Origin: a virus | IMG/VR virus record: IMGVR_UViG_3300009515_000241 | Location: 1-41,122 of that record | Direction: 5' to 3' (one strand) | DNA length: 41,122 nt | Part shown: piece after piece, positions 1 to 41,122 of the stretch | Layout of the letters: the number at the start of each line of letters is the position of its first letter | How positions within the stretch are numbered: the stretch's first letter is position 1 | Translations under genes and position numbers: made by a program | The notes under the pieces: generated by a model | What the model was told of the DNA's origin: nothing | Database searches by the model: none | What the model saw: only the letters and a program-made list of their open reading frames with translations

Positions 1-1
1 G

Positions 2-338
2 TTCCATGCCAGCTTCAGCAAGACGGTAGGATTCTTTTTCGCGTTCGCTGGCGATCAGTTCGTCTTTCTGGGATTTTTTATTCTGCGTTGGGTCCTTAGT
101 GACTTCCTTGCCTGTATATTTCGCCATTCGGGACGCGTAGTCGGGATCAACAGCGGGTGCCGGTTTTTTTTCCTTCATCGTTTTGGGCTGATCAACAGGA
201 AGTTCTGATTTAGACGCTGGTCCTTCCGGCATCTTCATTGGCACAGGGTCAGATACCGGAAGGTCTTCCGCCATTCCTTCTGTTTCCGGTGCCGGTTCTA
301 TCGCGGGGGTCTTTTCGGGTTCAGGCTGATCGAGGATC
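2..338 (-). CDS. Partial foreign ORF, Pro/Glu/Lys-rich, runs off left edge
   Basis: An open frame on the minus strand with no stop between about 338 and the window edge, and no identifiable start. The translation begins around the motif ILDQPEPEKTP and is rich in Pro, Glu and Lys, with later charged stretches such as KDPTQNKKSQKDE. GC is about 51% and third codon positions are mixed, unlike the roughly 70% GC phage with G/C-ending codons that begins at 339. It looks like a disordered linker or tail of a protein from another genome. I do not recognise it. The junction with the phage falls at an 18-bp sequence that recurs at the other end of the phage. Confidence 0.45.
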
Positions 339-1092
339 TCGACACCTGGCCCGTCGCCGTGGCCCGGATGAAGTCGGAATCCGACGGCGGTAGCTCGTCG
401 ATGTCCGAGAACGACCCCGTCCAGCCCGTGAGATCGTCGCCGGTGACCACGACGGCCCGGACACGGGGGTTCAGGAGCTCGGAGAAGTCGACCGGGAAGG
501 TCGCATCCACCGCGAGGAGGACGGCGCTGCTCACCTGGTGGCCGTTCGTGTGGCCGCGGAGGTACCACTCGTCCGGGAGGCCTCCCAACGCTGTGATGTC
601 GCCCGCCGTGAGGACATAGCTCATGATCGGGTTGGCGCGGTCGCCGGCGAAGGCGACCGAGACGGTCCCGCCGCTCTGGTGGTCGACCCGGGCCTGGAGC
701 AGGTGCCACTCGGCGACGGAGAACGCCTGGGCGGAGGTCGCCCGCAGGACGCCGGCCACGTAAAGCGTCACCAGCCCAGTGTTGTCCTGGTAGCTGAGCG
801 AGATCCCCTCGACGCCGGCGAGCCCGGTCCCGAGCCTCACAAGGTCGTTGTTCGTGTTGTTCACGGTCACGAGACTGCGGATCGAGAACTCGTAGATCGT
901 GGTTGGGACGGCCGTGATCACCCCGTCGATCTCGAAGGGGATCCGCAAGATGTCATTGGTGATGGCGGCGGAGTGCGTCGCCCAGGGACCGGGGGGATTG
1001 CTCGTGGTGTAGACGACGGCGCCGGAGACGACCGTCATCCCCTCGAGGGCGGAGGACTGGAGCGCCAGGGGGAGGGCGTGGTGCATGGACAT
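298..1092 (-). CDS. Tail protein, LamG-like, N-terminal part (interrupted at left junction)
   Basis: Starts at ATG 1092 (MSMHH; a second ATG two codons in). About 251 phage-derived residues, ending ...DFIRATATGQVS at position 340; the last residues before the stop at 298 come from foreign DNA. The beta-rich sequence around residues 60-200 (YEFSIRSLV, GISLSYQDNTG, EWHLLQARVDH, WYLRGHTNGHQ) resembles LamG/concanavalin-like folds common in phage tail proteins; this is recognition by eye. The true C-terminus is at the other end of the window (40559-40845), giving about 340 residues after circularisation. Downstream in the tail operon, so likely a virion surface or adsorption protein. Confidence 0.7.
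   Translation of the reverse strand: MSMHHALPLALQSSALEGMTVVSGAVVYTTSNPPGPWATHSAAITNDILRIPFEIDGVITAVPTTIYEFSIRSLVTVNNTNNDLVRLGTGLAGVEGISLSYQDNTGLVTLYVAGVLRATSAQAFSVAEWHLLQARVDHQSGGTVSVAFAGDRANPIMSYVLTAGDITALGGLPDEWYLRGHTNGHQVSSAVLLAVDATFPVDFSELLNPRVRAVVVTGDDLTGWTGSFSDIDELPPSDSDFIRATATGQVSRSSISLNPKRPPR
339..356. repeat. 18-bp terminal direct repeat, left copy
   Basis: The sequence tcgacacctggcccgtcg is repeated exactly at 40828-40845 in the same orientation, and the flanking bases differ on both sides. The two copies lie in the same reading phase of two truncated minus-strand tail-protein frames. The repeat marks the point where the phage circle is opened and where foreign DNA begins on the left. 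Confidence 0.85.
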
Positions 1093-1097
1093 CGGGG

Positions 1098-1523
1098 CTA
1101 CCTCGAGCGCTTGATCGCGTAGACGGTGATGGTCGAGCCGGCGTCCGGAGCGGCGCCGCTGTTCGCCTGGAAGCTCGGGATCATCTCGACCCCGCTTGCG
1201 GGCGTTGTGAGCCGGAACTGGTCGGCCGGGCTCGCCAGCGCCGCGGACTCTGCAAGGTAGGCGGCCTGTGGTGCGGCCCCGGTGGCTCCGTCGACGTCCT
1301 CGACCGTGATCGGGAAGGCCGCGCCGCCGGCGGCGCGCGCATCCGTGAAGCCGACGTGGATCGAGGTCGCGTCCGGGCTCCCGCCCGCGTTCGCGCTGAT
1401 CTCGATGTACCAGTCGACCCAGGCGTCCCGGTCCGAGATCGGGAGCGCCTTCGCCAGGGCGGCCGGGCTCCCGAACGGTGGGATCGGCGTGATCGAGCCG
1501 AGGGCGTAGACGGTGCGTGCCAT
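1098..1523 (-). CDS. Tail-associated protein, unknown
   Basis: 141 residues from ATG 1523, five bases upstream of the LamG-like gene and just after the large tail protein at 1532-3220. The sequence is beta-rich and polar (VDWYIEISANAGG, TSIHVGFTDA, GSTITVYAIKRSR) with no signal peptide, membrane helix or recognised motif. Position among tail-tip genes suggests a small virion component, for example a decoration or tip-accessory protein. No family recognised. Confidence 0.6.
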   Translation of the reverse strand: MARTVYALGSITPIPPFGSPAALAKALPISDRDAWVDWYIEISANAGGSPDATSIHVGFTDARAAGGAAFPITVEDVDGATGAAPQAAYLAESAALASPADQFRLTTPASGVEMIPSFQANSGAAPDAGSTITVYAIKRSR

Positions 1524-1531
1524 GGGTGCTC

Positions 1532-3220
1532 CTACTGCAAGGCGCGGGCGACCCGCGCGGGATCCGTGAGGACGGAGAGGTCGAGAAGGGTCGAGCCGCC
1601 GCCGGCCGTGATCCCCTCGACCAGGGCGACGCGCGCGGTCCAGCCGAGGGCGGCATGGTCGAGGACCAGGACGTCCCCCACCTCGAAGCGGTCCTCCAGG
1701 CGGGCCGCGCCCTCGTAGCTCACGGACCAGTGCGGGAGCGCCAGGGCCTCGGCCCAGGTGTCCAGGGTCCGGAGGGCGCTCGGGACGTGCCATAGGTTCG
1801 CCGAGCTGAGCGACCAGGGGCGGATCCCGGAGCCCGGGACGCCGCGGAGCTCGAGGCGGCGCTGCGAGACGGCGCACCGGAAGGAGCCGAGGATCCGGAA
1901 GTCGCCCGGGTCAGGCTCGGCCGTGAGGACCCGGCGCGTCCGGTAGGCGCCGCCCTGGCGCTCGGGACCGAACTGGATCGTGAGCTCGTTCGCGACCTGG
2001 TCGAAGGCCCGCGTCCTCGGGTTCGAGACGAGCTGGAGATCGCCGCGGTCCACGGAAAGGTAGGCCGTGGCGTCGAGCTCGGTCGCGCCGTAGCGCATGC
2101 GGCGGACGAACAGGCCCCGGCGGCCCTCGACCACGCGCAGCGGCGCCAGCGGGAGGAGCTCGGTCCGGATCCACTCCCAGGCGTTCTCCGGCTCGTTCAC
2201 GACCGTGTCGATCTGCCACGCGTCGAGGTCCTCGCGGGCGGCTTCCATCCTGCCCAGGTCGACCTCGAAGCTCGCGAAGCGCTCGCTCAGGTAGCGGATG
2301 ATCTCGCCCATGCCGCGGACGGGCCCGCTCCTGTCGAGTCGCAGCGCGCCGCCGCCGAACCCGGCGGCCTCGGACCACGCGACGTAGTACGCGCGCCCTG
2401 GGGCCCCCGTGGCGCCCAGGATGGCGCCCAGGGTGCACACCGAGACGGTCCGGCCGAGGAGGTCCGTCGTCGTGACCACGGGTCGCGTGTCCTGGCTCGG
2501 CGCGTCGACGTCGTAGTCGTAGACCCGGACGCTGGACGCGTGGACCTCGCCGCCGGCCAGGAGGAGCCGGCTGTTCGCCGGCGTCGCCAGGTCGAGCTCG
2601 GCGGCCGGCGCCGGCGTCGACGCGGTGATCGTCCCCAGGTTCGGCCAGCTCGCGATCGAGCCGGGGTAGCCGAAGATCAGCGGGTACCAGGCGCCCACGG
2701 ACTTCTCGTCGAGGACCTGCCCTCCCGTGACTGGCCAGGCGTCCTCATCGATCACGGCGGCCGGGTCTACGAGCGGCCTAGAGGCGCGGACCGGGCTCCG
2801 GACGAGCGAGAACACCAGCGGCTCGAGCGGGCCGCCGAAGCTCACGTCCTCCGCTGCGCCCCGGATCGCGACCCTTGAGCGGTCGAGGACGGTCCCGGGG
2901 GTCCACCTGCGGAGCGTCGCGCGGGCGCCCTCGAGCTCCCATCCGGCGGCGATCAGGGCGGCCCAGGTCCCGGCGCCCGTGAGGCTCCCGCCGACGCCCT
3001 CGAGGTCCTCAGCGGCGATCTCGATCGGGGCCTGGAGCTCGGCGGAGTCGGCGTCCCCCTCGGTCAGCGTGATCTCGCCGAGGCCCTCGCGGTACAGGCG
3101 GAGCTCGCCGAAGCTGTCGAGGACCTCGGCGCCGGCCGTCGCGAACAGGGCGAGCCGGCCCCCGACCTCGAGGTCCAGGAGCCAGATCGGCTCCGTGAGG
3201 TCCAGGAGGCCCGCGGCCAT
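1532..3220 (-). CDS. Tail tip/baseplate-like protein
   Basis: 562 residues; ATG at 3220 overlaps the previous stop by one base (TGATG). The N-terminus (LLDLTEPIWLLDLEVGGRL) and many beta-strand stretches, plus a Trp-rich middle (NAWEWIRTELLPLAPLRVVEGRRGLFVRR) and a C-terminal part that closes with RFEVGDVLVLDHAALGWTA and VALVEGITAG, are typical of phage tail-tip or tail-hub proteins that combine a structural ring domain with a gp27-like barrel. Third large gene after the tape measure, the usual place for such proteins. No catalytic motif seen. Assignment rests on context and fold feel, not on a defined motif. Confidence 0.6.
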   Translation of the reverse strand: MAAGLLDLTEPIWLLDLEVGGRLALFATAGAEVLDSFGELRLYREGLGEITLTEGDADSAELQAPIEIAAEDLEGVGGSLTGAGTWAALIAAGWELEGARATLRRWTPGTVLDRSRVAIRGAAEDVSFGGPLEPLVFSLVRSPVRASRPLVDPAAVIDEDAWPVTGGQVLDEKSVGAWYPLIFGYPGSIASWPNLGTITASTPAPAAELDLATPANSRLLLAGGEVHASSVRVYDYDVDAPSQDTRPVVTTTDLLGRTVSVCTLGAILGATGAPGRAYYVAWSEAAGFGGGALRLDRSGPVRGMGEIIRYLSERFASFEVDLGRMEAAREDLDAWQIDTVVNEPENAWEWIRTELLPLAPLRVVEGRRGLFVRRMRYGATELDATAYLSVDRGDLQLVSNPRTRAFDQVANELTIQFGPERQGGAYRTRRVLTAEPDPGDFRILGSFRCAVSQRRLELRGVPGSGIRPWSLSSANLWHVPSALRTLDTWAEALALPHWSVSYEGAARLEDRFEVGDVLVLDHAALGWTARVALVEGITAGGGSTLLDLSVLTDPARVARALQ

Positions 3221-6200
3221 CAGACGAGCTCGCGGAGTTGGATCCCGGCCAGGCGCCCGAACTCGTTCACGCCTTCGTCGCCCAGGACGTGGTCGAAGCG
3301 GGCGGACCCGTCGAGGACCGCGTGCAGGAACAGCGTAGGATCGGTGATCGTGGTCCCGCTCGCGGCCGGGACGCGGGCGACCCCGACCACCGGGAGCTCG
3401 CCGCCCTTGACCTCGGCGAACAGGCCCGCGAGGAGCGTCCACACGTCTTGGTCGGTGACGGCCGGCGGCTTTCCGACGGGGCCGAGGAAGTCCGGCGCCG
3501 GGTTCCCGCGGATCGCGTCGAGCTTCAGGCCGTCCGGCCACGCGAGCGACCAGGTCCGCGCCATGGGGCCGAGCTGGGTCCGGCGGATCGTGCCGAAGCT
3601 GGACACGGCCTCGAGGACGTTCGGGCGGTCCTCGACCGAGTAGCCGCGGGACCACTGCTGGCCGAACACCTGGATCGCGCCGACCCGGACCAGGCCGGCC
3701 TCCGTGTAGTCCTCGGCGACGCCGTCCAGGCCGATCACGGTCCCGGGCCCGCTGGGCGCGTTGAGCCGCACGCGGATCCCGTGGATGAAGTCGGCCGGGA
3801 GCCCGTCGAGCTGGACGACCAGGAGCCCGCTCGGCGCCTGGACGTTGAACGTGGTCCCGAGGACCGTCCCGCTCGGGAACCCTGGCGCGGTGATCACCGG
3901 CGGCGCGACGGTCCCGGGCTCCGCCCAGCGGCCGGACGTGTTTCCGCCGATGCGGTAGCCGGTCAGGCCGGCGTCCACGACGATCCCGCCGGCGAGCTCG
4001 TTCCGATGCCAGAACCGCGAGGCCGTCGCGGTCCCGGTGGCCGGCTGCGCGTGCGGGCCGTGACGGTCGCCGCCCAGGGCGATCCCGACGCGGGCGTCCC
4101 AGGTCCCGACCGCGACCCAGGCCCCGGCGCCTGTGGTGTCGACCTCGACGGTCGCCCGCCCGAAGTTGGACCGGAGGATCAGGACGCCGAGGAGCCAGCT
4201 CGAGCCGATCCGGGTCGGGGTCGGCGCCAGGCTCCAGGACAGGCGCTGGATCCCGCGGGTCGCGCTCCGGTAGGTCGCCGAGGGCGAGGGCGACCGCTCG
4301 GCGAACAGGTTCGCGATCGGGTGGTCGTGGCTCGGCTCGAGCGTGTGGAGCTCGGCGAGGCCGCCCGGCCCGCCGCGGACCTCGAGGAGCGTCCCGAGCT
4401 CGCCGGCCGTCCGCTGCGGAGGGCCTTCGCCGCCGATCCAGCCGAGCGGGTAGGGGAGGACGCCGAACGGCCGCCCCGTCTTGAGCGCCGAGCTCGTCGC
4501 CAGCGCCGGGAGCGTGGTCGCGTTCTCCAGTGTCCCGCTCCTGAAGGAGTGCATCCGCCACTCGGCGGAGCCGGTCGACGCCGCGGCCACGGCGCCCCAG
4601 AACACGCCGCCCGTGGCGATCGGCGCACCGGAGGCCGTGAGCGTCCCGGAGGCCGCGAGCGCCCACGGGTTGTAGGCCCTGGCCCCGGCGCGCCACAGGA
4701 CGTAGAACGCGCCGTCGCTGCTGATCTCCCAGGCGATCTGGAAGGGCGAGGAGAAGGGGTTCCCGGCGCCGTTCGGCTCGATCTGGGCGAGCGTGCCCCC
4801 GCTAACGATGTCGATCACCCGGAAACCGGACGTCGTGAAGTTGAACCCGAGCCGGTGATCCACGACGCCGTTGGACAGGCGGACCCGGAGCCCGATGTGG
4901 GTCGCCGTGAACAGGCCGCCCGAGACCACCACGACGTCGAACTGGCCCGCGCCCTCGAGGTCGGTCCCGGTCACGATGTGGTAGCGGAGGCGCTGGGCGG
5001 CCGTGACCAGGGCGAGGACGCCCGGAGCCTGGAGCGTCGCGGTCCCGCCGGTCGTCGTGAGGATCCAGCCCATGTTGTTCGGGAGCTCGATCGCGTGCCA
5101 GGTGTTCCCGGTGGTCGGCGACAGGGCGGCCCGGTCGGCCCCGAACCCGAACCGGGCCTCCGGCTCGGCGAAGGGGGGCGAGCCGGCCGAGACCAGGCCC
5201 CGGTTGACGGCCTTCGCCCATCCGCCCAGGGTCGCCACGTGGAGGCTCAGGTCGGTCGTCGCGACCGCGGCTGTGTGGCTGTGGAACAGGAAGATCCCGC
5301 CGTCCGAGGCTGCGCACGCGTACCGCTGATCCGCCCGGAGGAGGCCGCTCGAGCTCCCATGCTCAAGCGGGTTGAACCGGAAGGCCTCCCAGGTGTCGCC
5401 GAGGTCGCTCGAGCGCCAGACGTAGAGCCCGAACGGGGTCGTGGTCGTCCTCGAGCCGAACGCCCAGATCGTCCCGTCCTGCTCGGCGCACGCGCCGGCG
5501 CCGCCCAGGGCGAACGCGCTGTCGATGTTCACGGCCGCAGCGCCGCCGATGCTCTCGAAGGGCGAGCCGATGCGGCGGAACGTGGGCTGCAGCGTGATCA
5601 GGCCTCGGTAGACGACACCGATCGATCCATCGGGAAGGGCGACGAGAGAGGGATCACGGCCGATCCCGGCGATCGTCGCGACGAGCTCGAAGGTCATCCC
5701 GAGGTCGCGGCTCACGTACTGGCGCCACGTCGTGGGCGTGACGGCGTCCGCCTCGACCAGGGCGACGAGCTCGCCGACCACGACGGCCGAGCGGCTCTCG
5801 GCCCCGGTCGGGTTCTCGCCCAGGCCGGTAGGCGCGCTGTAGTCCGTCCAGGTCGCGCCCTCGTCGTCGCTGTACTGGCTCTCTCCGTTGTCGTCGTAGA
5901 GGACCAGGCGCCGCGACGGGAGGACGATCAGGCACGGCGGCCCGGAGAACCCGAACAGGGTCACGACGCCGGAGGTCCAGTCCGGCGTGCTCCGGTAGTT
6001 GTGCGAGACGCTGATCGAGCTGGTCGAGGCCGTCCAGGCGACCACCACCCGCTGGGACCACGGCAGGACCACTGCGTCGTGTGCGGTGTGGTCCAGGGTC
6101 GTCGTGAACGCGATCGTCTCCCAGTGGTGGAGCCAGCTCGGCGCGTTCCACCCGAGCCAGTCAAAGTCCGTCGTCTCGGCCGTGTCCCGGTACAGGAGGC

Positions 6201-6456
6201 GGACCCGGCTCGAGAACTCGCGGCCCGGGTCGCCGGCGTTCTCGACCAGGAGCTCGAGCTCGCGGTCCTGGGCGTGCGAGACGGCCGGGAGGAGCTCGGA
6301 CCGGGGGTCGTCCGGCCTCGAGGTCCCGGGCCGGGGGTCGCCCTCCGTGTAGAGCGAGCCGAGGGCCGTCCCATCGTTCGGCGCCAGGTTCTCGAGCGTG
6401 AGCCGCTGATCAGCGATCAGGAGGCCGCGGAGCTCGTCGGTCGTCCTCGTTCCCAC
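3220..6456 (-). CDS. Large tail protein with sialidase-type Asp-box repeats
   Basis: 1078 residues from GTG 6456, behind a GGGAGG ribosome site and three bases after the tape measure stop. Three Asp boxes (S/T-x-D-x-G-x-T-W/F) are visible: SDDEGATW at residues 196-203, SRDLGMTF at 249-256 and SSDLGDTW at 349-356, each followed by another strand, as in BNR/sialidase beta-propellers. The pattern spans about residues 130-430. The rest is beta-rich and ends with another tail-domain segment (VFGQQWSRGYSVEDRP). Likely the tail-tip or fibre protein that contacts host glycans. Asp boxes are structural, so glycosidase activity is not implied. Confidence 0.75.
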   Translation of the reverse strand: MGTRTTDELRGLLIADQRLTLENLAPNDGTALGSLYTEGDPRPGTSRPDDPRSELLPAVSHAQDRELELLVENAGDPGREFSSRVRLLYRDTAETTDFDWLGWNAPSWLHHWETIAFTTTLDHTAHDAVVLPWSQRVVVAWTASTSSISVSHNYRSTPDWTSGVVTLFGFSGPPCLIVLPSRRLVLYDDNGESQYSDDEGATWTDYSAPTGLGENPTGAESRSAVVVGELVALVEADAVTPTTWRQYVSRDLGMTFELVATIAGIGRDPSLVALPDGSIGVVYRGLITLQPTFRRIGSPFESIGGAAAVNIDSAFALGGAGACAEQDGTIWAFGSRTTTTPFGLYVWRSSDLGDTWEAFRFNPLEHGSSSGLLRADQRYACAASDGGIFLFHSHTAAVATTDLSLHVATLGGWAKAVNRGLVSAGSPPFAEPEARFGFGADRAALSPTTGNTWHAIELPNNMGWILTTTGGTATLQAPGVLALVTAAQRLRYHIVTGTDLEGAGQFDVVVVSGGLFTATHIGLRVRLSNGVVDHRLGFNFTTSGFRVIDIVSGGTLAQIEPNGAGNPFSSPFQIAWEISSDGAFYVLWRAGARAYNPWALAASGTLTASGAPIATGGVFWGAVAAASTGSAEWRMHSFRSGTLENATTLPALATSSALKTGRPFGVLPYPLGWIGGEGPPQRTAGELGTLLEVRGGPGGLAELHTLEPSHDHPIANLFAERSPSPSATYRSATRGIQRLSWSLAPTPTRIGSSWLLGVLILRSNFGRATVEVDTTGAGAWVAVGTWDARVGIALGGDRHGPHAQPATGTATASRFWHRNELAGGIVVDAGLTGYRIGGNTSGRWAEPGTVAPPVITAPGFPSGTVLGTTFNVQAPSGLLVVQLDGLPADFIHGIRVRLNAPSGPGTVIGLDGVAEDYTEAGLVRVGAIQVFGQQWSRGYSVEDRPNVLEAVSSFGTIRRTQLGPMARTWSLAWPDGLKLDAIRGNPAPDFLGPVGKPPAVTDQDVWTLLAGLFAEVKGGELPVVGVARVPAASGTTITDPTLFLHAVLDGSARFDHVLGDEGVNEFGRLAGIQLRELV

Positions 6457-6459
6457 CGG

Positions 6460-8793
6460 CTACCTCCCGCCGAACGTGACGCGCTGCCCCAGGGGCCGGG
6501 CTCCGGCCGCCTTCCGCACCGCTCGCCGAGCTCGGCCTCCACGCTGGAGCGCGCGGCTCGTGAGCATGTCGGCGTGGCGGCCCTCGAAGAACAGGGCGAC
6601 GCCCTCCGAGCCGCTCGAGCTCGCCGCCGCCGGGCCTCGGCCGAGGGCGTCCTGGATCCGGTCGCGCCCGACCTGGTCGACGGTGCGCGCGTCGAGGACG
6701 GCCTCCCCCTGGCGGAGGATCGCGTTCCGCTCGTCCGGCCCGGCCGTGAAGCTCGGCGCCCCGGCGATCCCGCCGGCGTGGAACTGCGGCGGCTTCTGGC
6801 TCGCGACCAGGCCGGCCTGGATCCCGCCCTCGATCACGGCCGCGGCGGCGGCGCTGATCCCGAGCGGCGACGGCGGCGGCCCGAAGATCGCGAAGGCCTT
6901 CAGGACGGCGGCGGCCGTCTGGAAGGCGACGGCGGCGAGGGCGGCCTGCTTCTCGGCCCGGAAGGCGGCGAGGGCGTCCCTCTTGAGCTCGTCGCGCCGG
7001 CGCTTCGAGAGCTTGATCGACGTCTCGACGGCGTCGAGCTCGGCCTGGATCTGGGCTCGAGCTCGCTCGGAGGTGGCGGCCTCGAGCTCCTCCTCCAGGG
7101 CCTTCCGCTCGTCGCGCTTCGCCGCGAGGCCCTCGCGCTCGGCGGCGAGCTCCTCCGCGACGGCCTCGGACCGGCGGCGCGTGACCTCCTCGGCGAGGGC
7201 GATCAGGCTCGCGGCGAGGTCCTCGGCGAGGCCCAGCGCGTCCTCGAACTGCTCCCGCCGAGCGTCCGCGGCCTCCTCCTCGAGCTCGCGGAGCGCCTCC
7301 TGGACCTCGACCTCGGCGGCCTTCCGCTCCTCGAGCTCCTCGAGGCGCTTCTCCAGCTGCTCGTCGCGGAGCGCGGCGAGGTCCCGCTCCTCCCGCTTGA
7401 TCGCCTCGACGCGGGCCACCTCGGCGATCTGCAGGTCGACGGCGACGTCCTGGCCCTCGGCCGCGAGGCGCTGGAGCTCGCGGACCGTCTCGCCGATCTG
7501 GATGATCGTCTCGGCGCGGGCCTTCTGGATCTCCTGCTCGGCCGTGAGCGTGTCCGAGCGGAGCTCGGCGATCGTCGTCGTGAGCTCGCCCTGGGCCTTC
7601 CGGGTGTCGGCGGAGAGCTTCGCCTGAGCTCGAGCGAGGGACTCGGCCTCCTTCGTCGCGCGCTCCTCCTCCTCGGAGAGGCGGCCGAGCTCGGTCCGGA
7701 GGACGCCGGCGCCCTCGGCGGCCTGGTCCGTTGCCTTCGAGAGCTCGAAGAACTGGAACGCGGTGTTGACCGCGTGCTGCCTGGCGCGCTCGAAGGGCGA
7801 GCCGAGCTCGTCCGCTGCGCGCTGCTCCTCGGCGATGCTGCGGACAAGCTCGAAGTTGCCACGCGTGAGCGCGCCGACCGCGCGGCCGAGGCGGTCCAGG
7901 TCGGCGACGATCTCCGTGGTCGCCGTGGCGGCGAAGTCCTTCAGGAACACGAACCCGAGCGTGAAGGACCGGATCCGCTCGCCGAGCTCGAGGAAGTCGA
8001 CCAGGTCGGCGGCGGCGCCGCGGAGGACCTCGCCGAGCTCGGCGCTCGCCGCGGCGAAGGCCCTCGACTGCGCGGCGGCCTCCGGGCCCACGTCGAGGCC
8101 GAACTCCCTCGACTGCTCGACGAAGGCCTCCAGCGGCACGTCGCCCAGGGCGGCGGCGAGGCGGTTCCCGGCGTCGCCGAACAGTTGCTGGGCGATCGTG
8201 TTCTTGAGGGCCGCGTCCTCGGTGCCCTGCATCCCGGCGATCACTTCCTGGAGGACGCCGTCGGTGTCGTCCATGCGCGACGTGAGATCGGCGCTCGAGA
8301 AGCCGAGGAGCTCGAAGGCCTCGAGGGCCGCGCCGCTCCCGCGCGACGCGTCGAACATCTTTTCGCCGAAGTCCTCGACCCCGCCGGCGAGGTCGCCGAA
8401 CTCCAGGCCGGCCTTCTTGGCCGCGAGGTCGATCCCGGCGAGGGTCTGGGCGCCGACGCCCGTGGCGGCAGAGAGCTGGAGGAGCTCGTTCCGCGCGTCG
8501 GCAAGCTCGCCGGCGAACCCGAACACGGAGCCGGCCGCTTGCTTGATCAGGTCCGCCGAGAGCGCCCCGGCGAGGACCGAGCCGGCCCCGCGAAACGCGT
8601 CCGTCCAGGAGTCGGCGGCCTGGGTCGCGGCGGTCCTGGCGGCCTTGACCGCGTCCGCCTGGGCCTTCCGCTGCTGCTTCACGAACGCGATCGCCGCCCG
8701 CGCGGCCGCCTTGTCCGTGACCCCGGGGATCTGGGCGATCTCGCGCTGGTAGCGCTCGATCTCTGCTACGACCTCGAGCTCGATCTGGGCCAT
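6460..8793 (-). CDS. Tail tape measure protein
   Basis: 777 residues from ATG 8793. N-terminal domain with Gly/Ala-rich helices (AGALSADLIKQAAGSVFGF), a long charged coiled coil at about 340-590 (EELEERKAAEVEVQEALRE and similar), a hydrophobic Ala/Ile segment near 610-660, and the C-terminal signature seen in many tape measures: PPQFHAGGI, DERNAILRQGEAVLD and TVDQVGRDRIQ. It scaffolds tail-tube assembly and sets its length; at about 1.5 angstrom per residue the tail would be near 115 nm. Position after the tail chaperone genes agrees. Confidence 0.93.
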   Translation of the reverse strand: MAQIELEVVAEIERYQREIAQIPGVTDKAAARAAIAFVKQQRKAQADAVKAARTAATQAADSWTDAFRGAGSVLAGALSADLIKQAAGSVFGFAGELADARNELLQLSAATGVGAQTLAGIDLAAKKAGLEFGDLAGGVEDFGEKMFDASRGSGAALEAFELLGFSSADLTSRMDDTDGVLQEVIAGMQGTEDAALKNTIAQQLFGDAGNRLAAALGDVPLEAFVEQSREFGLDVGPEAAAQSRAFAAASAELGEVLRGAAADLVDFLELGERIRSFTLGFVFLKDFAATATTEIVADLDRLGRAVGALTRGNFELVRSIAEEQRAADELGSPFERARQHAVNTAFQFFELSKATDQAAEGAGVLRTELGRLSEEEERATKEAESLARAQAKLSADTRKAQGELTTTIAELRSDTLTAEQEIQKARAETIIQIGETVRELQRLAAEGQDVAVDLQIAEVARVEAIKREERDLAALRDEQLEKRLEELEERKAAEVEVQEALRELEEEAADARREQFEDALGLAEDLAASLIALAEEVTRRRSEAVAEELAAEREGLAAKRDERKALEEELEAATSERARAQIQAELDAVETSIKLSKRRRDELKRDALAAFRAEKQAALAAVAFQTAAAVLKAFAIFGPPPSPLGISAAAAAVIEGGIQAGLVASQKPPQFHAGGIAGAPSFTAGPDERNAILRQGEAVLDARTVDQVGRDRIQDALGRGPAAASSSGSEGVALFFEGRHADMLTSRALQRGGRARRAVRKAAGARPLGQRVTFGGR

Positions 8794-8796
8794 GGG

Positions 8797-9306
8797 TCAG
8801 ATCCTCCCGGTGGCCGCGTCGCCGGCGCGCGCGACCGCGCCGCCGAGGCGCTCGACCATGCGCTCCGCCGCCTCCTCGACCGGGCGGCGGATCAGGGTCC
8901 GGAACGTCCGCCCGCGCCGGATGTTCGTCGCGTAGGGGGCGCGGTTGACCATGGCGCCGGCGAACCGGGTCGGGGTGAGGACGCGCCACTCGAGGGCCAG
9001 AAGCTCCTTCGAGTGCACCGGCTTTGCCCGCTGCCCGATCGGCCAGTCGTCGAAGGCTCGGCGGGCGGGCGGGCCGAGCTCGAGGTCCATCACACGAGCG
9101 ATCGCCGGCGCGGCGGCGGCGAGGAGCTCGCGGGCGATCCGGTTCACGGATGGGTCGACGGAGATCGTCTGGCCGCGCTTCTGTCGGACCTCCTGGCCGG
9201 CGAGGAAGTCCAGGCCGGGCGCCTCCCAGTGCGCCTGGGCCGTGACCTGGGACAGGTCGGCCCGCACGCGGGTCTGGGTCGCGGTGCGCGGGCGGAAGTC
9301 CGGCAC
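8797..9306 (-). CDS. Tail-region protein, unknown
   Basis: 169 residues if started at GTG 9306 (VPDFRPRT), the first start after the end of the chaperone extension frame at 9311. An upstream ATG at 9369 in the same frame would overlap that frame. The sequence contains SVDPSVNRIARELLAAAAPAI and WRVLTPTRFAGAMVNRAPYATNIRRG with a basic C-terminus. It lies between the tail chaperone and the tape measure, where an extra virion or assembly protein is sometimes found. No family recognised. Confidence 0.6.
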   Translation of the reverse strand: MPDFRPRTATQTRVRADLSQVTAQAHWEAPGLDFLAGQEVRQKRGQTISVDPSVNRIARELLAAAAPAIARVMDLELGPPARRAFDDWPIGQRAKPVHSKELLALEWRVLTPTRFAGAMVNRAPYATNIRRGRTFRTLIRRPVEEAAERMVERLGGAVARAGDAATGRI

Positions 9307-9310
9307 CGCG

Positions 9311-9621
9311 TCACCCGACCCGGAAGTGGTCGGACCGCTGGCGTGCGTCGTCGTTGAGGGCGAACACACCAGGAGGGCGATCCCAGGACCGCTGGCGGCC
9401 CCCCTGGCCGTCCTGGAGCTCTACGCGCTCCGTGGGACCTCCGGAGCTCTCGGCGGCTCCAGGGGCCCCCTGGGGCGCCGGAGCGTGCAGCGCGATCCAG
9501 AGGCCCAGCGCGCGAACCTGTTCGGCTCGCGGCTGCTCGTAGAGGCCGAGGGTCGACCCGTACCAGCGGAGGCCGATCAGGGCGTAGTCCCGGTGGAGCC
9601 CTGCGCCGGCTCCTCGGGAAA
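9311..9621 (-). CDS. Tail assembly chaperone, -1 frameshift extension
   Basis: About 100 residues readable only in the -1 frame relative to the upstream chaperone gene; there is no ATG, GTG or TTG before its ordered part (DYALIGLRWYGSTLGLYEQ). In lambda-like tails a G protein and a frameshifted GT fusion are made from such overlaps and load the tape measure. Here the T4 run at 9619-9622 (codons GAT TTT CCC in frame 0) lets the TTT codon re-pair exactly after a one-base slip, giving GGA TTT TCC. A pseudogene or an independent unusual start is possible, but location and frame fit the conserved arrangement. Confidence 0.65.
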
Positions 9622-10095
9622 ATCCGCCGCGGCCTCGCCCACCTCCGCGGCCGTCGGGATCGAGTCCGAGCAAGCGGCCCGGAGGTCGCCGCCGGTGCGG
9701 TACAGGTCGCCGAGCTTGTGGCCGCGCTCGAGGAGCGCCGAGAGGACCCGCTGGCCGAAGCGCTCGAGGTCCCGGCCGAGGGCGCGGATCGCCACGTCGG
9801 CGTCGCCCGGGAGCGTGTACCGCTGGAGCTCGCGGCCGAGCTCGCCGCCCAGGTCGACCCAGGCCTCCAGCTCGAGCGGGGTCCGGGCGTCCGCCCAGCA
9901 CAGGCCCAGGCAGGCGCCGAACACGCCAGCCAGGGCCTCCTGGTCCGCCTCGCGGCTCGGCCTCGTGTCGCCCTCGGCGAAGCCCAGGGCCTCGCGGTAG
10001 GCCGTCGTGAGCCGGAAGCGGTCCGGGAGCAGGGGGAGCCGGCCGGTGTACTCGACGCCGGCGATCGTGATCGTGAGCGCTAGTCCGTCGCCCAT
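9577..10095 (-). CDS. Tail assembly chaperone (G-like)
   Basis: 172 residues from ATG 10095 (MGDGLALTITIAGVEY). Mostly helical after an N-terminal beta hairpin, Asp/Glu-rich C-terminus ending FPEEPAQGSTGTTP. Small acidic-tailed protein placed between the major tail protein and the tape measure with a -1 overlapping frame, the hallmark of tail chaperones. It probably coats the tape measure during tail assembly and is absent from the finished virion. Preceded by a strong hairpin at 10125-10152 that may lower its transcription relative to the tube protein. Confidence 0.7.
   Translation of the reverse strand: MGDGLALTITIAGVEYTGRLPLLPDRFRLTTAYREALGFAEGDTRPSREADQEALAGVFGACLGLCWADARTPLELEAWVDLGGELGRELQRYTLPGDADVAIRALGRDLERFGQRVLSALLERGHKLGDLYRTGGDLRAACSDSIPTAAEVGEAAADFPEEPAQGSTGTTP
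9616..9625 (-). promoter_or_regulatory. Candidate -1 programmed frameshift site
   Basis: Minus-strand sequence GGATTTTCCC. Phe-tRNA on TTT can move back one base and still read TTT. CCC to TCC in the A site mismatches at the first position, so the site is weaker than a canonical X-XXY-YYZ heptamer. It precedes the zero-frame stop at 9577 by about 40 bases. The only route into the downstream open frame that I can see. Confidence 0.5.
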
Positions 10096-10124
10096 GGTGT
10101 GACCTCGTGTGGTGTGTGGTGGGT

Positions 10125-10152
10125 GCCCGGCCCCCGACGCCGAGGGCCGGGC
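10125..10152. terminator. 9-bp GC hairpin between major tail and chaperone genes
   Basis: Perfect inverted repeat gcccggccc (10125-10133) and gggccgggc (10144-10152) with a 10-base loop, in the 120-base gap after the major tail gene. No T run follows on the minus strand. Could be a partial terminator or an RNA 3'-end stabiliser for the abundant tail-tube message. Confidence 0.45.
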
Positions 10153-10215
10153 CAGTGATGGGGGTCGGGCCAGCGCCGGCCCCGCGGCCCTCGAGCCGCG
10201 CCCCTGCGGTGTAGG

Positions 10216-10683
10216 TCAGGCCTCGACGATCGGGCCGTGGTTGCGGAGCGAGATCGCCAGGGTGTGGCCCTCCTTCGCCTCGGCGAAGGACTTCTCCCCC
10301 TCGACGATCGGGAGGGTCTTCGTCGTCGTCGTGACCCCGTCCGTCATGGTGACGATCACGACGAAGGCCCAGATCGTGGCGTCCACGCTCTGGGCGGCGG
10401 CGAAGCTGCCTTGCTTCTTGAACCAGTCCGTGAGGCGGGCCTGGGTCGCATGGGTCAGCGCCTCGTTCCGGAGCTCGAGCGTGATCGCCACGTCCTGGAC
10501 GAGGTCGTCGCCGAGGACAAAGCCGTCGTGCTGGCCGCGGTTCAGCTTCTTGATATGCTCGGCGTTCTCGGCGTTCTCTCCGCCGGTCGTGAGGTCGCCG
10601 GCGCCCGGCTCCAGGTCGAAGCCGACCAGGCCGGTCGCGTCCTGCACGCGGACGCTGGTGAGGCGGGAAGTCCATCGGGCCAT
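10216..10683 (-). CDS. Major tail (tube) protein
   Basis: 155 residues from ATG 10683 (MARWTSRLTSVRVQD). Size and pattern of beta strands with one helix (RNEALTHATQARLTDWFKKQG) fit the single-domain tail-tube fold: LVQDVAITLELRN, DATIWAFVVIVTM and GHTLAISLRNHGP look like sheet strands. It sits immediately before the chaperone and tape measure, the canonical place. It would polymerise as rings to form the non-contractile tube. No Ig-like extra domain. Confidence 0.7.
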   Translation of the reverse strand: MARWTSRLTSVRVQDATGLVGFDLEPGAGDLTTGGENAENAEHIKKLNRGQHDGFVLGDDLVQDVAITLELRNEALTHATQARLTDWFKKQGSFAAAQSVDATIWAFVVIVTMTDGVTTTTKTLPIVEGEKSFAEAKEGHTLAISLRNHGPIVEA

Positions 10684-10713
10684 GGGGTAGCTCCTCGAGC
10701 TGGAAGGGTGGGC

Positions 10714-10730
10714 GGGCCCATGGCGGGCCC
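10714..10730. terminator. 6-bp GC hairpin after 10740 gene
   Basis: gggccc at 10714-10719 and again at 10725-10730 can pair around a 5-base loop (atggc), in the 56-base gap before the major tail gene. No T run. May be a weak terminator or a processing/stability hairpin; the same location type as the stronger one at 10125. Confidence 0.3.
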
Positions 10731-10739
10731 AGAGTCAGA

Positions 10740-11237
10740 TCAGGGGCCGACGCCGAGGACGACGAAGGAGAGCGTCTGGTCGGTGGCCTCCCCCGTGGTC
10801 ACGTCGACGATCTTCGTCGATGCGTCGACCAGGTAGCCAACGGGGAGGATGAACAGCGCCGAGGCGCCGGCCTGGAGCGTGATCGTTCCGGTGCTGTTCA
10901 CCAGGTTGTCCCAGCCGTTGGCATCGGCGAAGGAGACGACGAGCGCGCCCGTGTTCGCTGCGCCGGCGCGGAACTGGACCAGGCGGGCGGCCGTGAGGCC
11001 CAGGGTCCCGTCGACCGGGACCACCAGCGTCTGGAGGTCGAGCTGGACGGGGCCGCCGCTGTTGACCACGACGGCGTCGCCCTGGGCGACCCGGTTGATC
11101 TGGCCGATGCCGGTCCCATCGGGAAACAGGATGTCGATCACCTCGTCGGCGGTCATCCCGCCGTCGTAGTCGGCCGTTCCGTTCCGCTGGGCCTTGATGC
11201 TGACCTTGACGGTCGCTCGGGTCGGGATTGCTGCCAT
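10740..11237 (-). CDS. Virion structural protein, beta-rich
   Basis: 165 residues from ATG 11237 (MAAIPTRATVKVSIKAQRN). Nearly all beta-strand prone: TLVVPVDGTLGLTAARLVQF, ALVVSFADANGWDNL, GTITLQAGASALFIL. This resembles small beta-sandwich decoration or tail-associated proteins. It lies between a tail-terminator-like gene and the major tail gene and has short non-coding gaps on both sides, one with a hairpin, which suggests separately tuned high expression. No specific family recognised; could alternatively be a second tube-like protein. Confidence 0.6.
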   Translation of the reverse strand: MAAIPTRATVKVSIKAQRNGTADYDGGMTADEVIDILFPDGTGIGQINRVAQGDAVVVNSGGPVQLDLQTLVVPVDGTLGLTAARLVQFRAGAANTGALVVSFADANGWDNLVNSTGTITLQAGASALFILPVGYLVDASTKIVDVTTGEATDQTLSFVVLGVGP

Positions 11238-11249
11238 GTCGGGGCTCCT

Positions 11250-11738
11250 TCAGATCGAGAGGTCGAAGCGGGCGACGTAGTCCTGGCGGACCAGAAGCCA
11301 CTCGCCATCAGGTGTCAGGGTGGGGCGCCACAGGTTGACCAGGTCGACCACGACGCGCCTCGAGGGCCAGGCCAGGAGGGCGCGTGCCACGTCGTGGGCC
11401 GCGTCGGCGGCCTGCCGAGCGTCCTCGAGCTGGGTCCCGCGCCTGAGGTGGTAGGTGAACAGGATCACCAGGTCCGAGGCGACGGCGAGGAAGCGCCCGG
11501 CCTGGTCGCGCTCCATCCCGCGGTTGCGCCCGCTTTCCGCGAACACGTTCACCAGGAGGTGGCCCAGCGGGTGAGCCTCGTCCGCGACGCTCAGCGGGAT
11601 CTCCGCCTCGCGCCAGGCGCCCCTGATCGTGGTGCCCTGGTTGTAGGGCGTCCCGTCCAGCGCGAGGATCCGCGCGAGCGTGAGCTCCTCGAGCTCGCGG
11701 ATCGTGCACCGGGTGGGGTCTGGGAGGGCGGCGCTCAC
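11250..11738 (-). CDS. Tail terminator-like protein
   Basis: 162 residues from GTG 11738, which overlaps the previous stop as GTGA. Early helices (TIRELEELTLARIL), central FLAVASDLVILFTYHL and a C-terminal pair of strands (EWLLVRQDYVARFDLSI) match the general layout of tail-terminator proteins that cap the tube and join head and tail. Located after connector-like genes and before the tail-tube genes, as expected. Assigned on order and shape only. Confidence 0.5.
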   Translation of the reverse strand: MSAALPDPTRCTIRELEELTLARILALDGTPYNQGTTIRGAWREAEIPLSVADEAHPLGHLLVNVFAESGRNRGMERDQAGRFLAVASDLVILFTYHLRRGTQLEDARQAADAAHDVARALLAWPSRRVVVDLVNLWRPTLTPDGEWLLVRQDYVARFDLSI

Positions 11739-12511
11739 CAGCGGCTCGACCTCCGGAGCCGGCGGCGCGGCGCGGCGTTCGGGTGCACGACGCCGGAGGC
11801 GGCCTCGCGGTCGAGGTCGGTCGGGAGGCCGTCGTCGTCACCCCAGCGGGCCGAGAGGCTGTTCCACTCGATCTCCGCCTGCTTCCCGTGGTCGTCCATG
11901 AGGCGCTCGAAGCGGGTGGACTCGCCCGAGGTCCGGCGGAACAGGAACCGGAACACCAGGAACCACGCGCGCTCCCGCGCCACCTCGACCAGGTCCTCCG
12001 TGGAGAACAGGAGGTCCGGCCAGCGGCCCACCTTGAGGAGCTTCCGGAGGACCCATCCCCAGGCCTGATCGATGTAGTCCTGGAGGCTCGTGTTGAACGA
12101 CCCGAGCTGATCGACCAGGTCGGGGTAGTTGCCCTGGACCAGGTCGGCGTCGGCGATCGGCGGCGCCAGGCGGAACTGCGACAGGACCGCCGGCTGCTTC
12201 CACAGGCGCTCCAGCGTCGGGTTGTCCGGCATGTTCCCGCGCCAGCGGAGCTGGTAGAGCTCGCCGAGGGCCTGGGTCGCCGGGAGGCTCGCCGCCGGGA
12301 CCGTGATCTCCAGGGCCCCGTCGACGGCCGCGGCGGGCGCCGCGCTGTGCAACACGGTCCCGCCGGAGCCCAGGAGCTGGAACGTCCCGATCGGCGACGG
12401 CGTGACGATCGCGCCCTCGTGGACGAGCTCGGCGCGCAGCCGGTTGTCCCGCCCACGGATCAGCGTGGGCGGGTACGGGGCGCGGAGGCTGTACAGGACT
12501 TCTGCGGCCAC
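11735..12511 (-). CDS. Head-tail region protein, unknown
   Basis: 258 residues from ATG 12511 (MAAEVLYSLRAPYPPTLIRG). The first 100 residues look like a beta domain (TFQLLGSGGTVLHSA, GALEITVPAASLP), the rest is helical and Trp-rich (LQDYIDQAWGWVLRKLLK, RERAWFLVFRFLFRR), with a basic end. The helical part recalls head-completion or connector proteins. Its stop overlaps the tail-terminator-like start by four bases. Role inferred from position between capsid and tail genes. Confidence 0.55.
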   Translation of the reverse strand: MAAEVLYSLRAPYPPTLIRGRDNRLRAELVHEGAIVTPSPIGTFQLLGSGGTVLHSAAPAAAVDGALEITVPAASLPATQALGELYQLRWRGNMPDNPTLERLWKQPAVLSQFRLAPPIADADLVQGNYPDLVDQLGSFNTSLQDYIDQAWGWVLRKLLKVGRWPDLLFSTEDLVEVARERAWFLVFRFLFRRTSGESTRFERLMDDHGKQAEIEWNSLSARWGDDDGLPTDLDREAASGVVHPNAAPRRRLRRSSRW

Positions 12512-12520
12512 GTGGGCTCC

Positions 12521-12880
12521 CTACAGGACGACCGTCTCGATCCCGGTGTGCTTCCAGTTCGCGATCCCGCCGCCCTCGTTCACGACCCAGGTCGCCTGGC
12601 CCGGCGTGAGGACCTTCGTGGTCGCGGCGATGTCGGCGCCGTCGCTGCGCTTCAGGAGGAGGTTGTTCGTCGCGCCGCCGTTCACGAGGCGGAAGATCGA
12701 CCCGTCTCGGTTGCTCGCCGGCATCCGGACCTCACGATCGGCGGCTCCGCCCGAGATCGCGAGGACGTTCGCGGATCGGTCCGTGAGCTGGAGCGTCGCC
12801 GAGATCACGAGCGTCTCGACGCCCCCCTCGAGCTGGAGCTGCTGGCGCATGGGGCGCCGGTTGCCTGTGGTGTACGCCAT
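12521..12880 (-). CDS. Small beta-rich capsid/neck protein
   Basis: 119 residues from ATG 12880. Strand-prone repeats of a beta-sandwich (ETLVISATLQLTD, NVLAISGGAADREV, GSIFRLVNGGATNNLLLKR, TPGQATWVVNEGG) resemble small decoration or fibre-head domains that sit on virions. Adjacent to head genes, with only six bases to the gene before it. Could be a head decoration protein; no sequence family recognised. Confidence 0.55.
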   Translation of the reverse strand: MAYTTGNRRPMRQQLQLEGGVETLVISATLQLTDRSANVLAISGGAADREVRMPASNRDGSIFRLVNGGATNNLLLKRSDGADIAATTKVLTPGQATWVVNEGGGIANWKHTGIETVVL

Positions 12881-12886
12881 CGGGGG

Positions 12887-13069
12887 TCACTCCTTCCGCT
12901 TGCGTTCGTTCGTGAGGACGGCCTGGCGGACGCGCCTCTCGGCGGCCTCCTGGCCGGGGTCGCGTCCGCCGTTCTGGCGGACGGTGTCCCGGAGGGCCTT
13001 CGCCGCTCCGGAGATCCCGCGTCGCTTCGCCTCGGAGTCGCGCCGGCTCCGGCCGTCGTCGCGGCTCAC
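12887..13069 (-). CDS. Small basic protein
   Basis: 60 residues from GTG 13069, coupled to the previous gene through a GTGA overlap. Strongly basic and helical (SRRDSEAKRRG, RRVRQAVLTNERKRKE). No motif recognised. The four-base overlap, G/C-ending codons and conserved operon direction support it as real. Possibly a small head-assembly or DNA-binding protein. Confidence 0.5.
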   Translation of the reverse strand: MSRDDGRSRRDSEAKRRGISGAAKALRDTVRQNGGRDPGQEAAERRVRQAVLTNERKRKE

Positions 13070-13803
13070 GCTGCACGCCCAGCGATGACGTCGGGCACCG
13101 GCTGCGGAATGGCGGCCCCATTGATCCGCTCGACCTCGGCGTCGGCGGCCTTGACGCGCCGCGTGTACTCGGACTTTTCGAGCTTGGTGTGGGCCCGGAT
13201 GCGGTCGGCCTTCCGCTTCACGCGCCGGAAGCGGTCGAGGAGGACGGAGGGCGCCGCCGGCCGGATGATCCCGGCCTGGACCAGCCACAGGCGGTAGCGG
13301 TTCGCGCCCTCGCGGTCATAGCGGAACTTGAGCCGCCGCCCGCGGATCGTCTCGAGCGGGGTCTGCCAGGCCTCGAGGTAGTACGTCCCGGCGCGGCCGG
13401 AGCGCGGGTCCACGCACGGCGCCTGCTGTAGGTACTTCCGGCCGTCCTCGAGCCGGTGGACCTCCGGGAGGAGGTAGGTCGCGCCCTTCCGGGTGTTCGC
13501 CAGGACGGCCTGGTCGTAGGCCGCCTCCGGCTTCTCGCCGAGCCTGAGCGTCCTGTTCAGGTTGCAGCCCGGGAGGATGATGTGCTTCGACAGCAGCGGG
13601 AGCCAGGTCGGCTCCTCGAGGCCCAGCGCCTCGACGCTCCACTCGCCGGGCCAGTGGACGAGGAAGAACGCTGGGTTGGGGGCGATCGGGAGCGCGGCGC
13701 CCTCGGCGCTGGTCTCGAGCTCGGCGTCCCGAATGAGCGCCGCCATGGCCTCGGAGGTCGAGGCGACGGCGTCGGACACGGTCTGGCGGTCTGGAAGTGG
13801 CAT
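13066..13803 (-). CDS. Head-region protein, unknown
   Basis: 245 residues from ATG 13803 (MPLPDRQTVSDAVASTSEAM), the first gene after the major capsid. Central part has FFLVHWPGEWSVEALGLEEP and a Lys/Arg/Tyr-rich C-terminal half (RRLKFRYDREGANRYRLWLV, RVKRKADRIRAHTKLEKSEY). No membrane segment. Proteins of this size directly after the capsid in uncharacterised siphoviruses are usually structural or head-completion proteins. No family recognised. Confidence 0.55.
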   Translation of the reverse strand: MPLPDRQTVSDAVASTSEAMAALIRDAELETSAEGAALPIAPNPAFFLVHWPGEWSVEALGLEEPTWLPLLSKHIILPGCNLNRTLRLGEKPEAAYDQAVLANTRKGATYLLPEVHRLEDGRKYLQQAPCVDPRSGRAGTYYLEAWQTPLETIRGRRLKFRYDREGANRYRLWLVQAGIIRPAAPSVLLDRFRRVKRKADRIRAHTKLEKSEYTRRVKAADAEVERINGAAIPQPVPDVIAGRAA

Positions 13804-13868
13804 GTGGTCTGGGTCCTCCTGGACCGGGCAGACCGAACGGCACTACGCCGCCGGGTTCGCCCGGCGGT

Positions 13869-14822
13869 TCAGTCGTCTACGGAGATCAGCCGCACCTGGG
13901 GCGCGATCGTCGGGTCGGCGCTGGCGACGCCGAAGTAGGCGTTGGCGTCCCACTGCGCCGTGGCCGTGTTGCCGGTGGACTTCCGCTCGCACACCAGCCC
14001 GATGCTCGGGATCACCATGGCCTGGTCGGGGTCCTCGACCTGGACGGGCGCGGTCGAGGCGACGGCCCAGCCGATGGCGCCTGGGGCGAAGGCTCCGCCC
14101 TGGTGGTCGCCGCCGGAGGCCGTGACGTCGAAGCTCGCGAAGTTGCGGAAGCCGAGGAAGTCGACGGCGCCGCCGCCGGGGCGGAGGCCCTGGAGCGCCT
14201 GGGAGATCTCCGGGAACTGGAAGTTGGGCTCGTTCCGGATGCTCGCCCTCAGGTCGGTGTACTGCTCCGGGTGTCGGATCGTCACGGCCTCGCCTTCGAA
14301 ACCCTCCGTCTCGTGGAAGAACGCGACCAAGTCGAGCTCGTCGTCGAAGGTCCAGGCCAGCCCGGTGTTGCCCACGGTCCCGGTGAAGCCGGCCATGGCG
14401 GTGGCCACCTTCTGGCGGAAGGTCTTCAGCCAGCTCTCGGGGATCAGGCCCTTGAGGGCCTCGAGCATGGCCATCCCCTCGCGGCCGAGGATCTGGGCGG
14501 TGTAGCTCTCCTCCTTCGAGAGGCCGTGCCGCGCGATGGTGACCACGTCGAAGCCGGTCGTGAACCCGGTAGCCGTGATCGCCGCCGTCTCGCTGCCCAT
14601 GGTGGCCATGGCCTCGGCCCAGCCGACGGCCCCGATCCGGGTGACGCGTACCGTGTCGGACCCGGAGCCGGCGAGGTCGCCGACCAGGGGGATCACGCCG
14701 AGCTGGAGCAGGTCGAGCCGCTCCGCGATCTCGCGCCGGATCGCCTCCTCCGCGAACACGTAGGCGAAGCCGAGATCGGTCACGAGCTGGGCGTGAGTCG
14801 CGGGAGGGGTGATCGTCGTCAT
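13869..14822 (-). CDS. Major capsid protein
   Basis: 317 residues from ATG 14822 (MTTITPPATHAQLVTDLGFAY), with a GAGGAG ribosome site. Helical N-terminus, then a beta-rich body (SDTVRVTRIGAVGWAEAMATM), SYTAQILGREGMAMLEALKG and a C-terminal strand region (AQWDANAYFGVASADPTIAPQ), consistent with HK97-fold capsids of about 300 residues. Position after portal and scaffold-like genes is canonical. A 150-base upstream region separates it from the scaffold-like gene, suiting separate control of the most abundant virion protein. Assigned on context, size and fold impression. Confidence 0.75.
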   Translation of the reverse strand: MTTITPPATHAQLVTDLGFAYVFAEEAIRREIAERLDLLQLGVIPLVGDLAGSGSDTVRVTRIGAVGWAEAMATMGSETAAITATGFTTGFDVVTIARHGLSKEESYTAQILGREGMAMLEALKGLIPESWLKTFRQKVATAMAGFTGTVGNTGLAWTFDDELDLVAFFHETEGFEGEAVTIRHPEQYTDLRASIRNEPNFQFPEISQALQGLRPGGGAVDFLGFRNFASFDVTASGGDHQGGAFAPGAIGWAVASTAPVQVEDPDQAMVIPSIGLVCERKSTGNTATAQWDANAYFGVASADPTIAPQVRLISVDD

Positions 14823-14974
14823 GGCGGGAGCTCCTCGAGGTGGGCGTCGTCCGCCCCTTGTCGCCCGTTGCGCGGGCCAGCCGATCGGGGCGGCTTGTGC
14901 GGAGCGGCGTCCGGTTGCGCCGGCGAGTCGAGGAGCTCCACTGAGACGGGCCTATCAGACGCCGCGCGCACGCG
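14823..14974. promoter_or_regulatory. Leader of major capsid gene with 12-bp inverted repeat
   Basis: A 152-base non-coding gap on the minus strand. ggagctcctcga at 14827-14838 and tcgaggagctcc at 14928-14939 form a perfect 12-bp inverted repeat separated by 89 bases. In the minus transcript the 3' arm contains the GAGGAG ribosome site of the capsid gene, so pairing would hide it. The arms use words that are very common in this genome, which weakens the case. Confidence 0.3.
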
Positions 14975-15643
14975 TCAAGAGGCCGGAGGCTTCGCCGGTG
15001 GAGCAGGGGGGGCCGCTGGAGCCAGCCCGTAGTTCGCCCCGTGCTGGGCCTTCCAGGCGTCCACCTGGGCCGGCGTCATGCTCTGGAACATGGTCCGGAG
15101 CTGGCTCGGCGTGAGACGCTTCGGAGCTCCAGGAGGCACCGGACCCGCGCCGGTGTTCCCGGCCGGCCACGCGGGCGCCGGAGGCACCGGCGGAGCTCCA
15201 GGGCGAGGCGGAGCCGGCGGAGCTCCAGGAGGAGCGGGCGGCGCGCCAGGGGGGGCCGCGGCGAGCTTCGGAGCCAGGAGCGGGTTTGCCCTCGCCCCGT
15301 CCTCGGCGGCGAGCCAGTCGGCGAAGCTGGGCGGCTCCTCGAGGCCCGCCGCGTCGCTCGCGTAGAGGGCCGAGAAGGACTTGACCTCCCGCGGGTCGTG
15401 GATCCCCAGGGCGGCGAGCGCCGAGGTCCTCGAGGCGCCCTCGGTCAGGCGGACCACCTCGCCGGCGAGGCGGGCCCGCTCGGACTCGACCTGGTCGAAG
15501 CGCCCGGCCTTGTCGGCGCTCGTCGTGAGCTCGGCGCGGAGGAGCTCGATCTCGCCTGACTTAGCCTTGAGGCGCTTCTCGTGGTCCTCCTGGGTGAGGA
15601 CTCCTGGGACGTCGGCGCTGCAGGCTGGACACTTGTGGGCCAC
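14975..15643 (-). CDS. Scaffold-like protein with CPAC motif and Pro-rich linker
   Basis: 222 residues from ATG 15643. Starts MAHKCPACSADVPGVL (a single C-x2-C pair), followed by a coiled coil at about 20-75 (HEKRLKAKSGEIELLRAEL), a compact middle (NPLLAPKL), a long Pro/Ala/Gly linker at 130-180 and a C-terminal helix pair (LTPSQLRTMFQSMTPAQVDA). Such helical, linker-rich proteins between portal and capsid are commonly scaffolds that shape the procapsid. The lone CxxC is unusual for a scaffold; it might bind zinc as a dimer. Confidence 0.6.
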   Translation of the reverse strand: MAHKCPACSADVPGVLTQEDHEKRLKAKSGEIELLRAELTTSADKAGRFDQVESERARLAGEVVRLTEGASRTSALAALGIHDPREVKSFSALYASDAAGLEEPPSFADWLAAEDGARANPLLAPKLAAAPPGAPPAPPGAPPAPPRPGAPPVPPAPAWPAGNTGAGPVPPGAPKRLTPSQLRTMFQSMTPAQVDAWKAQHGANYGLAPAAPPAPPAKPPAS

Positions 15644-15665
15644 GGCTAGTCCTCCGGGCGCGGGG

Positions 15666-17318
15666 TTAGTCGTCGTCGGCGTCGCCGCCGTCGTCGTCGT
15701 CGACCTGGTCGGCCGGGTCTGGGGCCGCCGGCGGCGCGGGCGGAGGCGGCGGCGCTCCCTCGAGTCCCAGGCGCTCGAGCTCGGCGGCGACGAGCGCCTC
15801 CACCTGGCGCCGCTCGACCTCGGAGCGGACGATCTGGGCGACGGCGTCCTCCCTCGAGGTCCCGGGCCGGCGCTGCTGGACCACCTCGACGGGCGAGATC
15901 ACGCCGTGCTCGAGATCCCAGTCCAGCTCCTCGCGCGCGGCGGCCTGCTCCTGCGGAGACTCCGGGATCTGGTGGTACTGGATCGAGTAGCCGTCCAGCG
16001 GGAACGAGGCGATCCGGGCCCGGGACAGGGCGAGCGCGGCGAGCCGGATCATGCGCAGGTCGGCGCGGCGGAACAGCGGGGTGAGCTGGCGGGCGAACTC
16101 GCGGCGGCCCTTGCTGGTCACGAACAGCGCCGCCCCGCTCATGGGCGCGTTCGAGAGCCGCTGGAGATCGGCCGGGTTCAGGCCCCACCGGACGGCCTGC
16201 TTCTGCTCGTAGAGGCTCGCGTACCCGGCGACGGCCTCGAGGTTGCTCCCGGGCCCCACCTCCTGGAACAGGACCTGGCCGCCCTGGGCGTCCGGCTGGT
16301 GATAGACGATCGCGCCCGGCGTGAGCGTGAGCGTCTGGGCCGGGCGGGCCTTCGTCCGGACGTCGTCGCGGCGTACGGAGGTCGCCGGCTTCGCGACCCC
16401 GACCGCGAGGACCATAGACCCGGACGCGTCGCGCGCGGCGTGCTGCGCGTATGTCCAGTTGAGGGCCGCGTTGAGCGTGCCCCGGAAGGCGCCCCGCTTG
16501 CTCTGGACGTTCCAGAGCTCGCCGGAGTCCTCGGACCTGTACCAGGCGTACGGGATCTGGGGCCCCTGCTGTGGGTCGATCCATGGGTAGCGGTCGCCGA
16601 CCCAGATCCCCTCCGGGTTCTCCGCCGTGCCGAGGAACACGGCCGAGACGTCCTCGCCATGCCCGACCGCGCTCGTCGCCGTGCCGAGGGTCGCGCGGTA
16701 GCTCGGCTCTCCGCCTCGGTCGGGGTCCTCGAGGCGGTACTGGTCCCACACCCACACCCAGGTCTCGAGCTGGGCCCACCAGCGCAGCCGGAGCTCCCAG
16801 AGCTCGGTCGGCTCGTCGGGGTGGTCCGGGTTCGCCGTGGCGTAGGTGTTGTGGGGCGACACGAGCCGGAGGGAGAGCCGGCGACCGACCGCGTCGGCGT
16901 CCACACGGAGGAGGTAGTCGCCCAGGCCACACGCGAAGTACTGCACGCGCTGGAGCTTTGTCCAGGCTCCGGCGTCGTCGAGGAACCCGCCCTCGCCGAC
17001 CAGGCCGGCGGCGACCTGGTCCATGTGCGAGACGCGCGGGCGGACGCCGTAGAGGCCCGGCGTCGTGAGCTGTCGGCAGATATCGCCGAGCGGGTTCGCG
17101 CTGGTGTCAGGCGGGCCCCAGACGTCCAGACGCTCCTCGTCGACGTGCTGCTCGAGCCAGTCCTCCAGGAGGTCGTCCCAGCTCTCGTTCAGGACTTGCC
17201 AGCGGGCCTCCGTGTGCTCCGTCCGGTCCTGGTCGATCTGGGTCGGGAACCTGGGCCGGGGCGGAACGATGTCCCGCGGGTCGAGCGTGTTCGCGGTGAC
17301 GGTCCCGGTTGCTGGCAT
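15666..17318 (-). CDS. Portal protein
   Basis: 550 residues from ATG 17318 (MPATGTVTANTLDP). Follows the large terminase and precedes the scaffold and capsid genes. Typical portal features: mixed N-terminal domain, an aromatic beta region (LRLRWWAQLETWVWVWDQYR), the helical region with ALNWTYAQHAARDASG, a long helix-turn region (YASLYEQKQAVRWGLNPADL) and a C-terminal helix (EDAVAQIVRSEVERRQVEALV) ending in an acidic Asp-rich tail. It forms the dodecameric gate for DNA entry and exit. Length fits the SPP1/HK97 portal range. Confidence 0.8.
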   Translation of the reverse strand: MPATGTVTANTLDPRDIVPPRPRFPTQIDQDRTEHTEARWQVLNESWDDLLEDWLEQHVDEERLDVWGPPDTSANPLGDICRQLTTPGLYGVRPRVSHMDQVAAGLVGEGGFLDDAGAWTKLQRVQYFACGLGDYLLRVDADAVGRRLSLRLVSPHNTYATANPDHPDEPTELWELRLRWWAQLETWVWVWDQYRLEDPDRGGEPSYRATLGTATSAVGHGEDVSAVFLGTAENPEGIWVGDRYPWIDPQQGPQIPYAWYRSEDSGELWNVQSKRGAFRGTLNAALNWTYAQHAARDASGSMVLAVGVAKPATSVRRDDVRTKARPAQTLTLTPGAIVYHQPDAQGGQVLFQEVGPGSNLEAVAGYASLYEQKQAVRWGLNPADLQRLSNAPMSGAALFVTSKGRREFARQLTPLFRRADLRMIRLAALALSRARIASFPLDGYSIQYHQIPESPQEQAAAREELDWDLEHGVISPVEVVQQRRPGTSREDAVAQIVRSEVERRQVEALVAAELERLGLEGAPPPPPAPPAAPDPADQVDDDDGGDADDD

Positions 17319-17358
17319 GATCCGGGAGTACCACGCCGAGCTCGGCGCGGTCCAGCGG

Positions 17359-18807
17359 CTACCCGAGGTGGGCGACCTGGAGCCCGGGGGATGGGTCGGT
17401 TCGGATCCAGCGCTCGATCGGGTAGCGGCCGGCGTCTCCTACGTCTTTCAGAGGGTCCCGCGAGTCGCCGGCGAACGTCTCACAGAAGGCCCTGAACTGC
17501 GTACACCGCTCGTGGACCAGGAGGCCTGGAGCTCGCTCGTCGCCGACCCTCGAGCCGCAAAGGCCGTTGATCTTCCGGAGGCCGTGGAACACGGACCCGT
17601 GGAACTTGCGCGGCGTCTCGATCGGCGCCGTCTGTTCCACCCGGAGGCCCTCGAGGCGGGCGAGCTGGAGCTGGAGGTCCCGGTTGGACTTCCCGATCAG
17701 GAACCGATTCTCGCCGGTGCTCCGGTCGCCGATCCAGCCGTCTACGGACCGGTAGACCAGGCCCCGCTGGCGGAGCATGGCGAGGATCTCCGCGGCGTCC
17801 TGGGCCGGCGTCGTGAAGCCGTCCGAGATCCGCTCGTCCAGGATCCAGACCCGGGGGTCGAGGCCGAGCCGGTTCCCGAATGCCTCGAGGACGGCGGCCT
17901 GCTTCCCGGCGCTGGCTCCGTGGTCGACGCCGAGGGCGACGAAGGCGTCCCGCGGGATCGAGTCGAGCGAGAAGCGGGCGACGTTCTCCGGCGTGTACAG
18001 CTTGAGCCAGCGCCCGGTGACCACCGGCTCCCAGGCGCCCGAGACGCGCATCGCCCGCTCGACCTCGAGCCAGGTCGCCACCTCCTCGTCGATCTGGGCC
18101 TGGGAGTACATCGGGAACGGACTCCGCCCCGTCGGCGAGCTCGGGTCCTCCGGCCACGCGTTCGCCTCGCTCAGGCCGTGGTTCCATTCGGCGACCACGC
18201 CGGCCTCGACCAGGTCCCGGAGCCACTGGAGCGGAGGACTGTCCGGCGTCGGCGTGAAGCACATTCGGAACGTGCCGCGGGTCGACAGGATCCGGGGTTT
18301 GAGCTCGCCATACATGGACTCCGTCGGCGGCTCGTCGCACACGATGAAGTGATAGGCGCCGCCGGCCACGCGCTGGCTCCCGGCCTTGTAGGTCGCGAAC
18401 TGGATCAGGCTGCCCTTGCCTGGGCCTGCCACGAACCGGATCCGGGGCGGCTTGCCGGTGATCCCGCGGCCTTCGTCGTAGCCGTTGCGCGGGTCGATCT
18501 CGTCCTTCGGAAGCAGCGCCCAGAGGGCCGCCATCAGCGGCTCCATCTGCTCGTAGGAGTACGACACGCACAGGATCCGGATGGGCGGCCTGTGGGTCCT
18601 CAGGTAGGGGTGCGAGCCGCGGGCCCGGTGCACGATCTCCCAGGCCGCGGCGAAGGACTTCCCGAGCCGGTTCCCGTCGCGCCACAGTGTGAGCCGCCGC
18701 GGGTCCGAGACGAACAGGCGCTGGGGCGTCGTGAGGCGGACGGACTCGAGGCCCTTCCGCCGGTTCCGCCGGGCCGCCACGTTCGCCCATGCCAGCGGAG
18801 CCGGCAA
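17359..18807 (-). CDS. Terminase large subunit
   Basis: 482 residues if started at TTG 18807, one codon after the small-subunit stop in the same frame; a GTG nine codons further in is an alternative. ATPase domain: Walker A-like GNRLGKS at residues 45-51 and Walker B FIVCDEPP with D158-E159, followed by a coupling motif region (FTPTPDSPPLQWL). The nuclease domain begins near residue 290 with ALGVDHG and continues to IDRS-like GWIGDRSTGENR. It docks on the portal, cuts concatemers and pumps DNA into the procapsid. Deviant Walker A is usual in terminases. Confidence 0.9.
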   Translation of the reverse strand: MPAPLAWANVAARRNRRKGLESVRLTTPQRLFVSDPRRLTLWRDGNRLGKSFAAAWEIVHRARGSHPYLRTHRPPIRILCVSYSYEQMEPLMAALWALLPKDEIDPRNGYDEGRGITGKPPRIRFVAGPGKGSLIQFATYKAGSQRVAGGAYHFIVCDEPPTESMYGELKPRILSTRGTFRMCFTPTPDSPPLQWLRDLVEAGVVAEWNHGLSEANAWPEDPSSPTGRSPFPMYSQAQIDEEVATWLEVERAMRVSGAWEPVVTGRWLKLYTPENVARFSLDSIPRDAFVALGVDHGASAGKQAAVLEAFGNRLGLDPRVWILDERISDGFTTPAQDAAEILAMLRQRGLVYRSVDGWIGDRSTGENRFLIGKSNRDLQLQLARLEGLRVEQTAPIETPRKFHGSVFHGLRKINGLCGSRVGDERAPGLLVHERCTQFRAFCETFAGDSRDPLKDVGDAGRYPIERWIRTDPSPGLQVAHLG

Positions 18808-18810
18808 CGG

Positions 18811-19482
18811 TCAGGATCCCCGGCCGCCCTCGACTACGCCGAGGAGCCGGAGCCCCTTCCGCTCCTCGTAGGTCCGGATCGCCAGCTCGAGGAGGGCGTC
18901 CGGCCACTCCCGGAGCGCCAGGCCGAGCTCGGCGGCGAAGGCCTCGGACTCCATGTCGTAGAGGTCCTGGGCGTCGTCGCCCGCCTGGAGCGCGACCGCG
19001 AGCTCCTGGGCGAGGTCCCGCGCGAGCCGCTGGCCGGCGAAGTAGGCCTGGAAGGACCCGGACCGCAGCGCGGCCCGGTTCGCCTCGTGGACCTCGCGGA
19101 TCTGTCGGCGGAGGCGCTGGGCCGGCTTCTCGTCCTCGAGCTCGTCCGCGACGCGCTCCCGCGCCGAGCTCGCCGAGCCGCTCCGGTTGTAGCCGTGGCG
19201 GCGCTCGAGGAGCCAGGCCGCGGCCTTCCAGTCCCCCTCCTTCGAGGCGCCGGCGATCCGGGTCATGTGGAGCGCGGCGCCCTGGGCCTCGGCCTCTTTC
19301 AGCGCCTCCCAGAGCTCCCGGAACTGGCCCCGCTTCGCCTTCCGGCCGGTCGCGAGCCATCGGGCCAGGGTCGAGCGCCCGACGCCGGCGTAGTCCGCCT
19401 GGAGCTCCCGGGTCAGGCCCAGGCGCGCGGCCTGGACCAGGCGGGCGCGACGCTCCGGCGTGAGCTTCGAGGGCCTACCCAT
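18811..19482 (-). CDS. Terminase small subunit-like DNA-binding protein
   Basis: 223 residues from ATG 19482 (MGRPSKLTPERRARLVQAARLG). The N-terminal 60 residues form a helix-turn-helix in the style of terminase small subunits (LTRELQADYAGVGRSTLARW), followed by a long helical region (QRLRRQIREVHEANRAAL) and a C-terminal acidic helix bundle. Directly precedes the large subunit in the same frame. It would recognise packaging initiation sites. Longer than many small subunits (about 150-180 residues). Confidence 0.75.
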   Translation of the reverse strand: MGRPSKLTPERRARLVQAARLGLTRELQADYAGVGRSTLARWLATGRKAKRGQFRELWEALKEAEAQGAALHMTRIAGASKEGDWKAAAWLLERRHGYNRSGSASSARERVADELEDEKPAQRLRRQIREVHEANRAALRSGSFQAYFAGQRLARDLAQELAVALQAGDDAQDLYDMESEAFAAELGLALREWPDALLELAIRTYEERKGLRLLGVVEGGRGS

Positions 19483-20758
19483 CGGCGGGCCCCAGGGCCC
19501 CCGCTCCGGGATCGACGTCGAGGTCCTCGGCGAGCCGGGTCCACCGGCGGCGGATGACGTCCGCCCACGCGGGATCGATCTCCATCATGCGGCACGGTCG
19601 GTCCTCGAGCTGGGCGCACACCGCGAGGGTCGTCCCGCTCCCGCCGAACAGGTCCACGACGAGCTCGCCCGGCTCCGTCAGGAGCTCGACGCACCGGCTC
19701 ACCAGCTCGGCCGGCTTCTGGGCGTTGTGCTCCCGCTCGTCGCCTGCGACCCGGGAGTACTCGCCGAGGTCGTTCGAGGCGTAGACGGGCCGGATCCCGG
19801 GGCGCGCCTTGTCCGTCATGGTGTGGGCCGTCGGCGCCTTCGTCCAGTAGCCGATCAGCTCGTAGGAGTTGCCGAAGCTCGAGCCGAGGCCGGCGCCGGA
19901 CTTCCGCCACACCAGGAGGTTCCGCGGGTCCAGGTTGGTAGACCGGGCCACCTCCCACCACGAGGGCCAGGACCGCCAGTCGCAGCACACCAGCGCGGCG
20001 CCGGCGAGCTCGAGGGAGAGCTCGGCGGCCTGAAGGACCTGGCGGAACATGGGGCGGACGATCCGGTCGTCCGTGATCGTGGAGCTCGTCCCGGTCGAGG
20101 AGCCGAAGATCGCGAACGGCGGATCCGTGAACACCAGCCGAGCCTTGCCGACCTCGTCGCCCAGGAGCTCGCGGACCTGGTCGAGGTCCGTCGAGTCGCC
20201 GACCAGGAGCCGATGGGGGCCGAGCTCGTAGAGCTGGCCCGGCTTCGAGTCCGGGTCCGCCTTGAGCTCCGGCGCCTTCGCGGTCCCGGTCAGGCTGCCC
20301 CACCGGCCGCCCTGGCCCAGGAGCTTCGCCATGGCCTCGCGGGTCCAGCCCAGGCCCTCGAGGTCGACCTCCACCTCGGCGAGCTCGGCGACCTCCTTCC
20401 GAAGCGCCTCCGTGTCCCAGCTCGCGAGCGCCCCCAGGCCGTTGTCGGCGAGCCGGTAGGCTCGGAGGTCCTCGTCGGACATCCCCTCGACCAGGACGAC
20501 ACGGACCAGGGCGGCGCCCTGCTCCAGCGCACCCTTCCACCTGGTGTGTCCCGCGGCGATCGCGCGGTCCTCGGCCCGCGCCACGATCGGCGCGAGGAAG
20601 CCGAAGCGCTCGATGGACTTCGCGACCGGGAGGACGGCCCTCGCGTTCTTGCGAGGGTTCGGCGAGGCCTCGAGCTCGGCGAGCTCGGAGGGGTCCATCC
20701 AGATCGCCGCGGCGTCGCCGGGTCGCACTTCTGCGGACTTGTGCGGACCTGTGCTCAC
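19475..20758 (-). CDS. ParB-domain / DNA methyltransferase fusion
   Basis: 427 residues from GTG 20758 (GTGA overlap). Residues about 20-130 are a ParB/Srx-like domain with the signature AGHTRWKGA (GHTR at 70-73). The C-terminal part is a DNA amino-methyltransferase: catalytic DPPF at 212-215, and the SAM-binding motif DLFGGSGTT near 385, i.e. the order IV then I of beta-class enzymes. It methylates adenine-N6 or cytosine-N4 in phage DNA. Such ParB-MTase fusions are known in phages; the ParB part may guide or license binding. No restriction partner is encoded. Confidence 0.85.
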   Translation of the reverse strand: MSTGPHKSAEVRPGDAAAIWMDPSELAELEASPNPRKNARAVLPVAKSIERFGFLAPIVARAEDRAIAAGHTRWKGALEQGAALVRVVLVEGMSDEDLRAYRLADNGLGALASWDTEALRKEVAELAEVEVDLEGLGWTREAMAKLLGQGGRWGSLTGTAKAPELKADPDSKPGQLYELGPHRLLVGDSTDLDQVRELLGDEVGKARLVFTDPPFAIFGSSTGTSSTITDDRIVRPMFRQVLQAAELSLELAGAALVCCDWRSWPSWWEVARSTNLDPRNLLVWRKSGAGLGSSFGNSYELIGYWTKAPTAHTMTDKARPGIRPVYASNDLGEYSRVAGDEREHNAQKPAELVSRCVELLTEPGELVVDLFGGSGTTLAVCAQLEDRPCRMMEIDPAWADVIRRRWTRLAEDLDVDPGAGALGPADG

Positions 20759-21426
20759 GGGACCTCCGGGAGGGCCGAGCTCGGCTCGAGCTCGAGCTGG
20801 TTCGGGTTGGCGCCCTTCCGCGGCGTCCGCCGGGCGTCCGGGTCGAGGCACCACGACAGCCAGGCGAGCTCCGTCGGGCCGCGGTAGCCGCGGCGCCAGA
20901 CGCACCAGGCGTAGCTCGCCGAGTCGGTCCCGCCGCCCGTGAAGCTGGGCCGCTCCACCACGAGGTGGACCCGCTCGGGACGGTGCGCCAGCCACAGGGG
21001 CGAGCGGCCGCGCCCGACCAGGAACCCGACCCGGAGGAGGAAGGCGACCAGGCCGCCGGGCTTGACCAGGCGTAGCGCCCGGCGGACGAAGGCCTCGGCG
21101 TCGCCGTACGGCGGATTGCCCACGATCGCGTCGTAGCCGTGATCCCTGGGCCAGCACAGGAAGTCGGCGTGGCTGACCTGGACCCCGCGAGTCCCCTTGA
21201 GCTCCTCGGCCGCCTCGCTGTCGATGTCGAGCGCGAACACGAGGCCCTTCGTCGACCACAGGCCGGCGATCAGAGGCTCGACGAAGGCGCCGCCGCCGGC
21301 GGCCGGCTCGAGGACCACGGCGCCCGGCGGGAGGTCCAGGAGTCCGACGAGCTCGGCGGCGAGCTCGGGAGGGGTGTCGTAGCGGTCGAGCTCGGCGCGC
21401 TCCGCTCCGCGGCCTGTGGCGCTCAT
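20755..21426 (-). CDS. DNA adenine-N6 methyltransferase (NPPY)
   Basis: 223 residues from ATG 21426 (ATGA overlap with the gene before). SAM-binding motif EPAAGGG at 40-46, acidic FALDIDS at 64-70, and catalytic NPPY at 104-107 in IVGNPPYGDA. Motif I precedes motif IV, as in gamma-class N6-adenine enzymes. It lacks a distinct target-recognition domain and has no nuclease neighbour, so it is an orphan methylase, probably protecting phage DNA from host restriction. Coupled by a four-base overlap to the ParB-fusion methylase. Confidence 0.85.
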   Translation of the reverse strand: MSATGRGAERAELDRYDTPPELAAELVGLLDLPPGAVVLEPAAGGGAFVEPLIAGLWSTKGLVFALDIDSEAAEELKGTRGVQVSHADFLCWPRDHGYDAIVGNPPYGDAEAFVRRALRLVKPGGLVAFLLRVGFLVGRGRSPLWLAHRPERVHLVVERPSFTGGGTDSASYAWCVWRRGYRGPTELAWLSWCLDPDARRTPRKGANPNQLELEPSSALPEVP

Positions 21427-22757
21427 GGGAGGGCCTCGATCGCGTCGTTGAGCAGGACGGCCGCGGCGGCGAGGCGGGCGCGGATCTCGGAGTCCGTCTG
21501 GCCCAGGGTGACACGGAGCGCGGCGTGGTTGGCCCGCTCGACCTTGAGCCGCTCCCGCGCGTCGTCTCGGTCGCGCCGCGCTTGCTCGAGCTGGGAGCTC
21601 ATGCCGAACCCCGCCGCCTTGAGGTCCTCGAGCTGGCGCCGCGCGTCCGTGAGCGAGACGAGGGAGGCCTGGCGCTTCTGCCTCGCCTCGCCGAGCTCCT
21701 GGCCGAGCTCGTGGACCTGGGCCTCGAGGAAGTCGAGCCTGAGCCGCGCCGCGTGGAGCTCCTCGAGGGCCTTCCGCCCGACCTCGTCGCCGGAGACGGC
21801 CTGGCGCGCGACGCCGAGCTGGGCCTTGAGCTCCTCGATCGTGTCGAGGCCCTGGAGCCGGAGCGCCGAGGCCCTAGCCTCCCGCTCGCCGGCGGCCTGG
21901 GCCCGCTCCCGCCACAGGTCCCGCTCCCGCTCGAGCGCGCGCCGCCCGCGCTGGTCGTCCTCGAGCTCGTCGGCCTCCTGCTCCACCTCGGCCACGCGGG
22001 CCTCGGCCTTCTCGGCCCGCGCCTTCCACAGTGCGACCGTGGGCCGGAAGGCCTCGCGGACCTGTTCGGCCCGCCGCTCGACGGACCGATCCACCAGCTC
22101 TACGAGCTCCGGCGCCAGGCCCTCGAGGGACTCCGGGGCCCGGCCGTCGGCGAGGTCCTCGACCGCGAGCCGCGCGATCTCGAGCTGGCGCTCCAGGCGG
22201 TCCCGGTAGAGCTCGGCGCGCTTCGCCGCGTCCGCCACGTCGGCTCGGAGCTCCTGGAGCGCGGCGGCGAACCGGGCCTCCGACCCGCGGTCCTCGAGCT
22301 CCGAGCGCAGCGCCTCGCCCTGGAGGGCCTCCTCGGCGTCCGTGGCGCGTCGCTGGAGCGCTCGGAGCGCCTCGACCGCGCGACGGACCAGGGCGGGGTC
22401 GTCGCGCCAGGTCGACAGGGAGGTCCCGGCCTCGTGCGCGTCGAGGCGGCCGTCGATGCGCCGGACCACGTCGCGGAGCTCGTCCCGCTCCCGCTCGAGG
22501 GCCTGGACTCGCTCCCGGCATCGTTCCCGACACTGCTCGAGGTCGCGCTCGAGCTCGAGGCGCTGGCGACGGAGCTCCGAGGCCTCGGCGTCCAGCTCGA
22601 CGATCCGGCGCTGGGCCGCGTCCCGCTCCTCGAGGAGCTCGACGTCCGGCGCGACCAGGCGCTCCTCGAGCTCCTGGACCTCCGCCCGGAGCTGGGCGAT
22701 CTCCTGTGCTGACTCGGCGCGAGCTCGCGCCGCTGCTTCCTGTGCTTCTGGTCCCAT
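21423..22757 (-). CDS. Long coiled-coil protein (444 aa)
   Basis: 444 residues from ATG 22757 (MGPEAQEAAARARAES). Nearly the whole length is charged heptad coiled coil (AQLRAEVQELEERLVAP, LERERDELRDVVRRI, RALERERDLWRERAQAAGE), with a non-coiled stretch around 105-120 (SLSTWRDDPALVRRA) and a helical C-terminus (DSEIRARLAAAAVLLNDAIEAL). No ATPase motif, so not an SMC or RecN protein. It stands between small coiled-coil genes and the methylase pair, outside the virion gene cluster. Function unknown; a scaffold or filament-like partner is possible. Confidence 0.75.
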   Translation of the reverse strand: MGPEAQEAAARARAESAQEIAQLRAEVQELEERLVAPDVELLEERDAAQRRIVELDAEASELRRQRLELERDLEQCRERCRERVQALERERDELRDVVRRIDGRLDAHEAGTSLSTWRDDPALVRRAVEALRALQRRATDAEEALQGEALRSELEDRGSEARFAAALQELRADVADAAKRAELYRDRLERQLEIARLAVEDLADGRAPESLEGLAPELVELVDRSVERRAEQVREAFRPTVALWKARAEKAEARVAEVEQEADELEDDQRGRRALERERDLWRERAQAAGEREARASALRLQGLDTIEELKAQLGVARQAVSGDEVGRKALEELHAARLRLDFLEAQVHELGQELGEARQKRQASLVSLTDARRQLEDLKAAGFGMSSQLEQARRDRDDARERLKVERANHAALRVTLGQTDSEIRARLAAAAVLLNDAIEALP

Positions 22758-22788
22758 GCGGCTAGTCCTCCGGCTGGGGTGGTCTGGA

Positions 22789-22989
22789 TCAGGGTCGGCC
22801 GCCGGCCTGGCGGACGGCGATCTTGAGGCGGGAGACGAGCTCCCGCGCGGCGTGGAGGGCGGCCTCGAGCTCCTCGAGGCTCCGCCCGGTCGGGTCGTAG
22901 GGGAGCTCCGCCTGGACCAGCTCCACCTCGAGCGTGTCGGCGTAGCCGATCCACAGGGCCTTGCGGTCCTTCTTGGCCGGCCGGTTCAC
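22789..22989 (-). CDS. Small protein, paralogue of upstream gene product
   Basis: 66 residues from GTG 22989 (GTGA overlap). KKDRKALWIGYADTLEVEL near the N-terminus matches the C-terminal half of the upstream protein (SASKGAWIDYADGLEAEL), so the two look like duplicates of one W-I-x-Y-A-D-x-L-E-x-E-L module followed by a helix. Function unknown; the helical heptads suggest it joins the surrounding coiled-coil proteins. Confidence 0.6.
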   Translation of the reverse strand: MNRPAKKDRKALWIGYADTLEVELVQAELPYDPTGRSLEELEAALHAARELVSRLKIAVRQAGGRP

Positions 22990-23525
22990 GACGCGCCGCC
23001 CTTGAGCCGGTGGAGCTCGCGGCCGCGCTGGGCGGCGAGGGCCTCGAGGTCGGCCACGCGGGCCTGGAGCCTGCCGAGCTCCTCGATCGTGGCCGTCGCG
23101 CCCTCGATGGTTGCGGCGCCGTCCTCGAGGGCGCGCATCGCCGAGGCGAGCTCGGCCTCCAGGCCGTCCGCGTAGTCGATCCATGCGCCCTTGCTGGCGG
23201 ACTTCTGCGGGCGCGGGGTCATGTGGCTGTCGCTGGGTTCCATCGGGTCCTCCTGGGTCAGGAGCTCCCGGAGCCAGGGGCGCTCCCGGAGCTCGGTGAT
23301 CGTCATGCTGGGCAGCCACGGCGGCGGCTCCGCCCGGAGCTGGTCGAGCTGGGCCCGGCGCGTCGTCGCGACCGCGAGGAGCTCGGCGGGCGCCGCGCCG
23401 GCGGCGAGGAGCGCGAGGGCGTCCCGCGCCGTGGCCACGACCATGTCGGCGGCCCGCGCGTCCTGTCGAGCTCGCCAGGCGCGGAGCCGGCGGCGCTCGA
23501 GCTCGGTCCGGCGCTCGGCCCTCAC
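22986..23525 (-). CDS. Coiled-coil protein with WIDYAD module; possible internal second start
   Basis: 179 residues from GTG 23525 (GTGA overlap). N-terminal half is basic and helical (RRTELERRRLRAWRARQDA); the C-terminal half repeats the WI-YADxLExEL module of the next gene. An in-frame ATG at 23243 (MEPSDSHM) has an excellent AGGAGG site five bases away, so a separate 85-residue product corresponding to the paralogue may also be made. Either two fused genes or one gene with two products. Confidence 0.55.
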   Translation of the reverse strand: MRAERRTELERRRLRAWRARQDARAADMVVATARDALALLAAGAAPAELLAVATTRRAQLDQLRAEPPPWLPSMTITELRERPWLRELLTQEDPMEPSDSHMTPRPQKSASKGAWIDYADGLEAELASAMRALEDGAATIEGATATIEELGRLQARVADLEALAAQRGRELHRLKGGAS

Positions 23526-23767
23526 GGCGACCCCCGGAGCGCCTTCCGGCACACCGCGCGCTGCTTCGAGCGGAGGTCCGCGGCGCGCTGCTCGAGGCGG
23601 CGGACCTTGCGGCGTGCGTCCTCGAGCTCGGCCTCCACGCGCCCGACCTCGGCGGCGAGGCTGTCGAGCTCGCGCTCCACCGCCGGGTCGAGGGGGCCCA
23701 CCTCGACCGGTACGGCCGGGAGCTCCTCGAGGCGCCAGCCGAACGCGCGCCTGGTCCGGCGGCTCAC
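23522..23767 (-). CDS. Small coiled-coil protein
   Basis: 81 residues from GTG 23767 (GTGA overlap). A basic start (SRRTRRAFGWRLEEL) precedes a clear heptad coil (LAAEVGRVEAELEDARRKVR) and a basic Cys-containing tail. Function unknown. Part of a series of five short helical genes chained by four-base overlaps from 24272 to 22789. Confidence 0.55.
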   Translation of the reverse strand: MSRRTRRAFGWRLEELPAVPVEVGPLDPAVERELDSLAAEVGRVEAELEDARRKVRRLEQRAADLRSKQRAVCRKALRGSP

Positions 23768-24042
23768 GCTGGGCCCCAGAGGTCGCCGAGCTCCTGGCGG
23801 GCGGCCGCGACCCCGGCCTCGAGGTCGCGGAGCGTCTTGAGCGCGCTGAGCTCGAGGAGCTCCGTCGCCCGCTCGCGCTCCTCCTCGGTCGGCGAGCGGC
23901 CGTCCACGCTCCGCCGCGTGCCGAGCCGGGTCCCGCCGAGCCAGATCGTGGCCTGGAAGTAGGTCCGGGCCCGCTCCGCCTCGTAGTGCTCCTCCACCTC
24001 GAAGCGGACCGACCTCGCCAGGGCCTCGCCGAGGGGGCTCAC
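23764..24042 (-). CDS. Small acidic helical protein
   Basis: 92 residues from GTG 24042 (GTGA overlap). Has FEVEEHYEAERARTYFQATIW then a helical EERERATELLELSALKTLRD and ends in ARQELGDLWGPA. No recognised motif. Overlaps at both ends and codon usage support expression. Confidence 0.5.
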   Translation of the reverse strand: MSPLGEALARSVRFEVEEHYEAERARTYFQATIWLGGTRLGTRRSVDGRSPTEEERERATELLELSALKTLRDLEAGVAAARQELGDLWGPA

Positions 24043-24272
24043 GTCTCACGCTCGAGGTGGACGAGGGCGCGCGAGTCCTCCTCGACCTGGGCCCGCCAGT
24101 GCGCGGACCGGGCCTCGAGGTGGTCGTGCAGGACGGAGAGCGGGACCGTCCCGGAGCCGCCGTCCCCCTCGTAGACGACCAGGGCGGCCCGGAGCTCGCG
24201 GAGCTCGAGGATCGCGCCGCGCCTCGTGTCCTGGCGCTCCTGGAGCCGGCGGATCCGGTCGCGCCGGCTCAC
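24039..24272 (-). CDS. Small coiled-coil protein
   Basis: 77 residues from GTG 24272 (GTGA overlap). Basic helical N-terminus (RRDRIRRLQERQDTRR) and a second helix (LHDHLEARSAHWRAQVEEDS). Function unknown. First of the short coiled-coil series, directly after the NlpC/P60-like gene. Confidence 0.5.
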   Translation of the reverse strand: MSRRDRIRRLQERQDTRRGAILELRELRAALVVYEGDGGSGTVPLSVLHDHLEARSAHWRAQVEEDSRALVHLERET

Positions 24273-24796
24273 GAGGCCTTCCACGGGACGGAGGCCGCCG
24301 GCTGGAGCTCGGCGAGGCGGACGCCGGCCGGGTAGGTCGCGCACCGGTCGGCCCACCTCGAGGGCCGGAGCCAGTCCGAGGTCCCGCTGGTCGCCTCGAG
24401 GATCCAGCCCGCCTCCTCGTCCACGGCATACCAGAGCCAGGCGTGCCCGTTGACGCGGCCGTCCGCCGGCGGGATCCGGCCGTCCGTGAGCCGCCGCCAG
24501 GACTGCACCAGGTGCCAGAAGCCAGGCATCGGCGCCACGACGCGGCGACCCACCTCGAGGGCCTCGACCGCGTCCAGGGGCGAGAAGGGGCGCCCGGCGT
24601 CGCCGTGCGAGATCAGCAGGTCCCGCTCGGCGTCCCGGGTCCAGGGTGCCGAGGGGAAGGCCGCGCGCAGCGTCGCGAGCGTGAAGCGGACGCAGTTGAG
24701 CTCCTCGTCGCCGGGAGCGTGGCCGTAGGTCCGGCCGAGTCCGACGTCCGCGGCGTGCCAGATCAGGCGGCCGGGTCGGCCGCGTCGTGCGCTCAT
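24269..24796 (-). CDS. NlpC/P60-like (papain-like fold) protein
   Basis: 175 residues from ATG 24796, with AGGAC upstream. A Cys heading a helix (ELNCVRFTLATLRAAF, C35), a His starting a strand (NGHAWLWYAVDEE, H118) and a polar residue on the next strand (GWILEATSG, E134) match the Cys-His-polar order of NlpC/P60 and related papain-like enzymes. The PMPGFWHLVQSWRR motif also appears, from memory, in uncharacterised phage proteins. It could be a cell-wall hydrolase or an amidase; no wall-binding domain or signal peptide is seen, and it lies away from the possible lysis genes. Confidence 0.45.
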   Translation of the reverse strand: MSARRGRPGRLIWHAADVGLGRTYGHAPGDEELNCVRFTLATLRAAFPSAPWTRDAERDLLISHGDAGRPFSPLDAVEALEVGRRVVAPMPGFWHLVQSWRRLTDGRIPPADGRVNGHAWLWYAVDEEAGWILEATSGTSDWLRPSRWADRCATYPAGVRLAELQPAASVPWKAS

Positions 24797-24800
24797 GGGT

Positions 24801-25400
24801 CTAGTCCTCCGAACATGGACAGGCCTCGAGGGCCTCGAGGGAAGCGCCGCCACAGTCGGCCGCGGCGGCGCACGGGAAGCGCTCCGGGCCGGCCTGGTAC
24901 CAGGCGGCGGAGCCATCGGCGGCCGAGCATGCCTCGAGCTCGCCACAGGTCGAGGCGCACACCGGCGTGCACGCCGGCGCGGCGTCCGGGTCGGTGTCGG
25001 GGTCCGTGTCCACCTCGACGCACCCGACCAGGGCGGCGAGGAGCAGGACGGTCCACAGGCGGGCGCGGTCCACGAGGCCTACGCGCATCGGCACGGCCCA
25101 GCGGGCGCAGTCCTCGCACCAGCGCTCTCCCCCAACCGGGAAGCGCCGGCGAGCCGGGTCGCCGCAGCGGTCGCAGCGCTCGTGGGGTGCCGAGGCGCGC
25201 GACCACCTCGCTCCGCAGAACGGACAGCGCCCGTGCGGAGCGAGTAGCGCCGGGCCGGAGGCCTCGAAGCCGCAACCGGCCGCGCAGGGCTCGGGATCAC
25301 GGAGAAACGCCGAGAAAATGCGACCGCGCGCGCGCGCAAGCCGAGGGCGTAGCCGAGGTACCCCCCCGTCCCTTGCAACATGGTCAGGTTCAAGCTCCAT
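24801..25400 (-). CDS. Zinc-ribbon protein joined to lipobox/Cys-rich segment
   Basis: 199 residues from ATG 25400, with a GGAGG site and an 11-base overlap with the previous gene. Four C-x2/3-C pairs at 39-43, 59-62, 76-79 and 95-98 suggest a double zinc ribbon. A hydrophobic run at 115-126 ends LVGC (C127), a lipobox, followed by an Asp/Thr/Pro linker and a Cys-rich tail. Taken from M105 (position 25088) the last 95 residues look exactly like a small lipoprotein, but no ribosome site precedes M105. It may be a fused zinc-ribbon/lipoprotein or two products from one frame. Confidence 0.55.
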   Translation of the reverse strand: MELEPDHVARDGGVPRLRPRLARARGRIFSAFLRDPEPCAAGCGFEASGPALLAPHGRCPFCGARWSRASAPHERCDRCGDPARRRFPVGGERWCEDCARWAVPMRVGLVDRARLWTVLLLAALVGCVEVDTDPDTDPDAAPACTPVCASTCGELEACSAADGSAAWYQAGPERFPCAAAADCGGASLEALEACPCSED

Positions 25401-25731
25401 TCTCGCCTCCGAGTTGCAGGCCTCGGTCCACAGACCCCCGTTCCCATGCCTCGACCGGGTCGCGGGCCAGGGTGAGGTCGCGGTCCGAGACCCAGCGGAG
25501 CTCCTCGGTCCGGCGGTTGCGGACCAGACGCCGAGGGTCGAGGACGCACCGCAGGACGACCTCGAGGTCGGCGACGTGGGGCCGGGGGTCCGAGCTCGGG
25601 AGCTCCTCCCGGGCCGCCCTGGCGTCCATGCGCTCCAGCGCCGCCCTCGCCGCGGAGGCCTCCCCCTCTGTCGTCGCGCCCTCGAGGAGGCGGACCACGG
25701 CGGCCCTACGCTCGGCGAACCCCCTACCCAT
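25390..25731 (-). CDS. Small protein, unknown
   Basis: 113 residues from ATG 25731, overlapping the previous gene by eight bases. Helical N-terminus (AERRAAVVRLLEGATTEGE) and a beta/Arg-rich centre (LEVVLRCVLDPRRLVRNRRT). No recognised family. Overlaps on both sides and G/C third positions support it. Confidence 0.5.
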   Translation of the reverse strand: MGRGFAERRAAVVRLLEGATTEGEASAARAALERMDARAAREELPSSDPRPHVADLEVVLRCVLDPRRLVRNRRTEELRWVSDRDLTLARDPVEAWERGSVDRGLQLGGENGA

Positions 25732-26233
25732 GGTCGACCCCGAAGGAGCTCGAGGCCCGCGCCCGCGGGTAGGCGTGATCCGGGTCCACCTCGAACCACC
25801 TCCGCCCGATGCCCTGGGCCGCCAGCCAGGCCTCGGCCGCGTCCATTGCGTCGAGGAGCGTCGCGGCCTCGTGGAGCTCTCCAGGGTGCGCCCCGTAGCC
25901 CCAGCTCCACCACTCCCATCCGCCGCCGACGCGCCGCCCCACGGAGACACCCCGCTCGTCGCCGCTCGGAAGGGTGCTCACCACGGCCTGGCCGTCGCCG
26001 TTCCGGGTCCACCGGATGACGGCCGGGCCCAGGGCCTCGCCCGCCTCGAGGGCGTCGGCGAGGCCGCTGTAGGCGGAACGGTAGGGCCCTCCGGAGCGCT
26101 CGGCCCAGCGTCGGGCCGTGGCGAGGTCCGGGGGTCCATGGGCCCCGAGCTCGGCGAGGAGCCTCCTCGTCGCCCTCCTGGCCCAGTGGTCGACCTCCTC
26201 CGTCCACCAGCTCTCCTCAGCGTCGCTTGCCAC
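25724..26233 (-). CDS. Hypothetical protein, Trp-rich C-terminal half
   Basis: 169 residues from ATG 26233 (MASDAEESWWTEEVDHW), starting 17 bases inside the upstream gene. Helical first half, then a beta-like segment with GAVIRW-type strands (PAVIRWTRNGDGQAVVSTLP, GGWEWWSWGYGAHPG) and a helix (ATLLDAMDAAEAWLAAQG). The latter half (strand, EAW helix, FEVDPDH) is reminiscent of small phage single-domain proteins of unknown role. No family recognised. Confidence 0.5.
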   Translation of the reverse strand: MASDAEESWWTEEVDHWARRATRRLLAELGAHGPPDLATARRWAERSGGPYRSAYSGLADALEAGEALGPAVIRWTRNGDGQAVVSTLPSGDERGVSVGRRVGGGWEWWSWGYGAHPGELHEAATLLDAMDAAEAWLAAQGIGRRWFEVDPDHAYPRARASSSFGVDHG

Positions 26234-26816
26234 GTGTCCTCCTCTGTGTTCCTACCGCGTTCCGCTCGGCCATCTCGACCGTGGCCCCCTCGAGCCACAC
26301 GAGGCTGACCAGCTCGGCCCCCCTCTTGAGGAGGTCGTCGACCTGGTCCAGGAGCTCGCCGAGCTCGGCGAGCCGCTTCCCCTGGCGCGTCGCCGCGTCG
26401 AGGCCCGGCCCGCTGCGCTTCCGCTTCGCGGCGTAGTCGGCGCGGAAGGCCTCGAGGACGGCCCTGATCAGGTTGTGGCGAAGGTCGGTATGCGTGTTGA
26501 GGGCGTCCAGGAGGCCGGGCCACTCCGCCACGACGCGGCGCCGCTTCCCTCGAGGCGAGCGCCGGGCGAGCTGGTCCGCGACCCTGCATCCGTCGCCCTC
26601 GGACGCGTGGCCGCGCTCCTCGACCTCGGCGAGGGTCCTGTGGCACCCGTCGCAGCGCCAGACCCCGACGTCGTCCTCCGTGAAACCATCCGAGCTCACG
26701 GGCTCCGAGCGCCATCCGCCGAGGTCCTCGGGACCGTTCGGCTTGACCCCGTCCGGGTCCTGGCCGTGCGCCATGGCGATCAGGTCCGAGCCGGCCATGA
26801 GCGGTCCGCCGCTCAC
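26217..26816 (-). CDS. Putative zinc-finger protein
   Basis: 199 residues from GTG 26816 (GTGA overlap); ATG 26798 is an alternative. A WRCDGCHRTL segment near residue 54, a His (RGHASEGDGC) and a further Cys can form a C-C-H/C-C zinc site at about 54-77. Then a basic region (RGKRRRVVAEW), helices, and a strongly basic C-terminus (RNAVGTQRRTRGKRR) suited to nucleic-acid binding. Probably cytoplasmic. Function unknown. Confidence 0.5.
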   Translation of the reverse strand: MSGGPLMAGSDLIAMAHGQDPDGVKPNGPEDLGGWRSEPVSSDGFTEDDVGVWRCDGCHRTLAEVEERGHASEGDGCRVADQLARRSPRGKRRRVVAEWPGLLDALNTHTDLRHNLIRAVLEAFRADYAAKRKRSGPGLDAATRQGKRLAELGELLDQVDDLLKRGAELVSLVWLEGATVEMAERNAVGTQRRTRGKRR

Positions 26817-27409
26817 TGCCGCTCCGAGCGCCCGGCGAGCCAGCCGAGCTGGACCTCCAAGGGCCAGCGCTTCGCTGCGCCGGCGTCCTCGAGGACATCC
26901 TGCAGGGTGGCCAGGGTGCGCCGGCTGTAGTCGAGCTCCGCGAGGGCCTCGGCGAGCTGGCTCTCCAGGTCGCGAGCCTGGGACTTGACGCCGGCGAGCT
27001 CGCCGCGGACGGCCTCGAGCTCACTCCGGAGCTTGTGAATGCTCGCGGCCTCGCCGAACCCGCTCCGCGGGTCGGGCCCCTTCCGGACCACGTCGCCGGG
27101 CTCGAGCTCGACGCCGAGCTCTCGCGCCGTCTCGACGAAGGCGCCCAGCGACTCGCGCGGCCCGAAGGGCGGAGCCTCGCCGAGGTCCTCGGCCTCGGCG
27201 GGCGCGACCCTCGGCGGGAAGTACTCCCGCGCGGCCGTGTTCCCCTCGGCCCGGAGCTCGCCGAGCTTGACGGCCCGCTGGAGCGCGCTCGACACGCTCG
27301 CCCGGGTCCGGTCGAGGTCCTTCGCGATCTCGCGCAACCGGACGCCCTCGGGATGCTCGAGGACGTAGGCCACGACCTGTTCGCGGACCTTCTGGCCTCG
27401 CGCGGTCAC
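26813..27409 (-). CDS. Winged-helix protein with C-terminal coiled coil
   Basis: 198 residues from GTG 27409 (GTGA overlap). Residues 5-65 form a winged helix-turn-helix: VREQVVAYVLEHPEGVRLRE, recognition helix in DRTRASVSSALQRAVKLGEL, and wing REYFPP, similar to MarR/IclR-type DNA-binding domains. A coiled coil follows at about 125-180 (LRSELEAVRGELAGVKSQ). May regulate phage transcription or bind the replication origin. Embedded among replication-like genes. Confidence 0.65.
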   Translation of the reverse strand: MTARGQKVREQVVAYVLEHPEGVRLREIAKDLDRTRASVSSALQRAVKLGELRAEGNTAAREYFPPRVAPAEAEDLGEAPPFGPRESLGAFVETARELGVELEPGDVVRKGPDPRSGFGEAASIHKLRSELEAVRGELAGVKSQARDLESQLAEALAELDYSRRTLATLQDVLEDAGAAKRWPLEVQLGWLAGRSERQ

Positions 27410-27831
27410 GAGTCGGCCCCGCTGGGCGCCACGTGGGGCGCCGCGCCCCGGATCGCGGTGCTCACTACCTGGGCGATCTCGATCACTCCCTCGGCGAGCT
27501 CGCGATCCGGGCAGAACTCGACGCCGCGGACCAGGACGCCGCCGTTCGGCCCGCGATCGCCGAGGGCCACAACCGCGCCGGCCTTCGCGAGCTCGGCGCG
27601 GAGCTGGAACCACGTCTCGGGGTGGAGCCCGCAGCGGTAGCCCGGGAGGTCCGGAAGCGGCGGGACCACAATGGCGATCGCCTTGATCCCGGCCAGCACG
27701 TCCTCCCAGAGGGCGGGCCGGCCGAGCGTGACCACGACGCCGGCCTCGACGGTGATCCGCTGCATCGCGGGGCCCACGCTGCGCAGCGCCGCGCGTGCCG
27801 CCGCCTCCTCGGCCTGGCGCTCGGCGCTCAT
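27406..27831 (-). CDS. Hypothetical protein
   Basis: 141 residues from ATG 27831 (ATGA overlap). Alternating strands and helices (GVVVTLGRPALWEDVLAGIKA, AIVVPPLPDLPGY, GAVVALGDRGPNGGVLV). The middle looks like a small alpha/beta domain. No catalytic motif or family recognised. Coupled on both sides in the replication-like block. Confidence 0.5.
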   Translation of the reverse strand: MSAERQAEEAAARAALRSVGPAMQRITVEAGVVVTLGRPALWEDVLAGIKAIAIVVPPLPDLPGYRCGLHPETWFQLRAELAKAGAVVALGDRGPNGGVLVRGVEFCPDRELAEGVIEIAQVVSTAIRGAAPHVAPSGADS

Positions 27832-28484
27832 GGGAGGACCTCGGCGAGCGGGCGGAAGCCGCCGCGCCTCGGAGGCCCGTCCTCGAGCTCCAGGAGGAGG
27901 AGGCCGCCCCCCTCGATCCGCTTCGCCACGGCCGTGTCCCGCTCGCCGTGGAACCGCTCGCGCGTCCCGCGGTAGGCGCTCCGGAAGGCGGCCCGGTTCG
28001 CGCCGAGCTGGGCCTGGGTCATGTCGCAGAGGCCGCGCCATCCGCCGCACGAGCCGATCCCGTCGTGCAGCGCCTGGTCGCGGTCGAGGTCCTCGGCGTC
28101 GAGCGCCCAGGCCTCGCGCTGGTGTTCGCGCTTCGCCTCGAGGCGGGTCGCCGGCGTCGGGGGGTTGCCCCGCCCGTAGCGCCGGACGAGCTCGAGGACC
28201 TCGCCGAAGCTGGCGTCGGAGTCGTCCAGGAGCCTCCGGCCCGGGACCAGGTCGAGGAGGACGCCCGGCGGCGGGAACCATCGGCAGTCCGGCCCGCGGA
28301 GGTAGCGGACCACGGCGGCGAGGAGCTCGGCGGCCTCGAGGTCGCCCAGGATGCCGACCCAGACCCGGATCGCGAGGTCGAGGCCCTCGTCGGTCGCGTG
28401 GCTCGCCGGCGGCTTCGAGCCGGCGGCCTCGAGGGCGGCGAAGGCGAGGGAGACGGCGTGGTCGTCCACGCGGCGGCGGCTCAC
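27828..28484 (-). CDS. Possible helicase-loader-like protein
   Basis: 218 residues from GTG 28484 (GTGA overlap). Helical N-terminus with VWVGILGDLEAAELLAAVVR and RWFPPPGVLLDLV, a pattern (helix, aromatic, then F/W-P-P start of a second helix) seen in small phage helicase loader/inhibitor domains. The C-terminal half is Arg-rich with AFRSAYRGTRERF. No Walker motif, so not DnaC-like ATPase. Follows a winged-helix replication-type gene. The role is inference from shape and position. Confidence 0.35.
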   Translation of the reverse strand: MSRRRVDDHAVSLAFAALEAAGSKPPASHATDEGLDLAIRVWVGILGDLEAAELLAAVVRYLRGPDCRWFPPPGVLLDLVPGRRLLDDSDASFGEVLELVRRYGRGNPPTPATRLEAKREHQREAWALDAEDLDRDQALHDGIGSCGGWRGLCDMTQAQLGANRAAFRSAYRGTRERFHGERDTAVAKRIEGGGLLLLELEDGPPRRGGFRPLAEVLP

Positions 28485-29125
28485 GGGACCAGCTCGGTCT
28501 GGCCGGTTGCCTGGCGCTGGCGCTCGGCCTGGGCGCGCTCGGCGCGGGCCTTCTTGGCGGCGCGGGCCTTCGCCCGGCGTGTGTCGCCGGCCTTCGCCTT
28601 CGCCGCCTCGTCGACCAGGTCGGTCTGGTCGGTGGAGGTCGTCTTCTCGAACGCCACGACGCACGCGCCGCGGTCCAGGGAGACGATCCCAGGGGCGAGC
28701 ATGGAGGTCCCGATCAGGCGGAGGTGGACCACGACGGCGCCCGACCCCTTCGAGGCCCGGATCGTGAAGCGCTCGACCACGGCGTCCATGGCCTCGACGT
28801 GCTGCTCGGTCTCGGCGGCGGCTCCGGAGGTCGGCACCACGAGGCTCCACAGGCTCGCCTTGCCCTCGGCGAGGCTGTGGATCTTCAGGTCGACCGCGCG
28901 GCCGGTGCCCTTGACCGCGGCCTCGACCCAGCCCACGACGGGGCCCAGGAGGGAGGCCGGGAGCTCCGGGACGGCCTCGCGGCCTTCCTCGGCCTGGCCG
29001 AACGTCCACCGGAGCGCGAGCGTGTAGGCCACGCGGCTGTCCTTCTGGCGGCGCGTGCGCACGCTCGCCACGGTCGGCGGGAGGTCGGTCGTCGTCTCGG
29101 CGGAGCTCGTGAAGTCTGGGATCAT
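28481..29125 (-). CDS. Hypothetical protein with Lys/Arg-Ala tail
   Basis: 214 residues from ATG 29125 (ATGA overlap) with an AGGAGA site. Beta-rich core (RVAYTLALRWTFG, ASLWSLVVPTSG, GAVVVHLRLIGTSM, ACVVAFEKTT), then a highly basic Ala/Arg/Lys helix at about 175-205 (TRRAKARAAKKARAERAQ). The tail could bind DNA or RNA. No family recognised. Confidence 0.5.
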   Translation of the reverse strand: MIPDFTSSAETTTDLPPTVASVRTRRQKDSRVAYTLALRWTFGQAEEGREAVPELPASLLGPVVGWVEAAVKGTGRAVDLKIHSLAEGKASLWSLVVPTSGAAAETEQHVEAMDAVVERFTIRASKGSGAVVVHLRLIGTSMLAPGIVSLDRGACVVAFEKTTSTDQTDLVDEAAKAKAGDTRRAKARAAKKARAERAQAERQRQATGQTELVP

Positions 29126-29724
29126 GGGTCCTCTCCTGGGTTGTCGGTGTCGGTGTCGGTGTCGGGGGGGACGTAGACGCCGCCCCCCCATCCGTCCCCA
29201 TCGGCCCGGGTGTCCGGGGCGTTGAGCGGGTCGGCCACGCGTCGGGGGTCCTCCTGGGCGAGGTGGATCACGACGCGCGAGGGGTCGAGGCGGCGGAGCT
29301 CGCCGAACTCGTCCAGCCAGGCGACGGAGGCGCCGAGGGCGAGCCGGTCGCGGGCGAGCTCCTCGTGGACCGAGGCCGGCGGACCGTGCGGAGCCGTCTC
29401 GTAGCCGCCGGCGCGGTCGATCTGGACCTGGGCGGAGTGCAGTCCGACCAGGAGGACCTCGAGGAGGTCGACCGCGCGCCCGAGGAGCGACCAGACCGCG
29501 CCGAGGCTCACGGCGTGCTGGGCCCTCGGCGCCCAGCGGTCGAAGGCCTCACGGAGCCGACGGCGCTCGTCCAGCACGAGCTCGCGATCCGTCGCCTCCG
29601 GGAGCTCGCCGGAGCGCCGAGCTCGGAGCCGGTACAGGGCCCGTCCGGCCTCGCCGCGGGTCAACGTGGCCTCCGCAGCGTGAGGCGGCGGGACCACCGG
29701 GGCATGGCCCATGCCCACTGCCAT
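29122..29724 (-). CDS. Hypothetical protein with Asp-Thr repeat tail
   Basis: 200 residues from ATG 29724, starting inside the methyltransferase gene; later starts such as ATG 29712 are possible. Helical and Arg-rich N-terminus (RGEAGRALYRLRARRSGEL), a hydrophobic helix (GAVWSLLGRAVDLLEVLLVG) and a C-terminal tail PPDTDTDTDNPGEDP built on a 6-bp microsatellite (29143-29166). Asp/Thr repeats of this kind are common linkers in exported proteins of Myxococcota. Function unknown. Confidence 0.5.
   Translation of the reverse strand: MAVGMGHAPVVPPPHAAEATLTRGEAGRALYRLRARRSGELPEATDRELVLDERRRLREAFDRWAPRAQHAVSLGAVWSLLGRAVDLLEVLLVGLHSAQVQIDRAGGYETAPHGPPASVHEELARDRLALGASVAWLDEFGELRRLDPSRVVIHLAQEDPRRVADPLNAPDTRADGDGWGGGVYVPPDTDTDTDNPGEDP
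29143..29166. repeat. 6-bp microsatellite (gtcggt x4)
   Basis: About four tandem copies of gtcggt, encoding the Asp-Thr tail of the gene above on the minus strand. Copy number can change without a frameshift. Confidence 0.7.
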
Positions 29725-30335
29725 CCTACGGCCGGTGCGGCGGCGCACATGAGCCGCGCGTGAGTGACCGGGAGGGCGTCGTCGTCCTCGTCCGGATCGC
29801 TCCAGAGGTCGTGCCACGCGATGTCCCAACGGTCGCCCTGGTCGGCTCGCTCTCCGACCCAGGCGAGCGCGTCGTCGCAGTGAACCCGGATCCGCGGGTC
29901 GTCCGGTAGATGCGGCTCCACGAGCTCCAGGACACGCTCGGACCGCTCCACAACGTCGACGTGGGTCACACCTGGTCGCGTGAGGACGCCGCGGAGGACG
30001 CACCCCAAGCCCAGGCCGGTGATCAGGACGCGCCCGGTCGCACGGTGGACGGCCTCGAGGTGCTTCTGAAGCTCGGGGAGGTCGTCCGACATGACCGTGA
30101 CGCGCCCGAAGCCGTCCGGGCCGCCGTGCCGGAGGAACGTCCAGGGCGAGCGGCCGGAGCCGAGCCACCCATGGACGCCGAGGTCCTCGACCCCGTAGCG
30201 CTCGACCCACCAAGGGCCGGATTGACCCTCCGGGATCTCCTCCGCCCGCATCGCCTCGAGGGCGACCTGGACCCAGGGCTCGGGCTTCCGCGCGACCGGC
30301 GGGCCGGGCGGCCTGTAGGTGTCGAAGCTGATCAC
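29661..30335 (-). CDS. Class I SAM-dependent methyltransferase-like protein
   Basis: 224 residues from GTG 30335 (GTGA overlap, AGGAGG site). Residues about 100-185 have the Rossmann methyltransferase pattern: GRVLITGLGLG (motif I, GLGLG at 107-111), HVDVVERSERVLELV with acidic E130, IRVHCDDALAWV, and a final strand WDIAWHDLWSD. Similar to the spermidine-synthase-like methyltransferases. No DNA-methylase motif IV (NPPY/DPPY), so the substrate may be a small molecule, protein or RNA. Confidence 0.65.
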   Translation of the reverse strand: MISFDTYRPPGPPVARKPEPWVQVALEAMRAEEIPEGQSGPWWVERYGVEDLGVHGWLGSGRSPWTFLRHGGPDGFGRVTVMSDDLPELQKHLEAVHRATGRVLITGLGLGCVLRGVLTRPGVTHVDVVERSERVLELVEPHLPDDPRIRVHCDDALAWVGERADQGDRWDIAWHDLWSDPDEDDDALPVTHARLMCAAAPAVGWQWAWAMPRWSRRLTLRRPR

Positions 30336-31339
30336 GGGTCCTCCTCGTCGTCGTTGTCGCGGACGCGGCGCGCGAGCCGCCGGGCGTAGCGGCTCCCGCC
30401 GCCGGTGGAGCGGGGCCGGTTCCCGCCGAGGAGCTGGCCCTCCTTCGGACGGCCCGCGGCGTCCCACTTCCGCGCGAGCTCGAGCCGGCGCTCCCAGGTC
30501 GCCCCCTCCGAGCCGGGCTTGGGTGCGAGCCGACACACGGCGCCGGGCTCCCGGCTCGTGTCCGCCTTCCAGGAGCTTCCGTCCTGGCGGATCCCGCGGA
30601 CGTCGTTCCGGAACACGTGGTCCGGGGCCTCCTGGCACGCCGCGGCGAGGAGCTCGACCAGGGCGACGAGCTCCGGGAGCGTCGCGGCGGCGCCCACCTC
30701 GAGGGCCTCCCGCCACAGGCGGAGGACCGGCCTCGAGGCGGACTCGCTCGGGACCTTCGAGGTCCCCCGGATGGCCTCGAGCGCCTGGCCCAGGCCGCCG
30801 AGGACCTCGAGGGCCCGGACGCCGTCCGCCTTGAGCCGGCGACCGTCCGCCTTGAGCCAGGCTCGGACCCACTTCGGAACGGCCTCCGCTCCGGGGTCCT
30901 TCCCGCGCGCGTACTCAGACCCTGTGGGAGTGTGTGTCTGTGTAGTAGACGTCCGGGTGACATCCGGGTGAGAAGCGGGTGCGGAGCGGGTGGGTTTCGG
31001 CCGCTTCTCCGCCTTCGAGCGTGCCGGAGCGGGTGACGGGCGGGTGACCTCCGGGTGAGTCGCGGGTGAGTGCGCTGGGCGCTCGCCGGAGTGTCGAGGG
31101 TCCTCCCACGCTTCCGGGTCGGCGAGGAGCTTCCGGACGTCGTTCTCCTTCCAGCTCCACCGACGGGCGAGCCGGCGCCGCCCAGGGAACTCCACGGCGC
31201 CGCTCCGGGCGTAGTCGGCCCACCAGCGCAGGTCGATCTTCGCCGCGGCCTCCGGCCAGGGGTCGCCCTGGGCCTCGAGCTCGTCGGCGAGGTCGCCCCA
31301 CCAGCGGCACACGACAGGGAAGAACCCGGAGGAGCTCAC
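30332..31339 (-). CDS. Replication initiator-like winged-helix protein
   Basis: 335 residues from GTG 31339 (GTGA overlap). N-terminal winged helix-turn-helix at about 35-78 (WWADYARSGAVEFPGRRRLA, RWSWKENDVRKLLAD), a Pro/Arg/Thr-rich linker at about 80-140 with repeated H-P-E/D-V-T-R, then a helical domain (LGGLGQALEAIRGTSK, ATLPELVALVELLAAACQ) and a basic C-terminus. Layout resembles phage replisome organisers, which bind the origin and recruit the helicase. No helicase or primase motif. Function by analogy. Confidence 0.5.
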   Translation of the reverse strand: MSSSGFFPVVCRWWGDLADELEAQGDPWPEAAAKIDLRWWADYARSGAVEFPGRRRLARRWSWKENDVRKLLADPEAWEDPRHSGERPAHSPATHPEVTRPSPAPARSKAEKRPKPTRSAPASHPDVTRTSTTQTHTPTGSEYARGKDPGAEAVPKWVRAWLKADGRRLKADGVRALEVLGGLGQALEAIRGTSKVPSESASRPVLRLWREALEVGAAATLPELVALVELLAAACQEAPDHVFRNDVRGIRQDGSSWKADTSREPGAVCRLAPKPGSEGATWERRLELARKWDAAGRPKEGQLLGGNRPRSTGGGSRYARRLARRVRDNDDEEDP

Positions 31340-31614
31340 GAGCGGTCCTCCTCTGCGACAAGCCAGGCGCCGAGGTGGGAGGCCTCCCCCGGGTACCGCT
31401 CCGGCCACCCGTGCCACAGGTGGTAGAGCCGGATCTGGTGGTAGGCGACAAGGTCCTCCAGGACTGGACGGAAGCCGGCGCCGAGCTCCAGGAGCTCGAG
31501 CTGGGCGCGCAGAGCTGGCACGACCAGGAGCCTGGGCTCGTCGCCGCCGTAGAGCGCGCGGCGGTAGAGGCGCCGGATGCGGTCCTCGAGCTGGTAGCGG
31601 CGCCGGGCGCTCAA
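31336..31614 (-). CDS. Small hypothetical protein
   Basis: 92 residues from TTG 31614, the only start available before the RusA-like stop and overlapping it as TTGA. Basic N-terminus (SARRRYQLEDRIRRLYRR), then LVVPALRAQLELLELG and a Trp/His-rich segment (YHLWHGWPERYPGEASHL). No family recognised. The TTG start is unusual but the four-base overlap supports it. Confidence 0.5.
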   Translation of the reverse strand: MSARRRYQLEDRIRRLYRRALYGGDEPRLLVVPALRAQLELLELGAGFRPVLEDLVAYHQIRLYHLWHGWPERYPGEASHLGAWLVAEEDRS

Positions 31615-32168
31615 CGGGCGCCCCCTCGCGGCAGGTAGGGCGGGAGCGGCGGCGCCCGCCAGACCCAGAGGTCGATCGACGCCGGCGCGCCCTCGGCCGC
31701 GTAGAGCGTGAGCGATCGGCCGTCCACGATGATCGCGTCATCGGTCCAGGCGATCCCGTTGAGGGCGTCGCAGTCGAGCTTCGCGCAGTTGTCGAAGTCG
31801 GGGCGACACGGGCGCCACTGCTCGAGGTCCGGGCTCGCGTTGTGGACCGGGACGGCCTTCTTGTCCTGGGGCCGCTTCCACCGGTGGACGATCAGGACGC
31901 ACAGGCACCCGGTCAGCGGGCCGTCTGGGAGCTGGCGCGGGACCAGGAGGCGGGCGGCCTCGTGGATGCTGTTCTCGACCTGGACCGGCGGCGAGGACTT
32001 GACCTGGTACGTCATGAGCGGCCCCGTCCCGAGGTTGCAGGTCGGGCACCGCTTGCCGGTCCGCCGGCTGTTCGGGTCCGCCTTGCCTCGAGGCTGGAGC
32101 TCGAAGCGGAGCGAGAGGAGCGGATCGTCCGGGACGGCCGCCGGAGCGAACAGGGGGATCTGGCTCAC
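31611..32168 (-). CDS. RusA-family Holliday junction resolvase, extra CxxC
   Basis: 185 residues from GTG 32168 (GTGA overlap). The RusA core is clear: RPDFDNCAKLDCDALNGIAW with D124, D126, K130, followed by TDDAIIV (D143, D144), the acidic metal-binding residues of these endonucleases. It resolves four-way DNA junctions during recombination and packaging. Unusually, the N-terminal half carries RTGKRCPTCNLGTG, a CxxC not found in standard RusA (about 120 residues), so the protein is longer by an N-terminal insert. Confidence 0.8.
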   Translation of the reverse strand: MSQIPLFAPAAVPDDPLLSLRFELQPRGKADPNSRRTGKRCPTCNLGTGPLMTYQVKSSPPVQVENSIHEAARLLVPRQLPDGPLTGCLCVLIVHRWKRPQDKKAVPVHNASPDLEQWRPCRPDFDNCAKLDCDALNGIAWTDDAIIVDGRSLTLYAAEGAPASIDLWVWRAPPLPPYLPRGGAR

Positions 32169-32395
32169 GGAGAGGTCCGCTCGGCCTCGCGCTGGGTCCG
32201 GAGGGCCTCGAGCTCGCGGGTCGAGATCCCGCAGAAGCGGGCGACCGCGCCGGCGGTGTGCACTGGCGGGAAGGACTCGCCGGCCTCGTAGCGCTGGAAC
32301 ATGCGCCGAGAGACGCCGCAGCGGCGCGCTGCATCGGCCTGCTTCAGGCCGGCCTCAGAGCGGGCGGCGCGGAGGAGCTGGGGCAGGTTGGGCAT
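32165..32395 (-). CDS. XRE/Cro-type helix-turn-helix regulator
   Basis: 76 residues from ATG 32395, with AGGAGG six bases upstream; a longer in-frame start at 32503 is unlikely as it reads through the intergenic region. HTH: LKQADAARRCGVSRRMFQRY at about 17-36, followed by EAGESFPPVHTAGAVARF. It is the first gene of the leftward arm, facing the rightward arm, so it likely binds the GGCGCC and GCGCATGCGC sites between them and controls its own and the opposite operon. Confidence 0.85.
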   Translation of the reverse strand: MPNLPQLLRAARSEAGLKQADAARRCGVSRRMFQRYEAGESFPPVHTAGAVARFCGISTRELEALRTQREAERTSP

Positions 32396-32501
32396 GGTGA
32401 CCTCCTGGCCCGGGAGCGTAGCGCATGCGCCGGAACGGCGCCAGGCGGCGCCACTCTTGCGCCATCTCGGCGCCGACGCTAGGCTCTCGGCCGGAGGCTC
32501 C
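32396..32501. promoter_or_regulatory. Divergent control region with GGCGCC sites and promoter
   Basis: 106 bases between the two arms. Contains the perfect palindrome gcgcatgcgc (32421-32430) and ggcgcc at 32437-32442, 32447-32452 and 32469-32474. A rightward promoter candidate is TTGCGC (32457-32462), 17-base spacer, TAGGCT (32480-32485), with the third ggcgcc in its spacer. Probable operators of the XRE regulator. Short GC words in GC-rich DNA limit confidence. Confidence 0.4.
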
Positions 32502-32603
32502 ATGCTCTACGCCGTCGCAGTCCTCGCCCTCTGGGCCGTGTTGATCCGGGCCGTGTGTCGCGCCGGTGGCGACCGGGCCCGCGGCCTTTGGTGGTCCCGA
32601 TGA
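32502..32603 (+). CDS. 33-residue membrane protein
   Basis: From ATG 32502 with GGAGG just upstream. The sequence MLYAVAVLALWAVLIRAVCR is one transmembrane helix followed by a basic, Trp-containing tail. Its stop overlaps the next ATG as ATGA. First gene of the rightward operon. Membrane-acting phage peptide, e.g. host-takeover or exclusion; function unknown. Confidence 0.5.
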   Translation: MLYAVAVLALWAVLIRAVCRAGGDRARGLWWSR

Positions 32604-32917
32604 GCGACCAGCTCGCCCTTTACGGGGCCGTGTGGGAGCGCTGGCCCGCCGGCCTCGTGAAGCTCGACGGCCGGATCCGCCCGTGCTGGATGGACCCCGA
32701 CCCGGCGAACCGGATCCGCGTGTCCGAGGCCCAGGCCAGGAGGATCCGCCGGCTCACGGGACAGACGAAGGGCCAGGCGCCCGCGGGTGACTGGATCTCC
32801 GTCGTCGTGGACGGCGGCCTCGGCTGGCGCGTGGTCCCGGTGGCCGCGCTGCGCCACTACGACGGGCCGCGCGTCCGCCCCCCTGTGGTCGACAAGCCGA
32901 AGCGGAGGCGGGAGTGA
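32600..32917 (+). CDS. Small hypothetical protein
   Basis: 105 residues from ATG 32600. Acidic-polar start (MSDQLALYGAVWERWPAGLV), then RRLTGQTKGQAPAGDW and strand-like ISVVVDGGLGWRVVPVAALR, ending in a basic tail. Pattern of a small DNA-binding or inhibitor protein; not recognised. Coupled by ATGA and GTGA overlaps. Confidence 0.5.
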   Translation: MSDQLALYGAVWERWPAGLVKLDGRIRPCWMDPDPANRIRVSEAQARRIRRLTGQTKGQAPAGDWISVVVDGGLGWRVVPVAALRHYDGPRVRPPVVDKPKRRRE

Positions 32918-33159
32918 TCGAGCTCCAGGACGACCAGGTCCGCGAGCTCCGCGCCCTCGCAGCGCGGCTTCTGGCCCTGCTCCCGAACCCCGACGCCCCG
33001 GTGCACGCCAGGACCTACGAAGGAGACCGCGTCCTATGTGGTCGCACCGGGCCGGCGGTCCGGGTCACAGACTCCGCCCCGGCCGTCGACTGCAAGGCGT
33101 GCCGGGCGAGTAGCGATTGGGAGGCCTGGGCCTGGCGGCGCTTCCGGGACATGGAATGA
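32914..33159 (+). CDS. Small zinc-finger-like protein
   Basis: 81 residues from GTG 32914 (GTGA overlap). H-x-R-T-Y...LCGR and, 22 residues on, DCKACRAS fit the H...C...C-x2-C short zinc-finger protein found widely in phages. The N-terminus is a helix (LQDDQVRELRALAARLLALL). Likely binds nucleic acid or a host protein. Confidence 0.55.
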   Translation: MIELQDDQVRELRALAARLLALLPNPDAPVHARTYEGDRVLCGRTGPAVRVTDSAPAVDCKACRASSDWEAWAWRRFRDME

Positions 33160-33827
33160 GCGGGCCCTACCACAGGCGAGCGCCGGCGTCCGTTCCCGCG
33201 TCGTTACACGCCGAGGCCGCTCCAGGGAACGAACGGCGAACGGCTGCGAGCCGGTTCGCCCGACACGCTACGGCGTGCCCCCTCTGCCATCCGCCCGATC
33301 GTGCGGTGCCCGGGTGCCAGAAGGGGGCGCGCCTCCTCCGCTTGACCAGGAGGGTCCATGCGAGCGGGCGGGAAAGCCGCCGCCGCCTCGAGGACGCTCG
33401 AGGCGGTCCTCGCCGGACCCCCGGGACCCGGCTCCGATGGGAAGGCCTCGCCGGATGGCTCGAGGCCTGGGCCCAGCTCGGCGAGCGGCGCGCCCGTGCT
33501 CCTCGCTTCGCCGCCGAGCGGGCCCACCTCGAGGCCCTCGAGCTCGAGGACCTGGAGCGGTGCGACGAGCTCCAGGTCCTCGCCGAGCTCGCCGAGCTCC
33601 TCCGGGGGGACCGAGCTCGGCGGGCCCTCGGCCACGACGAGCTCGAGCGGACCCTGGGCCTCGACCCGGTCCACCGGCTCCGGAGCTGGGTCGGCGACCG
33701 GCTCGCCCGCCTCCGTCGAGGTGGGCCCGACCTGGGCGCCGAACTCGCCGCCTTCGAGCTCGAGCGCCTGGAGCGCCTCGAGCCTGTTTCCACCTCTGTC
33801 AACAGGGAAGGCACCGATGCCAGCTGA
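33156..33827 (+). CDS. Zinc-finger + LE-rich protein, possibly frameshifted composite
   Basis: 223 residues from ATG 33156 (ATGA overlap). Residues about 40-75 (RFARHATACPLCHPPDRAVP, followed by GCQKGARLLRL) form a C-x2-C-H...C zinc-finger-like site. From about residue 100 the sequence is an acidic Leu/Glu helix (AERAHLEALELEDLERCDEL). A second start, ATG 33358 behind AGGAGG, lies in another frame (MRAGGKAAAAS); it reads on for 226 codons. A one-base error in the C run at 33418-33422 would join that start to the Leu/Glu-rich part, making two genes. Confidence 0.45.
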   Translation: MSGPYHRRAPASVPASLHAEAAPGNERRTAASRFARHATACPLCHPPDRAVPGCQKGARLLRLTRRVHASGRESRRRLEDARGGPRRTPGTRLRWEGLAGWLEAWAQLGERRARAPRFAAERAHLEALELEDLERCDELQVLAELAELLRGDRARRALGHDELERTLGLDPVHRLRSWVGDRLARLRRGGPDLGAELAAFELERLERLEPVSTSVNREGTDAS

Positions 33828-34038
33828 TCCCACGCCGATCGTCCTCGACGGCGTCCGCTACCAGGTGACCTGGCGCTACGAGGCGAACGTGCCGGAGGGC
33901 GAGCCCGGCGGCCTGGAGCTCGTGCTCGAGATCGACCAGGTCGAGCCGCCGCCGGCGGGCCGGGACACGGAGCGCGCGATCGAGCGGGAGCTGGAGCGGC
34001 TCGCGCTGGACGAGCTCGACGCGGAGGCGGCCCGATGA
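33817..34038 (+). CDS. Small acidic protein
   Basis: 73 residues from ATG 33817 after AGGGAAGG. Strand-rich first half (IVLDGVRYQVTWRYEANV, GLELVLEIDQVEPP) and a charged C-terminal helix (TERAIERELERLALDELD). Overlaps the upstream gene by 11 bases and the next by ATGA. Function unknown. Confidence 0.5.
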   Translation: MPADPTPIVLDGVRYQVTWRYEANVPEGEPGGLELVLEIDQVEPPPAGRDTERAIERELERLALDELDAEAAR

Positions 34039-34319
34039 GGGCGGACGAGCTCGCCGCCCTGCTCCAGGTCGCGATCGACGTCGTCCGGAAGGACTTCGGG
34101 AGGGAGCTCGAGGCGGCGAAGGAGGAGGCCTGGCGGGAGCGAGCTCGAGCCGGGGCCCTCGGCGACGAGCTCGCGCGGGCCCTCGAGGCGCTCCAGAGCA
34201 GGGAGGCCCTGGTCCAGTGCCTCGCCGGCGAGCTCTACCAGGCCCGCCAGGAGCTCGAGGACTGCAGGACGGAGGCCCGGCGCCTCCGGAGCCACCTCGG
34301 CCTCCGGGCCGCATCGTAG
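34035..34319 (+). CDS. Coiled-coil protein
   Basis: 94 residues from ATG 34035 (ATGA overlap). Helical throughout, with heptads LAALLQVAIDVVRKDFGREL, ALEALQSREALVQCLAGELY and QELEDCRTEARRLR. Possible dimer. Function unknown; resembles the small coiled-coil genes of the other arm. Confidence 0.5.
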   Translation: MRADELAALLQVAIDVVRKDFGRELEAAKEEAWRERARAGALGDELARALEALQSREALVQCLAGELYQARQELEDCRTEARRLRSHLGLRAAS

Positions 34320-34329
34320 GGGAGGACGC

Positions 34330-34590
34330 ATGGGCGAGGGATGGAAGTCCACAGGCTGGAGCCTCGAGGGCCAGGACCGGGAGACCGCCTCCCGGGTGCG
34401 CCGCCTCGAGGGGTACCAGCTCGAGGTGTGGCGGGCGGCGGAGGGCGTCTGGAACTGGGATGCGAGCCTCTACGAGGCGACCGGGATCGCGGTCGCCCGC
34501 GGCGTCGAGCGCAGCGAGCGGAAGGCGAAGGCAGCGGCGAACCGGTGGGCCCGCGGCCACGCGCGGCCGCCGCTCGGGCGGGCCTCGTGA
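34330..34590 (+). CDS. Small hypothetical protein
   Basis: 86 residues from ATG 34330, after GGGGAGGAC. Trp/Glu-rich (WKSTGWSLEGQDRE, YQLEVWRAAEGVWNWD) with a basic C-terminus (RSERKAKAAANRWARGHARP). Predicted helical. Adjoins the exonuclease gene by GTGA, so it may belong to the recombination module. Confidence 0.5.
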   Translation: MGEGWKSTGWSLEGQDRETASRVRRLEGYQLEVWRAAEGVWNWDASLYEATGIAVARGVERSERKAKAAANRWARGHARPPLGRAS

Positions 34591-35552
34591 CCCCCGCCGA
34601 GCGGGCGACCTGGCTCGAGGAGCGGCGGAAGGGCCTCGGCGGCTCGGACGTGGCCGCGGTCCTCGGCCTCTCCCCCTGGGCGACGCCCTTCGACGTCTGG
34701 GTCGACAAGGTCGACCCGCTCCCGGACGAGGACTCGAGCGTCAAGCGCCGCGGGCGGCTCCTGGAGCGCGCGGTCGGCGAATGGGCCGCCGAGGAGCTCG
34801 AGCGGATCCTGGAGCCGGCCGCCCACCTCGTCCACCCGGTCCACACCTGGGCCCGGGGGACGCCGGACTTCTGGCTCACGGACCCGAACGCGTACCCCTT
34901 CGCCCAGGCCCGGGACCGGCTCGGCCTCGAGTGCAAGACGGCCCGCTACATGGACGGATGGGGCGAGCCCGGCGCCGTCCTCGAGGTCCCGCCCCACTAC
35001 CGCGTCCAGGCCCTCTGGTACCTGGCGATCAGCGAGGCCCCGGCCTGGGTCGTCGCCGTGTTCGGGACCACGGAGGAGCGCTGGGAGCTCCTGGAGCTCG
35101 ACCGCGCGACCGAGGCCCCCCTCCTGGAGCGCCTCCTCGAGGTCGCCGGGTCGTGGTGGGAGCGCCACGTCGTGGGCGGCGACCCTCCCGAGCTCGACCT
35201 GTCCCGCGGCGCCTCGAGGTGGCTCCAGCGTCGACACCCGACCGGCGGCGAGCTCCGCGACGCGGTCGGCGGCGAGCTCGAGCTCCTGGAGCGCTACCGC
35301 GAGGCGAAGGAGCTCGAGCGGGTCGCGGTCGCCGAGCGGAAGGCCCTCGAGGTCCGCCTCAAGGCGGCGATCGGCGACGCCGGCGGCCTCCGCTCCGAGC
35401 TCGGCTCGGTCCGCTGGAGCCGCTACGACGCCAGGCGGCTCGAGGGGAAGCGGCTCCGGAAGGAGCGGCCAGACCTGGTCGAGGTCCTCGACGCCTACAG
35501 CCCACCCAAGCCGACAGGGCGCCTCACGGCGCGCTGGAAGGAGAATCCGTGA
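34587..35552 (+). CDS. YqaJ-type phage recombination exonuclease
   Basis: 321 residues from GTG 34587 (GTGA overlap). Lambda-exonuclease/YqaJ fold: GLGGSDVAAVLGLSPW at about 16-31, RGRLLE (E60), TPDFW (D94), LECKT (E115, K117) and VPPHYRVQALWYL, the QxxxY-like motif. These acidic and Lys residues bind metal and cut the 5' strand. It makes 3' overhangs for the RecT partner encoded two genes later. Confidence 0.85.
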   Translation: MTPAERATWLEERRKGLGGSDVAAVLGLSPWATPFDVWVDKVDPLPDEDSSVKRRGRLLERAVGEWAAEELERILEPAAHLVHPVHTWARGTPDFWLTDPNAYPFAQARDRLGLECKTARYMDGWGEPGAVLEVPPHYRVQALWYLAISEAPAWVVAVFGTTEERWELLELDRATEAPLLERLLEVAGSWWERHVVGGDPPELDLSRGASRWLQRRHPTGGELRDAVGGELELLERYREAKELERVAVAERKALEVRLKAAIGDAGGLRSELGSVRWSRYDARRLEGKRLRKERPDLVEVLDAYSPPKPTGRLTARWKENP

Positions 35553-35920
35553 AGCGCACGCGCCGACGCATCGCAGGGGCCCGCCCGGTCCGGCTCACGG
35601 CCCAGGACCTCGCGGAGCTCGCCGAGCTCCAGGCGAGTGCTCGGGTCCTCTGGAAGTCGCCGATCGTCGCGGCGGCGCTCGCCTGGGAGCCGCCGAAGCC
35701 GGAGCGGCGCCCGGCGCGGCTCACGAGCCGGGCGACCCACCTCACACTCGAGGACGCCGAGGGCCGGCGCGTGACCTTCGAGGCCGGGCCTGGCGACGTC
35801 GAGATCCGCGGCCTCAAGCGCGAGCCTGGGCCCCCGTGGACCGTGGCGGACTTCGTCCACGGCCGCGGCCCGTTCGCCGAACAACTCACACCGAAGCCCG
35901 GCGAGCCCGGGAAGGAGTAG
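35549..35920 (+). CDS. Hypothetical protein in recombination module
   Basis: 123 residues from GTG 35549 (GTGA overlap). Basic start (KRTRRRIAGARPVRLTAQDL), helix, then strand-rich segment (HLTLEDAEGRRVTFEAG) and Pro-rich C-terminus. It lies between the exonuclease and RecT, so may aid their action. Not recognised. Confidence 0.5.
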   Translation: MKRTRRRIAGARPVRLTAQDLAELAELQASARVLWKSPIVAAALAWEPPKPERRPARLTSRATHLTLEDAEGRRVTFEAGPGDVEIRGLKREPGPPWTVADFVHGRGPFAEQLTPKPGEPGKE

Positions 35921-35927
35921 CCAGCCG

Positions 35928-37130
35928 ATGACTACCGAACAGACCGCCCTGGTCAAGCGCGGGAAGGCCCGCCTGCGGGGCCTCCTGGACCAGATGGGCG
36001 CGCAGATCGCCGAGGTCCTCCCGCGCCACCTCACACCCGAGCGGATGGCCAAGCTCGTCCTGGTCGAGGCCTCCCGCAACCCCGACCTGTACCGGTGCGT
36101 ACAGGAGGACCCGGCGAGCGTCGCCGGCTGCCTCATGCTTGCCTCGGAGCTCGGCCTCGAGCCGAGCTCGCCGCTGGGCCACTTCTGGCTGATCCCGCGC
36201 CGCGAGAAGCGGGATCCGAAGGACAAGAGCCGGAACCCGGAGCGTGTCTGGCGGTGTACGGCGATCATCGGGTACAAGGGCTTCGCCGAGCTCGCCCGCC
36301 GGTCCCCCGACGTGGCGAGGCTCAACGCCGGCGTGGTCTACGCCGAGGAGCTCGAGGGCCGGCCGCCGGCCTTCGAATGGAACGTGGAGCCGCCGGCGAT
36401 CACGCACCGCGGGAGGGCCGTCCAGGACCGCGGCGACAGGGCGCTGCGCTTCGCCTACGCGGTCGCTGAGCTCGTAGACGGCCAGCGCTACCAGGCCGTC
36501 CTGGACGCGGCCGAGGTGGACAAGCGGCGCCAGCGCGCCGGGACCCAGATGGTCTGGAAGTCCGACACCGCGGCGATGTGGCGCAAGACGGCGATCCGGG
36601 CCCTCCTGGGCGGCGGCCTGGTCCCTCTGTCCGCCGAGCTCGTCCGCGCAGTGAGCCACGAACGCGCCCAGGAGGTGGAACCCGTCGTGGTCGAGGACGC
36701 CGATGTGGTCGAGCCGGCGCAGCGCCAGACCCGGCGATCCGACCCGGTCCGGGCGGCCCTCGGGATGGACGAGGACCCGGAGGAGGCCGAGGAAGTCCAG
36801 CTGGAGAAGCCGCCAGCGAAGCGGAAGCGCACCCGGGAGGCGAAGGCGAAGGCGGAGGCGAAGGCGGAGGCGAAGGAGCCGGCGGCCGAGGCCCAGGCGG
36901 CCGCCGATCCCGACGCCGAGCGGACGGCGCTCCTCGCCGTGATCCTGGACTTCGAAGGAGAGCTCCCGACAAAGGACGTCGCCGAGGCGGCGAAGGCCGC
37001 CGGCGTCGTGGACCCGGAGGGCGCCGACCTGTTCTCGGGAGGGGTCGAGGAGGCGCCGACCGCGAAGCTCGTCGCGTACAAGGCCGCGCTCCAGGCCGCG
37101 CACGAGAAGGCCTCCGGCGGTGCCTCGTGA
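35928..37130 (+). CDS. RecT-family single-strand annealing protein
   Basis: 400 residues from ATG 35928. RecT core over about residues 20-235: PRHLTPERMAKLVLVEASRN, SVAGCLMLASELGLEPSSPL, HFWLIPRREKR, ACIIGYKG-type CTAIIGYKGFAELARRS, AGVVYAEEL and WKSDTAAMWRKTAIRALLGG, all hallmarks of RecT/Redbeta. It anneals complementary single strands for phage recombination. A long acidic/Lys-Ala linker (EAKAKAEAKAEAKE, from tandem DNA) precedes an extra C-terminal helical domain (AVILDFEGELPTKDVAEAAK), longer than usual RecT (about 270). Confidence 0.9.
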   Translation: MTTEQTALVKRGKARLRGLLDQMGAQIAEVLPRHLTPERMAKLVLVEASRNPDLYRCVQEDPASVAGCLMLASELGLEPSSPLGHFWLIPRREKRDPKDKSRNPERVWRCTAIIGYKGFAELARRSPDVARLNAGVVYAEELEGRPPAFEWNVEPPAITHRGRAVQDRGDRALRFAYAVAELVDGQRYQAVLDAAEVDKRRQRAGTQMVWKSDTAAMWRKTAIRALLGGGLVPLSAELVRAVSHERAQEVEPVVVEDADVVEPAQRQTRRSDPVRAALGMDEDPEEAEEVQLEKPPAKRKRTREAKAKAEAKAEAKEPAAEAQAAADPDAERTALLAVILDFEGELPTKDVAEAAKAAGVVDPEGADLFSGGVEEAPTAKLVAYKAALQAAHEKASGGAS

Positions 37131-37573
37131 GCGGCGACCTGGGCGAAGTCTGCGTCCCGGCCCGCGAGGCCGCCGAGCTCCTGGACCGGATCCACGACGC
37201 CGCGATCAAGTCCGGCGACCCGAGCGGGCCGGCCTGGGACCTCTACATGGCCGCGCGGCCAGTGCTGGACCCACCGGGACCGAAGCTCCGGCTGGAGCCG
37301 GAGGAGGAGGAGCTGGACGAGCCGCCGGACGACCCTCCGACGCCCGTGGTCCCGGAGGAGCTCGCCCAACTCTTCCACGAGGTCTACGAGCGGAAGGCGC
37401 CGGAACATGGCTACCGGACCCGGGAGGCCTCGGCGGTGCCCTGGGACCAGGTCCCGGAGCGCAACCGGGACCTCATGATCGCGACCGCGAGCGAGGTCCT
37501 CGCCCGCCTCGAGCCGCACCCATGGGGCCTCCGGGCGCGATGGGCGCCGCACCCGACCGAGGAGCCGACGTGA
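37127..37573 (+). CDS. Hypothetical protein
   Basis: 148 residues from GTG 37127 (GTGA overlap). N-terminal helix (AREAAELLDRIHDAAIKSG), an acidic Pro-rich centre (EPEEEELDEPPDDPPTP), then VPEELAQLFHEVYERKA and VPERNRDLMIATASEVLARL. The last part resembles small DUF-type domains with a W-x-Q-V-P motif seen in phages. Function unknown. Confidence 0.5.
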   Translation: MSGDLGEVCVPAREAAELLDRIHDAAIKSGDPSGPAWDLYMAARPVLDPPGPKLRLEPEEEELDEPPDDPPTPVVPEELAQLFHEVYERKAPEHGYRTREASAVPWDQVPERNRDLMIATASEVLARLEPHPWGLRARWAPHPTEEPT

Positions 37574-37827
37574 GCGGGTACGCCGCGAGCGTGATCGCCG
37601 GGCCGCTCAAGGCCGGCCAGATGGACCCGGACCGGACCTGGTACGCGCGCGGCGACCACGTCGTCGTCTCCTCGATCTGGCTGACGAACGAGCTCCCGGG
37701 CTCGCTCGTCGTGGTCGGGATGGACCGCCAGGGCCTCGAGCGCCTCGAGGCCGTCCTCAAGGCCGCAGGCTACGGGGTCGAGCTCTGGCCGGAGCGGGCG
37801 CCGGAGCCGGCCCAGGGCGACCAGTGA
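37570..37827 (+). CDS. Small hypothetical protein
   Basis: 85 residues from GTG 37570 (GTGA overlap). Strand-rich (DRTWYARGDHVVVSSIWL, GSLVVVGMDRQG) with a helix (LERLEAVLKAAGYGVELW), suggesting an alpha/beta fold. Function unknown. Confidence 0.5.
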   Translation: MSGYAASVIAGPLKAGQMDPDRTWYARGDHVVVSSIWLTNELPGSLVVVGMDRQGLERLEAVLKAAGYGVELWPERAPEPAQGDQ

Positions 37828-38081
37828 GCCGCTGCGCGACCCTTGGCTGCTCTCGCCTCCTCGCGCGGCCGGGCGCTCACGCGTGCGCGCCGTGCGAGCG
37901 GGCCGAGATCGCCGAGCTCCGGGCGGGCGCGGTCGGCGGGAGCCGGGACCGGAGCGCCGCGGCCCGGGACGCGCGGGCCGCTTCCGCCCACCTCGAAGTC
38001 CCTCCGGAGCGCCGCGACGTCGAGGACTGGAAGCGCCTCGGCTTCGAGCTCGTAGAGGTCCCCTGGAAGGGCCCCCGATGA
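37824..38081 (+). CDS. Small zinc-finger protein
   Basis: 85 residues from GTG 37824 (GTGA overlap). Begins SRCATLGCSRLLARPGAHAC, then APCERAEIAEL: a C-x4-C...H-x-C-x2-C zinc site within the first 25 residues. The rest is basic and helical, ending in a short Trp-containing tail. Possible nucleic-acid or host-target binder. Confidence 0.55.
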   Translation: MSRCATLGCSRLLARPGAHACAPCERAEIAELRAGAVGGSRDRSAAARDARAASAHLEVPPERRDVEDWKRLGFELVEVPWKGPR

Positions 38082-38176
38082 CGCACGATGAAACGCCGAG
38101 AATCGTCCGGAATCTGGAAACGGGGTTTTGGCCTCACAGGGGCCTCCTGGAGCCGCTGCGAATCTCCGAGGGGTAG
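38078..38176 (+). CDS. Possible 32-residue peptide
   Basis: ATG 38078 overlaps the preceding stop (ATGA) and reads MTHDETPRIVRNLETGFW then 14 residues to a stop. Unlike the neighbours it lies in a lower-GC stretch, so third positions are less G/C. Real only if the overlap is functional; may be part of a leader. Confidence 0.3.
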   Translation: MTHDETPRIVRNLETGFWPHRGLLEPLRISEG

Positions 38177-38335
38177 AGGTCGGGTCCAGATTGCGACGCC
38201 TGGACGGGCCCCTACGATTCGGCTGTGGCCCATGTCGGCAAGCCGAATCGCGTCGGGTCTGCAGCCGAGAGTGGAGCTTCCAAGGTCGACGAATCCAGAG
38301 AACCGTGTCCGAACAGACGAGAAGGAGGCTTGCCC
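38177..38335. promoter_or_regulatory. Lower-GC leader with promoter and operator
   Basis: 159 bases of clearly lower GC than the rest, with no ORF. Holds a sigma70-like promoter TTGCGA (38191-38196), 16-base spacer, TACGAT (38213-38218), and a 10-bp inverted repeat. Possible independent regulatory leader or origin; no iteron-like repeats seen. Confidence 0.45.
38215..38250. promoter_or_regulatory. Inverted repeat (10-bp arms) over -10
   Basis: cgattcggct (38215-38224) and agccgaatcg (38241-38250) are perfect inverted arms around a 16-base loop. The left arm overlaps the -10 hexamer of the candidate promoter, as expected for a repressor operator. It could alternatively form a 5' leader hairpin or act as a stem of a terminator without T run. 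Confidence 0.5.
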
Positions 38336-38704
38336 GTGGAGAACCCGAAAACAGTCATCCCGAGGCTTTCGAGCGAGTCCGTCGCCTGGCTCCGCGCCCA
38401 CTCCGAGGCCTTCACTCCGGAGGCCTTCGAGCTGGTCGAGGAGCTCGACCGGCTCGAGGTGGCGCCGGACGACCCGCGCCGGCTTCACCAGGTCCTCGGC
38501 GACGCGCGCTCGGCGCTGTGGTCCGCGAGCCCCGGCGCCGGGGTCCGGCGGACGGCGGCCCTGTTCGACGCGTCGCTCGCGATCTCCGGCTGGGCGGACG
38601 CGTTCGCCCGCGGCGCGACGCTCTCCCAGAAGCTCGCCGCGGTCCTCCGGGCCTGGGCGCTCGCCCAGCTCGCCGAGGCGAGAGGAGCCGACCCGGCGGA
38701 CTAG
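38336..38704 (+). CDS. Hypothetical helical protein with own promoter
   Basis: 122 residues from GTG 38336, with AAGGAGG seven bases upstream. Helical (VAWLRAHSEAFTPEAFELVE, AALFDASLAISGWADAF, AVLRAWALAQLAEARG). It is the last gene of the rightward arm and is separated from it by a lower-GC leader. Function unknown. Separate control suggests expression at a different time. Confidence 0.6.
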   Translation: MENPKTVIPRLSSESVAWLRAHSEAFTPEAFELVEELDRLEVAPDDPRRLHQVLGDARSALWSASPGAGVRRTAALFDASLAISGWADAFARGATLSQKLAAVLRAWALAQLAEARGADPAD

Positions 38705-38708
38705 GACC

Positions 38709-38743
38709 GGGCCGGCTCCAGGGTGGGCCGGAGGACCCGGCCC
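38709..38743. terminator. GC hairpin between convergent operons
   Basis: gggccgg (38709-38715) and ccggccc (38737-38743) form a 7-bp stem with a 21-base loop in the 48-base gap between convergent genes. Possible bidirectional terminator; no T run on either side. Confidence 0.3.
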
Positions 38744-38752
38744 AGCGCGGAG

Positions 38753-39130
38753 CTACGGCGCCGGAGCTGTGGACAGGGGCGCCGGAGCTGGGGCCACGAC
38801 AGCGACAGGAGCCGGGAGCCCGGAGTCCTTCGCCTCGAGCTCCTGGGCGACGAGCTCGACCACCTCCGCGGCCACGGCCGGCTCGGCGGCCTTGAGCGCC
38901 TCGAGGAAGCTCCGCGTGGCCTGGGCGAGGGCGTCGACCGGTTCCGCCTGGGCCTGTGGCGGCCCCTGGGGCGCCGCCGTCTCCAGGACGGCCTCGAGGG
39001 CGGCCGGAGGCGCCGGCGGCTCCTGGGCGGGCGCTGGCGGCGCGGGAGGTGGGGCCTCGGCCGGCTCGGCCCAGGCCAGTAGGGGGAGGGCGAGGGCGAG
39101 GGCGAGGGCGAGGAGCGGCGGGCGGCGCAT
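38753..39130 (-). CDS. Secreted Ala/Pro-rich protein
   Basis: 125 residues from ATG 39130 with AGGAGG. N-terminal signal peptide: MRRPPLLALALALALPLLAWA, with an AWA|E cleavage site near residue 21. The mature part is Pro/Ala-rich (PPPAPPAPAQEPPAPPAALE), then a helix (ALAQATRSFLEALKAAEPAV) and a Pro/Ala end. Next to a membrane coiled-coil gene, so it could be an envelope or lysis component. No lipobox. Confidence 0.5.
   Translation of the reverse strand: MRRPPLLALALALALPLLAWAEPAEAPPPAPPAPAQEPPAPPAALEAVLETAAPQGPPQAQAEPVDALAQATRSFLEALKAAEPAVAAEVVELVAQELEAKDSGLPAPVAVVAPAPAPLSTAPAP
39086..39113. repeat. 6-bp tandem repeat in signal peptide
   Basis: Hexamer gagggc in tandem (about four copies), encoding the Leu-Ala repeat of the signal peptide of the 38753 gene. 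Copy-number change would keep the frame but alter hydrophobic length. Confidence 0.7.
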
Positions 39131-39143
39131 GGGACCTCCTGGG

Positions 39144-39548
39144 TCAACGGGGGCGGGCGGCCTCCTCGAGGATCCGGATCGAGGTCCGGACGTCGAGCTC
39201 GACCTGGCGGAAGCGGTCGTCCAGCTCCTCGAGGTCCGCCTCGCATGCCTCGACGCGGCGGAGGAGCTCGGCGCGGCGGCGGGCGTCCTCCTCGGCGTGG
39301 TCCTCGAGGTCCTCGGCGACCTCGCCGGCGTCGCCGCGGCCGAGCGTGAGCTGGCCCAGGGTCCCAGCGGTCCCGGTCCCGCCGAGGGCGAGGAGGAGGA
39401 GCATGGTCCACGGGTTGGACGGGAGCTCGAGCGACGGGAGGGCGAGGGTCGTCCGCCTCGAGCCGAGCCCGGGGGTCCGCCGGTGCGACCCGGACGTCCT
39501 CGAGCCCGCTCGGCGCTCCGCCGGGTCTGTGGTGTCGTCCTGGCTCAC
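39144..39548 (-). CDS. Membrane coiled-coil protein, spanin/holin candidate
   Basis: 134 residues from GTG 39548 (GTGA overlap). An N-terminal basic region, one hydrophobic segment at about 45-66 (NPWTMLLLLALGGTGTAG), then an acidic coiled coil (AEDLEDHAEEDARRRAELL, LEELDDRFRQVELDV). An N-terminal anchor plus a periplasmic coiled coil resembles inner-membrane spanins; a holin is less likely with one helix and long tail. Next gene encodes a secreted protein. Confidence 0.45.
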   Translation of the reverse strand: MSQDDTTDPAERRAGSRTSGSHRRTPGLGSRRTTLALPSLELPSNPWTMLLLLALGGTGTAGTLGQLTLGRGDAGEVAEDLEDHAEEDARRRAELLRRVEACEADLEELDDRFRQVELDVRTSIRILEEAARPR

Positions 39549-39847
39549 GGGCCGGGATCCACAGCGGGCGCGAGCTCGGCTCCGGCCTCGAGTGCGCGGA
39601 GCAGTGCGCGGGCCAGCGCCTCGACCTCGGCCTGGACTCCGAACGCCGCGGCGTCGACGGAGGCCTTCGTCACGTCCGCCTCGAGCTTGACGAAGGAGCC
39701 GCCGATCACGGTCCCGCGGACGTAGGTCGCCGAGATCGTCGGGCGGTCCCCGTCGAGGCCCTCGAGCTGGATCGTCAGGGCGCGGGCCTCCGGGGCGGTC
39801 CCGGAGATCGGGTCAGGCGTGGCGAACGTGTGAACCTGTGCGGCCAT
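39545..39847 (-). CDS. Small hypothetical protein
   Basis: 100 residues from ATG 39847 with AGGAGG. Beta-rich first part (ALTIQLEGLDGDRPTISATY, GSFVKLEADVTK) and helical C-terminus (EVEALARALLRALEAGAEL). Perhaps a small virion or lysis accessory protein; not recognised. Confidence 0.5.
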   Translation of the reverse strand: MAAQVHTFATPDPISGTAPEARALTIQLEGLDGDRPTISATYVRGTVIGGSFVKLEADVTKASVDAAAFGVQAEVEALARALLRALEAGAELAPAVDPGP

Positions 39848-39871
39848 GGGGCCTCCTGGAGCTGGGGTATC

Positions 39872-40246
39872 GTGGCCGCGGAGGTGGTCGTGGCCGATGT
39901 CATCGCGGCGGAGGTGGTCTGGGAGGAGGCGGAGGTCCTGCTGGAGGACCTGGTCGCCGAGGGCCTGGACGAGGACGCGGCGGCGCTGGCCGTCGCTCGG
40001 TTCCTGGACGCGGTGCTCCCGCTGGACGCCCTGATCCCGGGCCCGCTGGGCGAGCTCGCCGAGGCCGCGGACGGCCCGATCCTGGCGAGGGTCGTCCAGG
40101 CGCTGCTCGCCCTGTTCCGGTCGGACCCGGACCGGAAGGCAGAGCGCCGAGCTCGGCGGACGGCGCGGAAGGCCGAGCGCGAGGCAAAGCGCGAGGCGCG
40201 GCGGGCCGAGCGCCGGGCGCAGCGCGAGGGCCACTCCGAGCGGTAG
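39872..40246 (+). CDS. Lone plus-strand gene with Arg-rich tail
   Basis: 124 residues from GTG 39872, weak upstream GGGG. Acidic Val/Ala/Glu-rich helices (EVVWEEAEVLLEDLVAEGL, AALAVARFLDAVLPLDALIP), a hydrophobic segment (GPILARVVQALLALF) and a highly basic C-terminal helix (ERRARRTARKAEREAKREAR). On the opposite strand from its neighbours. A charge-polarised helical protein of unknown role, maybe membrane-active or DNA/RNA-binding. Confidence 0.55.
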   Translation: MAAEVVVADVIAAEVVWEEAEVLLEDLVAEGLDEDAAALAVARFLDAVLPLDALIPGPLGELAEAADGPILARVVQALLALFRSDPDRKAERRARRTARKAEREAKREARRAERRAQREGHSER

Positions 40247-40256
40247 GCCCGCGGCC

Positions 40257-40559
40257 TCACAAGTCGCCCCGGTCGCGGAACGGCGGGATCGCCATGCCTG
40301 CGAAGCTCCGGCCCTCCTGGAGCGCGAGCCCGGCGAAGGTCGGGCCGAACCCGGCCGCCGGCGGAGCGTCGCCCTCGAGGACGCCGAGGACGAGGACCGG
40401 GATCCGGACCTCGGCGTCCGCCTCGACCAGGCCCAGCGCGACGGCGGGAATCCTGGTCTCAGCGTCCGCCTCGATGAGGCCCAGGGCGACGGCCGGAAGG
40501 CGCGTCTCGGCGTCCGCCTCGAGGACGCCGAGAGGTACAGCTGTGAGGTCGGTAGGCAT
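40257..40559 (-). CDS. 16-residue tandem repeat protein
   Basis: 100 residues from ATG 40559, which overlaps the tail-protein stop by one base. Residues 6-69 are four tandem 16-residue units with consensus P-A-V-A-L-G-L-I/V-E-A-D-A-E-T-R-I. Regular alternation of hydrophobic and acidic/Thr positions suggests stacked beta-arches or short strands. C-terminus ends GMAIPPFRDRGDL. Directly follows the tail LamG-like gene in the circle, so a virion protein is plausible. Confidence 0.6.
   Translation of the reverse strand: MPTDLTAVPLGVLEADAETRLPAVALGLIEADAETRIPAVALGLVEADAEVRIPVLVLGVLEGDAPPAAGFGPTFAGLALQEGRSFAGMAIPPFRDRGDL
40353..40544 (-). repeat. Four 48-bp in-frame tandem repeats
   Basis: Four diverged copies of a 48-bp unit encoding the 16-residue repeats; e.g. 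ctcggcgtccgcctcga recurs on the plus strand. Copies 2 and 3 are closest, the fourth the most divergent. Confidence 0.7.
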
Positions 40560-40882
40560 CAGGCGATGCTCTCCACGCCCCAGGTGTGGGCGTTGTAGCC
40601 GCCGGCGTCAGCCGGCGGGCCCCAGGCTCCGCCGTCGCGCCGGGTCGCCATGCGCCCGAACACGTAGCCGTCGCCGGGCGCGCTCTGGGTCGCGTTGACG
40701 GCGTTCGTGGCCGCCTCGCGCTGCAGGAACCGGAGCTGGGTCCCGGCCGTGGCGTCGCCGCGGAGACACCGGCCGTACATCATGACTCCGCCGACCAGGT
40801 CGGCGGTGCTCGCCGGGACACTGAACGTCGACACCTGGCCCGTCGGCACCAGGCCCGTCGACGACCCGACCGCCCGTACCAT
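40559..40882 (-). CDS. Tail protein, LamG-like, C-terminal part
   Basis: Reads 107 residues from ATG 40882, but that start lies in foreign sequence; the phage-derived part begins at the 18-bp repeat (TGQVS). The 89 residues after it (TFSVPASTADLVGGVMMYGR...HTWGVESIA) continue the N-terminal part at 339-1092. Together they form one tail protein. This half resembles C-terminal domains that follow LamG-like domains in phage tail proteins (recalled, not searched). Confidence 0.7.
   Translation of the reverse strand: MVRAVGSSTGLVPTGQVSTFSVPASTADLVGGVMMYGRCLRGDATAGTQLRFLQREAATNAVNATQSAPGDGYVFGRMATRRDGGAWGPPADAGGYNAHTWGVESIA
40828..40845. repeat. 18-bp terminal direct repeat, right copy
   Basis: Same 18 bases as 339-356, same orientation. 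Marks the right end of the phage circle. Confidence 0.85.
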
Positions 40883-40907
40883 CGCGGGCCGACCCAGGGA
40901 GCTGATG

Positions 40908-41122
40908 ATGTCGAGCGCCTCGCACTACGACGAGTTCGGCCTGTTCCACGAGAACGCACAGGAGTTCGGCCTCCCGCTCGACTCCCCCCCGACCGTGACC
41001 CGTGAGTCGGTCGTGGTCGGCGACGCCGGGCGGAGGTTGAGCGCGCTGCGGTGGGGCGCCGAGCCGGCCGACCTCGTGCTGCTCCACGGCGGCGCCCAGA
41101 ACGCCCACACCTGGGACACCGT
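40908..41122 (+). CDS. Partial alpha/beta hydrolase, foreign flank
   Basis: Open from ATG 40908 (or 40905, tandem ATGs) with an AGGGAG site, to the window edge (71 residues). The LLHGGAQNAHTWDTV segment is the oxyanion-loop start (HGG) and following helix of alpha/beta-fold hydrolases, of a type common in actinobacteria (recalled). GC-rich codons. It begins after the 18-bp repeat and is not a phage gene. Truncated by the window edge. Confidence 0.7.
   Translation, partial: MSSASHYDEFGLFHENAQEFGLPLDSPPTVTRESVVVGDAGRRLSALRWGAEPADLVLLHGGAQNAHTWDT

Follow-up and report, generated by a model that had tools for sequence, protein, structure and literature searches.

The window, a 41,122-nucleotide stretch of viral DNA (IMG/VR record IMGVR_UViG_3300009515_000241), comprises a phage unit bounded by two copies of an 18-mer, short pieces of foreign DNA outside each copy, and a tail gene cut in two at these copies. 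The features bordering the two ends are the following:

1 to 338, minus strand: non-phage left flank, 52% GC, with an open frame for a Pro/Glu/Lys-rich protein (GC3 49%)
339 to 356, no strand assigned: left copy of the 18-bp direct repeat (TCGACACCTGGCCCGTCG)
357 to 1092, minus strand: N-terminal (5') part of the split tail gene, with its start codon (ATG) at 1092-1090, covering residues 1-245 together with those encoded by the core
357 to 40845, no strand assigned: one full phage genome unit, 40,489 bp, 74% GC
40559 to 40845, minus strand: C-terminal (3') part of the split tail gene
40828 to 40845, no strand assigned: right copy of the 18-bp direct repeat (TCGACACCTGGCCCGTCG)
40846 to 41122, plus strand: non-phage right flank (Acidimicrobiia/Actinomycetota), intergenic DNA followed by the start of an alpha/beta-hydrolase-type gene (ATG 40905)

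The 18-mer is identical at both places and stands in the same reading phase, and exact sequence comparison confirms the coordinates, the phase and the peptide given in the preliminary description. Since the bordering bases are unlike on each side (C at 338 against G at 40827, C at 357 against G at 40846), the repeat is exactly 18 bp long. Closure on it yields a 40,489-bp circle and a single unbroken minus-strand ORF of 340 amino acids. The copies do not coincide with the contig ends, 338 and 277 foreign bases being located outside them.

By itself, the repeat is only moderately surprising and proves little for a circle, since exact repeats of this length are no rarity in the present 74% GC sequence. 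The phage sequence has strongly patterned codons, around a dozen distinct exact repeats of 18 bp or longer occur in the window, and an exact 18-mer is common to 98 out of 18,578 randomly drawn pairs of 700-bp phage stretches (0.5%). What makes the repeat significant is its coincidence with a GC step from 52% to 74% on the left, the onset of non-phage DNA on the right, and a join that keeps the reading frame and restores a known phage protein family.

A near-copy of the core (TCGGCACCAGGCCCGTCG, two mismatches) is found at 40843-40860, overlapping the right core by three bases, so that the right junction resembles two 15-bp tandem units. The window holds four matches to the core with at most three mismatches, against 0.4 expected. 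A search for the core in viral contigs gave one match, internal to the sequence of another contig and read as chance.

Gene content of the phage unit

Profile searches and gene calls define the following phage genes:

6460 to 8793, minus strand: tape measure protein (PHROG 8462, E 5.3e-13)
17359 to 18780, minus strand: terminase large subunit, TerL (PHROG 2, E 1.2e-11)
18811 to 19482, minus strand: terminase small subunit, TerS (PHROG 4102, E 1.2e-17)
34587 to 35552, plus strand: RecE/YqaJ-type exonuclease
35928 to 37130, plus strand: RecT annealing protein
38753 to 40559, minus strand: genes g59 to g56 (gene calls), which come after the tail gene once the circle is closed and form the end of the late operon

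The packaging and tail hallmarks TerL, TerS and tape measure protein are each present once according to PHROGs, while the portal and capsid genes, for which no profile match was obtained, are putative and assigned by position only. The unit also encodes a ParB-methyltransferase protein, a second methyltransferase, RusA, and a helix-turn-helix (Cro/CI-like) regulator. Taken together, these genes form one coherent phage unit. After closure, the late genes can be followed on the minus strand from TerS (19482) through the tape measure gene to 1092, across the junction, and on to 38753 without a strand switch. Further minus-strand tail genes are located between the tape measure gene and the split gene, the latter being the last but a few of the late operon. 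The window thus holds one full 40,489-bp unit whose late operon is continuous through the junction, in agreement with the earlier proposal of a complete phage with a circular map. The term "circle" designates here the genome map and not necessarily the virion DNA, as permuted, cos and terminally repeated genomes look alike in this respect.

Relatives of this phage are remote. In IMG/VR, nothing close was found to the joined tail protein, TerL, the putative portal or RecE, the only relatives being distant ones of RecE. No TerL match was found in 397 Actinomycetota genomes, and TerL and RecT have only distant relatives among deposited phages.

Three further observations concern the gene content. 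The ParB-like domain is fused to a DNA methyltransferase (19475-20698) and adjoins the second methyltransferase (20755-21426), both just upstream of the terminase genes. Inside g59, three 48-bp tandem units (40365-40541) encode repeats of the type EADAETRIPAVALGL. A tRNA-Gly (gcc) predicted on the plus strand at 23042-23132, within a minus-strand coding frame, is probably a false positive.

The split tail gene and its joined protein

In the linear contig, the 5' part of the tail gene passes out of frame into the left foreign flank and meets a stop at 298, and the sole upstream start available to the 3' part (40882) is in foreign DNA. Both ORFs are cut off exactly at the 18-bp repeat. The joined protein starts with the ATG at 1092, ends at 40559, and reads ...FIRATATGQVS/TFSVPAST...GVESIA, the slash marking the join.

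Searched directly, the joined protein displays no match to Pfam or PHROGs at the usual thresholds, and only weak matches by tblastn. Its C-terminal sequence, however, resembles a common phage tail domain, and a consensus of this domain type matched 67 phage records, from which 13 stretches were taken. A profile was then built from deposited sequences only, comprising 15 intact phage tail-module proteins, one of which (from Sphingomonas phage Kharn) has the domain internally and not at its end. Against this profile, the joined protein scores 30.9 bits over residues 105-309 (E 8.6e-10 with a target set of only about 60 sequences), and it aligns in register and without gaps across the junction (residues 245-255). 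Without joining, the truncated ORFs of the contig score 13.2 bits for the left one and 7.1 (about 5-7) for the right one. None of 4000 control joins attained 30.9 bits, the best being 23.1 bits for the left half fused to 2000 pieces of other phage proteins and 28.7 bits for the left half fused to 2000 shuffles of the right half. Positions common to the relatives are found on either side of the join, with WTG...DE before it and VSTF over it, and the complete relatives are mostly 329-360 residues long, matching the size of the joined protein. The search of the joined protein against phage proteins, put forward earlier as a check, therefore succeeds at the level of the 15-protein profile, and the uninterrupted tail protein of about 340 residues that had been announced is borne out.

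The two half-genes are hence one gene. By its profile match, the joined protein is a tail-module protein with the shared C-terminal domain and a LamG-like N-terminal part, "LamG-like" being a reading of the sequence and not a profile match. Together, the profile match of the joined protein, which is the decisive support, and the late operon running through the junction argue that the circle is real.

These data also bear on a repeat arisen by chance, in which case the two ORFs would be separate genes and the phage would extend past the window. Such repeats are frequent in this genome, at the rate given above for random 700-bp pairs. However, the DNA outside both copies is not phage DNA, the repeat is precisely where each ORF breaks off, and only the joined protein gives a convincing full-length family match. 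A chance repeat appears strongly disfavoured by the profile test, and we consider it extremely improbable.

The foreign flanks and the origin of the breaks

The right flank is chromosomal. Relatives of its gene share 63-76% protein identity in Acidimicrobiia and other Actinomycetota, and its nearest DNA relative is 81% identical. The left flank gave no confident match in E. coli, phages, plasmids, IMG/VR, Pfam or Actinomycetota; a single 30% match, containing a stop, is not a confident relative. GC3 amounts to 49% in the only long open frame of the left flank and to 97% in the right flank (bases 40905-41120). Since these values are found within 620 bases, the flanks are probably not from one chromosome, and they probably derive from two different organisms. 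The preliminary description held that the visible ends are not the true ends of the phage, which stands; they are not, however, just an arbitrary cut in the phage, since foreign DNA, which that description overlooked, lies past both repeats.

The most probable explanation, in which we have good confidence, is that the contig represents a complete phage with a circular map, cut open within the tail gene, with an 18-bp end overlap and chimeric bacterial extensions. The metagenomic contig would contain exactly one 40,489-bp unit of an uncharacterised high-GC tailed phage, the circular map reflecting circular replicative DNA or circularly permuted or concatemeric DNA. Assembly would have opened the circle at a weakly supported spot inside the 340-residue tail gene, leaving phage ends that overlap by just 18 bp, too little to close the circle or to have it recognised as closed. 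Each end would then have been extended by a short chimeric bacterial piece, 338 bp on the left and 277 bp on the right, apparently from two organisms. We infer, more than observe, that the flanks are chimeras which arose during library preparation or in the assembly, and the same applies to the reason for both breaks sharing the same 18 bp. The latter point is the main weakness of this explanation: two unrelated chimeric breaks, if independent, would not be expected to hit one and the same 18-bp stretch of a 40-kb circle, and this is not fully explained.

An integrated prophage would account directly for both breaks at one place. The 18 bp would be the att core of attL and attR, the flanks host chromosome, and attP would reside in the tail gene, which integration splits and excision restores. 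Phage DNA enclosed by identical direct repeats, beyond which bacterial DNA begins, is what a prophage classically looks like, the GC of the chromosomal right flank, like that of some Acidimicrobiia, fits the phage, and the Cro/CI-like regulator is also in line with it. Nevertheless, six-frame scanning of the whole window yielded no tyrosine or serine integrase (PF00589 or PF00239, E <= 10), though a very diverged enzyme is possible, and none was found among the other scanned ORFs; the core does not adjoin any integrase gene. Furthermore, the mismatch in flank composition speaks against a single chromosome, and in the relatives of the right flank, the nearest only 81% identical, the core region is not conserved and no core is present upstream of the hydrolase gene. 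A prophage is therefore held to be unlikely. A more specific version, a temperate phage with attP in its tail gene, a lysogeny switch by gene disruption, and an integrase too diverged to recognise, is very unlikely; if true, integration would inactivate the tail gene and excision would rebuild it.

The shared breakpoint may also be considered in terms of cohesive ends. The cohesive ends of phage P2 are 19 nt long, and cos sites normally adjoin terminase genes. If the virion DNA were linear, with 5' cohesive ends of 18 nt that were filled in at library preparation and ligated to unrelated fragments, the repeat would be a cos overhang; judging from known cos phages, this would account at once for the breakpoint shared by both ends, the duplicated 18 bp and the two unrelated flanks. 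The repeat is, however, inside a tail gene, with about 18 kb between it and the TerS gene, the wrong place for cos, leaving this possibility a slim chance.

The circular-mapping phage with chimeric ends is an ordinary assembly result with ordinary biology, chiefly useful for record correction. It provides the complete circular-mapping genome of a phage without a close relative found here, and it reveals that the ends of the public record are wrong, with roughly 600 bases of bacterial origin. Such ends could lead to the phage being wrongly assigned to an Acidimicrobiia host or wrongly called a prophage, and the right-flank gene should not serve for assigning a host to the phage.

Comparison with known systems

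CheckV recognises a direct terminal repeat when at least 20 bp are repeated at the start and end of a contig (PMC8116208). The repeat being 18 bp long and inside the contig, this genome would not be recognised as closed, in keeping with the source record being classed as linear. As in the circular or DTR-closed viral contigs of CheckV and IMG/VR, a direct repeat marks the two ends of the phage unit and closes the map; in contrast to them, the repeat is below 20 bp and internal, with 338 and 277 foreign bases outside it. With integrase-type prophages bounded by attL and attR, the window shares direct repeats around the phage unit and bacterial DNA on both sides, but it differs by the lack of a detected integrase, the differing flank compositions, and the fact that no attB was recovered.

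The closest comparison for the tail gene is with intact tail-module proteins of 330-360 residues from Brevundimonas phage vB_BsubS-Delta (DELTA_31, DELTA_32), Strzyga, Polewnik, Erythrobacter phage XM05 (XM05_66), and Salmonella phage SAP012 (ORF40). Identity in the C-terminal domain is only about 13-29%, the surrounding gene order is not kept, and these proteins are each encoded by a single unbroken gene in the deposited records, whereas the gene here is split in the contig. Nonetheless, the joined protein resembles them in overall length and in a C-terminal domain that stays in register over the junction (WTGSFSDIDE...DFI...VSTF...GVES), and several of these relatives adjoin tape-measure or minor tail genes, as is the case here.

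Follow-up and report, generated by a model that had tools for sequence, protein, structure and literature searches.

A lambda G/GT-type pair of tail assembly chaperones, produced by programmed −1 ribosomal frameshifting, is very probably encoded by this uncultured tailed bacterial virus (we put the probability at about 0.93, judged from sequence comparison). The window, which denotes the whole 41,122-base stretch that was analysed, carries its structural genes on the minus strand (Table 1). The end of gene G is overlapped by a −1 frame, T, and the two meet at the putative slip word G_GAT_TTT. A probable −1 frameshift in the tail chaperone had been suggested by a first-pass annotation of this DNA, and the suggestion is borne out by a T profile built from relatives and by conservation that sets in at the slip point.

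We propose that most ribosomes would terminate at the G stop (9577). A smaller share would slip back one base at G_GAU_UUU, with tRNA-Asp on GAU in the P site and tRNA-Phe on UUU in the A site; tRNA-Phe would re-pair perfectly on UUU and tRNA-Asp imperfectly on GGA. Reading would then go on ...A-A-D-F-S-R-G-A-G... through T to give a predicted GT fusion of 261 aa (159 residues through Phe159, plus 102). By analogy with lambda, G would coat the tape measure protein, the T part of GT would recruit the tail tube subunit, and both G and GT would be absent from the finished tail. We infer the slippage itself, its efficiency, a tandem slip in which TTT occupies the A site, and a chaperone role from the patterns set out below.

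Table 1 Coordinates of the chaperone locus and its neighbours in the window
Feature	Coordinates	Strand	Details
Sequence source			IMG/VR record IMGVR_UViG_3300009515_000241, 41,122 bases; GC 73.6%
Probable major tail (tube) protein, upstream of G	10683-10216	minus	155 aa; tail-tube-like model
Gene G, short tail assembly chaperone (predicted)	10095-9577	minus	172 aa; ATG start, TGA stop
Slip heptamer G_GAT_TTT (putative)	9625-9619	minus	GAT 9624-9622 (P site), TTT 9621-9619 (A site)
T frame (−1)	9622-9311	minus	103 codons counted from the re-read TTT, then TGA
Dual-coded stretch, slip to end of G stop	9618-9577	minus	13 sense codons between TTT and stop
Small ORF between T and tape measure	9306-8797	minus	169 aa if GTG 9306 is the start
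Tape measure protein	8793-6460	minus	777 aa; phrog_8462 at 5e-13 and other tape-measure families

Gene order and the two overlapping frames

G sits between the tube-like gene, whose fold is of moderate confidence, and the tape measure gene. The −1 frame had been described as lying before the tape measure, as in lambda. The −1 register stands, and the direct adjacency does not, since one ORF separates T from the tape measure gene. The mechanical call of this 169-aa ORF begins at 9369, and tblastn finds its relatives in loci L006-L009. The 155-aa tube-like model has a pLDDT of 67; it is matched best by phage tail, tail-tube and Hcp entries, with no E value at or below 0.001.

No chaperone or tube family of PHROG or Pfam was matched by the tube-like protein or by G of the window, and 27 aligned relatives of G gave few PHROG or Pfam matches, all weak or implausible. 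The structural model of G (pLDDT 84) has as neighbours 5ir0 (Z 6.2), 3klu (YqbN, Z 4.4) and 2ob9 (the HK97 chaperone, Z 3.4), values that fall under the level the tool regards as meaningful for helical models; the identities of the matches are striking. YqbN, which we take to be an XkdN-type chaperone, and the HK97 chaperone rank second and third among the 17 matches listed, with the next at Z 2.7, and the top neighbour, 5ir0, is a PICI protein without assigned function. Foldseek of the G model against the PDB returned nothing significant. As G matches no PHROG or Pfam family, its function is read from gene order and weak fold matches; taken together, gene order and the structural neighbours suggest that G is likely a tail assembly chaperone.

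The −1 frame is open from stop to stop between 10798 and 9311 (minus strand). It contains no ATG, GTG or TTG between the slip codon and 60 nt beyond the G stop, in agreement with the earlier description of a second frame that lacks a start. A T profile made from 31 relatives, with the window excluded, matched only the −1 frame among 482 window ORFs (E = 2.2e-9), and its model position 1 falls on the slip Phe; L177 and L183 were excluded from the seeds, and L183 matched the profile later while L177 did not. A G profile from 12 relatives, again with the window excluded and with the first residue missing from the seeds of L010, L018 and L162, found window G at E = 6.7e-23 as its sole match among window ORFs of at least 50 aa. 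At about 9640-9580 the phase of GC bias passes from the G frame to that of T. T is less GC-biased (GC3 0.82 vs 0.95), lying below the GC3 of neighbouring genes. At 103 aa the window T is longer than those of its relatives (58-82), and the long stretch at 9313-9500 (minus) lies beyond the conserved part.

The putative slip word and its turnover among relatives

Among isolate phages, tblastn with G, capsid and tape measure gave no match, terminases alone matching at 23-29% identity, and tblastn with the window and two relatives gave no close match. Single-protein scans, whose reach is limited to close relatives, found no close kin of G, capsid, terminase, portal or the 169-aa ORF in IMG/VR, and none of the terminase in genome contigs. 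An alignment of the terminase with three distant isolate phages gave access to IMG/VR contigs, the 28 best of which (L005-L032) have 27-47% terminase identity; a 16-sequence capsid alignment was discarded as too divergent. The set was widened by capsid and terminase profiles (best 80 per scan) and by one genome scan (three loci). G was found in 76 of the 216 loci gathered by these scans (L005-L220, some sharing a contig). Leaving out 9 that run off their contig gave 67 loci on 61 contigs which, with the window, form 34 clusters at 90% nucleotide identity. The closest T among the gathered loci, that of L165, is 51% identical over the first 53 residues. A locus in a Deltaproteobacteria MAG (L218, terminase 48% identity) gave neither a G nor a T match.

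The site in the window reads GAT TTT CCC (9624-9616, minus strand). In 15 late genes Phe is written TTT in 5 of 168 cases and Asp is written GAT in 19 of 298, and from the codon usage of conserved genes the probability of Asp-Phe being spelled GAT TTT is 0.0013. TTTT occurs three times on the minus strand of the window, at 38351, at 25318 and at the slip site, and of these just the last falls in the late-gene half.

Sites in the relatives were chosen in a set order, which gave first place to a candidate with A-site TTT in the final 30 codons, second place to words of the GGGAAA type and third place to two named words. Many loci hold several N_NNY_YYZ candidates and this order could flatter the result, under which 27 of the 34 clusters, window included, have TTT in the A site with a T before it; among relatives of lower GC, where TTT is a frequent codon, its presence is weak evidence. 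A-site re-pairing is present in all candidates by construction, since only sites with a re-pairing A-site codon were sought. The words, taken from cluster representatives, are G_GAT_TTT (14 clusters), A_AAT_TTT (5), G_GGA_AAC (4), G_GGT_TTT (3) and G_AAT_TTT (2), with A_GAT_TTT (L167), A_GGT_TTT, G_ACT_TTT (L151), C_CCT_TTG and C_GGC_CCT in one cluster each; the L006 cluster also includes L008 (GGGAAAT), and L199 (GGGTTTT) is not a representative. Only L177, of the 34, has no clear slip site. Of the 33 clusters in which a site was identified, 13 have the canonical form X_XXY_YYZ (A_AAT_TTT 5, G_GGA_AAC 4, G_GGT_TTT 3, C_CCT_TTG 1). Conservation of the T run, raised by the first-pass annotation as a check, is therefore partial: T_TTT is kept in those 27 clusters, and GGGAAAC, CCCTTTG, CGGCCCT or no site is found elsewhere.

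Several loci bear on the register. In L006-L008, L164, L166, L179 and L183 a standard tandem word, G_GGA_AAC or its AAT form, stands where T begins. L165 has canonical A_AAT_TTT followed by CCC, which places the CCC of the window behind a canonical word. After TTT the clusters have CCC, ACC, TCC, ATC, TCT, ACT, CCG or TTA. Since the codon after TTT varies among relatives while the word itself is replaced at the same place, the relatives favour G_GAT_TTT as the slip word, its TTT occupying the A site; with the slip place and frame fixed and the words turning over, the pair that matters would be GAT/TTT. This revises the first-pass annotation, in which TTT (P site) and CCC (A site) were the slipping pair: the relatives point to GAT in the P site and TTT in the A site, and CCC is not conserved. 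That the site is not a standard heptamer was correctly seen, as GGATTTT departs from X_XXY_YYZ at the third base. The reason differs, in that GAT would re-pair poorly on GGA, and the failure of CCC to pair on TCC, offered earlier, is not the cause. Two loci carry further candidates, L167 with T_TTT_TTA one codon later and L171 with C_GGC_CCT. In L179 (17610-17619) the G stop TGA lies directly 3' of G_GGA_AAC.

A terminase tree covers 26 of the 34 clusters, 7 being without a usable terminase and L214 left out for a stop in the cut stretch. GGATTTT appears in four places on this tree, namely the window, L169, L022 and one six-row clade, and at least 4 changes between GGATTTT and other words are needed, some inner branches being weak. 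L162 (GAATTTT) is sister to L006 plus L164 (GGGAAAC). On balance we consider it reasonably probable that GGAUUUU is a working, repeatedly used −1 site for bacterial ribosomes and that the family constitutes a natural mutational series (AAAUUUU, GAAUUUU, GGAUUUU, AGGUUUU, GGGUUUU, GACUUUU, GGGAAAC), in which A-site re-pairing would be kept and the P site would be free to decay.

Against shuffles, the 65-nt segment that immediately follows the slip has a mean fold z of −1.0 (sem 0.22, n = 33). At 13 other offsets z ranges from −0.43 to +0.14, and the excess folding is lost 13 nt further on. The downstream fold of the window itself is unremarkable (z −0.31, −1.07, −1.19), and RNAalifold found no convincing conserved downstream helix in the GGATTTT clade, with a double change in 1 of 14 predicted pairs. 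An upstream Shine-Dalgarno-like stimulator was also considered and rejected: the apparent dip does not exceed what synonymous resampling produces (mean fraction 0.53, 1 of 32 at <= 0.1), and the signal is thus due to the encoded amino acids.

Weighing the alternatives

Coupled reinitiation at the G stop would make a separate T, starting in the window at the CTG of CTGA and in some relatives at ATG, GTG or TTG. L177 aside, 11 of 33 clusters do carry a T-frame ATG, GTG or TTG at −3 to +10 nt relative to the G stop, for example GTG in GTGA in L009 and ATG in ATGA in L214, and a start in relatives had been named beforehand as evidence against frameshifting. Yet each of these 11 clusters also has a slip candidate, the window has none of the three start codons, and the T profile aligns from the slip Phe. 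Conservation was compared among 12 relatives from a single clade (GGATTTT in 11, GGGTTTT in L141; 5 with a T-frame start). Pairwise amino acid identity in the 10 codons upstream of the slip is 0.65 for G vs 0.46 for the −1 frame; from slip to G stop it is 0.76 for T, 0.63 for the +1 control and 0.55 for G; beyond the G stop it is 0.85 for T vs 0.55 for G. The T frame is therefore the best conserved already before the G stop and upstream of the starts, which argues against reinitiation and suggests that T-frame translation begins at the slip, at least in this clade. Given the slip candidates in all 11 clusters and, in the 12-cluster clade, the conservation upstream of the start, the clusters with a T start do not refute frameshifting, and we regard reinitiation as very unlikely. 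The sole slip candidate of L009 (10967-11017) is C_GGC_CCT, and its GTGA overlap could itself start T.

A further alternative is RNA polymerase slippage on the T run, or an overlap that arises from a sequencing error or a chance open frame. There is a T run at the junction, and GC-rich DNA opens long false frames. A run of four Ts is short for transcriptional slippage, however, and GGGAAAC replaces it in some kin. An error or a chance frame is countered by the match of the T profile to the window and by the −1 frame itself, which extends 42-68 codons beyond the G stop in every one of the 67 relative loci where G is complete. The probability left to these explanations is negligible.

An improbable, though more serious, competitor concerns the manner of slipping. 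Here tRNA-Phe alone, in the P site, would slip on U_UUU with the next codon (CCC) awaited or entering, giving the same protein with other kinetics. The presence of T_TTT in 27 of 27 TTT-type clusters fits this, as does the poor P-site re-pairing that the tandem register would entail for certain codons (G_ACT in L151, A_GAT in L167). It is opposed by the freedom of the codon after TTT to vary, by the loci with the standard G_GGA_AAC/AAT tandem word, and by the P-site codon being GAT in 14 clusters. The GGGAAAC kin and the unconstrained next codon favour the tandem register, with tRNA-Asp and tRNA-Phe slipping together.

Relation to known systems and other features of the genome

G/GT frameshifting is a textbook phage mechanism. 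The window resembles lambda in having a short chaperone gene between the major tail protein and the tape measure, and a start-less −1 frame that overlaps the end of that gene. It differs in its slip word, which is GGGAAAG in lambda and GGATTTT here, and in a G that matches no known chaperone family. The lambda G protein covers the tape measure, T brings in tube subunits, and slippage sets their ratio (PMC5009743). The gene that intervenes before the tape measure has parallels in HK97, SPP1 and Burkholderia KL1 (PMC3483164, PMC5009743).

In pea enation mosaic virus GGAUUUU is well established as a −1 site, and mismatches there are costlier in the A site than in the P site (PMC4737148). It is a putative site in the yeast L-BC virus (PMC9391438) and is listed for other eukaryotic viruses as well. 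The window shares with pea enation mosaic virus 2 the identical heptamer and register, with an A-site tRNA that re-pairs fully and a P-site tRNA that re-pairs poorly (PMC4737148), and its G_GAT_TTT stands in frame at an ORF overlap as a site of this type does. The plant virus has eukaryotic ribosomes, downstream hairpins and a nearby stop, whereas the window would be read by bacterial ribosomes and no conserved helix was found. PRFect includes a 'twoonefour' motif for actinobacteriophage tail chaperones, derived from annotated phage frameshift overlaps, and GGATTTT would fit it if the motif is the two-one-four pattern that its name implies (PMC10885494). That motif class aside, none of the open-licence titles and passages covered, those of PMC3711429, PMC9658991, PMC3952083 and PMC12786184 included, gives GGATTTT as a phage or bacterial slip site. 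The four phage papers in which the string turned up have it in a primer, in an attachment site or as an entry for a ribosome-binding site.

This type of frameshift is well known in phages, and what sets the window apart is its slip word, a rare variant for bacteria. Tools restricted to X_XXY_YYZ overlook such genes. A fixed slip position with changing words can probe which tRNA contacts bacterial frameshifting needs, a question so far mostly addressed with engineered sites. The analysis also puts a name to the probable chaperone pair of phages in which the structural genes have next to no counterparts in the family libraries consulted.

The capsid, portal and scaffold labels used for the window come solely from gene order and size. 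The proteins at the capsid and portal positions (13869-17318, minus) have neither a PHROG match at E <= 0.01 nor a Pfam match at E <= 0.001, and nonetheless have many IMG/VR relatives. ARAGORN predicts a tRNA-Gly (gcc) of 91 nt at 23042-23132 (plus), which is long for Gly and may be spurious. An ORF at 19475-21514 (minus) has a DNA methylase domain and a weak ParB-like domain under the Pfam cut-off, and is adjoined by a second methyltransferase ORF (20755-21426; PHROG DNA methyltransferase, 4e-45). A YqaJ-like recombinase (34341-35552, plus), RecT (35928-37130, plus) and RusA (31611-32168, minus), with Pfam matches at 3e-15, 3e-25 and 3e-10 respectively, make up a predicted phage recombination set.
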